A stretch of 64,000 nt of DNA, taken from positions 48,182 through 112,181 of the forward strand of contig CALFUN010000012.1 in assembly GCA_937929915.1 (NCBI GenBank), read 5' to 3'. Numbering within the stretch: the stretch's first letter is position 1; each line of letters starts with the position of its first letter. This document shows, piece by piece, positions 1 through 64,000 of the stretch. The translations under genes were made by a program, and so were the position numbers. The notes under the pieces were generated by a model. The model had not been told where the DNA came from. It saw only the letters and a list, made by a program, of their open reading frames with translations, and ran no database searches. This stretch comes from an uncultured Caulobacterales bacterium. GTDB lineage: Bacteria > Pseudomonadota > Alphaproteobacteria > Caulobacterales > Maricaulaceae.

Positions 1-564
1 CTTTCGACTAGCAATGAAGCTGTGATCTCTATTGATCCTTTACGGAATCTGGTCAAAGCGCAGGGCGGGAATGATACGGCTATTGATAGCATCAATTTTC
101 ACGGCGCTATCCTCACGGCCGCGCAGTTGATAGGCTTATCCAAACGCATGTTGGATATATCTGTAGATTACGCTCAAACCCGTCATCAATTTGGCAAAGC
201 TATAGGGTCTTTCCAAGCGGTCAAACATCATCTTGCCAATGTGCACACGCAAATTGAATTTACGCGGCCTATGGTCCACCTTGCGGCGATGAAAGGCGGG
301 GCGGCCGTGCATAATGCCAAAATTGCTGCGATTGATACGGCCATGCTGGCGGCAGAGAGCGCTATTCAAGTTCACGGCGGCATGGGTTATACCTATGAGG
401 TAGATTTACATTTCTTTATGAAACGGACTTGGGCGCTTTGCGGGGAATGGGGGGATAGAAATTACCATATGAAAAAATTAGAAGATTATGTTTTAAATGG
501 CGATGCAGAGCTTGGCCCTGAACATACATTTAAAACACATGTGATGAAATCAGGAGAGCCATAA
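1..564 (+). CDS. Acyl-CoA dehydrogenase, C-terminal part (5' end outside window)
   Basis: The reading frame is open from base 1, so the gene starts upstream and only about 187 C-terminal residues are visible. They form the helical C-terminal domain of an acyl-CoA dehydrogenase: an RHQFGKAIGSFQAVKH stretch that contacts the FAD of the partner subunit, and a VHGGMGYTYEVDLHFFMKR stretch. The Tyr-Glu-Gly catalytic loop of MCAD-type enzymes is absent, and no Glu is seen at the alternative helix-G position (NFHGAIL). This suggests the non-catalytic-type subunit of a heteromeric dehydrogenase like the ChsE pairs of steroid degraders. Its stop overlaps the start of the next thiolase gene (ATAATG), so it belongs to the same operon. 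The exact substrate cannot be told. Confidence 0.85.
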   Translation, partial: LSTSNEAVISIDPLRNLVKAQGGNDTAIDSINFHGAILTAAQLIGLSKRMLDISVDYAQTRHQFGKAIGSFQAVKHHLANVHTQIEFTRPMVHLAAMKGGAAVHNAKIAAIDTAMLAAESAIQVHGGMGYTYEVDLHFFMKRTWALCGEWGDRNYHMKKLEDYVLNGDAELGPEHTFKTHVMKSGEP

Positions 565-1715
565 TGGGACAAGCTTATATAATTGATGCCACCCGCACGC
601 CAACGGGCCGCCGTCGTGGTTGTCTTGCAGATATTCATGGAGCTGACCTAGGCGCGCATGTCATTAAAGAGATTGTCTCGCGCAATAATATCCCTGATGC
701 AGATTATGACGATGTGATTATGGGCTGCGTTGATACGATTGGCCCGCTAGCGGGCAATATCGCGCGCACATGCTGGCTAACGGCGGGATATGATCTGACT
801 GTGCCAGGCGTCACGATTGATCGTCAATGCGGCTCCTCTCAGCAAGCCGTGCATTTTGCAGCGCAAGCTGTGATGAGCGGTATTCAAGATGTCATTCTTG
901 CGGGCGGCGTTCAAACTATGAGTAAAATTCCAATAGGCGCCTCTATGCTGGCGGGACGCCCGCTCGGTTTTGACAATCCGTTTCTAAGCTCCTCTGGATG
1001 GGTAGAGCGTTTTGGAACTGTCCCTATCAGCCAATTTTACGGCGCGGAACAAATTGCAAAAAAATGGGGATTTAACCGAAAAGATTTAGAAGTCTTTTCG
1101 CTCGAGTCGCATAAACGCGCTGATTATGCGCAAAAATCCGGTTATTTCGATACAGAAATAACACCGATTGCCGGGTTGGAGCAAGATGAAACGATTAGGG
1201 CAGATTCTACGCTCGAAAAAATGGCTGAATTAGATGTGATAGAGCAGGGCGGTATTTTAACGGCTGCCGTCGCTAGTCAAACATGTGATGGAGCTTCGGC
1301 CGTTTTGATTGTGTCTGAAGCCGCGCTCAAACGTTACGATTTAAAACCGCGCGCGCGTATTCATCATATGGATGTTATGGGGGATGACCCCGTGCTGATG
1401 CTCACCGCGCCCATTCCAGCCACGCAGCGCGCATTAAAACAAGCGGGTATGCACGTTGATGATATTGACATTGCAGAATGTAACGAAGCCTTCGCACCTG
1501 TACCTTTGGCATGGATGAAAGAAACAGGATTTGCGCATGATAAAGTCAACGTCAATGGCGGCGCGATTGCGCTGGGTCATCCGCTTGGCGCGACAGGGAC
1601 AAAATTATTTACAACATTGCTGCATGAACTTGAACGGCGCGGCGGGCGTTATGGCTTGCAAACAATGTGCGAAGGCGGCGGGGTTGCTAATGTTACTATT
1701 ATTGAAAGATTGTGA
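564..1715 (+). CDS. fadA6: Steroid-type acetyl-CoA acetyltransferase, FadA6-like thiolase
   Basis: A 383-residue thiolase. The nucleophilic Cys89 sits in VDRQCGSSQQ, the His motif is [14 protein letters not shown], and the second catalytic Cys is in LQTMCEGGG near the C terminus. From memory, the N-terminal pattern (IDATRTPTGRRRG, GCVDTIGPLAGNIAR) and the terminal ANVTIIERL match actinobacterial FadA6 much better than ordinary beta-ketothiolases. FadA6 acts in breakdown of the last two steroid rings (C/D), releasing acetyl-CoA from ring-opened intermediates. Neighbouring FadE30-like and IpdF-like genes belong to the same sub-pathway, which supports the call. The start overlaps the upstream stop by one base, and the stop overlaps the next ATG (TGATG). 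Confidence 0.85.
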   Translation: MGQAYIIDATRTPTGRRRGCLADIHGADLGAHVIKEIVSRNNIPDADYDDVIMGCVDTIGPLAGNIARTCWLTAGYDLTVPGVTIDRQCGSSQQAVHFAAQAVMSGIQDVILAGGVQTMSKIPIGASMLAGRPLGFDNPFLSSSGWVERFGTVPISQFYGAEQIAKKWGFNRKDLEVFSLESHKRADYAQKSGYFDTEITPIAGLEQDETIRADSTLEKMAELDVIEQGGILTAAVASQTCDGASAVLIVSEAALKRYDLKPRARIHHMDVMGDDPVLMLTAPIPATQRALKQAGMHVDDIDIAECNEAFAPVPLAWMKETGFAHDKVNVNGGAIALGHPLGATGTKLFTTLLHELERRGGRYGLQTMCEGGGVANVTIIERL

Positions 1716-2596
1716 TGCCAAAATTTTGTCAAGATAGAACGGTTATTATTACAGGTGCAGGCGGTGGATTAGGGCGTGCCTATGCCCTTGCTCTTGGAGA
1801 GCAGGGAGCCAATATTGTTGTGAATGACATTAACGCGGATACGGCCCAGGCCGTTGTTGATGCAATTCATATAGCAGGCGGCAGCGCTATTGTTAATCTG
1901 GATGATATTACGAATTATGATGCGGCCTTTGATATAGTAAAATCTGCGATAGATAGATTTGGGGGTCTACATGCTGTGATTAATAATGCGGGCAATAATC
2001 GTGATCGTATGTTTACATCTCTATCCGAAGATGATTGGGATCAGGTGATCCGCGTTCATCTTAAAGGGCATTTTTGTATAAGTTCTCATGCAGCAAAATA
2101 TTGGCGGCAGCAGAGCAAAACAGGCAAATCCGTGAATGCACGTATCATCAATACAAGCTCTGGTGCGGGCCTGCAGGGTTCTGTTGGACAGAGTAATTAT
2201 AGCGCAGCGAAAGGCGGGATTTTAACACTCACATTAAACCAAGCCGCCGAGCTGGGCCGTTACGGCATCACCGCAAATGCTATTGCCCCGCAAGGACGCA
2301 CGGGCATGACCAAAGAGGTCTTTGCCGATATGATGAAAATTCCTGAAGATGGTAGCTTTGATAAATTTGACCCCGCCAATGTCGCCCCGTTAATATGTTA
2401 TCTCGTCAGCGAAAAGTCGGCTCATGTCAGCGGGCAGTGTTTTGAAAGTTTTGGGGGTAAATTATCTATAGCGCAGGGTTGGAAAACTGGCCCCGTAAAA
2501 GATAAAGGCGCGCGTTATGAAATATCTGAAATTGGCGATGTGATTGCAGCGCTAGAAGCGATCACCCCGCCTGCGCAAAAGGTTTATGGATCATGA
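1715..2596 (+). CDS. SDR dehydrogenase, ChsB1/Hsd4 type (3-hydroxyacyl-CoA or 17beta-hydroxysteroid)
   Basis: A 293-residue short-chain dehydrogenase. The dinucleotide motif is TGAGGGLG near residue 14, followed by NNAG and the catalytic Ser and Tyr/Lys in NTSSGAG and NYSAAKGG. The segment NNAGNNRDRMFTSLSEDDW and the long C-terminal extension resemble the dehydrogenase unit of multifunctional enzyme type 2 and mycobacterial ChsB1/Hsd4, which oxidise 3-hydroxyacyl-CoA intermediates of the steroid side chain. I chose ATG 1715 because it forms a TGATG junction with the thiolase stop; a GTG two codons' worth upstream (1712) is also possible. The likely role is the hydroxyacyl-CoA dehydrogenation step of side-chain or ring beta-oxidation; the exact substrate is an inference. 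Confidence 0.75.
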   Translation: MPKFCQDRTVIITGAGGGLGRAYALALGEQGANIVVNDINADTAQAVVDAIHIAGGSAIVNLDDITNYDAAFDIVKSAIDRFGGLHAVINNAGNNRDRMFTSLSEDDWDQVIRVHLKGHFCISSHAAKYWRQQSKTGKSVNARIINTSSGAGLQGSVGQSNYSAAKGGILTLTLNQAAELGRYGITANAIAPQGRTGMTKEVFADMMKIPEDGSFDKFDPANVAPLICYLVSEKSAHVSGQCFESFGGKLSIAQGWKTGPVKDKGARYEISEIGDVIAALEAITPPAQKVYGS

Positions 2597-2637
2597 TAGG
2601 TAAAGTCTGTATCAACAATACGGGGCAGGGGTATTAA

Positions 2638-3699
2638 ATGGCTTATCCTTTTACAGATGAGCATGAGATGATCCGCATGGCCGCACGCGGTTTTCTACAA
2701 GATTGGTATGATGGGGGCGCGGGCCCTGAACGGATTTATCAATCTGGCAAAGCCTATGACAGCAGAGCATGGGCAGGTTTTGCAGGCGAGCTTGGTATGG
2801 CAGCTATTGCTATTGATGAAGCCTATGGCGGGGCAAGCTTAGGTGATTTGGGCCGCGTTATCGTGATGGAAGAACTGGGTGCCAGTCTTTGCTCGCTGCC
2901 ATTTCTGACGACATGCGGTATTGTTGCTGACCTTATAGATGGCATTGGCACAGATGAAATAAAGCAAGACGTGTTGCCAAAAATTGCCGCAGGCGAGATG
3001 CGCGCTGCTTATTTGGACGGTCATGATGCCAAAGATAAGCGGGTCTATAATACGGTCTATGCGGATTGTGTTGATACCATTTTTCTGTCTCGCCGTGCAG
3101 GCGATGCGATAGAGGTTGTCTCAATCCCTACGGAGGCAAACGGGCTGATTATCACGCCCGAAAAAACAATGGACCCAACGCGGAGTTTTTGCGCTGTAGA
3201 TTGGAGCGGTGTTGCGCCGCTTGATATGACTGTTATCGGGAAGACGACTCAAATTCAATTAAATGAAATCGTCATGCGCTCTTTCATTAGCCTTGCAGCA
3301 GAATGTGTGGGCGGGGCGCAAAAATGTCTGGATATGACGCTTGAATATGCCGCGCAGCGCGTTCAATTTGACCGGCCTATTGCGAGTTTTCAAGCTATTA
3401 AACATCGCTGTGCGGATATGTTTATCTGCATTGAGGCCGCGCGTTCGGCGGTTTATGCCGCAGCGCTTGCCGCGCCAGACGATAAAACCGAAGCGGCCTT
3501 GATAGCCAAAGCCTATGCGGTAGATGCCTATTTTAAAATTACCGGTGATGCAATACAACTGCATGGCGGGATTGGATTTACATGGGAATATCCGCTGCAT
3601 TTTTTCTTCAAACGTGCCCGTGCGAATAGATCTATGTTTGGTAGCGCGCCGCGCGATTATGATAGATTGGCGACGCTTATTTTTGAGGATGTCGCATGA
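2638..3699 (+). CDS. Acyl-CoA dehydrogenase, non-catalytic-type subunit of a heteromeric pair
   Basis: A 353-residue acyl-CoA dehydrogenase with the usual N-terminal helical, beta and C-terminal helical domains. The C-terminal motifs RVQFDRPIASFQAIKH and LHGGIGFTWEYPLHFFFKR are clear. No catalytic Glu is visible at either known position (no YEG loop, no Glu in helix G). Its length and lack of a base resemble the FadE28/ChsE1 side of alpha2beta2 steroid acyl-CoA dehydrogenases, in which the partner of about 390 residues carries the base. The next gene, a 393-residue FadE30-like dehydrogenase, overlaps it by four bases (ATGA), as expected for translationally coupled subunits. A possible ribosome site (GGGGCAGGGG) lies just before the ATG. 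Pairing with the next gene is an inference. Confidence 0.85.
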   Translation: MAYPFTDEHEMIRMAARGFLQDWYDGGAGPERIYQSGKAYDSRAWAGFAGELGMAAIAIDEAYGGASLGDLGRVIVMEELGASLCSLPFLTTCGIVADLIDGIGTDEIKQDVLPKIAAGEMRAAYLDGHDAKDKRVYNTVYADCVDTIFLSRRAGDAIEVVSIPTEANGLIITPEKTMDPTRSFCAVDWSGVAPLDMTVIGKTTQIQLNEIVMRSFISLAAECVGGAQKCLDMTLEYAAQRVQFDRPIASFQAIKHRCADMFICIEAARSAVYAAALAAPDDKTEAALIAKAYAVDAYFKITGDAIQLHGGIGFTWEYPLHFFFKRARANRSMFGSAPRDYDRLATLIFEDVA

Positions 3700-4877
3700 G
3701 CCAGACCTCAAATTTGCGAGCAGAATTTTCTGCATGGATGCACGCTAATTTTTGCGGTGAATATGAGTGTTTGCGCGGACGTGCCACCCCTGGTGATGAG
3801 GATGCTTTTCCGGGCTTGCGCTTGAAATGGGAGCGCGAAATGGGCGCGGCAGGATGGATAGGTGTGGGCTGGCCCAAAGCGTATGGCGGCCGAGATGCAA
3901 GCCTTGAAGACCTCGTTAGCTTTAATGAAGAATATGCGCGCCATGGCGGGCCGGGACGTGCGGGTCATATTGGAGAAACCTTGCTCGCGCCGACAATCAT
4001 CGCTTATGGGACAGAGGCGCAAAAGCAAAAATATCTGCCCGGCATTAAAGCAGGTACAGAATTTTGGTGCCAAGGCTATAGTGAGCCTAATGCAGGGTCT
4101 GATTTATCTAATATTAAAACCAAAGCCCGTCTTGAAAACGGACGCTGGATTATAAATGGCCAGAAAATCTGGACATCTCTGGCGATGGATTCGGATTATA
4201 TTTTTGTTGTCGCACGCGCAGAAGACGGCTCTGTTGGGCGGTGCGGCTTAGTGTTTTTATTAGTTAAGCTCGATCAAGTAGGCATTGATATTCGCCCCAT
4301 TAAACAAATGAGCGGCACGGCAGAATTTAATGAAGTTTTCTTTGAGGGCGCAATGTGTGATGAAGCTGATATTATAGGCGGTATCGGGGATGGCTGGAAA
4401 ATTGCCATGGCATTGCTCGGGTTTGAGCGCGGCGCATCGACGCTCGGACAGCAAATGATTTTCGCAGATGAGTTCAGGCAGATTGCTAGCTTGGCTAAAA
4501 GAAACGGCATGATGCAGGATCCAATGATTCGTCAGCGTATTGCCAAAGCTTATGCGGGGTTAAAAATTATGCGCTTTACGGCACTGCGTACCCTCGAAGC
4601 GTCGCAGGGCGGTGAGTTGAGTAAAGAAGGTTATATGTCTAAAATTTTTTGGGCCAGCTGGCACCGTGATTTGGGCGAGTTGGCTATGGATGTCATGGGC
4701 GCATCTGCTGAAATATTAGATGATGGTGAGTATAATAAATTGCAAAAGCTATTTCTCTTCTCTCGCTCTGATACAATTTACGGCGGGACAAATCAGATAC
4801 AACGCAACATCATCGCAGAACGCGCGCTAGGTATGCCTAAAGAGCCGCGCGGCGGCGGGATTGTGATAAAAGGGTGA
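3696..4877 (+). CDS. fadE30: Acyl-CoA dehydrogenase, FadE30-like (steroid C/D ring degradation)
   Basis: A 393-residue acyl-CoA dehydrogenase whose sequence matches mycobacterial FadE30 closely from memory, for example FWCQGYSEPNAGSDL, GTAEFNEVFF, STLGQQ and DTIYGGTNQIQRNIIAER. FadE30 dehydrogenates the 5-hydroxy-hexahydroindanone propionyl-CoA produced by IpdF during breakdown of the last two steroid rings; ipdF is the next gene here. The MCAD-type base is replaced (IYGG instead of IYEG), but Glu244 in LGFERGAS sits at the helix-G position used as base in isovaleryl-CoA dehydrogenase-like enzymes. The gene overlaps the preceding smaller dehydrogenase gene by four bases. Confidence 0.88.
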   Translation: MSQTSNLRAEFSAWMHANFCGEYECLRGRATPGDEDAFPGLRLKWEREMGAAGWIGVGWPKAYGGRDASLEDLVSFNEEYARHGGPGRAGHIGETLLAPTIIAYGTEAQKQKYLPGIKAGTEFWCQGYSEPNAGSDLSNIKTKARLENGRWIINGQKIWTSLAMDSDYIFVVARAEDGSVGRCGLVFLLVKLDQVGIDIRPIKQMSGTAEFNEVFFEGAMCDEADIIGGIGDGWKIAMALLGFERGASTLGQQMIFADEFRQIASLAKRNGMMQDPMIRQRIAKAYAGLKIMRFTALRTLEASQGGELSKEGYMSKIFWASWHRDLGELAMDVMGASAEILDDGEYNKLQKLFLFSRSDTIYGGTNQIQRNIIAERALGMPKEPRGGGIVIKG

Positions 4878-4893
4878 GGAAAAAACGTTCAAC

Positions 4894-5682
4894 ATGACCG
4901 ATTTAAAAAATATTCCAAATTACGTGAAAGGTCATGGCTTGCTGACGGGCAAACGTGTTGTCATTACGGCGGCAGCAGGGACAGGTATTGGGTTTGCAGC
5001 GGCGAAAAAATGTATCGAAGAAGGCGCGCAAGTTTTTATCTCTGATATTCATGAGGGCCGCTTACAAAAGGCGCAAGACAGTCTTGACCGTGAAACAGGA
5101 CAGCGGCCTGATTACGCGATTTGCGATGTCACCCAACAAAGTGATGTGGAGACACTTATTCAAGCGGCGGCGGTGTCTCTGGGCGGCATAGATGTGATGA
5201 TTAATAATGCCGGGCTTGGCGGCACCGCCAATCTGGTCGATATGCGCGATGAGCAATGGATGGCGGTTCTGGATGTGACGCTCAATGGCTGCTTTCGTGT
5301 TAACCGTGCGGCCATGCAATATATGAAGGAAAATGGCGGCGGTGTTATTGTCAATAATGCGTCAGTCCTTGGCTGGCGCGCACAAAAGGGCCAAGCTCAT
5401 TATGCAGCCGCAAAAGCGGGTGTTATGGCGCTCACGCGCTGCGCGGGTGTTGAAGGCGCGGAATTTGGCGTTAGGGTGAATGCCGTTGCGCCGAGCCTTG
5501 CGCTGCATCCATTCTTGCATAAAGTCACCAGTCAAGAGCTGTTAATTGAGCTTGAATCCAAAGAAGCCTATGGCCGCGGTAGCGAGGTTTGGGAGCAGGC
5601 CAATGTCATGGTTTTTCTCGCGAGTGATTATTCATCTTATATGACAGGTGAGGTCATTTCGACCTCCTCTCAAAGAGCTTAG
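4894..5682 (+). CDS. ipdF: IpdF, 5-hydroxy-methylhexahydroindanone-propionyl (5-OH-HIP) dehydrogenase, SDR
   Basis: A 262-residue short-chain dehydrogenase. The N-terminal GHGLLTGKRVVITAAAGTG replaces the usual TGxxxGxG motif with TAAAGTGIG, a hallmark of IpdF. Further matching segments are NNASVLGWRAQ, HYAAAKAGVMALTRC and the terminal FLASDYSSYMTGEVIS. IpdF interconverts the 5-keto and 5-hydroxy forms of the steroid-derived indanone propionate (HIP) intermediate in C/D-ring catabolism. It lies directly after the fadE30-like gene, as related genes do in actinobacterial and proteobacterial steroid clusters. Among the SDRs in this window it is the one whose role I am most sure of. Confidence 0.88.
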   Translation: MTDLKNIPNYVKGHGLLTGKRVVITAAAGTGIGFAAAKKCIEEGAQVFISDIHEGRLQKAQDSLDRETGQRPDYAICDVTQQSDVETLIQAAAVSLGGIDVMINNAGLGGTANLVDMRDEQWMAVLDVTLNGCFRVNRAAMQYMKENGGGVIVNNASVLGWRAQKGQAHYAAAKAGVMALTRCAGVEGAEFGVRVNAVAPSLALHPFLHKVTSQELLIELESKEAYGRGSEVWEQANVMVFLASDYSSYMTGEVISTSSQRA

Positions 5683-5696
5683 AGCAGGGATAAAAT

Positions 5697-6155
5697 ATGC
5701 CGCAAACAATATTTGAAAACCCCGAAGACTTACTGGGTAAAGAAGGCTTGAAAATTGGACCATCTGATTGGCTGGAAATTACTCAAGACCGGATTAATCT
5801 CTTTGCGGATGCTACTCTTGACCATCAATGGATTCATGTGGATCCAGACCGAGCAAAATCGGGCCCATTTGGCACAACGATTGCGCATGGATATTTAACT
5901 TTATCTTTGGCGTCGAAATTCCTGCCCGAAATTATTCATATCAATAATATGTCTATGGGGTTGAATTACGGTATGGATAAAGTGCGATTTCTAGCGCCTG
6001 TTAAAGTGAATGCGAAACTTCGCGCAAGCGGTGAGTTTCTTGAAATCAAAGAGGTTGCGGGCGGATTTCAATCAACCTTGCGCGTGACCATAGAAATTGA
6101 AGGCGAAGATAAGCCTGCTTGTATTATTGACACGATTAGCCGTTATTACCCATAA
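5697..6155 (+). CDS. MaoC-type hot-dog enoyl-CoA hydratase
   Basis: A 152-residue single-domain MaoC/NodN-like protein. The catalytic region of R-specific hydratases is visible: DATLDHQWIHVDPDRA followed by FGTTIAHGYLTLSL, with the Asp/His pair of the hydratase 2 motif. The family hydrates trans-2-enoyl-CoA esters to (R)-3-hydroxyacyl-CoA. In this operon it would hydrate a steroid-ring or side-chain enoyl-CoA made by one of the dehydrogenases upstream. It starts 14 bases after ipdF, and AGAGCAGGGA before the ATG looks like a ribosome-binding site. The exact substrate cannot be told. Confidence 0.8.
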   Translation: MPQTIFENPEDLLGKEGLKIGPSDWLEITQDRINLFADATLDHQWIHVDPDRAKSGPFGTTIAHGYLTLSLASKFLPEIIHINNMSMGLNYGMDKVRFLAPVKVNAKLRASGEFLEIKEVAGGFQSTLRVTIEIEGEDKPACIIDTISRYYP

Positions 6156-6175
6156 ACTATCATAGAGGATCTCTC

Positions 6176-6592
6176 ATGGATTTCACTGAAAAAATGCGTG
6201 CCAGTGTTCAGGCATATTTTGATTTGTTCAACGCACAAGACGCGCAAGGCATAGCCGATTTATATGCTGATGATGCCACTGTCACAGATCCCGTTGGCAC
6301 GCCTATCAAAGAGGGCAAAGCGGCGATTTTGGCATTTTATGAAATGGCCGTAAAAAATGGCGCCAAGCTGGTGCAACAAGGCCCAACCCGGATTGCAGGC
6401 AATAGCGCGGCGTTTGCGTTTAAAGTTGTTATAGGAGAGATGCGCCATGTTGATGCGGATGTGGCTGTTGAAGTTGATTTGCCTAAAGGCGGAATGATTA
6501 TCGATGTGATTGATACATTCATGTTTAATGAAGACGGTAAAGTCATAGAAATGAAGGCCTATTGGGGGCCGTCAAATATCACCAAGACCTAA
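6176..6592 (+). CDS. ksi: Delta5-3-ketosteroid isomerase
   Basis: A 138-residue NTF2-fold protein matching bacterial delta5-3-ketosteroid isomerase. Tyr14 in VQAYFDLFN and Asp38 in ATVTDPVG fall at the same numbers as the oxyanion-hole Tyr and catalytic base of the Comamonas testosteroni enzyme. The second oxyanion acid is Asp113 in VIDTFMFN, about 14 residues later than in Comamonas because of an insertion around residues 87-106. The C-terminal FNEDGKVIEMKAYWG is also typical. The enzyme moves the C5-C6 double bond to C4-C5 after oxidation of a 3-hydroxy-5-ene sterol. This is the clearest direct evidence that the island handles steroids. SnoaL-like relatives share the fold, but the full catalytic triad favours KSI. 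Confidence 0.88.
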   Translation: MDFTEKMRASVQAYFDLFNAQDAQGIADLYADDATVTDPVGTPIKEGKAAILAFYEMAVKNGAKLVQQGPTRIAGNSAAFAFKVVIGEMRHVDADVAVEVDLPKGGMIIDVIDTFMFNEDGKVIEMKAYWGPSNITKT

Positions 6593-6610
6593 AATATTAA
6601 GGATAAAATT

Positions 6611-7813
6611 ATGCGTGATGCTCTGATTGTGTCAACGGCTCGAACGCCGATTGGTAAAGCTTTTCGCGGGGCGTTTAATGATACCGAGGCTCCAGTCCTC
6701 GCTGGCCATGCTGTGCGCCATGCCGTCAAGCGTGCAGGCATTGACGGAGCGATGGTGGATGATGTTATTTTGGGCTGTGCGGCGCAGCAAGGTAGCCAAG
6801 CTTATAATATTGGCCGTCTTGCGACCTATATAGCTGGCTTGCCGAGAACTGTGGCAGGCAGCACCGTTGATCGCCAATGTTCTTCGGGCATGATGGCCAT
6901 TGCTATGGCTGCGCAATCTATCATGACAGGCAATGCCGATGTGACGATTGGCGGCGGCGTAGAGAGTATTAGCCTTGTGCAAACCCAGCATAAAAATACG
7001 TACCGTGCTATATCACAAGCGGCCATAAGCGTCGCGCCGAAAGCTTATATTCAGATGATTGAAACGGCTGAAATTGTTGCTGAGCGTTACGGTATATCCC
7101 GCGAAGCTCAGGATGAATATTCCGCGCAAAGCCAAGCCCGTACGGCAGCCGCGCAAGAGGCGGGGAAATTTGACGCAGAAATTGTGCCATTAGCTTCGAC
7201 TATGATAGTTAAAAATCGCGAGACAGGCGAAGTCTCTTCGCAAGATGTCACGCTTACCAAAGATGAGGGCAATCGCCCGGGTACAAGTGCTGAGAGTCTA
7301 TCTCATCTTAAACCTGTTTGGAAAGATGGCCATTTTGTCAAAACTGGACATTTCATCACGGCGGGGAATGCAAGCCAATTATCTGACGGTGCATCTGCGG
7401 CGGTTGTCATGGATAGCAAACTTGCCGAGCAGCGCGGGACGGTGCCATTGGGCCGATTTGTAGGCATTGAATTTGCAGGCTGTGAGCCAGATGAAATGGG
7501 CATTGGGCCCGTTTTTGCTGTACCAAAACTGCTGAAACGTCACGGCCTTACGATGGATGATATTGGTCTGTGGGAATTAAATGAAGCCTTTGCCGTTCAA
7601 GTAATTTATTGTCGTGATCGCCTTGGTATTCCAAATGAAAACTTGAATGTAAATGGCGGGGCGATTTCTATAGGGCATCCTTTTGGCATGAGCGGAGCGC
7701 GGATGGTGGGCCATGCTTTGATTGAAGGTAAGCGCCGCGGCGTAAAATATGTTGTGAGTACGATGTGTGTTGGCGGTGGTATGGGCGCCGCGGGTCTGTT
7801 TGAGGTTTTATAA
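6611..7813 (+). CDS. Acetyl-CoA C-acyltransferase (thiolase)
   Basis: A 400-residue degradative thiolase: nucleophile Cys90 in [10 protein letters not shown], His in [14 protein letters not shown], and second Cys in [10 protein letters not shown]. It is the last gene of the first operon (preceded by ksi with an 18-base gap, TTAAGGATAA before the ATG). It does not carry the FadA6 signatures of the first thiolase and does not look like FadA5, so it probably serves another round of beta-oxidation of the side chain or of the opened rings. The 65-base gap after it holds a palindromic operator before the kstD-like gene, so a new transcription unit starts there. Confidence 0.85.
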
Positions 7814-7818
7814 TCGAC

Positions 7819-7839
7819 TTTCCGATTGACGTTCGAAAA
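7819..7839. promoter_or_regulatory. Predicted TetR-type operator, site A (kstD promoter)
   Basis: A 21-bp imperfect palindrome with left arm TTTCCGATT, 3-nt centre GAC and right arm GTTCGAAAA. It is one of four related copies in the window (also 15268, 23527, 32965). It lies 39 bases upstream of the kstD-like start. A -35-like TTGACG (7826-7831) lies inside it, with TATATAGACA following (7845-7854), so a bound regulator would block the promoter. The assignment to the TetR protein at 32995 is an inference. Confidence 0.65.
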
Positions 7840-7878
7840 GTGCCTATATAGACATTACTTATAAGCTTTGGGGACTAT

Positions 7879-9543
7879 ATGGATAGTATTGACGTAGATG
7901 TTTTAGTGGTCGGCTCTGGCGCGGGCGCTTTAACGGCTGCGATTACAGCCCATGACCATGGCGGCAAAGTTCTCGTGGTTGAAAAATCCGATATGTATGG
8001 CGGGACATCGGCCACGTCAGGCGGCGGTATTTGGATTCCCTGTAACCACCTGATGGCCAAACACGGACAAAGCGATACACCGCAGGCGGCGCTCACATAT
8101 CTGAAAGCTTGTATCGGCGATGCCGTCTCCGAGGATCGTTTGAAAGCCTATGTTGAAAATGCGCCAAAAATGCTCAAAGATATGGAAGATAAATCCGATA
8201 TTTGTTTTGTTGCGACACCCTATGCGGATTACTTAACTGAAAAAGAAGGTAGTAAAGATGGCTGGCGCACGCTTGACCCTGTGCCGATGTCCGCAACGAA
8301 ACTTGGTAAAGAGTTTTTCAATATGCGCCCGCCGCATCCGCAGACAATTTTTGGCGGTTTTACAATTACCGTCAATGAAGCCAAAAAGATTATTACGCGG
8401 GCGAAAGGCTGGAAGATGATTATGGCCAAGCTCATGCTGTCTTATCGTCTGGATATTCCGATGCGAATGAAGAGTAAGCGCCATCGCCGCTTATGTCTTG
8501 GCAATGCTTTGGTGGGACGATGCCTGACCTCTGCTTTTAAACGGAAAATACCAATCTGGCGCAATAGTCCGTTAAAGTCTTTGATTGAAACACAAGGCAA
8601 AGTGACGGGGGCTATCATCACCAAAGATGGTGTGGATATGCAGGTCAATGCCGCGCGAGGTGTGATTTTAGCCGCAGGCGGGTTTGAGCATAATACAAAC
8701 ATGCGCGAAGAAAACCTGCCAGGCCCAACCGATACAAAATGGAGCGCAACACCAGGACAAAATACGGGGGATGCACATATTGCTGCGGCAGCTGTAGGGG
8801 CGAATTTAACATTGATGGATGCGGCGTGGTGGGGGCCATCTGTGCGGTTGCCGCATAATGACAGATCGCGTGTATTATTTGCGGAACGTGCCTTACCTGG
8901 AGTCTATATCGTCAATCATAAAGGTGAACGTTATCTTAATGAGGCGGCCAGCTATGATGAGGTTGGGCGTAAGCTTCAAGCGCACCCAAAGACAAGCTGG
9001 GTTATATTCGATCGCCGCGCGCGCGAGAAATACGGCATTGGCCCGCTTTATCCAACGGCCGTCCATCCAGACAGTAAATGGACGGATGCGATTAAAGCTG
9101 TGGTGAAAAAATCAGATACGATTGCAGGGCTTGCGGAGCTTATAGGCGTGGATGCGGCTGGCCTTGAAAGTACAGCTGAGAAAGTTGCCAGATATTCTGA
9201 AACGGGCATCGATGAAGATTTTGCTTCGGGTAGCACATCTTATGATCGTTATTATGGCGATCCGTCTATCACGCCAAATCCATGCCTTGCGCCGCTTGCA
9301 AAAGCGCCATTTTACGCCTTCCCCGTTTATCCTGGCGATATAGGCACAAAAGGCGGTGTAGATGTGGATGTTAACGCACAAGCGCTCAATAAAAAAGGCA
9401 CGCCGATTGGCGGGCTATATGCGACAGGCAATACGGCTTCATCTGTCATGGGATATACATATCCGGGCGCGGGATCTACGCTTGGCCCTGCCATGACATT
9501 TGGCTATGTCGCGGCCCGGCATGCCATGGGGGCCAATACATAA
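7879..9543 (+). CDS. kstD: 3-ketosteroid dehydrogenase, KstD-like FAD flavoprotein
   Basis: A 554-residue flavoprotein of the fumarate reductase/3-ketosteroid dehydrogenase family. The N-terminal ADP-binding motif VVGSGAGALTAA covers residues 11-21 and is followed by EKSDMYGGTSATSGGGIWIP. The C-terminal GYTYPGAGSTLGPAMTFGY contains the Tyr and Gly that contact the 3-keto group in KstD. KstD inserts the delta1 double bond that leads to A-ring aromatisation and B-ring opening; related delta4(5alpha)-dehydrogenases share these motifs, so the regiochemistry is not certain. It heads a unit with the downstream sulfatase, with GGGGA before the ATG and operator site A upstream. Confidence 0.82.
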   Translation: MDSIDVDVLVVGSGAGALTAAITAHDHGGKVLVVEKSDMYGGTSATSGGGIWIPCNHLMAKHGQSDTPQAALTYLKACIGDAVSEDRLKAYVENAPKMLKDMEDKSDICFVATPYADYLTEKEGSKDGWRTLDPVPMSATKLGKEFFNMRPPHPQTIFGGFTITVNEAKKIITRAKGWKMIMAKLMLSYRLDIPMRMKSKRHRRLCLGNALVGRCLTSAFKRKIPIWRNSPLKSLIETQGKVTGAIITKDGVDMQVNAARGVILAAGGFEHNTNMREENLPGPTDTKWSATPGQNTGDAHIAAAAVGANLTLMDAAWWGPSVRLPHNDRSRVLFAERALPGVYIVNHKGERYLNEAASYDEVGRKLQAHPKTSWVIFDRRAREKYGIGPLYPTAVHPDSKWTDAIKAVVKKSDTIAGLAELIGVDAAGLESTAEKVARYSETGIDEDFASGSTSYDRYYGDPSITPNPCLAPLAKAPFYAFPVYPGDIGTKGGVDVDVNAQALNKKGTPIGGLYATGNTASSVMGYTYPGAGSTLGPAMTFGYVAARHAMGANT

Positions 9544-9563
9544 TTTAAATCATAAAGGGGACA

Positions 9564-11162
9564 ATGATGGTGAAGAAACTATTAGCTATTTTAGCAGTGA
9601 TTTTGATTGCGGGTTTTGTTTTTGTAAAAGTGAAATTTCGCAAAGTCGCATCGTCTGATTTTGATTTCCCGACGGCACAAACGGTGAATCTGGCTTCGCT
9701 TGTTAAAGAGAGGCCCGCAGATGCGCCCCCGCCTAATATTGTTATATTGCTCGCCGATGATTTAGGCTGGGCCGATGTTGGTTATCATGGCAGTGATATT
9801 CAAACTCCCAATATTGACCGCCTTGCCAAAGAAGGCATGCGGCTAGAGCGGTTCTATGCTACGCCATTTTGTACGCCGACGCGGGCGGCCCTTATGACAG
9901 GGCGCGACCCGATTAAATTGGGCGCAGCGCATGCTGTTTTCATGGCATGGGATAATGGCGGCATTTCCCCGACAGAACGGTTTATGCCTGAAGACTTCAG
10001 AGAAGCTGGCTATGAAACGGCGATGATTGGCAAGTGGCATTTAGGCCATACGATTGAGCAACACACGCCAAATGCGCGCGGTTTTGATCATTTTTATGGA
10101 CATTTCAATACAGATGTTTTGTATTTTGATCACACTTTTGCAGGCGGGCATGATTTCCAAGAAAATGGCAAAACGGTCAGCCATGCGGGTGAATATGCCA
10201 CGGATGTTCATGGTAATCAGGCGACGCGTTTCATCAAAGAAATTCGCGACCCAAATAAGCCATTTTTCCTTTATGTGCCGTTTCTGGCTCCGCATTCTCC
10301 TATCGAAGCCAAACCCGAAGATATTGCCAAATATCCAAACCGCATAGACACGCCGCGCGCGCCGATGAAAACCTACGCAGCTATGGTGGATAGTCTTGAT
10401 CAAGCCATTGGCCGTATTTTGGATAGTCTTGATGAGCAGGGCGTTGCTGATAATACGATTGTTTTATTTTTCTCTGATAATGGCGGATTTCGGAATTTTG
10501 GCGGTGTGAATACGCCGCTGCGCGGGGGCAAACTCGAAGCTTACGAAGGCGGTGTTCGCGTCACATCTGTCATGCGCTGGCCTGATGTTTTGCCCGCTAA
10601 TACGGTGAATGAAAATGTATTATCCGTTATGGATGTCTATCCGACCTTGATGAAGGCGGCAGGTGTGACGCCGAATTATAAAAAGCAAATAGACGGTCTT
10701 GACCGCTGGGATGCTGTCAAAGGGAAAGGCGATAAAGACCGCGGGCAGCCGCTTATCTTTACATCAAATGTGCCTATTTATAATAAATTTAAATATGGCG
10801 TTCTCGACGGGCCATGGAAATTGGTACAAGAGGTTGACCATCAACGCCGTGTAACAGAGGTAAAGACTGAGCTATTTAATGTCTGGATGGATCCGAATGA
10901 AACGGCGGATATTTCCTCGGAAAATCCTGCACAAGTCGAGCGCTTGACAAATATCTTAGATAAGCGCCTCGCATTGCACCCGATTGGCGGACAATATGTC
11001 AAAATCCAGCCACATCCCGGTTGGCGCGCTCCGCATGATTATGCAGATGTGGTCATTCCAGCCGATCAAGTTAAAGAGGATATGTGGACAGGTTTTGGCC
11101 CGCTTGCGACGACCGTGCTGCAAAAAACGCACGGTGAAAAGGGACGCATTAAATATGATTAG
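9564..11162 (+). CDS. Arylsulfatase, type I (formylglycine), N-terminal membrane anchor
   Basis: A 532-residue sulfatase of the alkaline phosphatase superfamily. Residues 5-22 form a hydrophobic signal anchor, which places the enzyme in the periplasm. The metal-binding LLADDLGWAD is near residue 62. Cys103 in FCTPTRAALMTGRDP is the CxPxR site where Cys is converted to formylglycine. The GKWHLGH motif and the FFSDNGG metal site follow. The enzyme hydrolyses sulfate esters. Its place directly after kstD suggests a sulfated steroid as substrate (inference). It is clearly a paralogue of the sulfatase at 19307: both end in a conserved HPGWRAP segment and LQK...KG.I.YD. ATAAAGGGGAC before the ATG is a good ribosome-binding site; a second ATG follows directly at 9567. 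No formylglycine-generating enzyme gene is in the window. Confidence 0.85.
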   Translation: MMVKKLLAILAVILIAGFVFVKVKFRKVASSDFDFPTAQTVNLASLVKERPADAPPPNIVILLADDLGWADVGYHGSDIQTPNIDRLAKEGMRLERFYATPFCTPTRAALMTGRDPIKLGAAHAVFMAWDNGGISPTERFMPEDFREAGYETAMIGKWHLGHTIEQHTPNARGFDHFYGHFNTDVLYFDHTFAGGHDFQENGKTVSHAGEYATDVHGNQATRFIKEIRDPNKPFFLYVPFLAPHSPIEAKPEDIAKYPNRIDTPRAPMKTYAAMVDSLDQAIGRILDSLDEQGVADNTIVLFFSDNGGFRNFGGVNTPLRGGKLEAYEGGVRVTSVMRWPDVLPANTVNENVLSVMDVYPTLMKAAGVTPNYKKQIDGLDRWDAVKGKGDKDRGQPLIFTSNVPIYNKFKYGVLDGPWKLVQEVDHQRRVTEVKTELFNVWMDPNETADISSENPAQVERLTNILDKRLALHPIGGQYVKIQPHPGWRAPHDYADVVIPADQVKEDMWTGFGPLATTVLQKTHGEKGRIKYD

Positions 11163-11171
11163 GAAATATGA

Positions 11172-12863
11172 TTAGGGCTTAATATCAGGCTGTATCCGCA
11201 GACGGCCATGATAGGCCCCAACAAAGATGCGGCCCTTTTCATCAATCACTGGCCCAGAAAATAGGCTATTATATTTTTGTCCGCCCATAATGTAATGAAA
11301 GCTAGGCTCACCAGTTAACCAGTCTACCGCCTCAACTGTCCATTCATGATTGCGTGCGCCAATGAAATAGACTTGACCAGACCCCGTTGAAACCCACGGC
11401 ACGCCATTAGGGGAGCTGATCGTTTCATTCACCCAGGCTTTTTCGATACGGCGCAAGACGGGGTTCCATTCGAATTTTTGGATGCCGTAAGGTTGATATT
11501 TTGGATTATTACCAAGCGGACCGATAATGGCTCCGCGGCCAACGCCTTTTTTGGGGAAAAAGAACGGTGCATTACGCGGTGTGTTATTGACGACAAGTGC
11601 GCCGTAACCTGCGATAATAACGGTTTGTTCGGATTGAATATTCGTGACATTTAAATCGCCCATATCTGCGGGGGCTTGACCTGCGATACGGCGAGACGGC
11701 GCGCCGTCAAGCTGCGTCCAATCATCAGGGATGTCGTCGCGCCACATAAGTACGACATTCATGCGAATATCGCCATCTGTGAATACAACAAAGCGGTTTT
11801 CATCGCCAAACCCCATCAAGCTTGGCGTTGCGCCCGTGCCTTCGCCTGTGCCGTTGCGATATTGCGCGCTCCATGCGCCGTCTGACGGGTCAATGGACAG
11901 CGCATCGCCTGTCCAAATGACTTTATGCATATGATTGCGAGAGGCGACATAAATGCCGCCATCTTTATCAATGGCGATAGAATTACGCACCCAACCATAG
12001 CCAACACCGTGGGTTTTTGTATCTTCTATGTCTGAATATTTCAAAGCGGTCGATCGATATTCGGTTAAATCAGGAGATACGGCAATCAGCGTCCCATTTT
12101 CCATCGGAAAGATTATCCAACCATCATAGGTCATATTCATCCCAACGCTCGCGCCAGCTAAATGCTCGGGGAGTTGGAAGCGAGCCTTCTCAACGATTTT
12201 GGAGTCAGCATCACCGTCTATGGCATCACCATAAGCAATGACAGAGCCGTCATTATGCGCGATATAAAACCAGTTATTCATACCAATAACAGTATAAACA
12301 CCAGAGAGTGATTTTAACGGTAAGAGAGATTTGACCGCTGTTACAATCGCAGTTGCGCCGTTATTTTTATCTAATTTTGCGATAATTTTATTAGCCCAAT
12401 CTTCATTCCATTTATCTGCAACATCGGATTTCAAATGGTCGATAAGGCGGTAGCTTTCATAGTCGAGTTTAAAGACGCCATTAACCCCATTGGTCCATAA
12501 GACACGGCGGCCATCCTCATATTTGCTGGAGGTAGATGCTCCAAAATGCCCAGGGCCAAGGAATTGATAGGCAATTTCATGACTGTCTAAACGGCGCGTT
12601 TTATCTATCGGGCCTGAAAGAGGTGTGGAGTCTTGCTGGGCTGGGTCACCATGCGGAATGGGGTTTACACCTTGGGCTGCCATTGGATTAACTTCAGGAA
12701 AATTCATATCAATAGGCGCGCTGGATGGGTCTATCATTTGCGGAGCAAGGGGCAGGTCTAAATCAGGACGAGGGGCAGGCGGGCCAAGCTCGCAGTTTTT
12801 TAAAAGACCAAAAGCAATGAGGGCCAAAACTATGAATGCGAATATCTTGAGAAATCGTTTCAT
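11172..12863 (-). CDS. Membrane-anchored beta-propeller-like protein, unknown function (copy 1)
   Basis: A 563-residue protein with a hydrophobic N-terminal anchor (residues 5-21) followed by a Pro-rich linker, so the body is probably periplasmic. The rest is rich in repeated beta-strand units of the type IAIDKDGGIYVASRNHMHKV and GWIIFPMENGTLIAV, as in PQQ-like, SMP-30-like or YVTN beta-propellers. I do not recognise a catalytic motif and do not assign a function. It is distantly paralogous to the protein at 36965: same length class, same anchor, a shared NS.A.DK.G.YV block and a shared G.G.SP.LMG-type block. It is last in a minus-strand group with an aldehyde dehydrogenase and two SDRs, and converges on the first sulfatase gene, so a role in steroid handling is likely but unproven. 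GAGG precedes the ATG. Confidence 0.7.
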   Translation of the reverse strand: MKRFLKIFAFIVLALIAFGLLKNCELGPPAPRPDLDLPLAPQMIDPSSAPIDMNFPEVNPMAAQGVNPIPHGDPAQQDSTPLSGPIDKTRRLDSHEIAYQFLGPGHFGASTSSKYEDGRRVLWTNGVNGVFKLDYESYRLIDHLKSDVADKWNEDWANKIIAKLDKNNGATAIVTAVKSLLPLKSLSGVYTVIGMNNWFYIAHNDGSVIAYGDAIDGDADSKIVEKARFQLPEHLAGASVGMNMTYDGWIIFPMENGTLIAVSPDLTEYRSTALKYSDIEDTKTHGVGYGWVRNSIAIDKDGGIYVASRNHMHKVIWTGDALSIDPSDGAWSAQYRNGTGEGTGATPSLMGFGDENRFVVFTDGDIRMNVVLMWRDDIPDDWTQLDGAPSRRIAGQAPADMGDLNVTNIQSEQTVIIAGYGALVVNNTPRNAPFFFPKKGVGRGAIIGPLGNNPKYQPYGIQKFEWNPVLRRIEKAWVNETISSPNGVPWVSTGSGQVYFIGARNHEWTVEAVDWLTGEPSFHYIMGGQKYNSLFSGPVIDEKGRIFVGAYHGRLRIQPDIKP

Positions 12864-12927
12864 AATTTAGTGCCTCAAGGATGTGCAGTTGCGCGTGCCA
12901 AATGCGCTACGTAATTATATTTAAAGG

Positions 12928-14346
12928 TTATTTCTGAATGGCCTTCATAATTAGCTTTGTATATCGTTCCGAATAAGGGGGTAGTTGAATAAGAAAATCT
13001 CGGAATTTATCTAAAGGTTGATGCACAACAGAGCGCTCATTTGACATAGAGCGAAAGCCTTCATAACCGCCAATACGGCCCATGCCAGAATTCCCAATAC
13101 CACCAAATGGCAAGCGCGGATTTGTGCCAGATTGGATGCAATTATTATTGACAACCGCAGAGCCTGATGAGGTGTTATCTAGGAAATACTCAATATTATC
13201 ATCATTGGTCGAATAGATATAAATCGCAAGAGAATTTCTACGCGGGGCGATATGAGATAAAACTTCATCGCGGGTTTTATACCCTATGACGCATAAAACA
13301 GGCCCAAAGACTTCTTCTTGCATAATGGCCATATCTTCGGTGACATCTGTGATGATTGTCGGTTCAACATAATTATCTTCGATGTTGACGGTGCCGCCGC
13401 TCACAAGACTTGCGCCTTTTTTGATAGCATCATCCATCAAGGTTTTAATACGCTGTGTGTGGCGTGCATTGATGATGCGCGGGACATATGCGGAATTATT
13501 TAGCCCTGCACCGTCTGAATTATAAAGCGCGTTGATTTTATCCGTCAATAATGTTTGAAATTCCTCTTTCACACTTTCATGTATAATGGCGTAATCGGGC
13601 GCAATGCAGACTTGCCCCGCATTCATGACGCGGCCCCAAGCGAGCTTGGTGGCGGCGTTTTCAAGCTTGGCGGTTTCGTCAATGATGACGGGATTTTTCC
13701 CGCCCATTTCTAATGTGATAGAGGCAAGATTATTTGCCGCCGCTTTCATGACGATCTTTCCTATGGCTGTCCCGCCTGTATAATAAATATGGTCAAAGGG
13801 CTGTTCTAATAAGGTTTTGGCGACTTCAACATCGCCTAGAAAAACCTCAGCTTCGTCACGCGGAAAGGCTTCATGAACGATGTCTTGAATGATTTGAGCA
13901 GAGTGCGGCGCAAGTTCCGAAGGTTTTATCGCAACAGCATTGCCCGCCGCCACAGCGGCTAACATTGGCACAAAGCTCTCCGCCGTGGGCGCATTATAAG
14001 CCGCCATATTCAGTACGACCCCTTTGGATTGGCGGCGGATTTCACAGCGTTTACCCATGGTGGCGAGTGAGTTTTTAATCTTTTCGGCTTTCATCCATTT
14101 GGGCAGGTTTTTTATAATGAAATCCATTTCTGTTTTGAGCATGACAAGTTCAGCCGCCATATCCAGATCATGAGTGCCGCGCTCTGTATGGGCGGCTTTG
14201 AATAAATCATCCTTGCGCTTAATCGTTGCATCCCAAAGCGCGTTCATCCGCGCGCTGCGTTCACTGGCAGAGCTGTTGCGCAGACGCGATGTAGATGATT
14301 TTAATAACTTAAATTTTTCGGAAATATCGGGTGTGTTTTCAACCAT
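12928..14346 (-). CDS. NAD(P)-dependent aldehyde dehydrogenase
   Basis: A 472-residue aldehyde dehydrogenase of the class 3/coniferyl-aldehyde-dehydrogenase type. The cofactor-site GGTAIGKIV, the general-base Glu in LEMGGKNP and the nucleophilic Cys in NAGQVCIAPDY are present, and the C-terminal NSGMGRIGG.GF motif is typical of this subfamily. It oxidises aldehydes to acids. In a steroid island a plausible substrate is an aldehyde formed when a side-chain alcohol is oxidised, for instance after P450 hydroxylation (inference). It starts three bases after the stop of the SDR gene and probably shares its operator-controlled promoter. Confidence 0.85.
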   Translation of the reverse strand: MVENTPDISEKFKLLKSSTSRLRNSSASERSARMNALWDATIKRKDDLFKAAHTERGTHDLDMAAELVMLKTEMDFIIKNLPKWMKAEKIKNSLATMGKRCEIRRQSKGVVLNMAAYNAPTAESFVPMLAAVAAGNAVAIKPSELAPHSAQIIQDIVHEAFPRDEAEVFLGDVEVAKTLLEQPFDHIYYTGGTAIGKIVMKAAANNLASITLEMGGKNPVIIDETAKLENAATKLAWGRVMNAGQVCIAPDYAIIHESVKEEFQTLLTDKINALYNSDGAGLNNSAYVPRIINARHTQRIKTLMDDAIKKGASLVSGGTVNIEDNYVEPTIITDVTEDMAIMQEEVFGPVLCVIGYKTRDEVLSHIAPRRNSLAIYIYSTNDDNIEYFLDNTSSGSAVVNNNCIQSGTNPRLPFGGIGNSGMGRIGGYEGFRSMSNERSVVHQPLDKFRDFLIQLPPYSERYTKLIMKAIQK

Positions 14347-14349
14347 GAC

Positions 14350-15225
14350 TTAGCCTTTATACTGCGGAATGCCGACGGCTTTTTGAATTGTCTTTTCAAA
14401 GGCGCGTTCGGGCATGATAGCGAGCATGACTTTCATCGGTTTTACATCTTTGCCTACGAGGTAGCGCGGTTTCCATGTTTTTTTATCCAGTAACGCCAAG
14501 ACCTCATCGGTAACATAATCTGGTTCATTACCTTTATTAATTTGTTCCACCATTTTAGTGGTGGTTGTTTCCAATAGATGGGGTGCGTAAACAGACTTCA
14601 CATCTTCGGATATATTTTGCCAAATATGTTTTGTCGTTTCTTCGGCATTGGCGCACATATTGGTTTTAACGGCTCCAGGCTCGATAGAAGTTACTTCAAT
14701 CCCGAACGGGGCGAGTTCATTACGTAAGGTACAGGTTAAGCCTTCAACCGCCCATTTGGACATGTTGTAACTCCCAGAACAAGCGGGATTGGCGCGCACC
14801 GCCCCAGAGGCAAAATTCATAATACGCGACTCTGCGCCGCCTTTGCGGATCATAGGTAGAAAAGCTTGGCAAACACGCATAGGGCCGAATGTATTGACTT
14901 CAAAAATGACTCGCATTTCTTTCATCTTTATACCTTCAATCGGCCCTGTACCGACATTGGCGATGCCAGCATTATTAATTAAAAGATTAAGCGGACGCTC
15001 GCCTAAATGTTTGGCTACGGCTTTTGCGCTTTTAGTAACCGATGCGTCTTTTGTGACATCTTGTTCAATCGGAACGAGATTTTCATGCGTCCCAAGCTCG
15101 GAGCTATCCCCGCCAGGGAGCACACCTGCAAAGACTTGCCAGCCGCGCTCTGCGAGCTTACGGGCCATCATCGCGCCCATCCCCATATTCGCGCCAGTGA
15201 TAAAAGCTGTTTTTTGATTGGCCAT
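14350..15225 (-). CDS. Short-chain dehydrogenase, retinol/17beta-hydroxysteroid dehydrogenase-like
   Basis: A 291-residue classical SDR. The cofactor motif TGANMGMG is near residue 10, NNAG follows, and the catalytic residues lie in FASGAVRA and SYNMSKWAVEG. The C-terminal part with Pro-rich PRYLVGKD resembles the vertebrate 17beta-HSD/retinol dehydrogenase group, whose members oxidise or reduce steroid and retinoid alcohols. It is the first gene after operator site B, with GGGGAATAAC before the ATG, and leads the unit SDR, aldehyde dehydrogenase, beta-propeller protein. A hydroxysteroid or side-chain alcohol substrate is likely but not shown by the sequence. Confidence 0.75.
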   Translation of the reverse strand: MANQKTAFITGANMGMGAMMARKLAERGWQVFAGVLPGGDSSELGTHENLVPIEQDVTKDASVTKSAKAVAKHLGERPLNLLINNAGIANVGTGPIEGIKMKEMRVIFEVNTFGPMRVCQAFLPMIRKGGAESRIMNFASGAVRANPACSGSYNMSKWAVEGLTCTLRNELAPFGIEVTSIEPGAVKTNMCANAEETTKHIWQNISEDVKSVYAPHLLETTTTKMVEQINKGNEPDYVTDEVLALLDKKTWKPRYLVGKDVKPMKVMLAIMPERAFEKTIQKAVGIPQYKG

Positions 15226-15267
15226 GTTATTCCCCGTTATTTTGCGTTACGATCATTATTTTATAAG

Positions 15268-15288
15268 TTTCCGAACGACATTCAGAAA
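15268..15288. promoter_or_regulatory. Predicted TetR-type operator, site B
   Basis: A 21-bp imperfect palindrome with left arm TTTCCGAAC, centre GAC and right arm ATTCAGAAA. It lies 42 bases upstream of the minus-strand SDR gene starting at 15225. On that strand a TATAAAAT-like -10 element follows a few bases after the palindrome, so the site would overlap the -35 region, as at site A. Confidence 0.65.
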
Positions 15289-15355
15289 AGCCTAAGCCGC
15301 GCTATGAGTCAAGATAAGAGGTACGTCTTGGCTTGTGAATCTGAAAAGCTTAAGC

Positions 15356-16117
15356 TTAAAAAGCATCAGGGCGAAGCTGCGCATCCGTGCCGCCATCAAC
15401 ATATATAATGCTGCCTTGCATATAGTCCGCCGCATCGGAGAGCATAAATTCAATGACGCCCGCAATTTCTTCAGGGCTTGCCACGCGCGTTTTAGGGATA
15501 GGAATGGCGTCAACGCTTTTGCCAATAACAGGGTGATCCGCTGCGCCGCGAAACATGGGGGTTTCTGTCATACCGGGTGCGATCGCATTTAGAGTAATGT
15601 TTGCCTGCCCCCAATCGGCTGCGCGGCGACGCACAGCACGGGCGATGGCATGTTTGGATAGGCCGTAAATGAGCGCACCATGGGACTCGCCAATATGTTG
15701 CATAGCTTCGTCTTCATTGCCGTCCAATAAAGCCCGTACAATATCGCTATCAGGATCTGTGCGCATTTGCGCGGAGTTAGATGAAATCACAACGACACGG
15801 CCTTGCACGGCGGCTAAGGCGTCTTTCAGGCCATCTAGCAATGTGACAGCGCCAAAATAATTAACCTTGGCAACAAGTTGCCCGTTATCTAAATGTCCAC
15901 CTAACCCTGCGGCAAGTATAAGGCGGTCAATTTTGCCGTCTGATAAGTCTAAAGCGTGTGTAATGGCCGTTCTGCGTCCGTCATCAGTCGATAAATCAGC
16001 GTTAATGGTTTCGCCCTGCAAATCTATACCGATGATTTTATAGCCTTGAGCTTTCATGCGGGTTTTGACACAGGCCCCTATGCCAGAGGCTGCCCCTGTG
16101 ATAACGGCTGTTTTCAT
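15356..16117 (-). CDS. hsdA: 3alpha-hydroxysteroid dehydrogenase/carbonyl reductase, HsdA-like
   Basis: A 253-residue SDR that matches Comamonas testosteroni HsdA along its length from memory: ITGAASGIGA at the N terminus, INADLSTDDGRR, VNYFGAVTLLDG, and a C-terminal DGGTDAQLRP. The catalytic residues are Ser112/113, Tyr151 and Lys155, close to the Comamonas numbering, and the typical long insert lies before the Tyr. HsdA interconverts 3alpha-hydroxysteroids and 3-ketosteroids with NAD(H) in the cytoplasm, the entry reaction for bile-acid-type or 3alpha-hydroxy steroids. The ribosome site GGAGGAAAGAG before the ATG is strong. The gene is separated by 130 bases from the next minus-strand gene, with operator B between, so it may form its own unit. 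Confidence 0.87.
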   Translation of the reverse strand: MKTAVITGAASGIGACVKTRMKAQGYKIIGIDLQGETINADLSTDDGRRTAITHALDLSDGKIDRLILAAGLGGHLDNGQLVAKVNYFGAVTLLDGLKDALAAVQGRVVVISSNSAQMRTDPDSDIVRALLDGNEDEAMQHIGESHGALIYGLSKHAIARAVRRRAADWGQANITLNAIAPGMTETPMFRGAADHPVIGKSVDAIPIPKTRVASPEEIAGVIEFMLSDAADYMQGSIIYVDGGTDAQLRPDAF

Positions 16118-16559
16118 GATCTCTCTTTCCTCCCATTTGCGTAGTGATTAGCGTAATAATTTACGCAAATCGAGATTAAAATGCTTTCAAGCTTAAAAAT
16201 TCATAGCAAAATGTATTAAAAATAACGCATTGTGTATGTGTCAGGGGAGGTTTTCTCAAGTAAGAGGATTATCATTTGAAAAATAGGTATTTTAATATCA
16301 AATTTATTGTCTGGCGCTGGAATGGGCAAAATATCTAGGCTTTGAATCGTTTGCAGAGATTATGAGTGAGGTTCTCTTATGCGTATCAAAAATGCAACTA
16401 ATCTACGCAAAATGATATAATTTAGGCTAAAATATAGCCAATCGCGCATTATTCTTAATAATTCTTGCGACTATTGCATTGCGCCCTTTTCGATATTGGC
16501 CTAGGATTTTAAGTAATAAAGGCAAAATGCCGCACTAAAATACATAGGGGGAGACAATT
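16118..16559. promoter_or_regulatory. 442-base divergent regulatory region between hsdA and the TonB receptor gene
   Basis: No gene is seen here. The region contains TTTGCGTA (16136-16143) and its inverted copy TACGCAAA (16162-16169), enclosing a perfect 16-bp inverted repeat GCGTAA-TAAT-TTACGC (16151-16166) next to the hsdA start. A further TACGCAAA is at 16404-16411, with GCGTA at 16381-16385. None matches the TTTYCGAAC operator, so a second regulator may act here. The rest is AT-rich, with no further signal I can name. Confidence 0.45.
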
Positions 16560-19217
16560 ATGTCGTCAAAAATGTTCAAAGGGCTTACCGCTTTAACCGT
16601 TACCACTTCATTATTAGCTTTTAACGCGCCTGCTTTTGCACAGCTTGATGAGGTTGTTGTGACAGCACAAAAAAGAGAACAAAACCTTCAAGATGTTGCG
16701 ATTAGTATTAATGCCTTTGACCTTGAGGCCTTGGAAAGTAAACGCATTCAAAATATCTCAGACATTGCGACGTTTGCCCCTGGTGTTTACGCCACACCAA
16801 ATCCAGCCGATGAAACAGGCGTTCGGGTGAATATTCGAGGTGTTGGATCATTTGACCCGCAAATTGGCCAAGATAGCCGAACCGCTATTTATGTTGATGG
16901 GGTCTATTATGGCCGAACGCAAGGTTTAGCATTTGACTCGCCAGATTTGGGCCGTGTTGAGGTTTTGAAAGGCCCGCAAGGCACCCTATATGGACGTAAT
17001 ACCGTATCTGGCGCTGTTAACCTTATATCGGTTGCGCCAAGCACAGAAGATTTCTCTGGTTCAGTAGAGGCAGAATATGGGAATTTTAATCATCAGCGTC
17101 TCAAAGCTCATGTAAATGTTCCGATTAGCGATCAGGCCGCACTACGCCTCTCTGGTCTTGCATCTAATGTGGATGGGTGGGTTAACAATACGGGGGTTGG
17201 AGAAGATTTCGGGGGCACCGAACGGCTTGGCGGACGCGCTGCTTTGCGCGTTGAACCTACCTCGCAGCTCACATTAGATGTCGCGGGCGATTATACGCGC
17301 ACCCGCAGCACGCCGCTATTCCAACAAGCACTGCCTGGTACCAATGACCCAGGAGCTTTTCTCGCGGCGGCGCTTACACCGTCAGCGGATTTATCACGTC
17401 AAGACACGGTCAACAGTTTCGCGCCTATTGAAGAAGGAGAAACGGAGATTGTAGGTGTTACGGGCATCGCAAATTACAGCATTAATGATACCGATGATGT
17501 GAAATTAACACTGGCATATCGGGAAGCCGATAGTAGCCGTTTTGTGAGTTTACTGCCGACAGCGAACCCCGCTATTATTAATCAGATTACGGGCGGATTT
17601 AATCAAGCTTTAGCGCCGTTGCCTTTTGCTTTTGGCGCTGTCGGGCAAATGCTTCGGCCTGATTTTGCGACTGAATTTGACGGAACACCACCAGATACAG
17701 GTGTGTTTCTATCAGCGCCAGGCGGGGCGGTAACATTGGCCGGTCATGAACAATTTAGTGCAGAATTAACCTATACGGGGAGTTGGGGTGACAAAGTCGA
17801 TTACACGGGCGGCTTATTCTATTACGATGAAGATACAGGCAATGATGACGGCGTTCAGGCCAATACAAATGATGCAAATTCTTATTTATTCGTCTTGGCG
17901 CAATTTAACCCGCTTGTCCTCGCGCCAAATGTCAATGCATTTTTAGATACGGTGGATTTAGCTCCAGGCTTTCCAGGGATACAAGCTTTACCTGCGCAAA
18001 GCCGCGGTCCTATTCCAGCTGCGGGCGTTTTATTGGGACAAGTGGGCGGGGGTAATCTCGCAGCCTTCCCGTTTTTAAGCCAAGTTATTGGCGATGGAAC
18101 AACATGCGCGCAAACAGGTATGACGCCAATGCCGACAAATAATTTCTGTATTCCAACAATCTCGGCATTTTTAAGCGCGGCGCGTCAATCGGCGGCCAAT
18201 ACACTGACTATTGATACAGAAGCTTTCGCAATTTACGGCGAGGCTACATGGCATGTTACAGATGATTTACGTATCACGGGCGGTTTGCGTTATTCAGATG
18301 ATAATAAAGATGGGGTCGGGCAGGCAAACTCACCATTCTTCCTCGATAATATTGATCTTACAGGAAATATTATCGCGCCAAATGTTGCAAGCTCAGACAC
18401 AGAAAGTCTTGACCCATCTGTGGTTTTAGAATGGGATGCAACGGATGATGTTTTGGTCTACGCATCTTATAAAGAAAGCTTTCGCTCGGGCGGATTTAAC
18501 GCGGCCGCTGTCGGGTTGATAGAGCCAGGCCAAACGGCCAGTTCAGATTTTGTTTTTGATGAAGAGTCAATTACGGCTTATGAGGTTGGATTTAAAAGTG
18601 ACCTTTTGGACAGTAGATTCCGCCTAAATGTTGCGGGTTATTATTATGACTTTGAAGATTTCCAAACTACAGTTTCATTAGATCCGCTTATTGCCACATC
18701 GCGTGCGATTGTAAATACGGATCAAGAAATTTGGGGTGTGGATGTCGAAGCCCTTTTTGCTGTGTCAGAGAATTTAACTTTAAACGGGACATATGCTTAC
18801 GTGGACGGGAACCAAGACCCCGTGACCAATCCGGCAACAGGGGTTGTAACGCAGCAAGATGGTTTGCAAGGCGCGCCAGAAAACTCCTTTGCTGTTGGGT
18901 TTGATTATGACCGAACGCTTTCCGATAATATCGATTTCTTCTTGAACGGCACATATAGTTATAAAGACGGAGCATTAGCGATTCCAGCACAAGGCGCAGC
19001 GGATGAAATTCGGTTTTCGACTCAAAACCTCATATCGGGCCGTATTGGCATAGATTTTGAGGTTGAAGGTCAAGATGTGTCTCTATCGCTTTGGGGAGAA
19101 AATCTATTAGATGATGAATATACGATTGACGGTCTTCCGTTTAATACATTCGCATTTAATACAGCGGTATTTGGCCAGCCGCGCACTTACGGTGTTACCG
19201 CAGGTGTGAAATTCTAG
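16560..19217 (+). CDS. TonB-dependent outer-membrane receptor
   Basis: An 885-residue TonB-dependent receptor. The signal peptide (residues 1-27) ends at APAFAQ. A TonB box-like DEVVVTAQK follows, then the plug domain (about 45-160) with RVEVLKGPQGTLYGRNTVSGAVN, and a beta-barrel ending in an aromatic residue (GVKF). It belongs to the large proteobacterial group often annotated as iron receptors, but many members carry organic compounds. Its position between a hydroxysteroid dehydrogenase and two sulfatase genes suggests transport of a steroid or sulfated steroid across the outer membrane (inference). GGGGGAGACAATT before the ATG is a strong ribosome site, and a strong intrinsic terminator follows the stop. 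Confidence 0.9.
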   Translation: MSSKMFKGLTALTVTTSLLAFNAPAFAQLDEVVVTAQKREQNLQDVAISINAFDLEALESKRIQNISDIATFAPGVYATPNPADETGVRVNIRGVGSFDPQIGQDSRTAIYVDGVYYGRTQGLAFDSPDLGRVEVLKGPQGTLYGRNTVSGAVNLISVAPSTEDFSGSVEAEYGNFNHQRLKAHVNVPISDQAALRLSGLASNVDGWVNNTGVGEDFGGTERLGGRAALRVEPTSQLTLDVAGDYTRTRSTPLFQQALPGTNDPGAFLAAALTPSADLSRQDTVNSFAPIEEGETEIVGVTGIANYSINDTDDVKLTLAYREADSSRFVSLLPTANPAIINQITGGFNQALAPLPFAFGAVGQMLRPDFATEFDGTPPDTGVFLSAPGGAVTLAGHEQFSAELTYTGSWGDKVDYTGGLFYYDEDTGNDDGVQANTNDANSYLFVLAQFNPLVLAPNVNAFLDTVDLAPGFPGIQALPAQSRGPIPAAGVLLGQVGGGNLAAFPFLSQVIGDGTTCAQTGMTPMPTNNFCIPTISAFLSAARQSAANTLTIDTEAFAIYGEATWHVTDDLRITGGLRYSDDNKDGVGQANSPFFLDNIDLTGNIIAPNVASSDTESLDPSVVLEWDATDDVLVYASYKESFRSGGFNAAAVGLIEPGQTASSDFVFDEESITAYEVGFKSDLLDSRFRLNVAGYYYDFEDFQTTVSLDPLIATSRAIVNTDQEIWGVDVEALFAVSENLTLNGTYAYVDGNQDPVTNPATGVVTQQDGLQGAPENSFAVGFDYDRTLSDNIDFFLNGTYSYKDGALAIPAQGAADEIRFSTQNLISGRIGIDFEVEGQDVSLSLWGENLLDDEYTIDGLPFNTFAFNTAVFGQPRTYGVTAGVKF

Positions 19218-19253
19218 GCCAGCTTGAGGCATTATTAGCTTAAGGTGGGGGAG

Positions 19254-19282
19254 CGGGCCGTTTTTGACGGCCCGTTTTTTTT
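19254..19282 (+). terminator. Rho-independent terminator after the TonB receptor
   Basis: A perfect 8-bp stem, CGGGCCGT (19254-19261) and ACGGCCCG (19267-19274), with a 5-base loop TTTTG is followed by eight T. It lies 37 bases after the receptor stop codon and 25 bases before the next start, so the receptor is transcribed largely apart from the downstream sulfatase. Confidence 0.9.
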
Positions 19283-19306
19283 GATTTTATGATAAGGGGT
19301 TAGGAT

Positions 19307-20911
19307 ATGAGAGTTTTTCTATTGACCTTTTCGGCCTATATTTTGCTCGGTAGTCTATGTGTGAGCTGTCAACAACAAGACGCTCGTAATACTATATCTG
19401 ACGGCCCTGGCACCGTAGCGAATGAGCTACAAAACAAAACCGTATCGCCGATAAAGCCTGCAAGCGCGAGTTATGAGAGCCCGAATATTCTTATCTTGCT
19501 CGCAGATGATCTAGGTTGGGCGGATTTAAGTTTTCGCGGAAGTGATATTGAAACGCCTAATATTGATAGGTTGGCGCGCGAAGGTGTAACGCTCAACCGT
19601 TTTTATGCCATGCCAATTTGTACGCCAACACGGAGCGCTTTAATGACGGCGCGCGACCCTATGAAGCTTGGCACAGTTTATGCGGGGTTTCAGCCATGGC
19701 AAAATGGCGGCGTTTCGCCTGAAGAACATTTTATGCCGCAAAGTTTTCAAGCGGCGGGCTATCAAACTGCGATAATCGGTAAGTGGCATTTAGGGCATGC
19801 AGCCGAGCCATTAGTCCCAAGATCGCGCGGTTTTGAGCATTTCTTTGGGCATTTAAATACTCAAGTTGATTATTATGATTATACCGTTGCCAAGGGGTAT
19901 GATCTACAGGAAAATGGCCAGTCTGTGCAGCGTCCAGATAGCTATGCGACAGATGTGCATGCGGCTGAATCTGTGAAATATCTCACAGAGATACGCGACC
20001 CTGATAAACCCTTTTTCATGTATGTTCCGTTTCTCGCGCCTCATGCGCCTATGCAAGCACCTAGGGCGCTAGAAGATAAATATAAGCACCGGCCTAACCG
20101 TCCATTTACCAAGCGTACCTATGCTGCGATGGTGGATAGTCTGGACCAGGCGATTGGCCAAATTTTGGACACACTTGACGCGCAGGGTTTGACGGAAAAT
20201 ACACTCGTGTTTTTCTTTAGTGATAATGGCGGGTTAGAGGCTTTTGGCGCAGATAATGGCCCGTTTCGCGGGGGGAAATTACAAACATTTGAGGGCGGTA
20301 TTCGGGTGAATGCACTCATGCGCTGGCCAGAAAAAATTACTGCAGGCACAGATGTGGATGATGTTGTGTCTGTATTAGATATATTTCCAACTTTGGCTGA
20401 TGCGGCAGGGGTAGAGATTGGTAGTCTGAAAAAACTTGATGGTCAGGGCCGCTGGGATGCGTTGATAAATACGGGGCAAGACCCGCGTAATGGTGATTTA
20501 TACTTTGCCTCTAACTCGCCGATATTTAATAAATATCATCTCTCGGTGATGGAAGAAAAATGGAAATTAGTCCAAGTCATAGATCATCAATCGCAATCAA
20601 CACAGGTTGAGACATTCCTCTTTGATTTGCCCAATGATGCAGGCGAGGAAAATAACCTTGCAGACGTATATCCCGAACACGTAAAGCGCATGGCTGAAAA
20701 AATTCGCAAATGGCGCAGTCAGCATCCGATTAATGGAGTCCGTGTAGCGCTTGCACCGCACCCCGGTTGGCGCGCTCCGTTGGATTACGCTAATAGCGTT
20801 GCTGCGTCCAGCACGCTTCAAGACAATGGTTATGATACTTATGTGTCAGGTATTCGGGCGAAGATTTTGCAAAAACGCCATACGGATAAGGGTGTGATTA
20901 CCTATGATTAA
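19307..20911 (+). CDS. Arylsulfatase, type I (formylglycine), exported
   Basis: A 534-residue sulfatase, paralogous to the one at 9564. The N terminus (residues 3-20) is a signal sequence ending in CVSC; Cys21 could be lipidated, but the -3 residue is Cys, so the lipobox is not canonical. LLADDLGWAD (about 64-73) binds metal, and Cys105 in ICTPTRSALMTARDP is the CxPxR formylglycine site. GKWHLGH and FFSDNGG follow. A periplasmic or outer-membrane-attached enzyme removing sulfate from a ligand of the neighbouring TonB receptor fits the layout (inference). The last codons overlap the next gene by eight bases. Confidence 0.85.
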   Translation: MRVFLLTFSAYILLGSLCVSCQQQDARNTISDGPGTVANELQNKTVSPIKPASASYESPNILILLADDLGWADLSFRGSDIETPNIDRLAREGVTLNRFYAMPICTPTRSALMTARDPMKLGTVYAGFQPWQNGGVSPEEHFMPQSFQAAGYQTAIIGKWHLGHAAEPLVPRSRGFEHFFGHLNTQVDYYDYTVAKGYDLQENGQSVQRPDSYATDVHAAESVKYLTEIRDPDKPFFMYVPFLAPHAPMQAPRALEDKYKHRPNRPFTKRTYAAMVDSLDQAIGQILDTLDAQGLTENTLVFFFSDNGGLEAFGADNGPFRGGKLQTFEGGIRVNALMRWPEKITAGTDVDDVVSVLDIFPTLADAAGVEIGSLKKLDGQGRWDALINTGQDPRNGDLYFASNSPIFNKYHLSVMEEKWKLVQVIDHQSQSTQVETFLFDLPNDAGEENNLADVYPEHVKRMAEKIRKWRSQHPINGVRVALAPHPGWRAPLDYANSVAASSTLQDNGYDTYVSGIRAKILQKRHTDKGVITYD

Positions 20912-22307
20912 AGCGTTTAAATATCTGGCTTCTCTGACGCTCATCGGGTTCATAAGTTTAGTTTTATTATTTAATTTTTCTCCGCGTTTTAAGAAATCTG
21001 CTCAAATCAAAACGCTTGATAAGATCGGCGATATAGCGGCTAAACGCTTATCGGAAAACCCAGATGTTGAAGGTTCTGCGGCAGCAGAATTTATTAATAT
21101 TCCTATAGAGGCCCGTGAAATATCAAGCGGTATTTGGCAGGCGACTGGCGTAGGCAATGCACATATCATCACGACAAAGTCTGGAGATGTTTTATTTGAT
21201 ACGGGCTTATCGACCCAAGTGCCGAAGCAAATTAAAGTGCTCAATGATGCTGTGGATGATCTGAATATATCTCATATTATTGTTTCTCATTCCCATGCCG
21301 ATCATCAGGGCGGGGTAAAGTTTTGGAAAGATGACGAGACACAGATTATTACCCATGCCGAATTTGCCGAAGAGCAGCGCTATCTCACAGAATTGCAAGA
21401 TTACTTTTGGGGCCGCAACCGCACATTATTTCCGTTCATGCCAGAAACGCCGCCGCGCCTAAATTTGTTAGCTTATGGCGGGGTGGAGCCAACACAGACT
21501 GTTAGCAATGGTGAACCACTTAAATTTTCACAAGGCGGTGTTGAATTTGAAATTTATGCCCTGCCTGGCGCAGAAGGTGCAGATAATATTGTGCTATGGC
21601 TGCCGCAAAAAAAGATATTATTTAGCGGAGATTTCTTCGGGCCGTTTTTTCCGCAATTTCCAAATATTTTTACGATGCGCGGCGAGAAAATTCGCAAACC
21701 CGCAGAATATATTCAATCCTTAAATGTCATTATCTCCCTCGGGCCTGATATGATTGTGCCAAGCCATAAAGACCCAATCATAGATAAGGTCATCATCGAT
21801 AGTGGATTGGTCAAAATGCGCGATGCTGTAGGCTATGTGCATGACGCTGTGGTTGACGGTATGAATGCTGGCAAGACGGTGGAGCAGTTAATGACGGATA
21901 TAAAGCTCCCGCCTAATCTGTCCTTAACACAGCAGCACGGCAAGGTATCTTGGGCTGTTAAATCCATTTGGGAGTATTACGCCACATGGTTTCATTTTGA
22001 TAAAACCACAGAGCTTTACGCGGTGCCACAAGACAATGTTTACGTTGATATTGTCTCGCTCGCAGGGGGTGCGGCGCTCACGCAAAAGGCACAAGATTAT
22101 ATTGCGCAGGACAAACCGCTCGAAGCTTTGCATATTTTAAACATGGTTTTGGGCGTTCAGATGGATAATAAAATGGCTTTAGAAGCGCGGAAGGCAGCTT
22201 TGCAAACCTTGCTGAAACGGGCTGAGATGGGCGACCAGAATAGTTATGAAATTTATTGGTTAAATTACCGATTAAGAGAGACTCAAGCCAGCTTAGACGC
22301 CCAATGA
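20904..22307 (+). CDS. Metallo-beta-lactamase-fold alkylsulfatase-like hydrolase
   Basis: A 467-residue protein with an N-terminal hydrophobic anchor (about 9-24) and a metallo-beta-lactamase domain. The zinc motif HSHADHQGG has its ligands at His129, His131, Asp133 and His134, and further metal residues lie in ALPGAEGADN, FSGDFFGPF and VPSHKDP. The C-terminal part (about 330-465) resembles the dimerisation domain of SdsA-type (type III) alkylsulfatases, but the protein is about 200 residues shorter than SdsA1 and lacks its SCP2-like end. The start overlaps the arylsulfatase gene by eight bases, which favours a joint role in desulfation. The 3' end overlaps the convergent hydrolase gene by 25 bases. 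Confidence 0.78.
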   Translation: MIKAFKYLASLTLIGFISLVLLFNFSPRFKKSAQIKTLDKIGDIAAKRLSENPDVEGSAAAEFINIPIEAREISSGIWQATGVGNAHIITTKSGDVLFDTGLSTQVPKQIKVLNDAVDDLNISHIIVSHSHADHQGGVKFWKDDETQIITHAEFAEEQRYLTELQDYFWGRNRTLFPFMPETPPRLNLLAYGGVEPTQTVSNGEPLKFSQGGVEFEIYALPGAEGADNIVLWLPQKKILFSGDFFGPFFPQFPNIFTMRGEKIRKPAEYIQSLNVIISLGPDMIVPSHKDPIIDKVIIDSGLVKMRDAVGYVHDAVVDGMNAGKTVEQLMTDIKLPPNLSLTQQHGKVSWAVKSIWEYYATWFHFDKTTELYAVPQDNVYVDIVSLAGGAALTQKAQDYIAQDKPLEALHILNMVLGVQMDNKMALEARKAALQTLLKRAEMGDQNSYEIYWLNYRLRETQASLDAQ

Positions 22308-23164
22308 TCGAGTTTTTCACAAAGCGACTGAATGGATGAAAACGCAAAATGATTATGACCTGTATCCTTTAAGATAATCAATTCTTTGCTGGGCGCATTT
22401 ATAAATGCTTTAGGAGCGTCTTCGGGCGCAATACCAATATCATGATCTCCAAAGGCAAAGAAGAGCGGCACGTTAATAGCGTTGACTTCGGTTTGAAAAC
22501 TACCGCGTGTCATGCTCATCATCGCAGCGGCAGAATTCATCTTGCAAGATATATCACGTAAGCGTTGTGTCAGAGCTGGTGTTTGTCCGCCAAAAACGAT
22601 CGAACTGCCACTTGGCCCGCCGCCGCTACGGCTAAATGGAGTTTTAAATTTTGCGAGTGATAGAGTTTCTAAGTCGCGTTCAAACGCCGCTTCTTGATTG
22701 ATATAGGTTTTCTCCTCTTCAGATAAACCCCAATCCAGCCCGCCTGCATTTGATCCAAATAAACCCAAGCCCGTAAAAGGTTTGTACGGGCCTTGCATAA
22801 GCATTATCATCATTCCGCCCATAGAATGACCAATACCGATTACGGGATGTGTTATAAGTCCGTCATTTTGCCAAGCTTTCAAAGCTTGCACTAATTTATG
22901 TGCTGCTTGCCGCGGTGTGTGGAATGGATAATTATCTGGTAAAGCATTATCGCCAATCCCCATATGATCCATGGTTATCACGGCGTAACCCAAGCGGGTC
23001 ATACGATCAGTAAAGCTAAATTCTGGTGCAAAGTTGAAATAGTCTTGCGTTAATCCGCCGCCAGAGAGACAAAATAAAGTGATATTTTTCGGCTGAGATA
23101 TTGGTGCAAATAGGCGTGCGCGAAAGGTAAGCGCGTCTATCTTAGTTGTTAAAATCTGCGGCAT
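22283..23164 (-). CDS. Alpha/beta-hydrolase, lipase-like
   Basis: A 293-residue alpha/beta-hydrolase. The nucleophile Ser114 is in GIGHSMGG, the acid Asp in FAFGDHDIG, and the His in DTGHNHFAF near the C terminus. FCLSGGGLTQDYF near residue 31 provides the oxyanion-hole region. It could be an esterase acting on steroid esters or a C-C bond hydrolase such as the meta-cleavage product hydrolase HsaD, but the meta-cleavage hydrolase signature is not evident, so only the family is assigned. It is encoded directly after the ferredoxin gene (six-base gap) and probably co-transcribed from the operator C promoter. Confidence 0.72.
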   Translation of the reverse strand: MPQILTTKIDALTFRARLFAPISQPKNITLFCLSGGGLTQDYFNFAPEFSFTDRMTRLGYAVITMDHMGIGDNALPDNYPFHTPRQAAHKLVQALKAWQNDGLITHPVIGIGHSMGGMMIMLMQGPYKPFTGLGLFGSNAGGLDWGLSEEEKTYINQEAAFERDLETLSLAKFKTPFSRSGGGPSGSSIVFGGQTPALTQRLRDISCKMNSAAAMMSMTRGSFQTEVNAINVPLFFAFGDHDIGIAPEDAPKAFINAPSKELIILKDTGHNHFAFSSIQSLCEKLDHWASKLA

Positions 23165-23170
23165 TTGAGT

Positions 23171-23485
23171 TTACGCATCTGGCGCGATTTCAATATTTAT
23201 ACCATCATGAGCCTCTGTGATTTTAATTTGGCAGGATAGGCGCGAGCCTGCACGAATATCAACAAATTCCTCTAAACCTTCCAGCATATATCCCTCGTCT
23301 TCGGTTCGTGCGCCAGCGATAGACTTATCTGCAAAATAAACGTGACATGTGCCGCAACTCGCTGCACCGCCGCATGTGCCTTCAACAAGACCGAGTGCGC
23401 TTAAAGCGTCCATCATAGACGCGCCTGTATGTGCTGTGATTGTTTTCGTTTTGCCGCTTGCCGTTGTGACGTTAATTTTTGGCAT
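23171..23485 (-). CDS. 2Fe-2S ferredoxin, adrenodoxin/putidaredoxin type
   Basis: A 104-residue [2Fe-2S] ferredoxin. The cluster ligands Cys38, Cys44, Cys47 and Cys85 have the C-X5-C-X2-C...C spacing of adrenodoxin-type ferredoxins. These proteins pass electrons to cytochrome P450s. A P450 gene lies at 33687, and both promoters carry the same palindromic operator, so the ferredoxin is a good candidate partner for it (inference). The Rieske oxygenase at 35113 is another possible acceptor. No ferredoxin reductase gene lies nearby. Confidence 0.85.
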   Translation of the reverse strand: MPKINVTTASGKTKTITAHTGASMMDALSALGLVEGTCGGAASCGTCHVYFADKSIAGARTEDEGYMLEGLEEFVDIRAGSRLSCQIKITEAHDGINIEIAPDA

Positions 23486-23526
23486 GTTTACCTCTTTACG
23501 GGTTGACTGTGAGCGTGTTGTAGCTA

Positions 23527-23547
23527 TTTTCGAACAGCGTTCGGAAA
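23527..23547. promoter_or_regulatory. Predicted TetR-type operator, site C (ferredoxin / CoA-transferase divergence)
   Basis: A 21-bp palindrome with left arm TTTTCGAAC, centre AGC and right arm GTTCGGAAA. It lies 41 bases from the minus-strand ferredoxin start and 81 bases from the plus-strand CoA-transferase start, so it could control both divergent units. Confidence 0.68.
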
Positions 23548-23628
23548 CCCCTAACGTGAAGCCAGAAATATAGCAAGTCTCGTTTGAGGATGAATATATT
23601 ATAGGTAAAAATAAAAGTAAGGGTGAAA

Positions 23629-26043
23629 ATGGCAGGTGTTTTAGACGGGATTAAAGTTCTAGATTTGTCTTGGGGTATCGCAGGGCCAATGACGGGCATG
23701 TTGCTGGCCGATCACGGCGCGGATGTGACGCGCATAGAGCGCCCGCAAGGCGATCCATTTGAAGGTCTGCTGGGTTATAAGGTTTGGCACCGCGGTAAGA
23801 AAAACGCTGTATTGGATTTAACATCAGATGCCGATCTGGGGGTGTTTAAAAAATTAGTGGCTGATGCGGATGTCCTGATAGAATCTATGACACCCGGTAA
23901 AACCAAAGCTTTGGGCGTGGATTATGAAACGCTCTCGCAATTAAATCCGAGGCTTATTTATGGCTCGATTACGGGCTACGGGGAGGGCGATACCCGCCCG
24001 GGTTATGATGCACTTGTCGCAGCCAGTTCTGGCTTGCAATATGAGCAGCGCGGCTGGCCCGAAGGTGCGCTTAATCACATGGCGGGCCGAGACGACCCAT
24101 TTGCGGGTGCTGTTGAGATTTCTCCAAATCATGTGCAAGGCGCTAACCGCGAAGGCCCATTACATGTGGCCTCTAAATGGCCGAGTATGGGAGCGTTTTT
24201 CTCGATTCTAACGGGCATTTCCGCAGCCTTATTTGCACGTGAAAAAACAGGGCGCGGACAGAAAGTCAGTACATCTTTGCAGCAAGGCGCGATGGCGTGT
24301 TGTTCGGGCGTATGGCAGCGCGCCGAAGATATTGACGCGCAGGGCTTTAATACATGGATTATGGGGAGCGCTTCTCCCAAAGGGCATTTCCAATGTGCGG
24401 ACGGAAAGTGGCTTCATAATTGGGTGCCAAATCCGCGCTTTATTTTAGAGGCTTCTAAAGGTGATACACTCAATGCTTCGCCAGATTTGAGTGTTCAAAA
24501 TGACCCTGATAGATTTGGTATCGGCCCAGAAGAATTGCTTGTTATGGCGCATTACCAACCGATTTTAGCCGATGCGGTGAAAAAGTTTAATTGCGAAGAT
24601 TGGGTTAAAGCCGCCTCTGATGGCAATATGACCATGCAGCCCTGCCGGTCCGTAGAAGAAAGCCTGAGCGACCCGCTTCTGATTGCAGATAATTGCGTGA
24701 TGACCCTTGATGACCCAGAGCTTGGTCCAATAAACCAAGTGGGCATCACCTATCGTCTCACCAATAGCCAAGGCGCTGTGCAAGGGGCAACGCGCGGGCG
24801 CGGTGCAGATACAGACTCTGTCAAAGCTTATGCAAAGCTTTTACCAGAGCCGCAAAAACATAAACTGCCATCCAAACCTACAGGTAAAGGCCCGCTTGAT
24901 GGTATTCGCGTGTTGGATTTGGGCCTTGCCATTGCGGGACCATTTGGCTGTCAACTTCTCGCAGATATGGGCGCGGACGTTATTAAGATGAATACGCTTT
25001 GGGATAGCTATTGGCATCGCTGCCACATTGCTTATATGGCCAATCGAGGAAAACGATCTTTTGCTGTCATGCTCAAACACCCCAAGGGTATAGAGGCCAT
25101 TAAGAAAGTTATCGCAACATGTGATGTCGTACAGCATAATATGCGCTATCCTGCAGCGCAGCGTTTGGGGCTGGATTATGCTTCGCTTAAAGATGAGTTT
25201 CCGCATTTAATATATTGCCATTCGCGAGGTTTTGAAGACGGCCCGCGTAAGAATTTACCAGGCAATGACCAGACGGGTGCGTGTCTGGCTGGCGTGCAAC
25301 ATGAAGATGGGGCACTGCATGCTGGCGGAGATGCGCACCCATTGTGGTCACTGACATCGCTGGGGGATACGGGCAATGGGTTTTTAACGGCGACGGGGAT
25401 TTGCAATGCGCTCATGGAGCGCGAGCGCACAGGCAAAGGGCAATTTGTAGATACATCCATTGTCAATGCTTGCTTGCTGAATACAAGCTATGCTGTGGCA
25501 AGACCTGACGGCTCCGCTGTGGATCGCCCACGCCTTAATCCTGACCAAACAGGTTACGGCGATTATTACCGCTTATATGAATGTGCAGATGGGGTTTGGA
25601 TACAAGTGGCTGCGATAACGGACGCCCATAAAGCGGATTTGGATAAACTTGCGGGGGATGATAAAATTGCGAGTTTTAAAGTTGGTCAATCCTCCGAATG
25701 TATGACGGCGTTACACAATGCAGGAATCCCTGCCGCTATATCGGATGCCGAGGCGTCTCGCCATATTTTCGATAATGCAGACTATAAAGCGCGCGGCTGG
25801 ACGGTTGAATATCCGCATCCTTATGTCGGTAAACTTGAGCAAATCGGTGCAACCTATGAATTATCCGATACACCACCCGTTATGGGATCAGCCCCGCTTA
25901 TTGTTGGAGATTGCACCAAGGCAATTTTAGAAGACATCGGCTATTCTGAAACGGAAATACTCGCTATGGCAAATGAAACAGCCATATTATGCGATCCGCC
26001 TTTGCCAGGGCAAAAAGAAATGAAAAATCCATGGGGCTTGTAA
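23629..26043 (+). CDS. Tandem family III CoA-transferase (CaiB/BaiF), fused two-domain
   Basis: An 804-residue protein made of two complete CaiB/BaiF units, about 1-400 and 420-804; each begins with a DGI.VLDL segment followed by IAGP and a LLAD.GADV stretch. Family III enzymes use an Asp to form an acyl anhydride while moving CoA between acids. In the second unit this residue is Asp580 (SLGDTGNGF). In the first unit the aligned residue is Ser186 (KWPSMGAF), so only one half looks catalytically complete. In steroid degraders such enzymes move CoA to bile-acid-like or sterol acids. I chose ATG 23629 because AAGTAAGGG lies six bases upstream; GTG 23623 is an alternative. It starts the operon that also holds the side-chain aldolase. 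Confidence 0.83.
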   Translation: MAGVLDGIKVLDLSWGIAGPMTGMLLADHGADVTRIERPQGDPFEGLLGYKVWHRGKKNAVLDLTSDADLGVFKKLVADADVLIESMTPGKTKALGVDYETLSQLNPRLIYGSITGYGEGDTRPGYDALVAASSGLQYEQRGWPEGALNHMAGRDDPFAGAVEISPNHVQGANREGPLHVASKWPSMGAFFSILTGISAALFAREKTGRGQKVSTSLQQGAMACCSGVWQRAEDIDAQGFNTWIMGSASPKGHFQCADGKWLHNWVPNPRFILEASKGDTLNASPDLSVQNDPDRFGIGPEELLVMAHYQPILADAVKKFNCEDWVKAASDGNMTMQPCRSVEESLSDPLLIADNCVMTLDDPELGPINQVGITYRLTNSQGAVQGATRGRGADTDSVKAYAKLLPEPQKHKLPSKPTGKGPLDGIRVLDLGLAIAGPFGCQLLADMGADVIKMNTLWDSYWHRCHIAYMANRGKRSFAVMLKHPKGIEAIKKVIATCDVVQHNMRYPAAQRLGLDYASLKDEFPHLIYCHSRGFEDGPRKNLPGNDQTGACLAGVQHEDGALHAGGDAHPLWSLTSLGDTGNGFLTATGICNALMERERTGKGQFVDTSIVNACLLNTSYAVARPDGSAVDRPRLNPDQTGYGDYYRLYECADGVWIQVAAITDAHKADLDKLAGDDKIASFKVGQSSECMTALHNAGIPAAISDAEASRHIFDNADYKARGWTVEYPHPYVGKLEQIGATYELSDTPPVMGSAPLIVGDCTKAILEDIGYSETEILAMANETAILCDPPLPGQKEMKNPWGL

Positions 26044-26080
26044 TTGGACGGGTTTGTCGTTGGAAATGGAGACATAAATC

Positions 26081-26470
26081 ATGAGACCTGATCCGATACA
26101 GCGCATTGATACGGCTTTTTTTTGGGAGGCTTGTGCGCGCGGTGAATTTGTCGCCCAAAAATGTGAGCCTTGTAATAAATTATGGCACCCGCCGCGGCCT
26201 ATGTGCCCTGATTGTCATTCTTTAGAAAAATCGGTAGCGACCTTATCAGGAAACGCCAAAGTTTTATCTTGGGTGCGCCAAGTCAGGCCCGCAAGTTATG
26301 GCTTTCAAGAGAGCCCTATTGTCATTCTCGTCGAACTTGAAGAAGGTTTGCGCATGGTGTCCAACTGGATTGGAGAGACACTGCCCCAGATTGGTGATGA
26401 TGTTAAAGTAGAATTTGCGCCAACATCAGGCGGCAAAGCTGTACCTGTTTTTAAAAAGGTATCAGCATAA
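26081..26470 (+). CDS. DUF35 OB-fold protein, partner of Ltp2-type aldolase (ChsH2 DUF35-like)
   Basis: A 129-residue protein with an N-terminal rubredoxin-like zinc ribbon (Cys28, Cys31, Cys42, Cys45; HPPRPMCPDC) and a C-terminal OB-fold. In steroid degradation the DUF35 domain of ChsH2 binds Ltp2 and is required for retro-aldol cleavage of the C17 side chain. Here it is a separate protein rather than fused to a MaoC domain. The stop overlaps the start of the Ltp2-like gene (TAATG), which fits a stoichiometric complex. Confidence 0.85.
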   Translation: MRPDPIQRIDTAFFWEACARGEFVAQKCEPCNKLWHPPRPMCPDCHSLEKSVATLSGNAKVLSWVRQVRPASYGFQESPIVILVELEEGLRMVSNWIGETLPQIGDDVKVEFAPTSGGKAVPVFKKVSA

Positions 26471-27627
26471 TGCCCGCCGCGCATGAACAGGCCTGCATTG
26501 TAGGTATTGGCCAGACCGAGTTTTCTAAAGCCTCTGGTCGCTCTGAACAACAGCTCGCTGCCGAAGCGGTTCTGAAAGCTTGCCAAGATGCGGGTATTGA
26601 TCCGAAATCTATTGATGGCATGCTAACTTTTGATTTGGACAATTCAGACGAAGTTGACATCATGCGTTCGCTAGGTTGTGAGGCTATCAAATATACAGCC
26701 CGCTTGCCGCAAGGCGGCGCGTCATCTGTATCAACGATTGTTCATGGCAAACACGCCGTTGAAGCTGGGTTTTGCGATGTAATGGTGATTTGGCGTGCCA
26801 TGAATGAACGCTCGCAATATCGCTTTGGGCAGCCCCATCATAGTATGAGCCCTGATGCGCATAGCTCGACATTTATGGAATGGTGTTTTCCTTTTGGCGC
26901 GCAAACGCCTGCGGCTTGGGAAGCTTTGTCATGCGGGCCATATATGCATAAATTTGGCGTTACCTCCGAAGATTTAGGCCGCATTGCTGTCACGTTCCGC
27001 AAGGCGGCAGCGACTAATCCTGCGGCTTGGTTTTATGGTAAGCCAATTACACTTGACGATCATCAAAGCTCGCGCTGGATTGTCGAACCGACTTTGCGGC
27101 TATTAGATTGTTGTCAGGAATCTGATGGCGGTGTGGCTATTCTTATCACGCGGGCAGACAGGGCTAAAGATTTAAAGCAAGTGGCTGTGCGTATTTTAGG
27201 TGCGGAATATTCGATGTTATTTAATCATGAGATTATTTCTGATTTTTATGCGGGAGATTTAATTCGAACTGAAAATAGCGAAAGTGTTGCTGATAAGCTC
27301 GCTGTCACAGCTGGGCTTGCCCCAAAAGAAACAGATGTGGCGATGATCTATGATAATTTCACACCGCAAATTCTGCGCCAACTTGAAGGTTTTAAATATT
27401 GCGGTATTGGCGAGGCGAAAGATTATGTGGCGGATGGACATTTGGAATTGGACGGGACAACACCGCTCTCTCCTAATGGGGGATTGATGGGCGAAGGTTA
27501 TATTCATGGTATGAATAATATTACCGAAGGTGTACGCCAAATACGCGGTACAGCCGCCAACCAGATTAAAAATGCGCAAACAGCTTTCTTAGCCTCGGGC
27601 GTAGCTGGCGCGATTATAGGACGATAG
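26470..27627 (+). CDS. ltp2: Steroid side-chain aldolase, Ltp2-like (thiolase superfamily)
   Basis: A 385-residue thiolase-fold protein matching actinobacterial Ltp2: VGIGQTEFSKASGRSE at the N terminus, WFYGKPITLDDHQSSRWI, LLDCCQESDGGVAI, and GGLMGEGYIHGMN. The canonical thiolase nucleophile context is missing, as expected for aldolases of this group. Tyr294 (IYDNFTP) and Tyr344 (EGYIHGMN) lie in the two Tyr motifs conserved in Ltp2-type aldolases. With its DUF35 partner, Ltp2 cleaves 17-hydroxy-3-oxo-pregnene-carboxyl-CoA to androstenedione and propionyl-CoA. Its presence shows that steroids with a C17 side chain are a substrate class, rather than only C19 androgens. Confidence 0.87.
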   Translation: MPAAHEQACIVGIGQTEFSKASGRSEQQLAAEAVLKACQDAGIDPKSIDGMLTFDLDNSDEVDIMRSLGCEAIKYTARLPQGGASSVSTIVHGKHAVEAGFCDVMVIWRAMNERSQYRFGQPHHSMSPDAHSSTFMEWCFPFGAQTPAAWEALSCGPYMHKFGVTSEDLGRIAVTFRKAAATNPAAWFYGKPITLDDHQSSRWIVEPTLRLLDCCQESDGGVAILITRADRAKDLKQVAVRILGAEYSMLFNHEIISDFYAGDLIRTENSESVADKLAVTAGLAPKETDVAMIYDNFTPQILRQLEGFKYCGIGEAKDYVADGHLELDGTTPLSPNGGLMGEGYIHGMNNITEGVRQIRGTAANQIKNAQTAFLASGVAGAIIGR

Positions 27628-27630
27628 ATT

Positions 27631-27936
27631 ATGGGCGAGATATTTAAACCTGGTGTAAAGCTGTCTAGCGCAGTTTGTAAAACGCAAATTATGGCGCTGC
27701 GCGTGCCCGCCAGTGAGCTAGATGTAAAATGCGGCGGTGTGCCGATGCAGATCGGGGATCCAGAACAGCTATTAGATGCGGTCGGCGAGATGAGCGGCAC
27801 ACTTGTTGGAAAACGTTATGTGGACGAGCAAGACACAATGGAATTTCTTTGTACGCGCGGCGGCGAAGGTACAGTCTCTGTCAATGGGAAGGCTCTAGAT
27901 ATTAAACAAGCCAAGCAATTACCCAGTTCTGATTAG
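27631..27936 (+). CDS. Small conserved protein of unknown function
   Basis: A 101-residue protein starting three bases after the aldolase stop. I do not assign a function. It has two Cys (SAVCKTQIM and VKCGGVPMQ), a CGGVPM motif and an acidic body, and no signal peptide or membrane segment. I have an unverified impression that similar small proteins sit next to acyl-CoA ligase genes in steroid clusters. Its tight place between the aldolase and the CoA ligase suggests a role in the same pathway, perhaps as an accessory subunit. Confidence 0.6.
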   Translation: MGEIFKPGVKLSSAVCKTQIMALRVPASELDVKCGGVPMQIGDPEQLLDAVGEMSGTLVGKRYVDEQDTMEFLCTRGGEGTVSVNGKALDIKQAKQLPSSD

Positions 27937-27948
27937 GCTATATTTTTC

Positions 27949-29403
27949 GTGAATATTTATCTTATTTTGCAAATGGCGAGCGAAGCGATGGGCGCGCGAG
28001 AGGCGCTTATTTGCGGTGATGCGCGTATGACATTTGCAGAGTTAGAGCTAAGTGCAAGGTGTGTTGCGGCAAATATTACGCAGGGGGAAAAATTAGGGTT
28101 TTTAGCTGAAGCATCCCCAGCCTTTCCCGCGGCTTTATTTGGCGCAGCGCTCGCAGGCACGCAATTTATCCCGCTTAATTATCGGCTGTCAGTTGAACAA
28201 TTAAATACGCAAATGCAGCGTATTGCACCTGCAAAACTCATAACAGATAAAGCGCTTTCGATAGATAAAATCATACCGATTATGCCTCATGAAGTTGTAA
28301 ACGGCGCGCCTTATCCGGGCGATGCGCCTGATATTGATGGCGGGGTTGCGGTGGAGTTATTTACGAGCGGCACGACAGGAGATCCAAAATCTGCGATTTT
28401 GCGGCATTCCAATTTAATGGCTTATATTTTCGGCACTGTAGAATTTATGAGCGCTGGCGAAGATGAAGCCGCGCTACTCACTGTGCCGCCTTATCATATT
28501 GCAGGTATCGCCGCTGTCCTTAGCTCCACCTATGCCGGGCGGCGTATGGTACAGCTTCCAAATTTTGCTCCAGAAAACTGGATAGCTTTGGCGCAAAAAG
28601 AACATGTAACTCATGCATTTTTAGTCCCGACAATGTTACAGCGTATTACCGAATATGCAGGCGATAAGCTTGATTTACCGAGCTTGCGTAATGTGGCTTA
28701 TGGCGGAGGTAAAATGCCGCGTGCTACTATTGAAAAAGCTATGGATTTACTGCCGCATGTTAATTTTACCAATGCTTATGGTCTTACGGAAACGAGCGCG
28801 ACAATCTGCATGTTAGGGCCAGAAGATCACCGCCTAGCTCATAGCAGTCATGTGCCAGCTATTCAGCGCCGCCTTGGCTCTGCGGGACGGCCTATCCCGT
28901 CGATAGAGTTGCAAATCCGAAATATCGACAATCAAATTTGCGCACCCGAAGAGATTGGCCTCGTTTATGTGCGCGGGGACCAAGTCAGCGGTGAGTATAA
29001 GGCGTTAGGCTCACAGCTCGATGCGGATGGATGGTTTTTAACCAAAGATCGCGGCTTTGTAGATGATGAAGGCTATCTTTTTATTGACGGACGTCATGAT
29101 GATGTGATTGTGCGCGGCGGGGAAAATATATCGCCGGGTGAAATTGAAGATGTATTACGCGCGCATCAGGCCATCAAAGACGTCGCCGCTATTGCTGTGA
29201 CTGATATAGAATGGGGCGAGGCTATCGGGCTAGCGGTTGTTTGCAACGATGAGATTAGTGATGATGAAATCTGCGCGCTTATCCGTAAAAACTTGCGATC
29301 TTCTCGGGTTCCGTCTGTGATAAAACGCATGAATGCATTGCCTTATAATGAAACAGGCAAGCTGCTGCGCCGCGTCATACGTGATGAATTTACGCAAGAT
29401 TAA
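27949..29403 (+). CDS. Acyl-CoA synthetase (AMP-forming), possibly FadD3-like
   Basis: A 484-residue adenylate-forming ligase. The P-loop FTSGTTGDPKSA starts at residue 138, NAYGLTETSAT is the adenine-binding motif, DGRHDDVIVRGGENISPGEIED is the hinge, and the C-terminal catalytic Lys is in NETGKLLRR. It joins CoA to a carboxylic acid. In this operon candidates are the steroid side-chain acid or the indanone propionate (HIP) activated by FadD3; the sequence alone does not decide. The start is probably GTG 27949; no strong ribosome site is seen there, and ATG 27973 is an alternative that would lose eight residues. Confidence 0.82.
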   Translation: MNIYLILQMASEAMGAREALICGDARMTFAELELSARCVAANITQGEKLGFLAEASPAFPAALFGAALAGTQFIPLNYRLSVEQLNTQMQRIAPAKLITDKALSIDKIIPIMPHEVVNGAPYPGDAPDIDGGVAVELFTSGTTGDPKSAILRHSNLMAYIFGTVEFMSAGEDEAALLTVPPYHIAGIAAVLSSTYAGRRMVQLPNFAPENWIALAQKEHVTHAFLVPTMLQRITEYAGDKLDLPSLRNVAYGGGKMPRATIEKAMDLLPHVNFTNAYGLTETSATICMLGPEDHRLAHSSHVPAIQRRLGSAGRPIPSIELQIRNIDNQICAPEEIGLVYVRGDQVSGEYKALGSQLDADGWFLTKDRGFVDDEGYLFIDGRHDDVIVRGGENISPGEIEDVLRAHQAIKDVAAIAVTDIEWGEAIGLAVVCNDEISDDEICALIRKNLRSSRVPSVIKRMNALPYNETGKLLRRVIRDEFTQD

Positions 29404-29404
29404 T

Positions 29405-30670
29405 ATGCAAAGCGACCACGCCGCCCTTTACGCGAATAAATTACTGACGGATTTAAATGTAAAGGCTCGGATTACGGCGCAAGCGGATCATCCTGCGCTT
29501 GCATGGCAAAATTCGGGGCTATTGCAAGTCACGGGTTTAATGCTGCCATTGCCGCTCGCTAGCCATGCTGATGGTGCGTTAATGGCGCTCAAAGCCATCT
29601 CGCCTGATGCAAAAACCTTACCCAGCTATGGGAGCGCTCTGTTAGGGGAGCGGGCGCGTTTACGGCAAACCATTCGAAATGGGCGGCAATGTGCGGGTGG
29701 TTATGGGCGTTTGATGAATACAGCGGATGGCCGCATAGCGCTTAATCTTGTTCGCGATAATGACTGGGATTTGGTCCCAGCATGGCTCGAAGACTATGCA
29801 GCAAATTGGGAGAGTCTTTCAGATATTGTTCGCCAAAGATCTACGCGTGATTTAACGTTAAGAGCTGCGGAAATTGGGTTGGCTGTTGCGCAAGACATGC
29901 TGCCCGAAACGCCTAAATTATGGTTTGCGATCAAAAAATTCACAGCTAGCACTCGTCCTAAACCTCCGATAATTGTTGATCTCTCCGGGCTTTGGGCAGG
30001 GCCGCTCGCTTCAAGCCTATTGGCGATGAACGGGGCACACGTGATTAAAGTTGAAAGTCCAACACGGCCTGACGGGATGCGTTTTGGTCATCAAGGTTTT
30101 TATGATTTGCTAAATGCTGGGAAAGACTGTGTGGCGCTAAATTTTCGCAATGCTGAAGATTTGGGACATTTGAAAACTTTGCTGCATAAAGCCGATATTG
30201 TTATCGAAGCCTCGCGGCCTCGTGCTTTGCACCAAATCGGTATTTGCGCTGAAGATTTTGTTGCTGCAAAAGCTGGGAAAATATGGGCGAGGTTGACGGC
30301 TTATGGACAGGATGAAAACCGCATTGGATTTGGTGATGACATAGGGATTTCGGCGGGACTAGCAACGATTATGGAGAGGGCTCATGCGGAGCCATGTTTT
30401 GTCGGTGATGCCATTGCTGACCCTGTGAATGGCCTGCATTTAGCTTTAGCGATACAAGCAAGTTTGACACAAGGCGGCGGAGCCATAATTGATGTATCTA
30501 TGTGTGATGTTCTGCGGTATGCTATGGGCGATATACCGCAGGATTTACCGCATATAGCGCAAGATTGGCAGCAGATTGCGGATATAAATAGGCCAAGTTT
30601 TTATGATATGCGCATGCCGCGCGGAACGGTCAAAACTCTTGGCGCAGATAATTCGGTATGGCTATGTTAA
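29405..30670 (+). CDS. Family III CoA-transferase, single catalytic unit with degenerate N-terminal half
   Basis: A 421-residue CaiB/BaiF protein. Residues 1-185 are a reduced, non-catalytic segment (LLGERARLRQTIRNG, ALNLVRDNDWDLVPAWL). The CoA-binding unit begins near residue 188 (VDLSGLWAGPLASSLLAMNGA, KVESPTRPDG) and carries the expected catalytic Asp339 in IADPVNGLHLAL. This architecture is known among CoA-transferases encoded near acyl-CoA ligases. I chose ATG 29405, one base after the ligase stop; the frame is open further upstream, but that would overlap the ligase by 70 bases. It differs from the tandem enzyme at 23629 and probably acts on another acid. Confidence 0.78.
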   Translation: MQSDHAALYANKLLTDLNVKARITAQADHPALAWQNSGLLQVTGLMLPLPLASHADGALMALKAISPDAKTLPSYGSALLGERARLRQTIRNGRQCAGGYGRLMNTADGRIALNLVRDNDWDLVPAWLEDYAANWESLSDIVRQRSTRDLTLRAAEIGLAVAQDMLPETPKLWFAIKKFTASTRPKPPIIVDLSGLWAGPLASSLLAMNGAHVIKVESPTRPDGMRFGHQGFYDLLNAGKDCVALNFRNAEDLGHLKTLLHKADIVIEASRPRALHQIGICAEDFVAAKAGKIWARLTAYGQDENRIGFGDDIGISAGLATIMERAHAEPCFVGDAIADPVNGLHLALAIQASLTQGGGAIIDVSMCDVLRYAMGDIPQDLPHIAQDWQQIADINRPSFYDMRMPRGTVKTLGADNSVWLC

Positions 30671-31950
30671 TCCGAAATGCAGAGCTTAACGGACAGATCG
30701 TTGATGTCCTGATTGAGCATGGCCGTATTGTAAATATTGGAAAAAACCTTTCATGCGAGACTGTCTTTGAAGCAAAAGGCGGCGCAATATTACCAGCTTT
30801 GCACGACCATCACATACATTTAAATGCGCTTGCTGCGGCAATAAATTCTCTGCGTTGCGGCCCGCCAGAAATAACGACTAAAGCGCAATTTATTAAAGCC
30901 TTGAATGTGGCAGGCGATGGCTGGCTACGCGGCGTTGGTTATCATCATAGTGTTGCCGGCATGATAGATAGAGATTGGTTAGATAGTTACGGGCCAAAGC
31001 GTCCTGTCCGAATTCAGCATCGCAGCGGACGGCTTTGGATATTAAATAGTCTGGCGATGGATGCGTTAGGTTTGCCGGAGTCTGTCAATGGGCGCTTGCT
31101 CGATCGTGACACTATGCTTCGAACACAATTAAATTTCCCAGATTTAAAGCCGTTGATAAATAAGCTTTTATCTTATGGTGTTACGGGCGTAACTGAAGTG
31201 ACGCCGAGTAACGGGGCCGCTGAATATGAACATTACATGCAGAAGGCCGAACCTTTGCGCTTAAATGTTATGGGCAAGGCGGAGTTATCTGCACAGCAAT
31301 CGCAATATCTTAAACTACATTATCACGACCATGATTTACCGCCTTTAGATCTATTGGCGGATGAAATAGAGCAGGCCTATCATACTGGTCGAAATATTGC
31401 TGCTCATTGCGTAACACGGGCGGAACTGATGCTAACACTCGCCGCGATAGAGATGGCGGGTGCAAAACCTGGGGGCCGTATTGAGCATGCCGCGATTGCA
31501 GATGAGGCTGCGATTGAATGGATGAAAAAACTTGACCTTATTGTTGTCACCCAACCCAATTTTATCAAAGAGCGGCACGCGGCATATCTTCAAGATGTTC
31601 CAAAAAATGAACATAAAAACCTCTGGCGTTTAAAATCCTTTATAGATGCAGGTTTGAAAGTGGCCGCAGGTAGCGACGCGCCTTTTGGAAATTCAAATCC
31701 ATGGGCGGCGATGGCCGCAGCGACGTCTCGCCCTAAAGGGTTTGAATGTGAAGCCGTAACGCCTGATGCTGCTTTGGCGCTTTATACAAAACCTGCTCAC
31801 GATGCAGGAGCGGCGCCGAGGCGTATAGATATTGGGGAGCTAGCAGATATGTGCGTGCTAGATAGGACATGGCAGGCGGCGCGTGTGTCTTTGGCTGATG
31901 TGAACGTCATCGCGACATGGACGGCGGGGGAGTTGGCCTATGAGGCCTAA
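30658..31950 (+). CDS. Amidohydrolase family protein
   Basis: A 430-residue metal-dependent hydrolase of the amidohydrolase-3 (YtcJ-like) group. The metal-binding HxH is His52-Ile-His54 in LHDHHIHL. Further ligands are in IAAHCVT, GRIEHAA and the Asp of AAGSDAPFG, and the small beta-sandwich domain is split between the two ends. The family cleaves amides, carbamates and related C-N or C-O bonds. Its job in a steroid operon is not obvious: it might open a ring or remove an amide conjugate (for example of a taurine- or glycine-conjugated acid), but this is speculation. It overlaps the preceding gene by 13 bases and meets the convergent crotonase gene with a four-base overlap. Confidence 0.75.
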   Translation: MAMLIRNAELNGQIVDVLIEHGRIVNIGKNLSCETVFEAKGGAILPALHDHHIHLNALAAAINSLRCGPPEITTKAQFIKALNVAGDGWLRGVGYHHSVAGMIDRDWLDSYGPKRPVRIQHRSGRLWILNSLAMDALGLPESVNGRLLDRDTMLRTQLNFPDLKPLINKLLSYGVTGVTEVTPSNGAAEYEHYMQKAEPLRLNVMGKAELSAQQSQYLKLHYHDHDLPPLDLLADEIEQAYHTGRNIAAHCVTRAELMLTLAAIEMAGAKPGGRIEHAAIADEAAIEWMKKLDLIVVTQPNFIKERHAAYLQDVPKNEHKNLWRLKSFIDAGLKVAAGSDAPFGNSNPWAAMAAATSRPKGFECEAVTPDAALALYTKPAHDAGAAPRRIDIGELADMCVLDRTWQAARVSLADVNVIATWTAGELAYEA

Positions 31951-32939
31951 TCTATAATTGCGTCAATTAATCCCCATTCTAGCGCAGTCTTCGCTTTCAC
32001 CTTTTCCATAGATAGCGCCATATAAGCTGTTTTCTGGCGGCCAATTCTATGGGCAATACTGGCAGTGCCGCCTGCACCTGGTATAAGGCCATATTTTAAT
32101 TCAGGTAGTTGAAACCACGCTTTTGGCGAGGCTGTGACGTAGCTGCCAAATGCCGCCATTTCTGCGCCCGCGCCTATGGCTGCGCCGTTGACATGAAGCT
32201 GTAGCTTGCCTTGTAATCTAGCCAGATACCAAGCTGGCAGGCGTAAACTGCGAATCCAATGGGCGGTTGCTGGATCAGGGGTTTGCCCGAACTCTTCAAG
32301 CGCGCCGCCAATAGAAAATGTTGCGCCGTTGCCCGTTAGAATGACTTTCGAAAATTCTGTATTGGTTACGGCGAAATCCAAAGCTTCGCATAGAGCATCA
32401 CGCATTTGCGTATTCATGGCGTTGCGCGTTTTAGGATTATTGAGCTTTAAAATAAGCGTGTTGTTATCAATGTGTATATCAATGAGAGGTTGGTTTATAT
32501 CGGGCTTGCTATGCGGCAAAGATCTATTTTTATATTCCGTCAGCCATCTTTGAAATTCAGGCCCATTTTGCACGGTAGCATAGGCGAAGCTCTCCGCACT
32601 CAAGCTATCTGTTAAAGATAAAGTTTCACTGGCGCGTAAATGCTGAACCAAAATCATAGCCGCCAGAGGCGCATGGTTTATATTTTTAATCATAGCCGAG
32701 ATCTTTTTAGGCTCGGTTAAAACAACATCACAGGCGGAGCGCAGCGCCCCCGTCCCAACACCAATTATTGGGCAAGGTAAATCTTTGAGCCATTGCGATA
32801 TTTCAGGCTTTGCATCTTTGAGTTCAAAAGCAAGATAATTACGTGATGTATCAGGGCCGAAACGGTCACGTGCGGGCTTGCTGGCTGCGAGATGCTCCAG
32901 CATTTTGGCATTCATTATCTGATTTGGTAGCTTTTTCAT
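31947..32939 (-). CDS. Enoyl-CoA hydratase/isomerase (crotonase) with extra N-terminal segment
   Basis: About 330 residues. Residues 150-330 form a crotonase domain with both catalytic Glu: Glu260 in GAGAEMAAF and Glu280 in LPELKYGLIPGAGG. Residues 1-145 are a shorter segment (PCPIIGVGTGALRSACDVV, HAPLAAMILVQHLR, SAESFAYATVQ) that looks like a degenerate crotonase-like half. It probably hydrates or isomerises an enoyl-CoA in steroid catabolism. The start is uncertain: the frame is open to 33059, but those codons run through the operator palindrome, so a start after it (32939, or 32957 or 32915) is more likely. It is divergent from the TetR gene and shares its regulatory region. Confidence 0.72.
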   Translation of the reverse strand: MKKLPNQIMNAKMLEHLAASKPARDRFGPDTSRNYLAFELKDAKPEISQWLKDLPCPIIGVGTGALRSACDVVLTEPKKISAMIKNINHAPLAAMILVQHLRASETLSLTDSLSAESFAYATVQNGPEFQRWLTEYKNRSLPHSKPDINQPLIDIHIDNNTLILKLNNPKTRNAMNTQMRDALCEALDFAVTNTEFSKVILTGNGATFSIGGALEEFGQTPDPATAHWIRSLRLPAWYLARLQGKLQLHVNGAAIGAGAEMAAFGSYVTASPKAWFQLPELKYGLIPGAGGTASIAHRIGRQKTAYMALSMEKVKAKTALEWGLIDAIID

Positions 32940-32964
32940 TGACTCATGCTCTAACATATATGAG

Positions 32965-32985
32965 TATTCGAACAACGTTCGGAAA
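32965..32985. promoter_or_regulatory. Predicted TetR-type operator, site D (tetR autoregulation)
   Basis: A 21-bp palindrome with left arm TATTCGAAC, centre AAC and right arm GTTCGGAAA. It lies 9 bases before the tetR start and 25 bases from the divergent crotonase start. Being next to the tetR gene, it is the main reason to link all four sites to that regulator. Confidence 0.72.
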
Positions 32986-32994
32986 TGCAAAATA

Positions 32995-33687
32995 ATGAAA
33001 AAAACAGCCGTTAAAGCACAAGAAAAACAGACAACATATGGTCGTCCAAGGCTGCTCACTCATGATGAAATATTGGATGTGGCTGTTGCGCTAGGCCTTG
33101 AGGGCTTGACGATGAAACGATTGGCGGTGGAGCTTAATGTTGGCACGGCCACGCTTTATCAATATTTTGATAGCCGCAAATCCCTTATGCGCGCTGCGGC
33201 GGTGCATTCTTTATCTGATGTTGCCTTGCCCGAAGATACAGGCCAGCATTGGTCGCAGCTAGCGCGTGAATATGTTTATAGTCTGCAAACTTTGCTCGCG
33301 GAAAACCCGTCTTTTATAAATAGCTATCAAAACACAGATTATGGTTTTGAGGTGAGGTTTCAATTAATTGAAAAATTTTTAAAATCTATGGAGCCGCGCG
33401 GGTTTACACCTGAAAAAGCTATGGAGCTTTTCAACATCATTGGCATGTCAGCTTTTGCGGGGGCGATAGAAATTACGCGGCAGCGTGAATTTGAATTTCA
33501 AGATGAAACGATGAAACGCGCAGCAAAACGCCAGTTTGAACGGCTAAATGCAGCGGATTATCCGCTTATGGCCCAAGCGCTCAAAACCTTTACACAAACG
33601 CCAGAACAAAAAATAGACAACCTTTTATCGACGAGCTTTCGTACGATTGCACGCGCTCGCGGTGAAGATGAAAATGAGGTGATGTAA
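32995..33687 (+). CDS. TetR-family transcriptional regulator, proposed regulator of the steroid island
   Basis: A 230-residue TetR-family protein. The helix-turn-helix is in residues 24-58 (ILDVAVALGLEGLTMKRLA, VGTATLYQYFDSRKSLM). The C-terminal part (about 75-225) is a ligand-binding domain of unclear specificity, with no clear match to mycobacterial KstR or KstR2 that I can see. It is translationally joined to the P450 gene (TAATG) and stands beside operator D. The likely role is repression lifted by a steroid or steroid-CoA intermediate (inference). Three other copies of the operator in front of steroid genes support a regulon. Confidence 0.85.
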   Translation: MKKTAVKAQEKQTTYGRPRLLTHDEILDVAVALGLEGLTMKRLAVELNVGTATLYQYFDSRKSLMRAAAVHSLSDVALPEDTGQHWSQLAREYVYSLQTLLAENPSFINSYQNTDYGFEVRFQLIEKFLKSMEPRGFTPEKAMELFNIIGMSAFAGAIEITRQREFEFQDETMKRAAKRQFERLNAADYPLMAQALKTFTQTPEQKIDNLLSTSFRTIARARGEDENEVM

Positions 33688-35093
33688 TGGCCACCCAATT
33701 AGATGAACCCGTTATAGATAGAAAAATTCCCAATGTGAAAGGCATACCTTTTGTCGGGAATACAATCGAAATGGCCAAAGACCCTGCTGCGTTTTTCGTC
33801 AGAGCGTATCGAGATTATGGGCCGATTTATCGGGTTAATGTTTTCGGGCGAAAACAATATGTGATTGCGGGTACAGAAGCTGCGAAATTGATGTCGACTA
33901 AAAAAGGGCGTGATGGGTTGCGGTCGAAAGAGTTTTGGCAAGATTTTGTTGATCATTACGGCGCATCGAAAACACTCACGCAAATTGATGGCGAAGAACA
34001 TCGCAAGATGCGCGGGATTATGCGCAAAGGGTTTTCGCGCGAAGCGGCGGCGGGGCGCTATCATGAACTCACACATATTGTTGATAAATCCATAATGCGG
34101 GATTGGAATCCGAGCAAACGTGAAAATGTTCCTGTCGTTGAGGGTTTCCAATATATGATTGTGCAAATGATCGGCGAAATGATGAGCGGCGAAGCCCCGC
34201 TTGAATATGTCAAAGATATTCGCACAAATATATTGTTTTTATTAAATGTTTTAGTCGCGCGCGTGCGGCCTAAAATTTTCTTGCAATCTCCTAAGTTTAA
34301 AAAAGCTAGCAAACGGGTGGATGAATTGGGTGCAAAAATGGTGGCTCAATTCCAAGCTTATGCAGAATCAGGAGAGTTGCCAGATAATCTATTAGGGGAT
34401 GTGTATCAGGCACATATTGATGATCCTGAATTTGTTCAAGCCCGTGATTTAAGCGTGCTATTAACGGGGCCATATGTGGCGGGCCTAGATACGGTGGCTA
34501 ATACAGTTGCCGCGGCCACTTACGGTATTTTGAAAACACCGGGCGTACTTGAGAAAGTCCAAGCCGAAGCCGATGCGCTTTATGCAAAAGACACGGTAAC
34601 AGAGGCTGATGTTCGCGGTCTTGATTATATTCAAGGCTGCCTCAAAGAAGCTATGCGCCTTTGGCCTATCGCTGTCGCGCAAATGCGTACAACCAATTAT
34701 GATCTTGAATTTGAAGGCCATATTATCCCTAAAGATGAGTTGATTTTTATTGGAACATCTGTGCCGCATTTCATGGAAGAATATTTCCCTGACCCATTTA
34801 AGTTTGATCCAGAAAGATTTAATGAAGATCGCCGTGAGCATATGAAGCCAGGGGTTTATGCTCCATTTGGCCGCGGGCCGCATAGCTGCCTTGGGCAGAA
34901 TTTGGCCGAAGTTTTAATGGGCACTATCATGGCGCGTTTGTTTCACCGTCTTGAGTTATCGCTCGACCCTGTGGATTATACGCTCAAAACTAAGACAGCT
35001 CCAACACCAGGGCCAGCGATGAGCTTTGCTGTCAAAGTGCAGGGTGAGCGTCATCCTGCCAAAGCGTTGACGCCAGAAATATTAGAGACTTAA
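33687..35093 (+). CDS. Cytochrome P450
   Basis: A 468-residue cytochrome P450 without a membrane anchor. The haem-ligand Cys401 is in FGRGPHSCLGQNLAE, the ExxR motif is Glu321-Ala-Met-Arg324, and the I-helix AGLDT is residues 265-269. The length and motif style are closer to the CYP51/eukaryote-like group than to small soluble bacterial P450s. Being first after the regulator and beside a Rieske oxygenase, it may hydroxylate the steroid nucleus or side chain (as CYP125/CYP142 do in actinobacteria), but family membership does not prove this. Electrons may come from the ferredoxin at 23171. Confidence 0.88.
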   Translation: MATQLDEPVIDRKIPNVKGIPFVGNTIEMAKDPAAFFVRAYRDYGPIYRVNVFGRKQYVIAGTEAAKLMSTKKGRDGLRSKEFWQDFVDHYGASKTLTQIDGEEHRKMRGIMRKGFSREAAAGRYHELTHIVDKSIMRDWNPSKRENVPVVEGFQYMIVQMIGEMMSGEAPLEYVKDIRTNILFLLNVLVARVRPKIFLQSPKFKKASKRVDELGAKMVAQFQAYAESGELPDNLLGDVYQAHIDDPEFVQARDLSVLLTGPYVAGLDTVANTVAAATYGILKTPGVLEKVQAEADALYAKDTVTEADVRGLDYIQGCLKEAMRLWPIAVAQMRTTNYDLEFEGHIIPKDELIFIGTSVPHFMEEYFPDPFKFDPERFNEDRREHMKPGVYAPFGRGPHSCLGQNLAEVLMGTIMARLFHRLELSLDPVDYTLKTKTAPTPGPAMSFAVKVQGERHPAKALTPEILET

Positions 35094-35112
35094 GTGAAAA
35101 GAGGAGAGAGCT

Positions 35113-36135
35113 ATGAACGCCCCTGTAAATCCTGATCATATTCAAACTGGCGAAGAGCTAGAACGCTGCCCATTTCCTATTCCTTATGGATGGTTTTGTG
35201 TGCATTTCTCACATGAGCTTAAAGCGGGTGACATCAAAATAGAAAAGATGTTTGGGAAAGAATGGGTTCTCTTTCGCGGAGAAGACGGCGCTGTAGGGAT
35301 GACAGACCCGTTCTGCCCGCATCTTGGCGCGCATTTAGGGCATGGCGGTAAGGTTGTTGGGAATAACATTCAATGCCCGTTCCATAATTGGGAATTTGAT
35401 TCCGAAGGTTGGTGCAAAAAAATTCCATATGGCAAAGTTATGCCAGGGATTGTGCGTAAAAAAGCTGTGTTGAAAGCTCTGCCTGTTATAGAAAAATATG
35501 GCGCGATTTGGGCGTGGTATCATCCCAAAGGCGAAGCGCCGAAATGGGAACTTCCCGTTCACCCAGAATTTGAAAACCCAGATGATCATGTTGAAACGCG
35601 GTTTCACTCTTGGGATATTGGCACCTGCATTCAAGAAATGGGAGAAAACTCTGTTGATACACCGCATTTAAAATTTTTGCATGGTGCACCGATTATTCCG
35701 TCTGTAGCGGCACGCGCAGATAAGCATATTTGGCACTATGATATTATGGAAGGCTATATTGTTGGCGAGAGCCACGGCCCGGGTCTTGCGCCAAATTACC
35801 ACACTAAAGATGGCGTTTCGATGTTAATGTATGCCATGCCCGCGCCTGTCGACGAAGAAATGTCGCGCGTGCGGATGATGTTTAAATGGAAGAAATACCC
35901 TGAAGGGTCAAAAGAAGCCACGATTGCGGCGCATCTTTATCAACATTCCATCGGCGAAGCTGAAGGTGAAGAATCTGCAGGGTTTGAAAGCGTAGATTTA
36001 ATTGTTTGGGACAATAAAAAATACCGCCCTAAGCCGCTGCTTTGTGATGGCGACGGGCCAATTTTGGCGTGGCGCAAATATTTCCGTCAATTCTATGTTG
36101 ATTTGGATGAGACAGATCCTGCGGTGGCTATGTAA
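35113..36135 (+). CDS. Rieske non-haem iron oxygenase, steroid-type (DAF-36/KshA-related)
   Basis: A 340-residue Rieske oxygenase alpha subunit. The Rieske cluster is held by Cys68-Pro-His70 and Cys88-Pro-Phe-His91. The mononuclear iron site is in GENSVDTPHLKFLHG: Asn179, bridging Asp182, and His185 and His190 as ligands, with the third ligand an Asp further on. The Rieske segment (FCPHLGAHLG, IQCPFHNWEF, IWAWYH) resembles the cholesterol 7-desaturase DAF-36/Neverland group at least as much as KshA 3-ketosteroid 9alpha-hydroxylase. It may therefore oxidise the steroid B ring at C7 or C9; which one cannot be told. No dedicated reductase gene follows. GAGGAGAGAG before the ATG is a strong ribosome site. 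Confidence 0.83.
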   Translation: MNAPVNPDHIQTGEELERCPFPIPYGWFCVHFSHELKAGDIKIEKMFGKEWVLFRGEDGAVGMTDPFCPHLGAHLGHGGKVVGNNIQCPFHNWEFDSEGWCKKIPYGKVMPGIVRKKAVLKALPVIEKYGAIWAWYHPKGEAPKWELPVHPEFENPDDHVETRFHSWDIGTCIQEMGENSVDTPHLKFLHGAPIIPSVAARADKHIWHYDIMEGYIVGESHGPGLAPNYHTKDGVSMLMYAMPAPVDEEMSRVRMMFKWKKYPEGSKEATIAAHLYQHSIGEAEGEESAGFESVDLIVWDNKKYRPKPLLCDGDGPILAWRKYFRQFYVDLDETDPAVAM

Positions 36136-36947
36136 TGAGTATATCTCAACACGCCCGTCTGGATGGTAAAGTCTGTATCATTACAGGCGCTGCTCGCGGT
36201 ATGGGGGAGGCAACAGCGCGGTTATTTGCAGCTCACGGGGCGAAGGTCGCTTTGGGCGATGTGATGAGCGATTTAGGCGAAGCTGTCGCGGCGGATATTC
36301 AAGCAAATGGCGGGGAAGCCGTCTTTCACACTTTAGATGTTTCAGATGATAATAATTGGGCAAAATTTGTGGGCGCAGTCCAGCAGAAGTTCGGCAAAAT
36401 TGACGCATTGGTCAATAATGCCGGACTTGTGCATTTCACACCGATTGAACAATTTGATCCTGAAGATGCGATAAAAATTTTTGGTGTCAATACCGTTGGC
36501 CCGATGCTTGGCGCAAAACATGTTGTGCCAATCATGAAGGCTGCGGGTGCAGGCTCCATTGTGAATATCAGCTCAGTTGATGGTATGCGTGGCTGTAATG
36601 GTTTGTCGCTATATACGGCTAGTAAATGGGCGGTGAGGGGGTTAACAAAATCGCTCGCATTTGAGCTTGGAACATCTGGCATACGGGTTAATTCTATTCA
36701 CCCTGGCGGTGTGGATACGCCCATGGGGAATGCACGCGGCTTACCGCCAGATCAACTGGCGCACGCCTTTTGCCGTGTGCCGTTACAGCGCATTGGCCAG
36801 CCAAATGAAATCGCCAATGCTTCGCTATTTTTAGCCAGCGATGAGGCGAGCTATATTACGGGCGCAGAGCTTGCTGTTGATGGGGGTTGGGGGGCTGGAT
36901 ATTTCCAACCTGTCTTGCCAGGGGCGCCAGAAGGCTTACCGCCTTAA
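36135..36947 (+). CDS. Hydroxysteroid dehydrogenase, 3alpha/20beta-HSD (FabG3)-like SDR
   Basis: A 270-residue classical SDR with TGAARGMGEA at residues 18-27, NNAG, catalytic Ser in NISSVDGMRG and YTASK. The run WAVRGLTKSLAFELG followed by GIRVNSIHPGG and TGAELAVDGGWGAG is characteristic of 3alpha,20beta-hydroxysteroid dehydrogenase and mycobacterial FabG3. It probably oxidises or reduces a steroid hydroxyl with NAD(H). It overlaps the Rieske gene stop (TAATG) and may act on the product of that enzyme or of the P450, for instance by oxidising a newly formed alcohol (inference). Confidence 0.8.
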   Translation: MSISQHARLDGKVCIITGAARGMGEATARLFAAHGAKVALGDVMSDLGEAVAADIQANGGEAVFHTLDVSDDNNWAKFVGAVQQKFGKIDALVNNAGLVHFTPIEQFDPEDAIKIFGVNTVGPMLGAKHVVPIMKAAGAGSIVNISSVDGMRGCNGLSLYTASKWAVRGLTKSLAFELGTSGIRVNSIHPGGVDTPMGNARGLPPDQLAHAFCRVPLQRIGQPNEIANASLFLASDEASYITGAELAVDGGWGAGYFQPVLPGAPEGLPP

Positions 36948-36964
36948 GGGGTAATAGGGGGTTT

Positions 36965-38557
36965 ATGGAAAAATGGCTTAAATTTATAGCCAAAACTTTG
37001 GCTGTATTGATCCTAATTTTAATTGCGGTATTTTTCTTTATTAAATGGCGTATGGATTATGAGGTTGCGGCTGTTACGCCATTACCGATGAGCACCAAGG
37101 GCGTTGATTTAACCGTAACACTTGACCCTGATTTTATCCCGAAAACTCTGCCGCCCGCGGGCGAGCCGCAGCATCCATTTATGGCAATGAATGATAGCAG
37201 TGTCATGCATTCAGGCGGCTGGGAGACAGATACACATCCGGCTGCAGCGATATTTTCAAAAGACGTAACCGTTATCTCGCGCCGCGCGGGCGGTAAGTCG
37301 GCGCGGCAATGCGCAACATTTACATTTATCAAAGCAGGGCATCCGCTTATTTTATGCGGCGGATTGACGAGCTTTCGGTTGCAGCTTCTGGATAAAGATA
37401 ATTTGGAATTGCTGGCTTTTTATGATCTACCTATGCGGCCATCGACCTTTGAAGCGGCGGTTAAGCGCGATATTCGCATTATATTTTCCGATACATCTGG
37501 CGGGGCTTATTTCTTTTTAGACGATCAAGACCGCGCGGTTTTAGCCGATAGTCAGCAGCGTATTCGGCGGATTAAACCTGTTAAGACTGATGACAAATGG
37601 GCGTTTGAATTACAAGATAGCTGGGACATGAGCGCTTATGTTCCCAATGATTGTTTCCATTATAACAATCTCAAACCCACAGGGGAGTGCGATGCGATAA
37701 CAACAGTCATGCCCGACCATAATGGCCTGATTTGGTGGGTGACGCGTAATGGCCGTATTGGCTCGCTTGACCCAAAGACAGCTAAGGTCATTGCAACTAA
37801 TTTTGGCGGCGAAGAAGTGCAGAACTCTTTTGCTCTTGATAAAAACGGGGCCTATGTCGTGACGGACCATGCCATGTACCATATGGCGCTTGAAGACGGC
37901 CTGCCCGTACAAAAATGGCGTCTGGCTTATGACCGAGGCACAGGGCGAAAAATTGGGTCTATCAACCAAGGCAGCGGTACGTCTCCGACGATTTTAGGCG
38001 GCGGGAAATATGTAACGTGGACGGATAATGCAGATGATAAAATTGCTATAATCATCGCGCATATAGGCGATGTGCCAGAGGGCCGAAATCGCCAAATTTG
38101 CCGCGTGCCGATCTTTGCGAGCGGCGGCAGCGCCACAGATAATTCGATGATTGGCTATAAGCGCTCGGTGATTGTCGAAAATAATCACGGCTACACCAAT
38201 GCTGTTATTCAAAAAGACTACGGAGATGTGACGGGCGGGGTTGTGCGTGTTGATGTGCGCGAAGATGAAACAGGGTGCGATGTAATCTGGGAGTCAGATT
38301 TAAAAGTCCCAAGTGTTGTGCCAAAACTTAGCCTTGGTAATGGCATTGCATATTTTTATAGCTTTGAAATATTAGCAAATGGCGACCGTTTATGGTCACT
38401 TGTTGGGCTTGATTTTGACACAGGCAAGGAAGTTATCCGTGTGCCGACAGGAACAGGTATAGCCTATAATAATAACTGGGCGAGTATCGCCATCGCGCCA
38501 AATGGCGAAACCTATGTCGGAACCCGGCAAGGCCTTTTGAAAGTCGTTGGTCAATAA
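36965..38557 (+). CDS. Membrane-anchored beta-propeller-like protein, unknown function (copy 2)
   Basis: A 530-residue protein with an N-terminal hydrophobic anchor (residues 11-28) and a predicted periplasmic body made of beta-rich repeats such as NSFALDKNGAYVVTDHAMYHM and ASIAIAPNGETYVGTRQGL. It carries no motif I can link to a reaction. It is a distant paralogue of the protein at 11172: an aligned block of Asn-Ser-x-Ala-x-Asp-Lys is followed by a Gly-x-Tyr-Val strand, then a Gly/Ser/Thr-rich segment before SPTILGGG. I chose ATG 36965 because TAGGGGG lies just upstream and the anchor follows directly; the frame is open to 36887, inside the SDR gene. It ends the tetR-P450-Rieske-SDR operon and converges on paaR. 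Confidence 0.7.
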   Translation: MEKWLKFIAKTLAVLILILIAVFFFIKWRMDYEVAAVTPLPMSTKGVDLTVTLDPDFIPKTLPPAGEPQHPFMAMNDSSVMHSGGWETDTHPAAAIFSKDVTVISRRAGGKSARQCATFTFIKAGHPLILCGGLTSFRLQLLDKDNLELLAFYDLPMRPSTFEAAVKRDIRIIFSDTSGGAYFFLDDQDRAVLADSQQRIRRIKPVKTDDKWAFELQDSWDMSAYVPNDCFHYNNLKPTGECDAITTVMPDHNGLIWWVTRNGRIGSLDPKTAKVIATNFGGEEVQNSFALDKNGAYVVTDHAMYHMALEDGLPVQKWRLAYDRGTGRKIGSINQGSGTSPTILGGGKYVTWTDNADDKIAIIIAHIGDVPEGRNRQICRVPIFASGGSATDNSMIGYKRSVIVENNHGYTNAVIQKDYGDVTGGVVRVDVREDETGCDVIWESDLKVPSVVPKLSLGNGIAYFYSFEILANGDRLWSLVGLDFDTGKEVIRVPTGTGIAYNNNWASIAIAPNGETYVGTRQGLLKVVGQ

Positions 38558-38562
38558 ACAGT

Positions 38563-39138
38563 CTAAATGATTATATCGGCTGCAAGCTCTGCAAGCCTGT
38601 CCCGGCTGATTGTGCCGCTGGGATTAAACCACGTATGTGTCCAGTTGAGCATACCAAAAAACAACATGATTTTTGATCTTAGTAATGGGAGGTCAGATTT
38701 TAATTCTGGAAATATATCGCTATAAAGGCTTTCAAATTTACTAATGATCGCGCGTTGTTTTTTGACAATGCTTTGTCTTTGCTCAGGCTTTAAATTGGCA
38801 AGTTCATAGAGCAATACTTTTTGTTCATCTTCTGCGCCTGCATAACAGGTGAGTATCGCTTTTGTCAGATGTGTAAAATTATCTTTCGGGTCTGTTGAAA
38901 TAGCGTGTGTTTTCACAATAACAGTGAGTAAATCTTCGATATGATTATTCATCACATCAAATAAAATATCTTCTTTCGCAGCATAGTAATGATAGATCAG
39001 AGATTTTGATACGCCGCAGGCTTTGGATAAATCTGAAATAGATGCGCCATTAAACCCTTTAACCGCAAAGAGCTGCGCGGCCTGTTTCATGATAGCGGCG
39101 CGTTTGTCGCCGAAGTCTTGTGATTGTGTCCGTGCCAT
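38563..39138 (-). CDS. paaR: TetR-family regulator of phenylacetate catabolism, PaaR-like
   Basis: A 191-residue TetR-family protein with an N-terminal helix-turn-helix (residues 12-58: QAAQLFAVKGFNGASISDLS, GVSKSLIYHYYAAKEDIL). It is the last gene of the minus-strand paaG-paaZ-paaK unit. PaaR repressors of this family bind ACCG-NN-CG-NN-CGGT palindromes and release them with phenylacetyl-CoA. One such site lies in the paaG/paaI gap and a near-match before paaA, which supports this name rather than a link to the steroid operators. Confidence 0.83.
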   Translation of the reverse strand: MARTQSQDFGDKRAAIMKQAAQLFAVKGFNGASISDLSKACGVSKSLIYHYYAAKEDILFDVMNNHIEDLLTVIVKTHAISTDPKDNFTHLTKAILTCYAGAEDEQKVLLYELANLKPEQRQSIVKKQRAIISKFESLYSDIFPELKSDLPLLRSKIMLFFGMLNWTHTWFNPSGTISRDRLAELAADIII

Positions 39139-39146
39139 CTGCGTGC

Positions 39147-40445
39147 CTATATATCCCTAAGGTCATGGATGCGCTTGGCTTTACCCGTCGAGCGCACGAG
39201 ACTATTGGGGGCAGCGAGTTGAATGTGAGCTGTTACGCCGATTAAGCTTTTAATCCGCTCACGTAATGTTTGGGCGGCGTTTATGCGGGCTGTATCCGAT
39301 ATGTTTGGATTTTCTTCGGTAACGATTGTTAATATGTCGAGCCTGTCAGGGCGGGTGATTTCGCAGTAATAATGCGGTGAAAGGCTCGGGATTTGTAAGA
39401 TGATTTCTTCTATCTGGGTTGGGAAAACATTGACCCCGCGGATAATCATCATATCATCGCTGCGGCCTGTGACTTTTTCCATGCGGCGCATATTGCGAGC
39501 GGTGCCAGGCAGAAGGCGAGTTAGATCGCCTGTGCGGTAGCGTATGATAGGCATGGCCTGTTTTGTGAGTGAGGTGAAAACAAGCTCGCCCATCTCTCCA
39601 TCTTTAACAGGTTGGAGAGTATCTGGGTTGATGATTTCAGGATAGAAATGATCTTCCCATATTGTTGGGCCGTCTTTAGTTTCAACACATTCATTCGCAA
39701 CGCCAGGCCCGATGACTTCGGACAGGCCGTAAATATCAACCGCGTCAATATCAAAAGCTTGTTCGATTTCCTTGCGCATTTGGCCTGACCAAGGCTCTGC
39801 GCCAAATATTCCAATTTTGAGAGATGAGGCGCGCGGATCGAGGCCTTGGCGGCGAAATTCATCTAAAATTGAGAGCATATAGCTTGGCGTGACCATAATA
39901 ATTTCGGGCTTGAAGTCTTGGATGAGCCGCACTTGTTTTTCGGTTTGCCCCCCTGACATCGGGATGACAGTGCAGCCGAGTTTTTCAGCTCCGTAATGTG
40001 CACCAAGTCCGCCTGTAAAAAGCCCGTATCCATAAGCAATATGACATTTCATACCAGCACGTCCGCCTGCCGCGCGGATAGAGCGCGCAACGACATCGGC
40101 CCACATATCGACATCATCTTGGGTGTAGCCTACAACGGTTGGCTGTCCTGTTGTGCCAGAGGATGCGTGAACGCGCACGATGTTTTCCATAGGCACGGCA
40201 AAGAAATTAAAGGGGTAAGCTTGGCGTAAATCACCTTTATCTGTGAAAGGGAATTTTTTCAAATCTTCTAATTTGTGCAGATCAGACGGGGTTACACTTG
40301 CCGCATCAAATTTCTTGCGGTAAGCGGCGGAATTTTCATAGGCATGGGACAGAGTTTGCTTGAGCCGTGTGAATTGCCGCGCGCGTAGTTCTGGGATTGA
40401 GAGCTTTTCAGCCTCATCCAATAATGGCCTATAGCCTGATGTCAC
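39147..40445 (-). CDS. paaK: Phenylacetate-CoA ligase
   Basis: A 432-residue adenylate-forming ligase typical in length and sequence of PaaK. HASSGTTGQPTVVGYT is the P-loop, DIYGLSEVIGPG the adenine site, YRTGDLTRL and GRSDDMMIIRGVNVFP follow, and the C-terminal Lys region is RSTGKAKR. It activates phenylacetate to phenylacetyl-CoA, the first step of the aerobic hybrid pathway. The start is GTG 40445, one base after the paaZ stop; AAGG overlaps that stop. Confidence 0.93.
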   Translation of the reverse strand: MTSGYRPLLDEAEKLSIPELRARQFTRLKQTLSHAYENSAAYRKKFDAASVTPSDLHKLEDLKKFPFTDKGDLRQAYPFNFFAVPMENIVRVHASSGTTGQPTVVGYTQDDVDMWADVVARSIRAAGGRAGMKCHIAYGYGLFTGGLGAHYGAEKLGCTVIPMSGGQTEKQVRLIQDFKPEIIMVTPSYMLSILDEFRRQGLDPRASSLKIGIFGAEPWSGQMRKEIEQAFDIDAVDIYGLSEVIGPGVANECVETKDGPTIWEDHFYPEIINPDTLQPVKDGEMGELVFTSLTKQAMPIIRYRTGDLTRLLPGTARNMRRMEKVTGRSDDMMIIRGVNVFPTQIEEIILQIPSLSPHYYCEITRPDRLDILTIVTEENPNISDTARINAAQTLRERIKSLIGVTAHIQLAAPNSLVRSTGKAKRIHDLRDI

Positions 40446-40446
40446 C

Positions 40447-42483
40447 TTATCTCTCGATTGCGTTCATAGTCAGAAGATCATAAGTCGCAACTAACTCTTC
40501 ATTTTGATTTGTGACTTCAACATCCCAGCGAACTTCGCCATATTCATCATTGCGTTTCTTTTTTGTCTTTGCGGTCAGTTTGACTTTGATCGTATCATTG
40601 GGCGATACGGGAGTGAGGAAGCGAAGATTATCTAATCCGTAATTGGCCAGCACTGGTCCTGGGGCAGGGTCTACGAAAAGCCCAGCGGCAAATGAGAGTA
40701 ACAGATAACCATGGGCTACGCGCCCAGGGAAGAACGGGTTAGCTTCCGCTGCGGCTTGATCCATATGGGCGTAGAAATTATCACCAGTAAATTCTGCGAA
40801 ATGTTCAATATCGGCCAATGAGATCGTACGGCCTTTGGTGAGCAAGGTTTTACCCATGAAAATCTCATCAAAGTTAAAACGGAAGGGATGCGCGCCGTCT
40901 GTGACTTGAGCGGCGCCTTTCATCCATGTTTGCGTTGCCCCTGCAATAAGGTCGGGTGTGCCTTGCAAAGCTGTGCGCTGCATATAATGTTTAATGCCGC
41001 GCACGCCGCCAAGTTCTTCGCCGCCGCCCGCCCGGCCCGGCCCGCCGTGAACAAGTACGGGGAGCGGGGAGCCGTGGCCCGTGCTTTCTTTGGCATTATC
41101 GCGGTTAATCATGGCGATGCGGCCATGAAATGAGGCCGAACCCAGCACAATCTCGCGTGCCACATCAGGATCATATGTAAAGAGCGACATAACAAGGGAA
41201 CCGAGTCCTTCATTGCAAAGACGTATGGCGTCATTCAGGTCTTTATAGGGCATCAAGGTAGAGACAGGGCCAAAGGCTTCAACCGAATGGATTTTTGGCG
41301 ACTCCCATGGTGTATCGCATCGCAGCAAAATTGGGGACATAAACGCCCCCATATCATTATCTGCATCAATAGGATCAAGCGTATTAATATCGCCAAATAC
41401 GATATTGGCCTGCTCGGATAATTCTGTAACTTTGCTGCGAACATCATTACGCTGCGAAAGGCTCACTAATGCGCCCATGCGCACGCCATCACTATCGGGG
41501 TTGCCAATCGTTGTTTTCGCCAGCCGAGCCGTGAGGGCTTTTTGCGCAGCGTCCATCATGGCTTCGGGTACAAAGCTGCGGCGAATGGCGGTACATTTCT
41601 GGCCAGCTTTCACGGTCATTTCATTGGCAATTTCTTTGATGAAAAGATCAAATTCAGCTGTGCCTTCTACGGCATCAGGGCCAAGGACACAGGCATTTAA
41701 GCTGTCTTGTTCCGCGACAAAGCGCACAGAGTTTTGGATAACAATAGGATGCGTGCGCAGCATTGAAGCCGTTGAGGCCGAACCTGTAAATGAAACAATG
41801 TCTTGACCTGTCAGATGGTCAAATAAATCGCCAGTGCGGCCGACAATAAGCTGCAGCGCCCCGTCAGGTAGAATGCCCGTTTCTATCATGATACGTACGG
41901 CATGTTCACATAAATAGGCTGTGGATGTTGCAGGTTTAACAATTACTGGCACGCCTGCGATTAACGCGCCGCCAAGTTTTTCAAGCATGCCCCAAACAGG
42001 GAAATTATAGGCATTAATATGCAGCGCAAAGCCTTTCATGGAAGTATAGATATGCTGTCCCATCCATGTGCCATTTTTTGAAATTTGCTCTGGTGCGCCG
42101 TCAATAATCACATGTCCGTCTGGGAAATGTCTGCGCGCTTGAGATGAGGTTGAAAATAATGTCATCGCTCCGCCTTCTATATCCACCCAGCCATCGCGGC
42201 GTGTTGCGCCTGTATGGGCGTTCAGCGCGTATAATTCCTCTTTGCGTTCTGTTAAGGCGATCGCGAGATCTTTGACCATAAAGGCACGCTCATGGAGTGT
42301 CATTTTACGCAAAGCTGGCCCGCCAATATCGCGCGCATAATCGGCCATAGCTTTGAAATCCAGCCCGTTAGAGCTTGTTTGGGCCACAGTTGCACCCGTC
42401 ACGGCAGACTGAATATCGACAAGACCGCCTTGGCCTTTGACCCATTTTTGGTGTACGAAATTCTCTAAAATCATAGCGGACAT
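40447..42483 (-). CDS. paaZ: PaaZ, oxepin-CoA hydrolase / 3-oxo-5,6-dehydrosuberyl-CoA semialdehyde dehydrogenase
   Basis: A 678-residue fusion of an aldehyde dehydrogenase domain (about 1-520; Cys in AGQKCTAIRR) and a MaoC-type hydratase domain (about 535-675; FAEFTGDNFYAHMD, FPGRVAHGYLLLSFA). The length is the normal one for bifunctional PaaZ. It opens the oxepin-CoA ring and oxidises the resulting semialdehyde. It lies between paaG and paaK on the minus strand. Confidence 0.93.
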   Translation of the reverse strand: MSAMILENFVHQKWVKGQGGLVDIQSAVTGATVAQTSSNGLDFKAMADYARDIGGPALRKMTLHERAFMVKDLAIALTERKEELYALNAHTGATRRDGWVDIEGGAMTLFSTSSQARRHFPDGHVIIDGAPEQISKNGTWMGQHIYTSMKGFALHINAYNFPVWGMLEKLGGALIAGVPVIVKPATSTAYLCEHAVRIMIETGILPDGALQLIVGRTGDLFDHLTGQDIVSFTGSASTASMLRTHPIVIQNSVRFVAEQDSLNACVLGPDAVEGTAEFDLFIKEIANEMTVKAGQKCTAIRRSFVPEAMMDAAQKALTARLAKTTIGNPDSDGVRMGALVSLSQRNDVRSKVTELSEQANIVFGDINTLDPIDADNDMGAFMSPILLRCDTPWESPKIHSVEAFGPVSTLMPYKDLNDAIRLCNEGLGSLVMSLFTYDPDVAREIVLGSASFHGRIAMINRDNAKESTGHGSPLPVLVHGGPGRAGGGEELGGVRGIKHYMQRTALQGTPDLIAGATQTWMKGAAQVTDGAHPFRFNFDEIFMGKTLLTKGRTISLADIEHFAEFTGDNFYAHMDQAAAEANPFFPGRVAHGYLLLSFAAGLFVDPAPGPVLANYGLDNLRFLTPVSPNDTIKVKLTAKTKKKRNDEYGEVRWDVEVTNQNEELVATYDLLTMNAIER

Positions 42484-42514
42484 ATTTATTTCCTAATGTA
42501 TGGAGTGATTATGT

Positions 42515-43309
42515 TTATGTGCCTGTAAAGACGGGTTTGCGTTTTTCCATAAACGCGGCAACGCCCTCGGCGTAATCGGAGCTATAGCCGAGTTTGCGCA
42601 TAGCATCACGCTCAAGGTCAAGTTCTTCGGTCAATGTATTTTGTGCAGATTGGCGAATACGTTTTTTAGTTTCAGCTAGGCCCAATGTCGGGCCAGCGGC
42701 GAGTTTTTTGGTCAAGCTTAAGGCGGTGTCCATAAGGCTATCATCATCTACGGCCTTATAAATCATGCCCCAATTCTCCGCCTTTTCGGCAAGGACAGGC
42801 TCGCCTGTTAGTGTAATTGCCATGGCTCTGGCTTGTCCGATAAGACGCGGTAGCACCCATGTCCCGCCTGAATCAGGAATAAGGCCAATATTGGCAAAGG
42901 ATTGAATAAATTTGGCGGATTTGGCGGCCATGACTATATCGCATGCCAGCGCGACATTAGCCCCTGCGCCAGCGGCTACGCCGTTCACCGCGCAGATAAC
43001 AGGAATGGCCATATCAGATAGGCGCGCGACCATAGGATTCCAATATGTCTCGCAAGAATGGCCTAAATCTACGGCCTTCGAGCCCGGAGCAACGGCGCGG
43101 TCATTCAAGTCTTGTCCCGCGCAAAAGCCGCGCCCTGCACCCGTGAGTAATAAAGCGCGAATATCTCTGTCATTTTCAATGACAGTGAGGGCGTCTTGCA
43201 TCTCTTCATGCATCTCAACTGTAAAACTATTGAGGCGGTCTGGGCGATTGAGCGTCAATATTGCTGCGCCGTCTTGAAGGCTTAGAAGAAGTGTTTTGTA
43301 AGCCGTCAT
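42515..43309 (-). CDS. paaG: 1,2-epoxyphenylacetyl-CoA isomerase
   Basis: A 264-residue crotonase-family protein of the PaaG type: oxyanion-hole CAGQDLNDR and AAGAGANVALACD, and the Asp in IGLIPDSGGTW that replaces the second catalytic Glu of hydratases. PaaG isomerises ring-1,2-epoxyphenylacetyl-CoA to oxepin-CoA. I chose ATG 43309 because AAAGGCGGCAATT precedes it; the frame is open eleven codons further up. It is the first gene of the minus-strand unit and shares its promoter region with paaI. Confidence 0.9.
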   Translation of the reverse strand: MTAYKTLLLSLQDGAAILTLNRPDRLNSFTVEMHEEMQDALTVIENDRDIRALLLTGAGRGFCAGQDLNDRAVAPGSKAVDLGHSCETYWNPMVARLSDMAIPVICAVNGVAAGAGANVALACDIVMAAKSAKFIQSFANIGLIPDSGGTWVLPRLIGQARAMAITLTGEPVLAEKAENWGMIYKAVDDDSLMDTALSLTKKLAAGPTLGLAETKKRIRQSAQNTLTEELDLERDAMRKLGYSSDYAEGVAAFMEKRKPVFTGT

Positions 43310-43394
43310 AATTGCCGCCTTTGAAATGAAGAACTGCGCCAATGTGGTATTTTATATTTGGCGGTTTATTTTATAATGCGAAGCTTTATAATAA

Positions 43395-43408
43395 ACCGAA
43401 CGAACGGT
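43395..43408. promoter_or_regulatory. Predicted PaaR operator between paaG and paaI
   Basis: The 14-bp sequence ACCGAACGAACGGT exactly fits the ACCG-NN-CG-NN-CGGT core reported for TetR-type PaaR repressors. It lies 86 bases from the paaG start and 17 bases from the paaI start, so it can control both divergent units. Confidence 0.72.
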
Positions 43409-43425
43409 CAATTAATAGATATTTT

Positions 43426-43872
43426 ATGACAGAGAATGATAAATTTGCGCAAAGGATTGCACGCCATATGCTGTCCGAAGAAGGTACAGGGCCCGCTTGG
43501 GGTATTGATTACGAAGATGGCGGTGTGGGTTGGTCACAAATTAGTTTTACCGTCAAAGATGATATGCTCAATGGCCACGGCACTATTCATGGCGGTATGT
43601 TATTTGCGCTTGCGGATACGGCGCTGGCCTATGCGTGTAATTCTCGTAATGATCGCAGCGTTGCGCAACAAGCGTCTATCGCCTTTTTAAGCCCTGCTTT
43701 GGCAGGAGAAAAAGTGACGGCTACGGCGCGTGAAGAAGCTCTTCAAGGGCGCTCAGGGGTTTATAATGTCGCTGTCACGGGCGAAGATGGGCGTATGCTG
43801 GCGACGTTTCAAGGCTTATCGCGCACCATACGCGGGCACATTATTGAAACTAAAAATGAACAGGAAAACTGA
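43426..43872 (+). CDS. paaI: Hydroxyphenylacetyl-CoA thioesterase
   Basis: A 148-residue hot-dog thioesterase. GHGTIHGGMLFALADTALAYACNSR is the PaaI signature, with the catalytic Asp in ALADTA. PaaI removes CoA from dead-end hydroxyphenylacetyl-CoA and frees trapped CoA. I chose ATG 43426 since the frame further upstream crosses the operator. It overlaps the thiolase gene (TGATG). Confidence 0.9.
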   Translation: MTENDKFAQRIARHMLSEEGTGPAWGIDYEDGGVGWSQISFTVKDDMLNGHGTIHGGMLFALADTALAYACNSRNDRSVAQQASIAFLSPALAGEKVTATAREEALQGRSGVYNVAVTGEDGRMLATFQGLSRTIRGHIIETKNEQEN

Positions 43873-45074
43873 TGAAAACGGCTTATATTTGTGATGCTAT
43901 CCGAACACCGATTGGCCGTTTTGGCGGAAGTTTAGCGACTATACGCGCAGATGATTTGGCCGCTATCCCGCTTAAGGCATTGAAAGCGCGGAATAGCAAT
44001 ATTGATTGGGATAATGTTGATGATGTGATTTTGGGCTGCGCCAATCAAGCGGGCGAAGATAACCGCAATGTTGCGCGTATGGCCGCGCTTTTAGCGGGGT
44101 TTGGGCAGGCTGTACCAGGCACAACAGTGAACCGTCTTTGCGGCTCTGGTATGGATAGTATCATCATGGCGAGCCATGCGGTTATGGCAGGGGATGCGGA
44201 TATGATCATCGCTGGCGGTGTGGAAAGCATGACGCGCGCGCCTTATGTCATGAGTAAATCTCCAACAGCCTTTTCGCGCCAAGCGCAAATGTTTGATACC
44301 TCGATTGGATGGCGTTTCACTAATCCAGAACTTGAAAAAGTTTATGGGGCTGAAGGCATGCCTAAAACTGCGGAAAATGTGGCAGAAGATTTTAACATCA
44401 CACGTGAAGATCAAGACCTATTTGCAAAAAACTCGCAAGATAAAGCCGAAGCTGCGATTAAATCGGGACGTTTGGCAAAAGAAATTATCCCTGTTTCTAT
44501 TCCTCGCCGCAGGCAAGAAGATTTGATCTTTGATACGGATGAACATCCGCGCAATAGCTCCCTTGAAACTTTGGCGAAATTAAAGCCATTTGTCAAAGCA
44601 GATGGAACAATCACGGCGGCCAATGCCTCTGGTGTTAATGACGGCGCAGCGGCGGTGATCGTGGCGTCTGAGGCAGGTGTTAAGCGCCATGGCTTGACCC
44701 CGCGGGCGCGTTTTGTGACGGGCGCAGCGGTTGGGGTGGAGCCTCGTATTATGGGCATTGGGCCAGCGCCTGCCTCGCAAAAAGTCCTAGCCAAAGCGAA
44801 ACTGGATATAAAAAATATGGATGTGGTGGAGATTAACGAAGCTTTTGCATCACAATCTTTAGCAACGTTGCGTATGCTCGGTTTGGCAGATGATGCACCG
44901 CATGTGAACCCAAATGGCGGTGCCATTGCGCTGGGACATCCGCTTGGTATGTCAGGTACGCGTATCGTTATGAGCGCAATAGAAGAATTGCATTATAAAG
45001 GCGGAGATATGGCACTTGCGGCGATGTGTATCGGGGTTGGCCAAGGTATCGCCTCAATCTATGCTAAGGTTTAA
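43872..45074 (+). CDS. paaJ: 3-oxoadipyl-CoA / 3-oxo-5,6-dehydrosuberyl-CoA thiolase
   Basis: A 400-residue thiolase of the PcaF/PaaJ group: Cys90 in VNRLCGSGMDS, His in GGAIALGHPLGMSG, Cys in AAMCIGVGQG. AYICDAIRTPIGRFGGSLA is typical. PaaJ carries out two thiolytic steps at the end of the phenylacetate route, releasing acetyl-CoA and succinyl-CoA. The one-base overlap with paaI and the flanking paa genes favour PaaJ over the protocatechuate-pathway PcaF. The hydroxyacyl-CoA dehydrogenase and hydratase (PaaH, PaaF) are not in the window. Confidence 0.88.
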   Translation: MKTAYICDAIRTPIGRFGGSLATIRADDLAAIPLKALKARNSNIDWDNVDDVILGCANQAGEDNRNVARMAALLAGFGQAVPGTTVNRLCGSGMDSIIMASHAVMAGDADMIIAGGVESMTRAPYVMSKSPTAFSRQAQMFDTSIGWRFTNPELEKVYGAEGMPKTAENVAEDFNITREDQDLFAKNSQDKAEAAIKSGRLAKEIIPVSIPRRRQEDLIFDTDEHPRNSSLETLAKLKPFVKADGTITAANASGVNDGAAAVIVASEAGVKRHGLTPRARFVTGAAVGVEPRIMGIGPAPASQKVLAKAKLDIKNMDVVEINEAFASQSLATLRMLGLADDAPHVNPNGGAIALGHPLGMSGTRIVMSAIEELHYKGGDMALAAMCIGVGQGIASIYAKV

Positions 45075-45150
45075 CGTATAAGCGCGGCGCTGCGCTAAAG
45101 CGAAAAACGGTGTGAGTTAACATTAAAGTTACTGACTTATCAATTCATTG

Positions 45151-45164
45151 ACCGATCGGTCGAT
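45151..45164. promoter_or_regulatory. Predicted PaaR operator upstream of paaA
   Basis: ACCGATCGGTCGAT matches the PaaR core with one mismatch in the right arm. It overlaps a perfect 12-bp palindrome, GACCGATCGGTC (45150-45161). It lies 45 bases before paaA in the 135-base gap after paaJ, and suggests a separate promoter for paaABCDE. Confidence 0.65.
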
Positions 45165-45209
45165 TTATTGTAAAGAGCTTGCGAAACTTAAATAGCCGAG
45201 GTGAATATC

Positions 45210-46202
45210 ATGTATGCACAAATGGTAAAAGCAACAGGAAAGGGTGTGAAAACCCGCGAGCAGATGGACGAAAATGAGCGCCATTTCCAAGACCGTATTG
45301 ATAATGATATTAAAATTGAAGCCAAAGACTGGATGCCAGAGGGGTATCGCAAAACACTCAAGCGTCAAATATCGCAACACGCCCATTCAGAGATTGTCGG
45401 GCAATTACCTGAAGGGAATTGGATTACGCGCGCACCGACATTAGAGCGTAAAACTATTCTCTTGGCAAAAGTTCAAGATGAGGCGGGCCATGGGCTATAT
45501 TTATATTGCGCGGCTGAAACGCTGGGTATTTCTCGCGATGAAATGACAGAGCAGCTTTTGAGCGGCAAGGCAAAATACTCCTCTATTTTTAATTACCCGA
45601 CATTGACTTGGGCCGATATGGGGGCGATTGGCTGGCTTGTCGACGGGGCAGCGATTATGAACCAAGTGCCGCTGCAATATTGCTCTTACGGCCCATATGC
45701 GCGCGCAATGGTGCGGATTTGCAAAGAAGAGAGCTTTCATCAACGCCAAGGCTTTGATATTATGAATGTACTTGCCAAAGGCTCCGAGGCGCAAAAGGCA
45801 ATGGCGCAAGATGCACTCAATCGGTGGTGGTGGCCTGCGCTGATGATGTTCGGCCCGTCAGATGCGGATAGCGTCCATAGCGCGCAAAGCTTTGCATGGA
45901 ACATCAAACAAAATTCAAATGATGAGTTACGCCAAAAATTTGTAGATCAAACTGTGCCGCAAGCTGAATTTTTAGGGCTTAACGTGCCAGATTCTGATCT
46001 GAAATGGAACGATAAAAAAAATGGATATGATTTTGGCGCGATAAATTGGGATGAGTTTTTCGCCGTTATTGCTGGGGATGGCCCGTGTAATAAAGAACGT
46101 CTTGGCGCACGTCAAAAGGCATGGAATGACGGGGCGTGGTTCCGCGAAGCGCTAATCGTAAATGCAGAAAAAAGAGCGGCCTGCAAACAAGCAGCTGAAT
46201 AG
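45210..46202 (+). CDS. paaA: Phenylacetyl-CoA epoxidase catalytic subunit
   Basis: A 330-residue di-iron monooxygenase subunit. The iron-binding helices contain [10 protein letters not shown] and [10 protein letters not shown] (ExxH pairs). PaaA forms ring-1,2-epoxyphenylacetyl-CoA with PaaB, C and E. I chose ATG 45210 since CGAGGTGA lies at normal spacing; GTG 45201 in the same frame is an alternative. paaB follows after 55 bases. Confidence 0.95.
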
Positions 46203-46257
46203 TAAAGCCTTTTACGCGCTTATTCATAGGCTTTAAAATAATATACTGGAAACCATT

Positions 46258-46548
46258 ATGTCTCAGAAAAATGAGTGGCCCCTTTGGGAAATTTTCGTGC
46301 GTGGTCAACATGGCCTCGCGCATCGGCATGTCGGCAGTTTGCATGCCGCTGATGCTGAAATGGCATTAAATAATGCTAGAGATGTTTACACGCGCCGCAA
46401 TGAAGGTCTGTCAATTTGGTGTGTGCCAGCCGCCGCGATTACCGCGAGTGCGCCCTCTGAGAAAGGCCCATTATTTGAACCGTCGAATTCAAAGGTTTAT
46501 CGTCATCCGACATTTTACGATATTCCTAAAGAAATTGGGAACATGTAA
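46258..46548 (+). CDS. paaB: Phenylacetyl-CoA epoxidase subunit PaaB
   Basis: A 96-residue protein of the usual PaaB length. WPLWEIFVRGQHGLAHRHVGSLHA and ARDVYTRRNEGLSIW are diagnostic. PaaB is a small structural subunit that bridges PaaAC units in the epoxidase. The stop overlaps the paaC start (TAATG). Confidence 0.95.
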   Translation: MSQKNEWPLWEIFVRGQHGLAHRHVGSLHAADAEMALNNARDVYTRRNEGLSIWCVPAAAITASAPSEKGPLFEPSNSKVYRHPTFYDIPKEIGNM

Positions 46549-47312
46549 TGTCTGCTCAGTCTCAAAAAAATCTTCAGCAATATGTGCTGCGTTTAGCTGA
46601 TAATGCGCTTATCATCGGTCAGCGCCTTTCCGAATGGTGCGGGCACGCACCTGCGCTAGAAGAAGATATTGCCACGGCGAATACGGCGTTGGATTTAATT
46701 GGCCAAGCCCGTAATTGGTTTGCTTATGCTTCAGAACTAGATACCGATGGGCGCAGCGAAGATCAATTAGCGCTTCTCAGAGATGAGCGAGATTATTTAA
46801 ATGTACTACTCGTTGAACAGCCTAATGGCGATTATGGCAATACGTTGATGCGACAATTCATTTTTGATATTTGGCATTTTTATCTCTTGGAAGGACTAAC
46901 ACGTTCGGCTGATGCGACGATTTCAGCGATTGCAGAAAAATCTATCAAAGAAGTCAATTACCATGTCTCGCGCAGCTCGGATTTAATTATTCGTTTGGGT
47001 AATGGCACAGAAGAAAGCCACGGCAAATTACAAGAGGCTTTGAATAACTTATGGAGATATTCGGGCGAGCTTACACTGTCAGATGCGTTAGATGATGAGA
47101 TGTTAGCTTTAGGCATAGGTGCAGATTTGTCGGGTGTTGAGCGTAAATTTCAAGCCGCAATTACGCGCGGTTTTCACGAGGCCAGTCTCGTTGCGCCAAA
47201 AATCGGTTATATGCAACGCGGCGGTAAAACGGGCGTGCATAGTGAAAGCATGGGCCGCCTATTAGCGGAGATGCAAGTCATGCAGCGCAGCCATCCAAAT
47301 CTGACTTGGTAG
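46548..47312 (+). CDS. paaC: Phenylacetyl-CoA epoxidase structural subunit
   Basis: A 254-residue ferritin-like subunit homologous to PaaA but without a full iron site. EEDIATANTALDLIGQARNW and FIFDIWHFYLLEGL are typical of PaaC. It supports PaaA in the epoxidase core. It overlaps paaB by one base and ends two bases before paaD. Confidence 0.95.
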   Translation: MSAQSQKNLQQYVLRLADNALIIGQRLSEWCGHAPALEEDIATANTALDLIGQARNWFAYASELDTDGRSEDQLALLRDERDYLNVLLVEQPNGDYGNTLMRQFIFDIWHFYLLEGLTRSADATISAIAEKSIKEVNYHVSRSSDLIIRLGNGTEESHGKLQEALNNLWRYSGELTLSDALDDEMLALGIGADLSGVERKFQAAITRGFHEASLVAPKIGYMQRGGKTGVHSESMGRLLAEMQVMQRSHPNLTW

Positions 47313-47313
47313 C

Positions 47314-47841
47314 ATGGGTAAACGGCTTAACACTCAATATGAAAAGCGGCCAGATATTGCGCAAATATGGGCTTGGTTAGAAGATGTGCCTGATCCTGAA
47401 ATCCCAGCCGTCTCTGTTGTTGATCTTGGTATTATTCGGGATGTTGTCTGGAATAAAGATAGGCTTAAAGTGACATTGACGCCGACATATTCTGGATGTC
47501 CGGCAACGGGTGTTATCACGCTGGATGTACAAACGGCTTTGCTAAAGCATGGTCTGGATTCAGTAGACATTATTAATCAAATGACGCCGCCATGGACAAC
47601 GGATTGGATCAGTCATATAGGCCGCGAAAAACTGAAAGCTTATGGTATCGCCCCGCCTGTGGGAGAGGCGTCTTGCGCAGGCATGCTCCGTCTTGGCGCG
47701 GCAGACATGCCCGATATTCAATGCCCAAGATGTGACTCTCTGAAAACAGAATTGGTCAGTCAATTTGGGTCAACACCGTGCAAAGCAAGCTATCGCTGCA
47801 AGAATTGCCTAGAGCCATTCGACTATTTTAAGACTTATTAG
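47314..47841 (+). CDS. paaD: PaaD, DUF59-family protein for epoxidase maturation
   Basis: A 175-residue protein with an N-terminal MIP18/DUF59 domain (DVPDPEIPAVSVVDLGIIRD, TPTYSGCPATGVI) and a C-terminal zinc ribbon (CPRCDS and CKNC). PaaD is needed for PaaABCE activity, probably in iron-sulfur or di-iron assembly. It lies between paaC and paaE. Confidence 0.94.
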   Translation: MGKRLNTQYEKRPDIAQIWAWLEDVPDPEIPAVSVVDLGIIRDVVWNKDRLKVTLTPTYSGCPATGVITLDVQTALLKHGLDSVDIINQMTPPWTTDWISHIGREKLKAYGIAPPVGEASCAGMLRLGAADMPDIQCPRCDSLKTELVSQFGSTPCKASYRCKNCLEPFDYFKTY

Positions 47842-47851
47842 AGGGCCAATC

Positions 47852-48925
47852 ATGGCACGTTTCTACCCATTAACAATTACGCATATTAAAAAAGACACGC
47901 GGGATTCCGTTGTCCTTACGCTTATGCCGCCGAAGGAGGTGGCTGGCGAATTTAACTTTATCCAAGGGCAATATCTAACATTTAGAAAAGAATTTGCGGG
48001 CGAGGATTTACGCCGCTCTTATTCTATTTGTTCTGGGGTTAATGATAAGGCTTTGCGCGTCGCTATTAAAAAAGTTGATGGGGGCTGGTTTTCAACATGG
48101 GCAAATGAAGATTTGAAAATCGGCGATACATTAGATGCTATGCCGCCTAATGGAAAATTTTATGCGCATATAGAGCCTAAAATAAGCAAGCATTATCTGG
48201 CCTTTGCGATTGGCTCAGGCATTACGCCGATACTCAGCATTATTAAAACAGTTTTGGATGATGAACCTTTATCCAGTTTCACACTGGTTTATGGCAACCG
48301 CTCTGCCAATACGATTATGTTTAAAGAAGAGCTGGATGATTTAAAAAATACTTATATGGAACGGTTTAGTCTTTTGCATATCTTAAAAAATGATGCAGGC
48401 GATATTGATTTATTTAATGGACGTATCGATCAGGAAAAATGCGATAGGCTTTTTGCGACATGGATAGATGTCAAACAAGCGGATATAGCCTTTATTTGCG
48501 GCCCTGAATCTATGATGTTGACTGTAAGAGATAGTTTAAAATCTCATGGCATGGATGAGAAAAATATCAAATTTGAGCTTTTCGCATCTGTGCGGCCTAA
48601 ACAAGCGCGTGCGAAATCTGATGTCAATATTGATGGCGAGAAAAAAGTAAAAGCTACAATTATACTGGATGGCACAACACGTATCATTCAAATGCCTGCA
48701 AAAGATATGTCAGTTCTTGAAGCCGCGATAGAGAATAAAATAGATGTTCCGTTTTCATGCCGCGCGGGTGTGTGTTCAACCTGTTCGGCGAAGGTCGTAA
48801 AGGGTGAAGTTGAAATGACATCAAATTACGGCCTTGAAGATTACGAGGTTGAGCGCGGCCTTGTTTTAACGTGCCAATCTTTCCCGCTCACAGATGAAAT
48901 TATAATTGATTATGATCAGCATTAA
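47852..48925 (+). CDS. paaE: Phenylacetyl-CoA epoxidase reductase
   Basis: A 357-residue reductase: an FAD domain (LRRSYSICSGV), an NAD(P) domain (AIGSGITPILSI; ICGPESMM) and a C-terminal plant-type 2Fe-2S domain (CRAGVCSTCSAKVVKG, final Cys in LTCQSFP). It passes electrons from NADPH to PaaA. It is the last gene of the paaABCDE unit and faces the minus-strand amidotransferase gene. Confidence 0.94.
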   Translation: MARFYPLTITHIKKDTRDSVVLTLMPPKEVAGEFNFIQGQYLTFRKEFAGEDLRRSYSICSGVNDKALRVAIKKVDGGWFSTWANEDLKIGDTLDAMPPNGKFYAHIEPKISKHYLAFAIGSGITPILSIIKTVLDDEPLSSFTLVYGNRSANTIMFKEELDDLKNTYMERFSLLHILKNDAGDIDLFNGRIDQEKCDRLFATWIDVKQADIAFICGPESMMLTVRDSLKSHGMDEKNIKFELFASVRPKQARAKSDVNIDGEKKVKATIILDGTTRIIQMPAKDMSVLEAAIENKIDVPFSCRAGVCSTCSAKVVKGEVEMTSNYGLEDYEVERGLVLTCQSFPLTDEIIIDYDQH

Positions 48926-48950
48926 GCCAGCGTCTCAGCGAGATAATTAA

Positions 48951-49643
48951 TTAATTTGTTTGCGCAAGGAATGTTTTTATCAAGCTTTGAATAATGTGCG
49001 GGTGAATATCTTTTTTAAGACTTAATTCTGATCGCTGCGCCATGTCTTCATCTATTGTATTGCCGCGTCTTAAATGAATTAAATCTTGCACAAAGTCTTT
49101 GGAAAATTCAGGATGTGGCTGAAAGCTTAAGGCTTTATTGGCGTAACGCAGTCCTGCATGGGGACAAAAATCAGAGCTTGCAATCGTTATGGCATCTTTG
49201 GGCGGTGTGATAACTTGATCTTGGTGCCATGCACATAAGGATATTGTCTGTGCTAGGGTGCCCGCTTGTGCAAGATTGTAATCCATAACGCCAATACCAA
49301 AGCCTTTTTCGCTTTTTATGACTTTGCCGCCAAGGGCTTGGGCCATAATTTGATGCCCGAAGCATAGGCCAAGCATTTTAATATTTTTGGCGTAAGCTCT
49401 GCGTATAAGTCTTTCGAGCGGCGCTATCCAATCATGATCTTCATAGACGCCGTGGGGCGAGCCTGTGATAATGAATAGGTCATATATGTCGAGTGTCTCT
49501 GGGAAAATATTATCTAATATGGCGTAAGTCTTGGCTTCATTTGGCGTGCGGCCAAGCAAAGCTTTACACATATCATCATAATCGCCATGCGCGTCCATAA
49601 GCGGCTTGGGACTACGGCCCGTTTGTAAAACAGCTATTTTCAA
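48951..49643 (-). CDS. Class I glutamine amidotransferase (GMP synthase-like domain protein)
   Basis: A 230-residue stand-alone class I glutamine amidotransferase. The nucleophilic Cys is in MLGLCFGHQIMAQALGG, and His and Glu lie in SFQPHPEFS. The proteins of this group are often called GMP synthase-like but lack the ATP pyrophosphatase domain, so GMP synthesis is not expected; some hydrolyse gamma-glutamyl compounds. It begins eight bases after putA, so it may be co-transcribed with it. Confidence 0.82.
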   Translation of the reverse strand: MKIAVLQTGRSPKPLMDAHGDYDDMCKALLGRTPNEAKTYAILDNIFPETLDIYDLFIITGSPHGVYEDHDWIAPLERLIRRAYAKNIKMLGLCFGHQIMAQALGGKVIKSEKGFGIGVMDYNLAQAGTLAQTISLCAWHQDQVITPPKDAITIASSDFCPHAGLRYANKALSFQPHPEFSKDFVQDLIHLRRGNTIDEDMAQRSELSLKKDIHPHIIQSLIKTFLAQTN

Positions 49644-49651
49644 AATGTCAC

Positions 49652-52600
49652 CTACTGCGCCAGTAAGCTAGCATTGCCGCCAGCCGCTGTTGTATTAATC
49701 GTGATTGTGCGCTCAATCACAAAGCGCTCTATGTCATCATTGACGCTTAATATAGGCAGAATAACACCTTTACGTCTCGCCATGCGCGCAGCAATGTCTT
49801 GGCGGTGACTGCCATCGGCAATAACTCCGTCAATATCTTTATCTATGTAAGTCATACCCTCTTGTAAGGATATGAATGTCACGGGTTTCATATGTGGGTC
49901 TTTGCTCATCGCTTTAAGACGCGCTTTAATAGGCTCGGGGTCATCTGTAGCGATAATTAATTGATTACCGCTTATCGTAGCCATAGATATTTGCCGCTGG
50001 GTTATATCTATATCTTCATGTGCAAATAGTAAGAGCGTGCCTCTTGGATGAAAATGAAGTGTATTTGTCTCGCCTGTTGGGCCAGGTAAAGTGATTGTGT
50101 CACCGTGTTTATTACCATTACGGAAAGGCGCTTTTTGAGTATCTGGCTTGGATAGACGCATCATGTAAAGCGGCCCGCCAGCTTTTGGCCCAGTTCCTGA
50201 TAGACCTTCACCGCCAAAAGGCTGCACGCCGACAACTGCGCCGATTTGATTGCGGTTCACATATAAATTGCCAATATGTGCGTGCTGACTGACATGTTCA
50301 ATACGGCTATCAATGCGCGTATGTAGCCCCATAGTTAGCCCGTAACCCAGCCCGTTTATGTCATCTATTAATTTATCTAACATGCCCGATTTATATCGTG
50401 TAATGTGTAAAATTGGGCCAAACTTTTCATCTAACATATGGGCCGGCGATGGAATTTCAAAGGCTGTAGGGCGTATAAAATATCCAGTCTTAGGTTTGGG
50501 TGTATTTTTGGTATGTCCAATTTTTTCCCATTTAAGACTTTGCTCGCTGATATAATTTTCCAGCATAGAGCGGGCATCGGCATTAATAACGGGGCCAATA
50601 TCAATCGCGAGTTTTTCAGGGTTGCCGAGCGATAACACCTCCATAGATCCAGACAACATTTTGATGAAATCATCGGCTATTTCGTCTTGCAGGCAGACTA
50701 AGCGGCAGGCAGAACAGCGCTGCCCTGCGCTCTGAAACCCTGATGCGACAACATCACTAACGGCTTGTTCTAGCAAAGCCGTCGAGTCGACAATCATGGC
50801 ATTTAATCCGCCAGTTTCTGCAATGAACGGAATGGTTGCTCTGTCAGTATCTGCCAGCGTTTTTGCGATACGTTTCGCTGTAGCTATCGAGCCTGTGAAA
50901 CATATACCGTCAATTTCGGGTGAGGCGCTCAGGGCTGCGCCGATGACAGCCCCGCTACCGATGGTTAAATGCAGTGCATCTTTTGGCACGCCGCAATCAT
51001 GTAAGATTTTGACGGCCTCATAGGCGATTAAAGGTGTGTGTTCGGCGGGTTTGCAAATCACGCAATTTCCTGCCGCTAGAGAGGCGCTGACTTGCCCTAG
51101 AAAAATTGCGAGCGGAAAATTCCACGGAGAAATACACGCGATAGTCCCAAGGGCTTTGCGGGTCTCAAACTTATCTGTTTGTGCTTGCAGACTGTAATAG
51201 CGTAAAAAGTCCACGGCCTCTCGGACTTCTGAAATGGCATCTAGCCAGGTTTTCCCTGCTTCTTTCACACATAACACCATGAAATAATCCATCTGGGCCT
51301 CAAGCCTATCGGCTGCGCGCATGAGGCATGCAGCGCGCTGCGCGGCTGGTATATTGGCCCAGCTTGATGTTTTTGCGGCCTGAAGCGCTATAGCTAAATC
51401 AGGTTTTGTCGCATGGCTTGCGGTGCCGATAAGTTCATCTGGCTGGGCAGGATTATAAATAATATCGTTATTGTCTTTATGGCTTTCATCAGGTTTTTTG
51501 CCGTTAATAATCGAATGGGCTGATATATTTAAGGGTGTATGGGTAAGGCTCTCCAAATGCACGGCAGTCACGGCTTGTGTGTAATCTAATCCTTTGGCTG
51601 CAAGGCGCTGGCCGCTAAACATATCTCGCGGGGCCGTGATAGCGGGATTGGCTGCGACTGCATTTGATAATGTATGTTCAACAGGATCGCGGGCTATATC
51701 GTCTATTTTTACTCGCTCATCTAAAAGTTGATTGACGAAACTACTATTAGCCCCGTTTTCTAACAAGCGCCGTACGAGATAGGGCAATAAGTCTTTATAA
51801 GCGCCTACGGGCGCGTAGATGCGGCTAGGGACATGTGTGCGTTTCATGATTTCGCGGTGCAAAACTTCGCCCATGCCGTGAAGGCGCTGAAATTCGAAAC
51901 CCGTATAATCTTTATTTTCACCGCCGGAGGCCATATGCAAAATAGCTGACATGCTTGAGGCATTATGCGTGGCAAATTGCGGGAAAACAATCTCGCGATT
52001 ATCTAGCAAAACTCTGGCGCAGGCGAGATAGGACAGGTCCGTATTTTCCTTGCGGGTAAACACTGGATAACTTTCAAGCCCCATTTCCTGTGCCCGTTTA
52101 ATTTCCATATCCCAATAAGCGCCTTTGACCAGACGGATACAAAATTTGCGGTTCGCTGCGCGGGCGCTCGCAAGCAAGTGCTGTATCGTCACCATTGCGC
52201 GGCGCTGGTAAGCTTGAACAACAATCGCAAGACCATCCCAATTTGCAAGATCTTTATCTTCAAGTAAGGCTTTTGCGACGAGCATAGAGACTTCAAGACG
52301 GTCGGCTTCTTCGGCGTCAATGGTCAAGCCCATATTGGCCGCTTTGGCAGCCAGTGCCATGGGTTTTAGGCTGTCTAGCAAAGCAGGGACGCATAAATCC
52401 CTTTGATTATATTCATAGCGTGGGTGCAATGCAGAGAGCTTGACTGAAATTCCGGGCGCGGCAGCGCTGCTTGCATATTGGTTTGACTTTTTGGCTAATG
52501 TGTCAATCGCATATTGGTAATTTTGGCGGTAGCGCTCTGCATCTTCTAAGGTATGCGCTGCCTCGCCAAGCATATCATAGGAAAATGAAAAACCGACCTT

Positions 52601-53170
52601 TTCAAAATCAGCAGATTTAGAGATGGCATGTTCGATGTCGCGGCCTAATACAAAATGCCCGCTCATCACGCCCATAGCGGCTTTGACGCCTTGATGCAGT
52701 ACTGTATCGCCCAAACGCGCGGCAAGATTTTCGGCCTGTGCCCCGCCTGTCATTTTTACCCAAGCCGCGGATAAGGCCATACCGCCCGTAGATAGATTGA
52801 CAAGGCTTGATGTGCTTTGTCCGTGATGGGCGGCCCAATCGCGGCCGGATAATTTATCGCGCAGTAAAAGATGAGCTGTCGGATTATCAGGCGTCCGAAT
52901 AAGAGCTTCGGCAAGGCGCATTAAGGTCACGCCTTCCTCTGTGGATAAGCCATACTCTTGTAAAAATGCGTCAAAAAGTTCACCATCTTGGGCGATTTCA
53001 CGACAAGCTGAGATAAGTTCTGTGGAGGCATTGAAAATATTACTGCGGTCAGCTTGTGATAGGTTGAGGCTATCTCTTAGGCGCGCAATCAATTCGGCTT
53101 CATCGGCAAGGTAGAATTTATGAAAAATCTCAAAACTTTGCGGAGCAATGCCGAATGCAGGTAACGCCAT
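49652..53170 (-). CDS. putA: Bifunctional proline dehydrogenase / delta1-pyrroline-5-carboxylate dehydrogenase
   Basis: An 1172-residue PutA. The N-terminal arm and alpha domain run to about 190, and the proline dehydrogenase barrel to about 510 (FCIRLVKGAYWDMEIKRAQ, and RRLLENGANSSFVNQ for the C-terminal helix). The P5C dehydrogenase domain follows to about 1000, with Cys in SAGQRCSACR and Glu in AETGGLNAM. A C-terminal ALDH-like tail covers the tunnel. No ribbon-helix-helix DNA-binding domain precedes it, so it does not act as its own repressor. It turns proline into glutamate with FAD and NAD. The long form with the C-terminal domain is the type B architecture. Confidence 0.95.
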   Translation of the reverse strand: MALPAFGIAPQSFEIFHKFYLADEAELIARLRDSLNLSQADRSNIFNASTELISACREIAQDGELFDAFLQEYGLSTEEGVTLMRLAEALIRTPDNPTAHLLLRDKLSGRDWAAHHGQSTSSLVNLSTGGMALSAAWVKMTGGAQAENLAARLGDTVLHQGVKAAMGVMSGHFVLGRDIEHAISKSADFEKVGFSFSYDMLGEAAHTLEDAERYRQNYQYAIDTLAKKSNQYASSAAAPGISVKLSALHPRYEYNQRDLCVPALLDSLKPMALAAKAANMGLTIDAEEADRLEVSMLVAKALLEDKDLANWDGLAIVVQAYQRRAMVTIQHLLASARAANRKFCIRLVKGAYWDMEIKRAQEMGLESYPVFTRKENTDLSYLACARVLLDNREIVFPQFATHNASSMSAILHMASGGENKDYTGFEFQRLHGMGEVLHREIMKRTHVPSRIYAPVGAYKDLLPYLVRRLLENGANSSFVNQLLDERVKIDDIARDPVEHTLSNAVAANPAITAPRDMFSGQRLAAKGLDYTQAVTAVHLESLTHTPLNISAHSIINGKKPDESHKDNNDIIYNPAQPDELIGTASHATKPDLAIALQAAKTSSWANIPAAQRAACLMRAADRLEAQMDYFMVLCVKEAGKTWLDAISEVREAVDFLRYYSLQAQTDKFETRKALGTIACISPWNFPLAIFLGQVSASLAAGNCVICKPAEHTPLIAYEAVKILHDCGVPKDALHLTIGSGAVIGAALSASPEIDGICFTGSIATAKRIAKTLADTDRATIPFIAETGGLNAMIVDSTALLEQAVSDVVASGFQSAGQRCSACRLVCLQDEIADDFIKMLSGSMEVLSLGNPEKLAIDIGPVINADARSMLENYISEQSLKWEKIGHTKNTPKPKTGYFIRPTAFEIPSPAHMLDEKFGPILHITRYKSGMLDKLIDDINGLGYGLTMGLHTRIDSRIEHVSQHAHIGNLYVNRNQIGAVVGVQPFGGEGLSGTGPKAGGPLYMMRLSKPDTQKAPFRNGNKHGDTITLPGPTGETNTLHFHPRGTLLLFAHEDIDITQRQISMATISGNQLIIATDDPEPIKARLKAMSKDPHMKPVTFISLQEGMTYIDKDIDGVIADGSHRQDIAARMARRKGVILPILSVNDDIERFVIERTITINTTAAGGNASLLAQ

Positions 53171-53517
53171 GATAAATGCCTTGTAACGTTTGGAATCTCT
53201 ATCGCATTTATAAGCTAGGAAGCCTATCAGATAAGCGGCTTTTATTGAGCTAAATTTGAGGTATTAGAAAATATTATTTTAGAAAATACAGAAAAACCGC
53301 CATTTTATACTACTCATTTTGTTGTCTTTAATTTTGCCTTGAAAACATTATGTTTCGTCATTCTTTCTGGGCAGGGGCTTGTGTTTTGATGATTTCATAA
53401 TAGCGTCATAGCCTGTGTTATAATTTACATAAAATAACAATATAAGAATTTCTTTATATACATTGTATTTTAGACCTGCTAGTGAGCGCCAACCGTGTCG
53501 AGTCAGGACGATTTATT
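53171..53517. other. 347-base intergenic region, putA/metH divergent promoters
   Basis: No gene is supported. The middle is AT-rich with a repeated TTAGAAAATA (near 53264 and 53279). The last 50 bases before metH can fold: CCTG (53475-53478) can pair with CAGG (53504-53507) around GAGCGCC and GTGTCGAG, and the ribosome site AGGA (53505-53508) lies in the right arm. This might be a leader regulator, but it does not match a riboswitch class that I can name. Confidence 0.35.
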
Positions 53518-54582
53518 ATGCATAATACGACAGAAATTTGGGATAAAGTCATTGCTAGCGCGAAAGAGCGAATTCTGATTCTGGACGGTGCTATGGGAAC
53601 GATGCTGCAAAAGCAAAGCTTGCAAGAAGAAGATTTTCGTGCAGAGCGGTTTAAAGATTGGCCATCGCCCTTGCAGGGTAATAATGACTTGCTTGTGCTT
53701 ACAAAGCCAGAGGTGGTCGCCAAGGTGCATAATGCTTTTTTAGACGCAGGCGCGGACTTTATTGAAACCAATTCCTTTAACGCAACGACAATTAGCCAAG
53801 CGGATTATGATATGTCAGAGCTTGCGCCTGAAATCGCGCGTGCTTCTGCGCAAGTTGCGCGGCAATGCGCAGATGAATGGACGGCGAGAACACCTGAAAA
53901 ACCCCGTGCTGTTCTAGGCTCTGTTGGCCCTATGAATAAGACACTTTCCATTTCGCCTAAAGTTGAAGATCCAGGCTATCGGGATGTGACATTTGATGAA
54001 GTCAAAGAGAGTTATATTGGACAAATCACAGCGATGATTGACGTGGTTGATGCGGTGCTTATCGAAACTGTGTTTGACACATTAAATTGCAAAGCTGCGA
54101 TTGCTGCCGTGCGCGAAGTTTTCGTCAATGTTGGCTATGAACGGCCTTTGCTCATTTCAGGAACGATTACGGACCGGTCTGGGCGTACATTATCAGGACA
54201 GACGGCCGAAGCCTTTTGGATTTCAATCGCGCATGCAAAGCCGTTTGCTGTGGGCCTAAATTGCGCTTTAGGCGCAGATGAAATGCGTCCACATATTGAA
54301 GCGCTTTCGCGTGTTGCAGATACGCATATTATGTCGTTCCCAAATGCAGGATTGCCCAATGCTTTTGGCGAATATGATGAACTCCCCGCAGATATGCGCC
54401 GCCAGATAGAGCCGTGGATAGAGGAAGGGTTTGTGAATATTCTGGGCGGGTGTTGCGGGACAACGCCAGACCATATTGCGGCCATTGCAGATGCAGCGGC
54501 GCGCGGCGCGCCGAGACCATTGCCGAAGATAAAACAAACCTTACGCCTGTCGGGCCTCGAACCTTTTGAAATTGCGGTGTAA
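53518..54582 (+). CDS. metH: Methionine synthase, homocysteine-binding subunit (split MetH, N-terminal part)
   Basis: A 354-residue homocysteine S-methyltransferase domain. [11 protein letters not shown] is at the start of the barrel; the zinc ligands are Cys in GLNCALG and the Cys pair in [11 protein letters not shown]. This is module 1 of cobalamin-dependent MetH as a separate protein; the other modules follow two bases downstream. I chose ATG 53518 because AGGA lies nine bases upstream; GTG 53482 in frame is less likely. Split MetH is known in several alphaproteobacteria. Confidence 0.92.
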
Positions 54583-54584
54583 TC

Positions 54585-57227
54585 ATGACCTCAGCGGCGA
54601 CTCAATTTATCAATATTGGTGAACGTACAAATGTTGCGGGATCTGCGCGGTTTAAAAAATTAATTGTCAAAGGTGATTTTGACAAAGCGCTATCTGTAGC
54701 ACGCCAACAAGTTGAAAATGGCGCGCAGATCATCGACATAAATATGGATGATGGTTTAATTGACGGCGTAGCGGCCATGACACGCTACTTACAATTATTG
54801 GCAGGTGAGCCAGATATTTCTCGCGTACCGATTATGATTGATAGCTCTAAGTGGGACGTGCTTGAAGCGGGTCTAAAATGCGTTCAAGGCAAGGCCGTTG
54901 TGAATTCCATTTCGATGAAAGAGGGCGAAGCTGCTTTTTTAGAACAAGGTCGTAAGGTACGAGATTTGGGCGCAGCTGCCGTTATCATGGCCTTTGATGA
55001 AGAAGGCCAAGCGGAAACCGCCGATCATAAATATGAAATTTGCGCGCGCGCCTATAAGCTCCTGACGGAGGAAATTAATTTCCCGCCTGAAGATATTATT
55101 TTTGACCCGAATATTTTTGCTGTCGCCACAGGCATTGAAGAGCATAATGATTATGCTGTCGCATTTTTTGAAGCGTGCCGCCGTATTAAAGCCAATCTAC
55201 CGCATGCGCGTATTTCTGGCGGTTTGTCCAATGTATCATTTTCATTTCGCGGTAATGAGCCTTTGCGCGAAGCTATGCATAGCGTATTTCTGTATCACGC
55301 TATTCCTGCGGGCCTTGACATGGCGATTGTCAATGCGGGCCAGTTGACGATTTATGATGATATTCCAGATGAGCTACGCGAGCGGGTTGAAGATGTTATC
55401 TTGAACCGCCGCGATGATGCCACGGATCGCTTACTTGAAATCGCGGAAAAATATCGCGGTGATGGTAAAGGCAAAGCTGTCATTGTCGATGATGAATGGC
55501 GTAAATTACCCGTGGAGAAACGGCTAGAACATGCCCTTGTGCGCGGCATTACTGATTTTATTGTCGAAGATACCGAAGAAGCTCGCCTATCCGCCGAGCG
55601 GCCTTTGCACGTTATTGAAGGCCCGCTTATGGACGGGATGAATGTTGTCGGAGATTTGTTTGGCTCTGGTAAAATGTTCTTGCCGCAAGTGGTGAAATCA
55701 GCGCGTGTGATGAAAGCGTCTGTCGCCCATTTATTGCCTTTCATGGAAGACGAAAAAGAACAAATGGGCATGGCGGATAAGTCGAATGGTAAAATTCTCA
55801 TGGCAACCGTTAAAGGTGATGTGCATGATATTGGCAAAAATATCGTCGGGGTTGTGCTGCAATGTAATGGCTATGATGTGGTTGATTTGGGCGTGATGGT
55901 ACCCTGTGATAAAATCCTCGCAGCAGCCAAAGAACATGATGTTGATATGATTGGTCTGTCGGGATTAATTACGCCAAGCCTTGATGAAATGGTCTATGTC
56001 GGCAAAGAAATGCAGCGCCTTGATATGGATATGCCGCTTTTAATTGGCGGTGCGACTACGTCAAAGACCCACACAGCCGTAAAGATTGAGCCTGCCTATA
56101 AAAATGGCGCGACGATTTATGTCACAGATGCTTCCCGCGCAGTGGGTGTGGTGAGCGCGATGTTGGGCGATAAGAAAGATGATTATGCGGCCAATCTTCG
56201 CATAGAGTATGACAAAGCCCGCGCGGCGCATAATCGCGGGCAAAGCGCTAAAGCGCGCCTAACTCTCAAAGAAGCCCGAGATAATGCTTGGACAACAGAT
56301 TGGGAGAATTACACACCGCCAAAACCGACATTTTTAGGTACGAAAACGCTGATAGATTACCCACTTGAGGCTTTGCGCGATTATATTGATTGGACGCCCT
56401 TCTTTGCGACATGGGAGCTTAAAGGCCGTTATCCTGCGGTTTTGGACAATGATATTTACGGCGAAGCTGCGCGAGATTTATTCCGTGACGCCAATGCGAT
56501 GCTTGATACTATGATCGCTGAAAAATGGGTCAAAGCCAATGCGGTTTACGGGTTTTGGCCTGCAGGCCGAAATGGCGATGATGTGACGGTGTTTACGGAT
56601 GAGACGCGCACAGACACACAAGCCAGCTTCCACGGATTGCGCCAACAAATATCAAAAGGCGGAAAAGGAAAACCTAATTTCTGTATCTCTGATTTCTGCG
56701 CGCCGGATGGTGATTATATTGGCGGGTTTTGTGTCACAGCTGGGCTTGGCGAAGATGAACGATCCAAGGCATATGAAGCGGCGGGGGATGACTATAATTC
56801 TATCTTATTTAAAGCCTTATGTGACCGTCTTGCCGAAGCCTTTGCGGAGCATCTCCATGCGCGTGTGCGCCGCGAGTTTTGGGGATATGCATCCAATGAA
56901 ACGGCATCTGGTGAAGATTTAATTGCCGAGCGTTATGCTGGTATTCGCCCAGCCCCGGGTTATCCTGCACAACCTGACCATACAGAAAAAGCAACTTTGT
57001 TCAGGCTCCTAAATGCAACTGAACAAACGGATGTGATACTCACGCAAAGCTTTGCCATGCACCCTGCTAGCTCTGTATCGGGTATTTATTTCTCTCACCC
57101 TGATAGTGTTTATTTCGGCGTCGGGAAAATCGAAAAAGACCAAGTCGAAGATTATGCGCGCCGCAAAGATATGAGCCTAGGCGATGTAGAACGCTGGCTG
57201 GCGCCGATCTTAAATTATGATGCGTAA
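54585..57227 (+). CDS. metH: Methionine synthase, folate/cobalamin/activation subunit (split MetH, C-terminal part)
   Basis: An 880-residue protein with the remaining MetH modules: the pterin-binding domain (about 1-300; [28 protein letters not shown]), the cobalamin cap and Rossmann domains (about 310-560) with DVHDIGKN at 412-419, where His414 is the lower cobalt ligand, and the S-adenosylmethionine activation domain (about 570-880; [15 protein letters not shown]). It methylates homocysteine with methyl-tetrahydrofolate together with the upstream subunit. Confidence 0.94.
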
Positions 57228-57251
57228 TGGAATCCTAATTCACTGTTAGAT

Positions 57252-57278
57252 AAGCCTGTAAGATAAATCTGCAGGCTT
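57252..57278 (+). terminator. Hairpin after metH, possible weak terminator
   Basis: AAGCCTG (57252-57258) pairs with CAGGCTT (57272-57278) across a 13-base loop, 25 bases after the metH stop. There is no T tract, so termination is doubtful; it could also belong to the moaA leader. Confidence 0.35.
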
Positions 57279-57340
57279 GCTATCACTGTGCGGCTCTGCG
57301 AAAGGAAGGGCAAGCCATATGCATATAAGGATGCCCGCAT

Positions 57341-58342
57341 TTGACAGAAAAGCTCACCGATAAATTTGGCCGAGATATAACCTATCTGCGGTTATCTGTG
57401 ACGGATCGTTGTGATCTGCGCTGTACCTATTGCATGGCCGAGAGCATGGTATTTTTACCGCGAAAAGACCTGCTGACATTTGAAGAAATGGATAAGCTTG
57501 TTGCTGTCTTTATCGAGCGCGGCGTACGTAAAATTCGGCTAACAGGCGGGGAGCCATTGGTGCGGCGTGATGTGATACCTTTTATTGAGGGTTTATCGCG
57601 GCACCTGACATCAGGCGTCGTTGATGAAGTCACCCTGACAACCAATGGTACGCAGCTAGAGGCCTATGCGGGTGATTTGGTCAGAGCTGGCGTAAAGCGA
57701 ATTAATGTCTCGCTGGATAGCCGTGATCCAGAGGTTTTTGCCAAGCTTGCCCGCCGCAATAGGCTCGGCCAAGTGCTGCGCGGTATTGATGCGGCACTAG
57801 AAGCTGGCTTGAAAGTGAAACTAAACACCGTTGCTATGAAAGGTGTCAACCAAGCGGAAATTCCAGACCTTATGCAATGGGCGCACGGAAAAGGCATGGA
57901 TATGACGTTGATTGAGGTCATGCCTATGGGCGTAATTGAGGAAGATCGTGTGGATCAATTTCTGCCTTTAACTGCTGTCAAAGATGATTTGGAGACGCGT
58001 TTTACACTCACGCAGATTGACTATCACACGGGCGGGCCGTCGCGCTATGTTAAGGTTGAAGAGACGGGCGGGCGGCTTGGCTTGATTACGCCGCTCACTC
58101 AGAATTTTTGTGCGGGCTGTAACCGTGTGCGCGTGACCTGTACGGGACGGATTTATATGTGCCTTGGGCAAGATGATTTTGTAGATTTGCGCCAAGCTAT
58201 GCGCGGTGACAATCCTGATGAAGATTTAAACGCTGCGCTTATCCGCGCCATGGGGGCCAAGCCTGAAAAGCATGATTTTGACATATCGCGCCGTGATGCC
58301 CGCCCCGCTGTGGGGCGGCATATGTCACTGACGGGAGGCTAA
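57341..58342 (+). CDS. moaA: GTP 3',8-cyclase, molybdenum cofactor biosynthesis
   Basis: A 333-residue radical SAM enzyme. The N-terminal 4Fe-4S cluster ligands are Cys24, Cys28 and Cys31, the C-terminal cluster uses Cys257, Cys260 and Cys274, and the protein ends in the conserved Gly-Gly. MoaA makes 3',8-cyclo-GTP, the first step in molybdopterin synthesis. The start appears to be TTG 57341: there is no ATG or GTG in frame between the stop at 57326 and it, and ATAAGG lies upstream. It converges on genes for a molybdenum enzyme, which fits the function. Confidence 0.92.
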   Translation: MTEKLTDKFGRDITYLRLSVTDRCDLRCTYCMAESMVFLPRKDLLTFEEMDKLVAVFIERGVRKIRLTGGEPLVRRDVIPFIEGLSRHLTSGVVDEVTLTTNGTQLEAYAGDLVRAGVKRINVSLDSRDPEVFAKLARRNRLGQVLRGIDAALEAGLKVKLNTVAMKGVNQAEIPDLMQWAHGKGMDMTLIEVMPMGVIEEDRVDQFLPLTAVKDDLETRFTLTQIDYHTGGPSRYVKVEETGGRLGLITPLTQNFCAGCNRVRVTCTGRIYMCLGQDDFVDLRQAMRGDNPDEDLNAALIRAMGAKPEKHDFDISRRDARPAVGRHMSLTGG

Positions 58343-58343
58343 C

Positions 58344-58799
58344 TTAGATAGCTTTCGCAGCGTCTTTAATTGCGCTACGAATCCGCAGATAAGTGGCACA
58401 GCGGCAAATGTTTCCGCTCATGGCATCATCAATATCTTGATCGCTTGGATTTGGATTTTCATTGATCAATGCGGCTGCGGACATGATTTGTCCCGATTGG
58501 CAATATCCGCATTGCGGCACGTCAATCGCTTCCCACGCGGCGCGGATGACATTGGCGGCCTTGCCAGATAAGCCTTCAATCGTAACAATATCAGAGCCTT
58601 CAACATCTTCATGAGCTGTAATGCACGAGCGAATTGGCGCGCCGTCAACATGGACTGTGCAGGCTCCGCATTGCGCCACGCCGCAGCCAAATTTTGTGCC
58701 AGTGAGCCCAATATGATCGCGCAAGACCCATAATAAAGGCGTACCTTCAGCCGCCGTGACCGTTTCGGATTTACCATTAATTTTCAGTGTAATCGCCAT
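58344..58799 (-). CDS. iorA: Molybdenum hydroxylase small (2Fe-2S) subunit, isoquinoline 1-oxidoreductase alpha type
   Basis: A 151-residue protein with two [2Fe-2S] domains: Cys39, Cys44, Cys47 and Cys59 in the plant-type domain, and CGYCQSGQIM with CRCATY in the helical domain. It is the electron-transfer subunit of a xanthine oxidase-family enzyme. The large subunit is encoded 11 bases upstream. The name refers to the family; the substrate may be an aldehyde or N-heterocycle. Confidence 0.85.
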   Translation of the reverse strand: MAITLKINGKSETVTAAEGTPLLWVLRDHIGLTGTKFGCGVAQCGACTVHVDGAPIRSCITAHEDVEGSDIVTIEGLSGKAANVIRAAWEAIDVPQCGYCQSGQIMSAAALINENPNPSDQDIDDAMSGNICRCATYLRIRSAIKDAAKAI

Positions 58800-58810
58800 G
58801 GGTCTATTCC

Positions 58811-61150
58811 TTAAATCGCAAGTTGATTATTCATGCCAAGGATTGGCAGTTGACGAATACGTTGGCCTGTGGCGGCGAAAATTGCATTGGCGAGCGCTGG
58901 GGCTGCGGGCGGTGTGCCTGGCTCTCCGACTCCGCCAGGCGGGGCATCAGATTCGATAATTTTGACTTGCATGGCACGCGGAGATTCGAGCATTCGCATC
59001 ACGCGCCAATCTGGGAAATTAGCTTGCTGTATTTGGCCATTTTTGGCTGTGAGCTGCCCGAACATTGCATTGGAAATACCGTAAAGTGTCCCGCCTTCAA
59101 GCTGTGTTGTCACATGGCGTGGATTAACCACTGTACCCGCGTCAATGACAGACCAAATTCCAGGAATTGTAATAGTCCCATCCGCGTCAACCTTCACTTC
59201 AATAACAGTTGAGACATAAGATAAAAACGAGCGGTGCGTCGCAATGCCAAGGCCATGACCATCCGGTAAAGTGCGGCCCCATCTTGCGAGTTTGGCGGCT
59301 TGCTTGGTTACATTTGCCAAACGGGCCGTATCGAGCGGGTAATCGTCTAGAGATTTACCGTAATTTGAAATTACGGCTCCATCTTTGGCAGGCTCTTCAA
59401 TACGCGGAGCGCCGATAAGCTCTAATAGATAATCTTTTTGGTCTTTGCCCGCTGCATGTGCCATCTCTGCGGCGAAGCTTTGTACGGCAAAAGCATGATA
59501 AACATTGGCCACAGAACGAAGCCAACCAATACGAATTTTGGCAGAGGCCTGTCCTGACTCGACGCGGATGTTTGGAATATTGAACGGATTATCCACCGCG
59601 CCCATTTCCATCTCTCCATTGCCTGGGCGGTTATTGCCTGCGGTAAATGTTGAGCCGATGGGCGGGAATGCTGTGCGATGTAAAAAAGCTGTGGGCTTGC
59701 CATTTGCGTCCATACCCGCTTCAAAGCGCTGGGCGCTGACGGAATGGGCGTAGCCATGTTTTAAATCATCTTCGCGTGTCCATGTCACTTTGACAGGCTT
59801 GCCAATATCGCGAGAAATGAGGGCCGCTTCGACGCCAAAATCAGGTTTGGATTTACGGCCAAAACCGCCGCCGAGCCATGTAACGTTAATGGTGACATCA
59901 TCTTCGGGAATACCGCATGCGGCAGCAACTGTTCTACGCATACCTTGCGGGGCTTGGGTGCAAGCCCAGATTTCGACTTTATCACCCGTCCATTCGGCTG
60001 TTGCGGCAGGCGGCTCCATGGGGGCTTGCGCGAGATGCGGGGCATAATATTCGGCGCTAATTGTTTTATCGGCGCTCTTAAGAGCTGCGTAAACATCGCC
60101 GCGATTACGGCGCGCTTCGCCTTTGCTGCGAATGGTTTCAAGTAAAGTCTCGCGAAAATCATCAGAATCATAATCTGAGTTTTCACTTTCGCTCCACTCA
60201 ACCTGCAAAGCTTCGCGGCCTTGAATCGCCGCCCATGTGTCTGAGGCAATCACAGCGATGCCGCCAAGCGGGTTAAATCCTGCGGGCGCAGAGGCGGCAG
60301 GCAGTTCAAAGGTTTTTATAACGCCAGGCACGGCTAGGGCGGCGGTGTTGTTGATTGATTTTGGCTTAGTAAATAAAACAGGTGGATGCGCGATAACGGC
60401 GTAAACCATGCCGGGACGTTTGACATCAATACCATAGAGGCTATCGCCGCGCACAATACGCGGGACAGTTTTCGAGGCGACAGGCTTGCCAATATAGCGC
60501 CAATCTTTGCGCGCTTTGAGCGCTATAGACGCCGCCTCTGGGACAGGCAGAGCACTAGCGGCTTCGGCCAATTCGCCGTAACTTAACCGTTTACTGCCAT
60601 TGACAACATAGCCCATATCCGTTGTGAGCGCGGCTGCATCAACGCCCCATTCACTCGCTGCTGCGTCAATGAGCATAGCGCGCATAGCCGCCCCGGTTTG
60701 GCGCATAGACTCAAAACCGTTACGAATTGTTGTTGATCCGTCTGTATTCTGATTGCCATATTTGGGATGGCCAATGGCTTGTTTGATGATGACCTTATCT
60801 AGATCAACATCTAATTCATCGGCGAGGATTTGCGATACGGCTGTCCAAGCTTGTTGACCCATTTCAGAGCGATGAACCGTCAGGCTGACTTGATTGTCTG
60901 GTGTAATACCAATGAAAAGCTGCGGGCCAGACTCGGCTGTAACGACATTTGCCATGCTAGGTGTCATACCATTCTTTGCGGGACTTATTTTCGTTGGAGT
61001 ATCGGTTTTGGGCGAGCAAGCAGGTAATATACTCACGCCTAGAACAAATGTTCCTGCCGTTGCCACAAAGCCTCGGCGCGACATATTTGTGATGTGCGGA
61101 GCATTGGCTTGGATGTCTTGCGGGGCGGGGAGGTATTTTTCCAAAAACAT
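58811..61150 (-). CDS. iorB: Molybdenum hydroxylase large subunit, isoquinoline 1-oxidoreductase beta type, Tat-exported
   Basis: A protein of about 779 residues. A twin-arginine signal, [16 protein letters not shown], is at residues 23-38 and is followed by a Cys (ILPACS) that could be lipidated. The body is the molybdopterin-binding pair of domains ([24 protein letters not shown] with the catalytic-Glu motif GVGEP). The subunit would act in the periplasm with its small subunit, as for periplasmic aldehyde oxidoreductases. I chose ATG 61150; the frame is open to 61210, and a start at the Tat Met is also possible. Confidence 0.83.
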
Positions 61151-61338
61151 GGACGGCTCTCTTGGGCTAAGATTTATGATAGTTTTATCAATATATGCGG
61201 CGCATAACATATCTTAAAGTTTTGGCAAAGCCATCTACGGTTTTGATGTGTAAAAACTCTTTTAAAAAATAACCATCGGGAACCGTTTAAACCTATATTT
61301 TTAGGCAGAGATATATGGAGATCATCAGTCAAAGACAA

Positions 61339-61359
61339 AACCCCGCTTGATGCGGGGTT
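61339..61359 (-). terminator. Rho-independent terminator of the fadJ operon
   Basis: A GC-rich stem CCCCGC (61341-61346) and GCGGGG (61352-61357) with a 5-base loop, extended by AA/TT pairs. On the minus strand it is followed by a T-rich TTTTGTCTTT run, 40 bases after the fadJ stop. Confidence 0.8.
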
Positions 61360-61398
61360 CAGTTTTAAAGAAGTGTTTTATTTAATGAAAGTGGTGTT

Positions 61399-63582
61399 TT
61401 AATATAGCGTTTCACCCGCTTTGGCCATTTCGCGGAATTTCACAGGCGGGCTAAATCGTGCGCCGTAATGTTGTGCCAGCCGGTCTGATATTTCGACATA
61501 GGTATCTATGCCGATTGTGTCGATGTAAGAGAGCGGCCCGCCCGTATATGGCGGAAAGCCAAGGCCAAATATCGCGCCAAGATCAGCGCTTTGCGGGTCC
61601 GGGACAACGCCTTGTGCATAGGTCCGCGCCGTGGGTGCCAGCAGCGCATAAAGCAGGCGCTCTTTTACTGTATCGGCAGAGGGCTGCTCGTCTAAAAGCG
61701 GGTAATGCTCGGACATGCCTTTCCAGAGATCAAGGCGTTTGCCATTTTCATCATAATTGTAAAAACCTGCACCAAAGCGGCGACCTGCGCGATCCCATTT
61801 TGTTACCATATTGGTCATGAAATCTTCTGTGCCAGTTGGAACATATTTATCTCCCATCTCCTCTTGGGTGGATTTCATAATGTCATAACCAAGCTTGAGT
61901 GTTGTATCATCTGATACAGCCAGCGGACCAATGGGAAGGCCAAGTATCGCCGCGCAATTCTCAATCAAAGCTGGATTGACGCCTTCTGTGACCATTAAGC
62001 TGGCTTCATTGACATAAGGCGGGAAAACTTGATTGGTAAAGAAACCGCGCACATCTTTGACAACAATCGGCGTTTTGCGAATTTTTCTATTATAATCAAA
62101 GGCTGCGGCCAAGGCGACATCGCCTGTGCCTTCATGCGGGATAATTTCGAGGAGCGGCATGCGCTCAACGGGGCTAAAAAAGTGCATGCCAATAAATTGG
62201 TCAGGCCGCGATGAGTGTTTTGCAAGGCTGCCAATCGGAAGTGTTGAGGTGTTAGAGGCAAAGACAACATTTTGGCCAATAACGGCTTCTGTTTTCTTAA
62301 TCACATCAGCTTTAACGTCAGGTCGTTCAAACACAGCTTCGATAATGAGGTCAACATCTTTGAGGTCATCATAATTATCTGTAGGCGTGATACGGGCAAG
62401 GAATGCATCCGCTTTGTCTTGGGTCATACGGCCACGTTTAACATTCTTATCGAGAATTTTTTTCGTATAAGCGATAGATTTTTGCGCATCTTCTAGTGTG
62501 CGGTCAAGCGAGATAACCTCCATGCCCGCTTTGGCTGTCACGTGAGCGATACCGGAGCCCATCAAGCCTGCGCCTAAGACGCCGACTTTTTTAATATCAA
62601 GGGCCGGGACGGATGCGGGACGCTGCGCGCCTTTTTCTGCCGCGCCTTTGTTAATGAATAATGTGCGGATCATATTTTTCGACACATCACCAGAGAGTAA
62701 TTTGACGAAATATTTGACTTCGATCTCTAGCGCCTTGTCCATTGGCACGATCGAGCCTTCATAGAAACACGACATAATGGCTTGCACGGCGGGGTAATTA
62801 CCTTTGGTTTGTTCCATTGCCATGGCATTTGCCGCCATATGGAATTGCACAGATTTTGGGTTCATCGCGCCAGACCCGCCCGGGATTTTAAAGCCGCGTA
62901 TATCCCACGGCGAAAGCGTTTTGGGGTTAGCTTTGATCCAAGCTTTTGCGGCCTCAATCGTGGTGCCCGCTTCAACAACGTCGTGGATAAGGCCTTGCGC
63001 TTTGGCTTTTTTGGGGTCCAAATTCTTGCCTTGGGTGCACATTACGGCTGCATTTTGCAAGCCAAGCAAACGCATAGTGCGCTGCGTTCCGCCCCCGCCC
63101 GGCAGCAGGCCAACTAGCACCTCTGGCAGGCCGAGTTTAACCGCAGGACTATCAGCGGCCACGCGGTAATGCGCGGCAAGCGCAATTTCAAGACCGCCGC
63201 CAAGCGCTAGCCCTTCAATGGCGGCGGCAACGGGTTTGGCCTTTTTACCTTCGCGCGATATTTGCCGCGGACTATATCCGCCCGTTTCAAATTTGCGAAA
63301 GGCTTTGGACAGGCCCATGGCTTTGTCCACGCCCTCTTGAGTGATGTCGCCGCCAATATCGCTCATCATGGTCAGGTCAGCGCCCGCCATAAAGCCATTA
63401 GCTTTGCCAGAGGCCCAAATAAGGCCTGTCATATCGTCATTTTGGGTAAATTCATCGGCAAATTTTATCAATTCTTCGATGAAGTCAGGGGTGATGACAT
63501 TCATGGTTTGATCGGGCACATCAATTGTGGCCAGAACAATGCCATCGGCATCTATGTTTAAAGAGAAATTCTTATAACTCAT
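61399..63582 (-). CDS. fadJ: Fatty acid oxidation multifunctional protein (enoyl-CoA hydratase / 3-hydroxyacyl-CoA dehydrogenase)
   Basis: A 727-residue fusion. The N-terminal crotonase domain (about 1-190) has the oxyanion-hole AGADLTMM, EGLALGGGLEIALAAHYR and LPEVLVGLLPGGGG. The NAD domain begins near residue 330 (VGVLGAGLMGSGIAHV), and HFFSPVERMPLLEIIP holds the catalytic His. Two C-terminal 3HCDH domains follow. It performs hydration and dehydrogenation in beta-oxidation. The thiolase gene lies upstream on the same strand, 75 bases away. The name fadJ or fadB is by family. Confidence 0.93.
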   Translation of the reverse strand: MSYKNFSLNIDADGIVLATIDVPDQTMNVITPDFIEELIKFADEFTQNDDMTGLIWASGKANGFMAGADLTMMSDIGGDITQEGVDKAMGLSKAFRKFETGGYSPRQISREGKKAKPVAAAIEGLALGGGLEIALAAHYRVAADSPAVKLGLPEVLVGLLPGGGGTQRTMRLLGLQNAAVMCTQGKNLDPKKAKAQGLIHDVVEAGTTIEAAKAWIKANPKTLSPWDIRGFKIPGGSGAMNPKSVQFHMAANAMAMEQTKGNYPAVQAIMSCFYEGSIVPMDKALEIEVKYFVKLLSGDVSKNMIRTLFINKGAAEKGAQRPASVPALDIKKVGVLGAGLMGSGIAHVTAKAGMEVISLDRTLEDAQKSIAYTKKILDKNVKRGRMTQDKADAFLARITPTDNYDDLKDVDLIIEAVFERPDVKADVIKKTEAVIGQNVVFASNTSTLPIGSLAKHSSRPDQFIGMHFFSPVERMPLLEIIPHEGTGDVALAAAFDYNRKIRKTPIVVKDVRGFFTNQVFPPYVNEASLMVTEGVNPALIENCAAILGLPIGPLAVSDDTTLKLGYDIMKSTQEEMGDKYVPTGTEDFMTNMVTKWDRAGRRFGAGFYNYDENGKRLDLWKGMSEHYPLLDEQPSADTVKERLLYALLAPTARTYAQGVVPDPQSADLGAIFGLGFPPYTGGPLSYIDTIGIDTYVEISDRLAQHYGARFSPPVKFREMAKAGETLY

Positions 63583-63657
63583 TATATTGCAATCCGTCTT
63601 GATATTAAAATCTATATTCAGCCTGTAGCTTTAGGGATTAGGCTGATACCTTATGCG

Positions 63658-64000
63658 TTAAACGCGCTCTATGATGGTGGCTGTGCCCATGCCGCCGCCG
63701 ATACATAAAGTCACCAGCGCGGTTTCTTTATCCGCGCGTTCCAGCTCATCAACCATGGTACCAAGGATCATCGCCCCCGTAGCGCCGAGCGGATGGCCCA
63801 TAGCAATCGCACCGCCATTGACGTTAATGTCATTATGGTCAACATCCATCGCTTGCATGAAGCGCAGCACTACGGCCGCAAAGGCTTCATTAAGCTCATA
63901 AATATCGATGTCATTTTTATCCATGCCCGCACGTTTAAGCGCTTTTTTGGCGGCAAATTCTGGCCCTGTGAGCATGATGGTTGGCTCTGAACCAATAGAG
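63658..64000 (-). CDS. fadA: Acetyl-CoA C-acyltransferase, C-terminal part (5' end outside window)
   Basis: The reading frame runs off the window end; 113 C-terminal residues are visible. They contain the thiolase motifs [26 protein letters not shown] with the catalytic His, and [17 protein letters not shown] with the second Cys. The upstream position to fadJ on the same strand makes it the thiolase partner of the beta-oxidation complex. Confidence 0.92.

What the first reader, a model, noticed from the sequence alone, without database searches (positions are those of the whole stretch)
7819..32985. Four copies of a 21-bp palindrome mark a steroid regulon, probably read by the TetR protein at 32995
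Sites at 7819, 15268, 23527 and 32965 share arms close to TTTYCGAAC and GTTCGGAAA around a 3-nt centre. All four lie in short intergenic gaps in front of steroid genes; A, B and C lie about 40 bases before the kstD, SDR and ferredoxin starts, and D is next to a tetR gene. I noticed no copy inside a gene or in the paa and core regions. The AAC-NNN-GTT core recalls but differs from the AAC-NN-GTT core of mycobacterial KstR, so this may be a proteobacterial KstR analogue with its own operator.
Basis: partly seen in the sequence, partly recalled or inferred. Interest (0 to 1): 0.8.

Follow-up and report, generated by a model that had tools for sequence, protein, structure and literature searches.

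The report
TetR repressor's sterol-breakdown regulon
In a relative of the marine bacterium Hellea, a 21-base palindrome sits in front of four groups of predicted sterol-breakdown genes and recurs beside the same tetR gene in all 15 genomes of the family found to carry that gene; the TetR protein likely binds it, which would make it the switch that keeps these genes off until a sterol-derived signal arrives.

Summary
The four 21-bp sites are where stated and score 26-31 bits against a motif matrix; the next best window place scores 10.7, and 20 Mb of random DNA peaks at 20.2. A profile scan of the 2.49-Mb genome finds these four and no others at E<=1. Of 137 family genomes, all 15 with the tetR ortholog carry a near-perfect copy before tetR plus at least one more; 3 of 122 without tetR have two or more (Fisher p 2e-17). 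In relatives the sites sit before the same genes: Fdx/CoA-transferase, SDR-aldehyde dehydrogenase, kstD or its operon; also KshA-type, sulfatase and, once, cholesterol oxidase genes. The DNA-recognition helix is nearly invariant. A TTGAC(T) -35 box lies 18-20 bp upstream at 38 of 41 B, C and D sites, so the operator there covers the -10/start region: a repressor. The regulator is not KstR-like: its sequence and modelled fold are of the tetracycline-repressor class. Binding and effector are untested. Verdict: a real, new TetR/operator regulon of a known kind.

The parts
7819..7839 (+). Site A: operator before kstD-sulfatase; the deviating half contains TTGACG (7826-7831), a possible -35 box (inference)
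   Evidence: conserved in L152 (G076) and L153 (G003)
7879..9543 (+). kstD, 3-ketosteroid delta1-dehydrogenase-like
   Evidence: best NCBIfam models are 3-ketosteroid dehydrogenases, below their cut-offs
9564..11162 (+). sulfatase, probable second gene of operon A
11172..12863 (-). g563, 563 aa without Pfam, NCBIfam or significant PDB match; last gene of operon B; preceded by its own site and followed by kstD in genus g19
12928..14346 (-). aldehyde dehydrogenase, operon B
14350..15225 (-). SDR oxidoreductase, first gene of operon B
15268..15288 (-). Site B: operator; site before the same SDR gene in 12 genomes
15307..15312 (-). TTGACT, predicted -35 box of promoter B, 18 bp from the palindrome
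   Evidence: 9 of 12 B sites; absent at the 3 of genus g19
22283..23485 (-). 2Fe-2S ferredoxin-like gene (23171-23485) and alpha/beta hydrolase (22283-23164), divergent arm of site C
23503..23508 (+). TTGACT, predicted -35 box of promoter C, 18 bp from the palindrome
   Evidence: 14 of 14 C sites, one as TTGACG
23527..23547 (+). Site C: divergent operator
23629..31950 (+). Operon C (extent inferred): double CaiB-type CoA-transferase, ChsH2-like OB-fold protein, SCP2-type thiolase, AMP-forming CoA ligase, second CaiB protein, amidohydrolase (sterol side-chain enzymes, inferred)
31947..32915 (-). enoyl-CoA hydratase-like gene, divergent arm of site D (start placed at the M of 32915)
32939..32944 (+). 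TTGACT, predicted -35 box of the tetR promoter, 20 bp from the palindrome
   Evidence: 15 of 15 D sites
32965..32985 (+). Site D: operator overlapping the predicted -10/start region of tetR (autoregulation, inferred)
32995..33687 (+). tetR: TetR_N + TetR_C_1 regulator, 230 aa; recognition region VGTATLYQYFDSRK
33687..38557 (+). Operon D after tetR (extent inferred): cytochrome P450 (nearest solved: CYP51 and cholesterol 24-hydroxylase), KshA-like Rieske oxygenase (weakest of three KshA_C proteins in the genome), SDR, g556 (no Pfam match)

Best explanation
The palindrome is most likely the operator of the TetR-family protein encoded at 32995, which is predicted to sit on the promoters of its own operon and of three other predicted sterol-catabolism units and would repress them until a sterol-derived molecule releases it. 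Shown: site positions, no further site found in the genome, conservation of sites with tetR across genomes, nearly invariant recognition helix, a fixed distance from a -35 box at most B, C and D sites. Inferred: binding by this TetR, repression, autoregulation. Unknown: the effector. I favour an early sterol or 3-ketosteroid intermediate, possibly its CoA ester, because the controlled genes look like A-ring, side-chain-activation and sulfatase genes. In this genome the regulon covers such upper and side-chain genes, not the highest-scoring KshA gene of the contig or the paa genes.
For: (1) Site D stands before tetR in 15 of 15 tetR-bearing genomes out of 137 (own genome included). (2) Two or more sites: 15 of 15 tetR+ versus 3 of 122 tetR- genomes, p 2e-17 (relatives are not independent). 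(3) Of 46 sites in the 14 other tetR+ genomes, 42 lie before tetR or steroid-type genes. (4) In 14 of the 15 D regions (one runs off its contig) the palindrome is 98% identical by column, the 60 nt upstream 72% and the 30 nt downstream 60%. (5) TTGAC(T) 18-20 bp upstream at 36 of 36 B, C and D sites first tested (shuffles of all 55 sites: mean 1.8, maximum 6, observed 37) and at 2 of 5 B sites found later. (6) TetR residues 45-60 (turn and recognition helix) are 92% conserved versus 70% for residues 76-230. (7) A genome-wide profile finds only the four window sites in G000; in the nine tetR- genomes chosen as contrast nothing beats E 0.048. (8) Five SDR-aldehyde-dehydrogenase sites not used in building that profile were found by it (L210-L213, L216).
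Against: No binding or expression data. Three genomes have sites before the same genes but no tetR in the assembly (G069 76%, G091 82%, G087 100% complete by estimate); the adjacent P450 is missing in all three at E<=1e-100, which points to a missing contig but does not prove it. Four sites in tetR+ genomes have no steroid gene (an outer-membrane efflux gene, a carboxyltransferase, one inside a gene, one between convergent genes). The reversed control pattern also reaches two or more copies in 9 of 137 genomes, so the count alone is weaker than the positions. The TTGAC box is missing at three B sites of genus g19 and at the A, g563 and thiolase classes. Site A is before kstD in only 3 of 16 genomes. 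The strongest KshA_C gene (C12:5184) has no site nearby.
Confidence: 0.86

Rival explanations
1. The palindrome is read by another regulator (for example a second TetR), and tetR at 32995 is only one of its targets.
For: A second TetR-family gene lies at 38563-39138; three genomes carry sites at the same genes without the 32995 ortholog.
Against: The second TetR stands with paa genes, and tblastn (E<=1e-15) found no homolog of it in the fetched loci, L017-L029 included. The 32995 family is the gene that always bears the site, and its recognition helix is nearly invariant like the operator. The three exceptions also lack the neighbouring P450 gene.
Confidence: 0.08
2. The sites are SOS boxes or another housekeeping operator: the Gram-positive LexA box, as recalled, is CGAAC-N4-GTTCG.
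For: The half-site CGAAC/GTTCG is the same (motif recalled, no call).
Against: Exact half-sites with a 4-nt centre: 0 in the window and 0 in L017-L029, against 2 and 19 with a 3-nt centre. The genome has only four sites, all in one steroid region. Distribution follows tetR. lexA and recA were not looked at one by one.
Confidence: 0.01
3. The palindromes are transcription terminators or chance inverted repeats.
For: A begins 5 nt after a stop codon; two relatives have copies between convergent genes (L117, L118).
Against: C and D lie between divergent genes; sequence, not only pairing, is conserved; scores exceed anything in 20 Mb of random DNA.
Confidence: 0.01
4. The TetR protein acts as an activator from these sites.
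For: Some TetR-family proteins activate (recalled).
Against: At most B, C and D sites the operator covers the predicted -10/start region, where a bound protein would block polymerase.
Confidence: 0.04

Closest known systems
KstR (actinobacterial TetR-type repressor of cholesterol catabolism)
   Same: TetR-family protein, palindromic operator with AAC...GTT core, controls steroid genes, site before its own gene (passages of PMC8228715; Discussion part 1 of PMC8700777).
   Different: KstR motif TNNAACGTGTTNNA has a 2-nt centre, here 3 nt with longer arms; KstR aligns only over the DNA-binding domain (E 0.0034).
EdcR of Caenibius tardaugens (estrogen-responsive TetR repressor)
   Same: Alphaproteobacterial (lineage recalled), palindrome overlapping the -10 box of catabolic promoters, induced by steroid (passages and Discussion part 1 of 2, PMC8700777).
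   Different: Operator TnnCnnTACnAnTnGTAnnGnnA is unlike in sequence; estrogen pathway; the EdcR protein itself was not compared here.
TetR EGO55_16300 of the C. tardaugens bsd I bile-salt cluster
   Same: TetR gene beside an amidohydrolase and steroid side-chain genes (PMC12882949, passages and one section).
   Different: Proposed palindromes ATAGGGCCATTG and GCATGCGGGATGC differ; the protein was not compared here.
Tetracycline repressor / ActR / SimR (PF02909 TetR_C_1 class)
   Same: C-terminal Pfam family of the tetracycline repressor; these are the best sequence and fold matches.
   Different: Those respond to antibiotics and, as recalled, control efflux genes; here the neighbours look catabolic. 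About 20% identity.

Membership tests
TetR superfamily, TetR_C_1 class (PF00440 + PF02909) | Both Pfam domains above the curated cut-off | tested here: met
   31.9 bits against 24 and 25.9 against 21
TetR superfamily, TetR_C_1 class (PF00440 + PF02909) | Fold like class members over most of the protein | tested here: met
TetR superfamily, TetR_C_1 class (PF00440 + PF02909) | Binds a palindromic operator beside its own gene | tested here: inconclusive
   Palindrome conserved at tetR in 15 of 15 genomes; binding not tested
KstR | Sequence similarity to KstR beyond the DNA-binding domain | tested here: not met
   KstR chains match only residues 26-83 at E 0.0034, behind 43 other distinct sequences
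KstR | Operator TNNAACGTGTTNNA (2-nt centre) | tested here: not met
   Half-sites with a 3-nt centre, 2 in window and 19 in L017-L029, against 0 and 1 with a 2-nt centre; KstR motif from PMC8228715
KstR | Effector is a steroid-CoA thioester | not testable with these tools
   No ligand assay
EdcR | Operator TnnCnnTACnAnTnGTAnnGnnA | tested here: not met
   Column counts of 53 sites show no TAC...GTA; motif from PMC8700777
EdcR | Protein orthology to EdcR | not tested
   EdcR sequence was not fetched

The most novel reading that the evidence does not exclude
A tetracycline-repressor-class sensor, a fold known for recognising fused-ring antibiotics, has been recruited in marine Hyphomonadaceae as the master sterol sensor, with its own extended operator (GAnTTTCCGAAC-NNN-GTTCGGAAAGTC) and a core-plus-variable regulon; it evolved independently of KstR and controls sterol breakdown in free-living and sponge-associated marine bacteria.
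Probability: 0.5. Interest if true: 0.62.

Novelty: new member of a known kind. Interest (0 to 1): 0.5.

Why it matters
Regulators of bacterial steroid breakdown are few: a 2021 paper speaks of 'a very short list' (PMC8700777). Hellea and Hyphomonadaceae were predicted as marine and sponge-associated steroid degraders in a paper whose main text does not contain 'regulat' (passages of PMC5790920). A defined operator gives a handle on which genes of these mostly uncultured bacteria belong to sterol use, including unknown proteins (g563, DUF3604), and the regulator is a candidate sterol biosensor part. The cultured Hellea balneolensis DSM 19091 has tetR with sites C and D (L019) and, if G028 is the same genome as its contig length says, site B too, so the claim can be tested directly.

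Tried and rejected
Weak fifth site at 12931-12951 (10.7 bits, inside the 3' end of the aldehyde dehydrogenase gene, 68 bp before g563): rejected, since the same region in L072, L083 and L131 scores below zero; L077 has 9.6.

Rest of the contig (C12:1-48300): best score 4.6, no site. Near-matches outside the window: 24 places, of which 9 were fetched; L135-L138 lie inside long ORFs, L139-L143 hold no site at 2 mismatches or fewer; the other 15 were not looked at, and the profile scan did not list them.

Cholesterol oxidase as a general regulon member: rejected, found in 1 of 18 genomes.

TTGACT at every B site: my first 7 of 7 became 9 of 12 when the five later sites were tested.

A -35 reading of the GAC that abuts the palindrome in the A, g563 and sulfatase classes: left open, because GTC on the other side at other sites suggests an extended palindrome instead.

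KstR in the fold listings: not among the rows shown; that is no evidence of difference, and I rely on sequence.

Literature: searches (10 of 12 listed; 12 of 13 listed), judged by titles and abstract starts, showed no paper on regulation of steroid genes in Hellea/Hyphomonadaceae. One search searched three spellings of the motif and found none.
Full report
OBSERVATION. The four palindromes were read at the stated places. Each left-out site scores 25.5-26.5 bits with a matrix from the other three, against 14.3 or less elsewhere in the window. With a matrix from 19 site variants they score 26.3-31.5; the fifth place scores 10.7, and 20 Mb of random DNA reaches 20.2. A sequence-only profile from 27 sites finds exactly four sites in the 2.49-Mb genome at E<=1, all in the window (150 of 886 first-look candidates scored; the four sites are among the 27 used to build it).

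SOURCE. Of 14 loci with a TetR relative in named genomes, 11 are titled Hellea, one Hyphomonadaceae bacterium and one uncultured Caulobacterales; the fourteenth, an Acidimicrobiia locus at 29% identity, shows only a 13-bit place and none before the gene. The window is from a draft genome of 39 contigs, in the same family as, but another genus than, G028, whose contig length equals that of H. balneolensis DSM 19091.

CONSERVATION. In 13 of 13 of those loci the site stands before tetR as TATCCGAACAACGTTCGGAAA or its AGC or ATC form. I scanned 137 family genomes with TTYCGAACNNNGTTCGRAA, at most one mismatch: 28 have a match and 18 have two or more. The tetR ortholog (E<=1e-20) is in 15 of 137, and all 15 have two or more sites including one at tetR. 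Of the 122 without tetR, 3 have two or more (G077, G087, G091) and 10 have one. The reversed control pattern occurs in 31 of 137 genomes, twice or more in 9, so stray copies at this level are expected; what sets the tetR+ genomes apart is also where the copies lie. Fisher p is 2e-17; related genomes are not independent, so the figure is indicative.

WHAT THE SITES CONTROL. I fetched the surroundings of all 64 sites outside the window's genome and compared them with window proteins. In the 14 other tetR+ genomes, 42 of 46 sites lie before tetR or steroid-type genes; the four others are at an outer-membrane efflux gene (L082), a carboxyltransferase (L109), inside a gene (L113) and between convergent genes (L118). 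Of the 18 in tetR- genomes, 5 lie before regulon genes (G069, G087 and G091), one in G087 before genes without Pfam match (L103), one between convergent genes (L117), and 11 in other genomes beside no window homolog except one general SDR. By class, genomes with the site: D 15, C 14, B 12, A 3, g563 5 (a tally typed; the G072 entry was then verified). In genus g19 sites also precede a sulfatase gene, with an SDR-KshA pair on the other side in two (L092, L098, L105), a GST / ChsH2-like-thiolase pair (L096, L102, L112, L115, L120; families checked in L096 and L102 only) and once a cholesterol oxidase (L099). DUF3604 genes have the site in two genomes.

SITE A. kstD was found in 16 of 18 genomes searched. 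A site directly before it is present only in the window, G003 and G076; in G084, G085, G087 and G089 kstD follows g563, which has the site. In the remaining genomes no site was found in the flank held (up to 1.5 kb). In A the deviating half-site contains TTGACG, conserved in the three genomes, which may be an embedded -35 box (inference).

PROMOTERS. I took 55 sites with an assigned target gene and looked upstream. TTGAC(T) lies 18-20 bp before the palindrome in 7 of 7 B, 14 of 14 C and 15 of 15 D sites, in 1 of 3 sulfatase sites and in none of the other 16; the total is 37, against a shuffle mean of 1.8 and maximum of 6. Five more B sites, found later, were then tested: two have it (L210, L216) and three, all in genus g19, do not, so B, C and D together stand at 38 of 41. 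With a standard 16-17-bp spacer the operator then begins in the -10 box. This is the geometry of a steric repressor. Flanking GAC/GTC makes an extended palindrome in part of the sites.

SPACING. Exact CGAAC/GTTCG half-sites in L017-L029 occur 19 times with a 3-nt centre and 0-1 times with any other centre of 0 to 8. The 53 sites tabulated were collected with a 3-nt pattern and cannot show this by themselves.

EXCEPTIONS. G069, G087 and G091 have sites at the same genes and no tetR even at E 1e-3. The P450 that follows tetR is also missing in all three at E<=1e-100, so the cluster is probably absent from the assemblies; for G087, estimated 100% complete with 6% contamination, this is not settled. 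G077's two sites lie inside ORFs without steroid neighbours.

FUNCTION OF THE GENES. Operon C has a ChsH2-like OB protein, an SCP2-type thiolase, a CoA ligase and CaiB-type proteins, which fits sterol side-chain removal (inference). The Rieske protein of operon D is the weakest of three KshA_C proteins above cut-off in the genome (75.6 bits against 175.8 and 98.6), so it should not be called KshA without test; its best solved relatives are KshA proteins. The P450 is nearest CYP51 and cholesterol 24-hydroxylase.

KNOWN SYSTEMS. KstR and KstR2 motifs (PMC8228715, passages), EdcR (PMC8700777, passages and Discussion part 1 of 2) and the C. tardaugens bsd I TetR (PMC12882949, passages and one section) all have other operators. 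A progesterone-sensing TetR-type protein, SRTF1, is known from Pimelobacter simplex (mentioned in PMC8700777; PMC7062782 seen only in the search listing).

VERDICT. Real, conserved and specific; a new TetR/operator pair of a known kind, convergent in role with KstR. Binding, repression and effector remain to be shown.

Noticed in passing
L146-L149, L155 (kstD upstream regions): kstD genes that lack the site share another upstream pattern, TGCGTA ... TTTTTCRTTGC, clearest in L146-L148, weaker in L149 and L155; possibly the site of a second regulator. Seen by eye.
   Followed up: no
window 11172-12863 (-) and 36887-38557 (+): Two proteins of about 560 aa without Pfam or NCBIfam match are conserved inside the regulon (65-82% identity in relatives); g563 stands directly before kstD in genus g19. 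Candidates for unknown steroid-pathway functions.
   Followed up: partly
G000:C12:5184-5771, C12:13758-14339, window 35113-36135: Three KshA_C-family Rieske oxygenases on one contig; the one in the tetR operon scores lowest and its best NCBIfam match is the 4beta-methylsterol monooxygenase model (53.8 bits, cut-off 600).
   Followed up: partly
window 9564-11162, 19307-20911, 20904-22307: Two sulfatases and an alkylsulfatase-like protein with a TonB receptor in a sterol cluster suggest use of sulfated sterols.
   Followed up: no
L207:3041-4945, L209:3047-4978: DUF3604 genes (about 640 aa) have the operator about 20 nt before the start in two genomes, linking this unknown family to sterol use.
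   Followed up: partly
window 38563-39138 (-): Second TetR gene (TetR_C_24) beside paa genes, probably a separate phenylacetate regulator.
   Followed up: no
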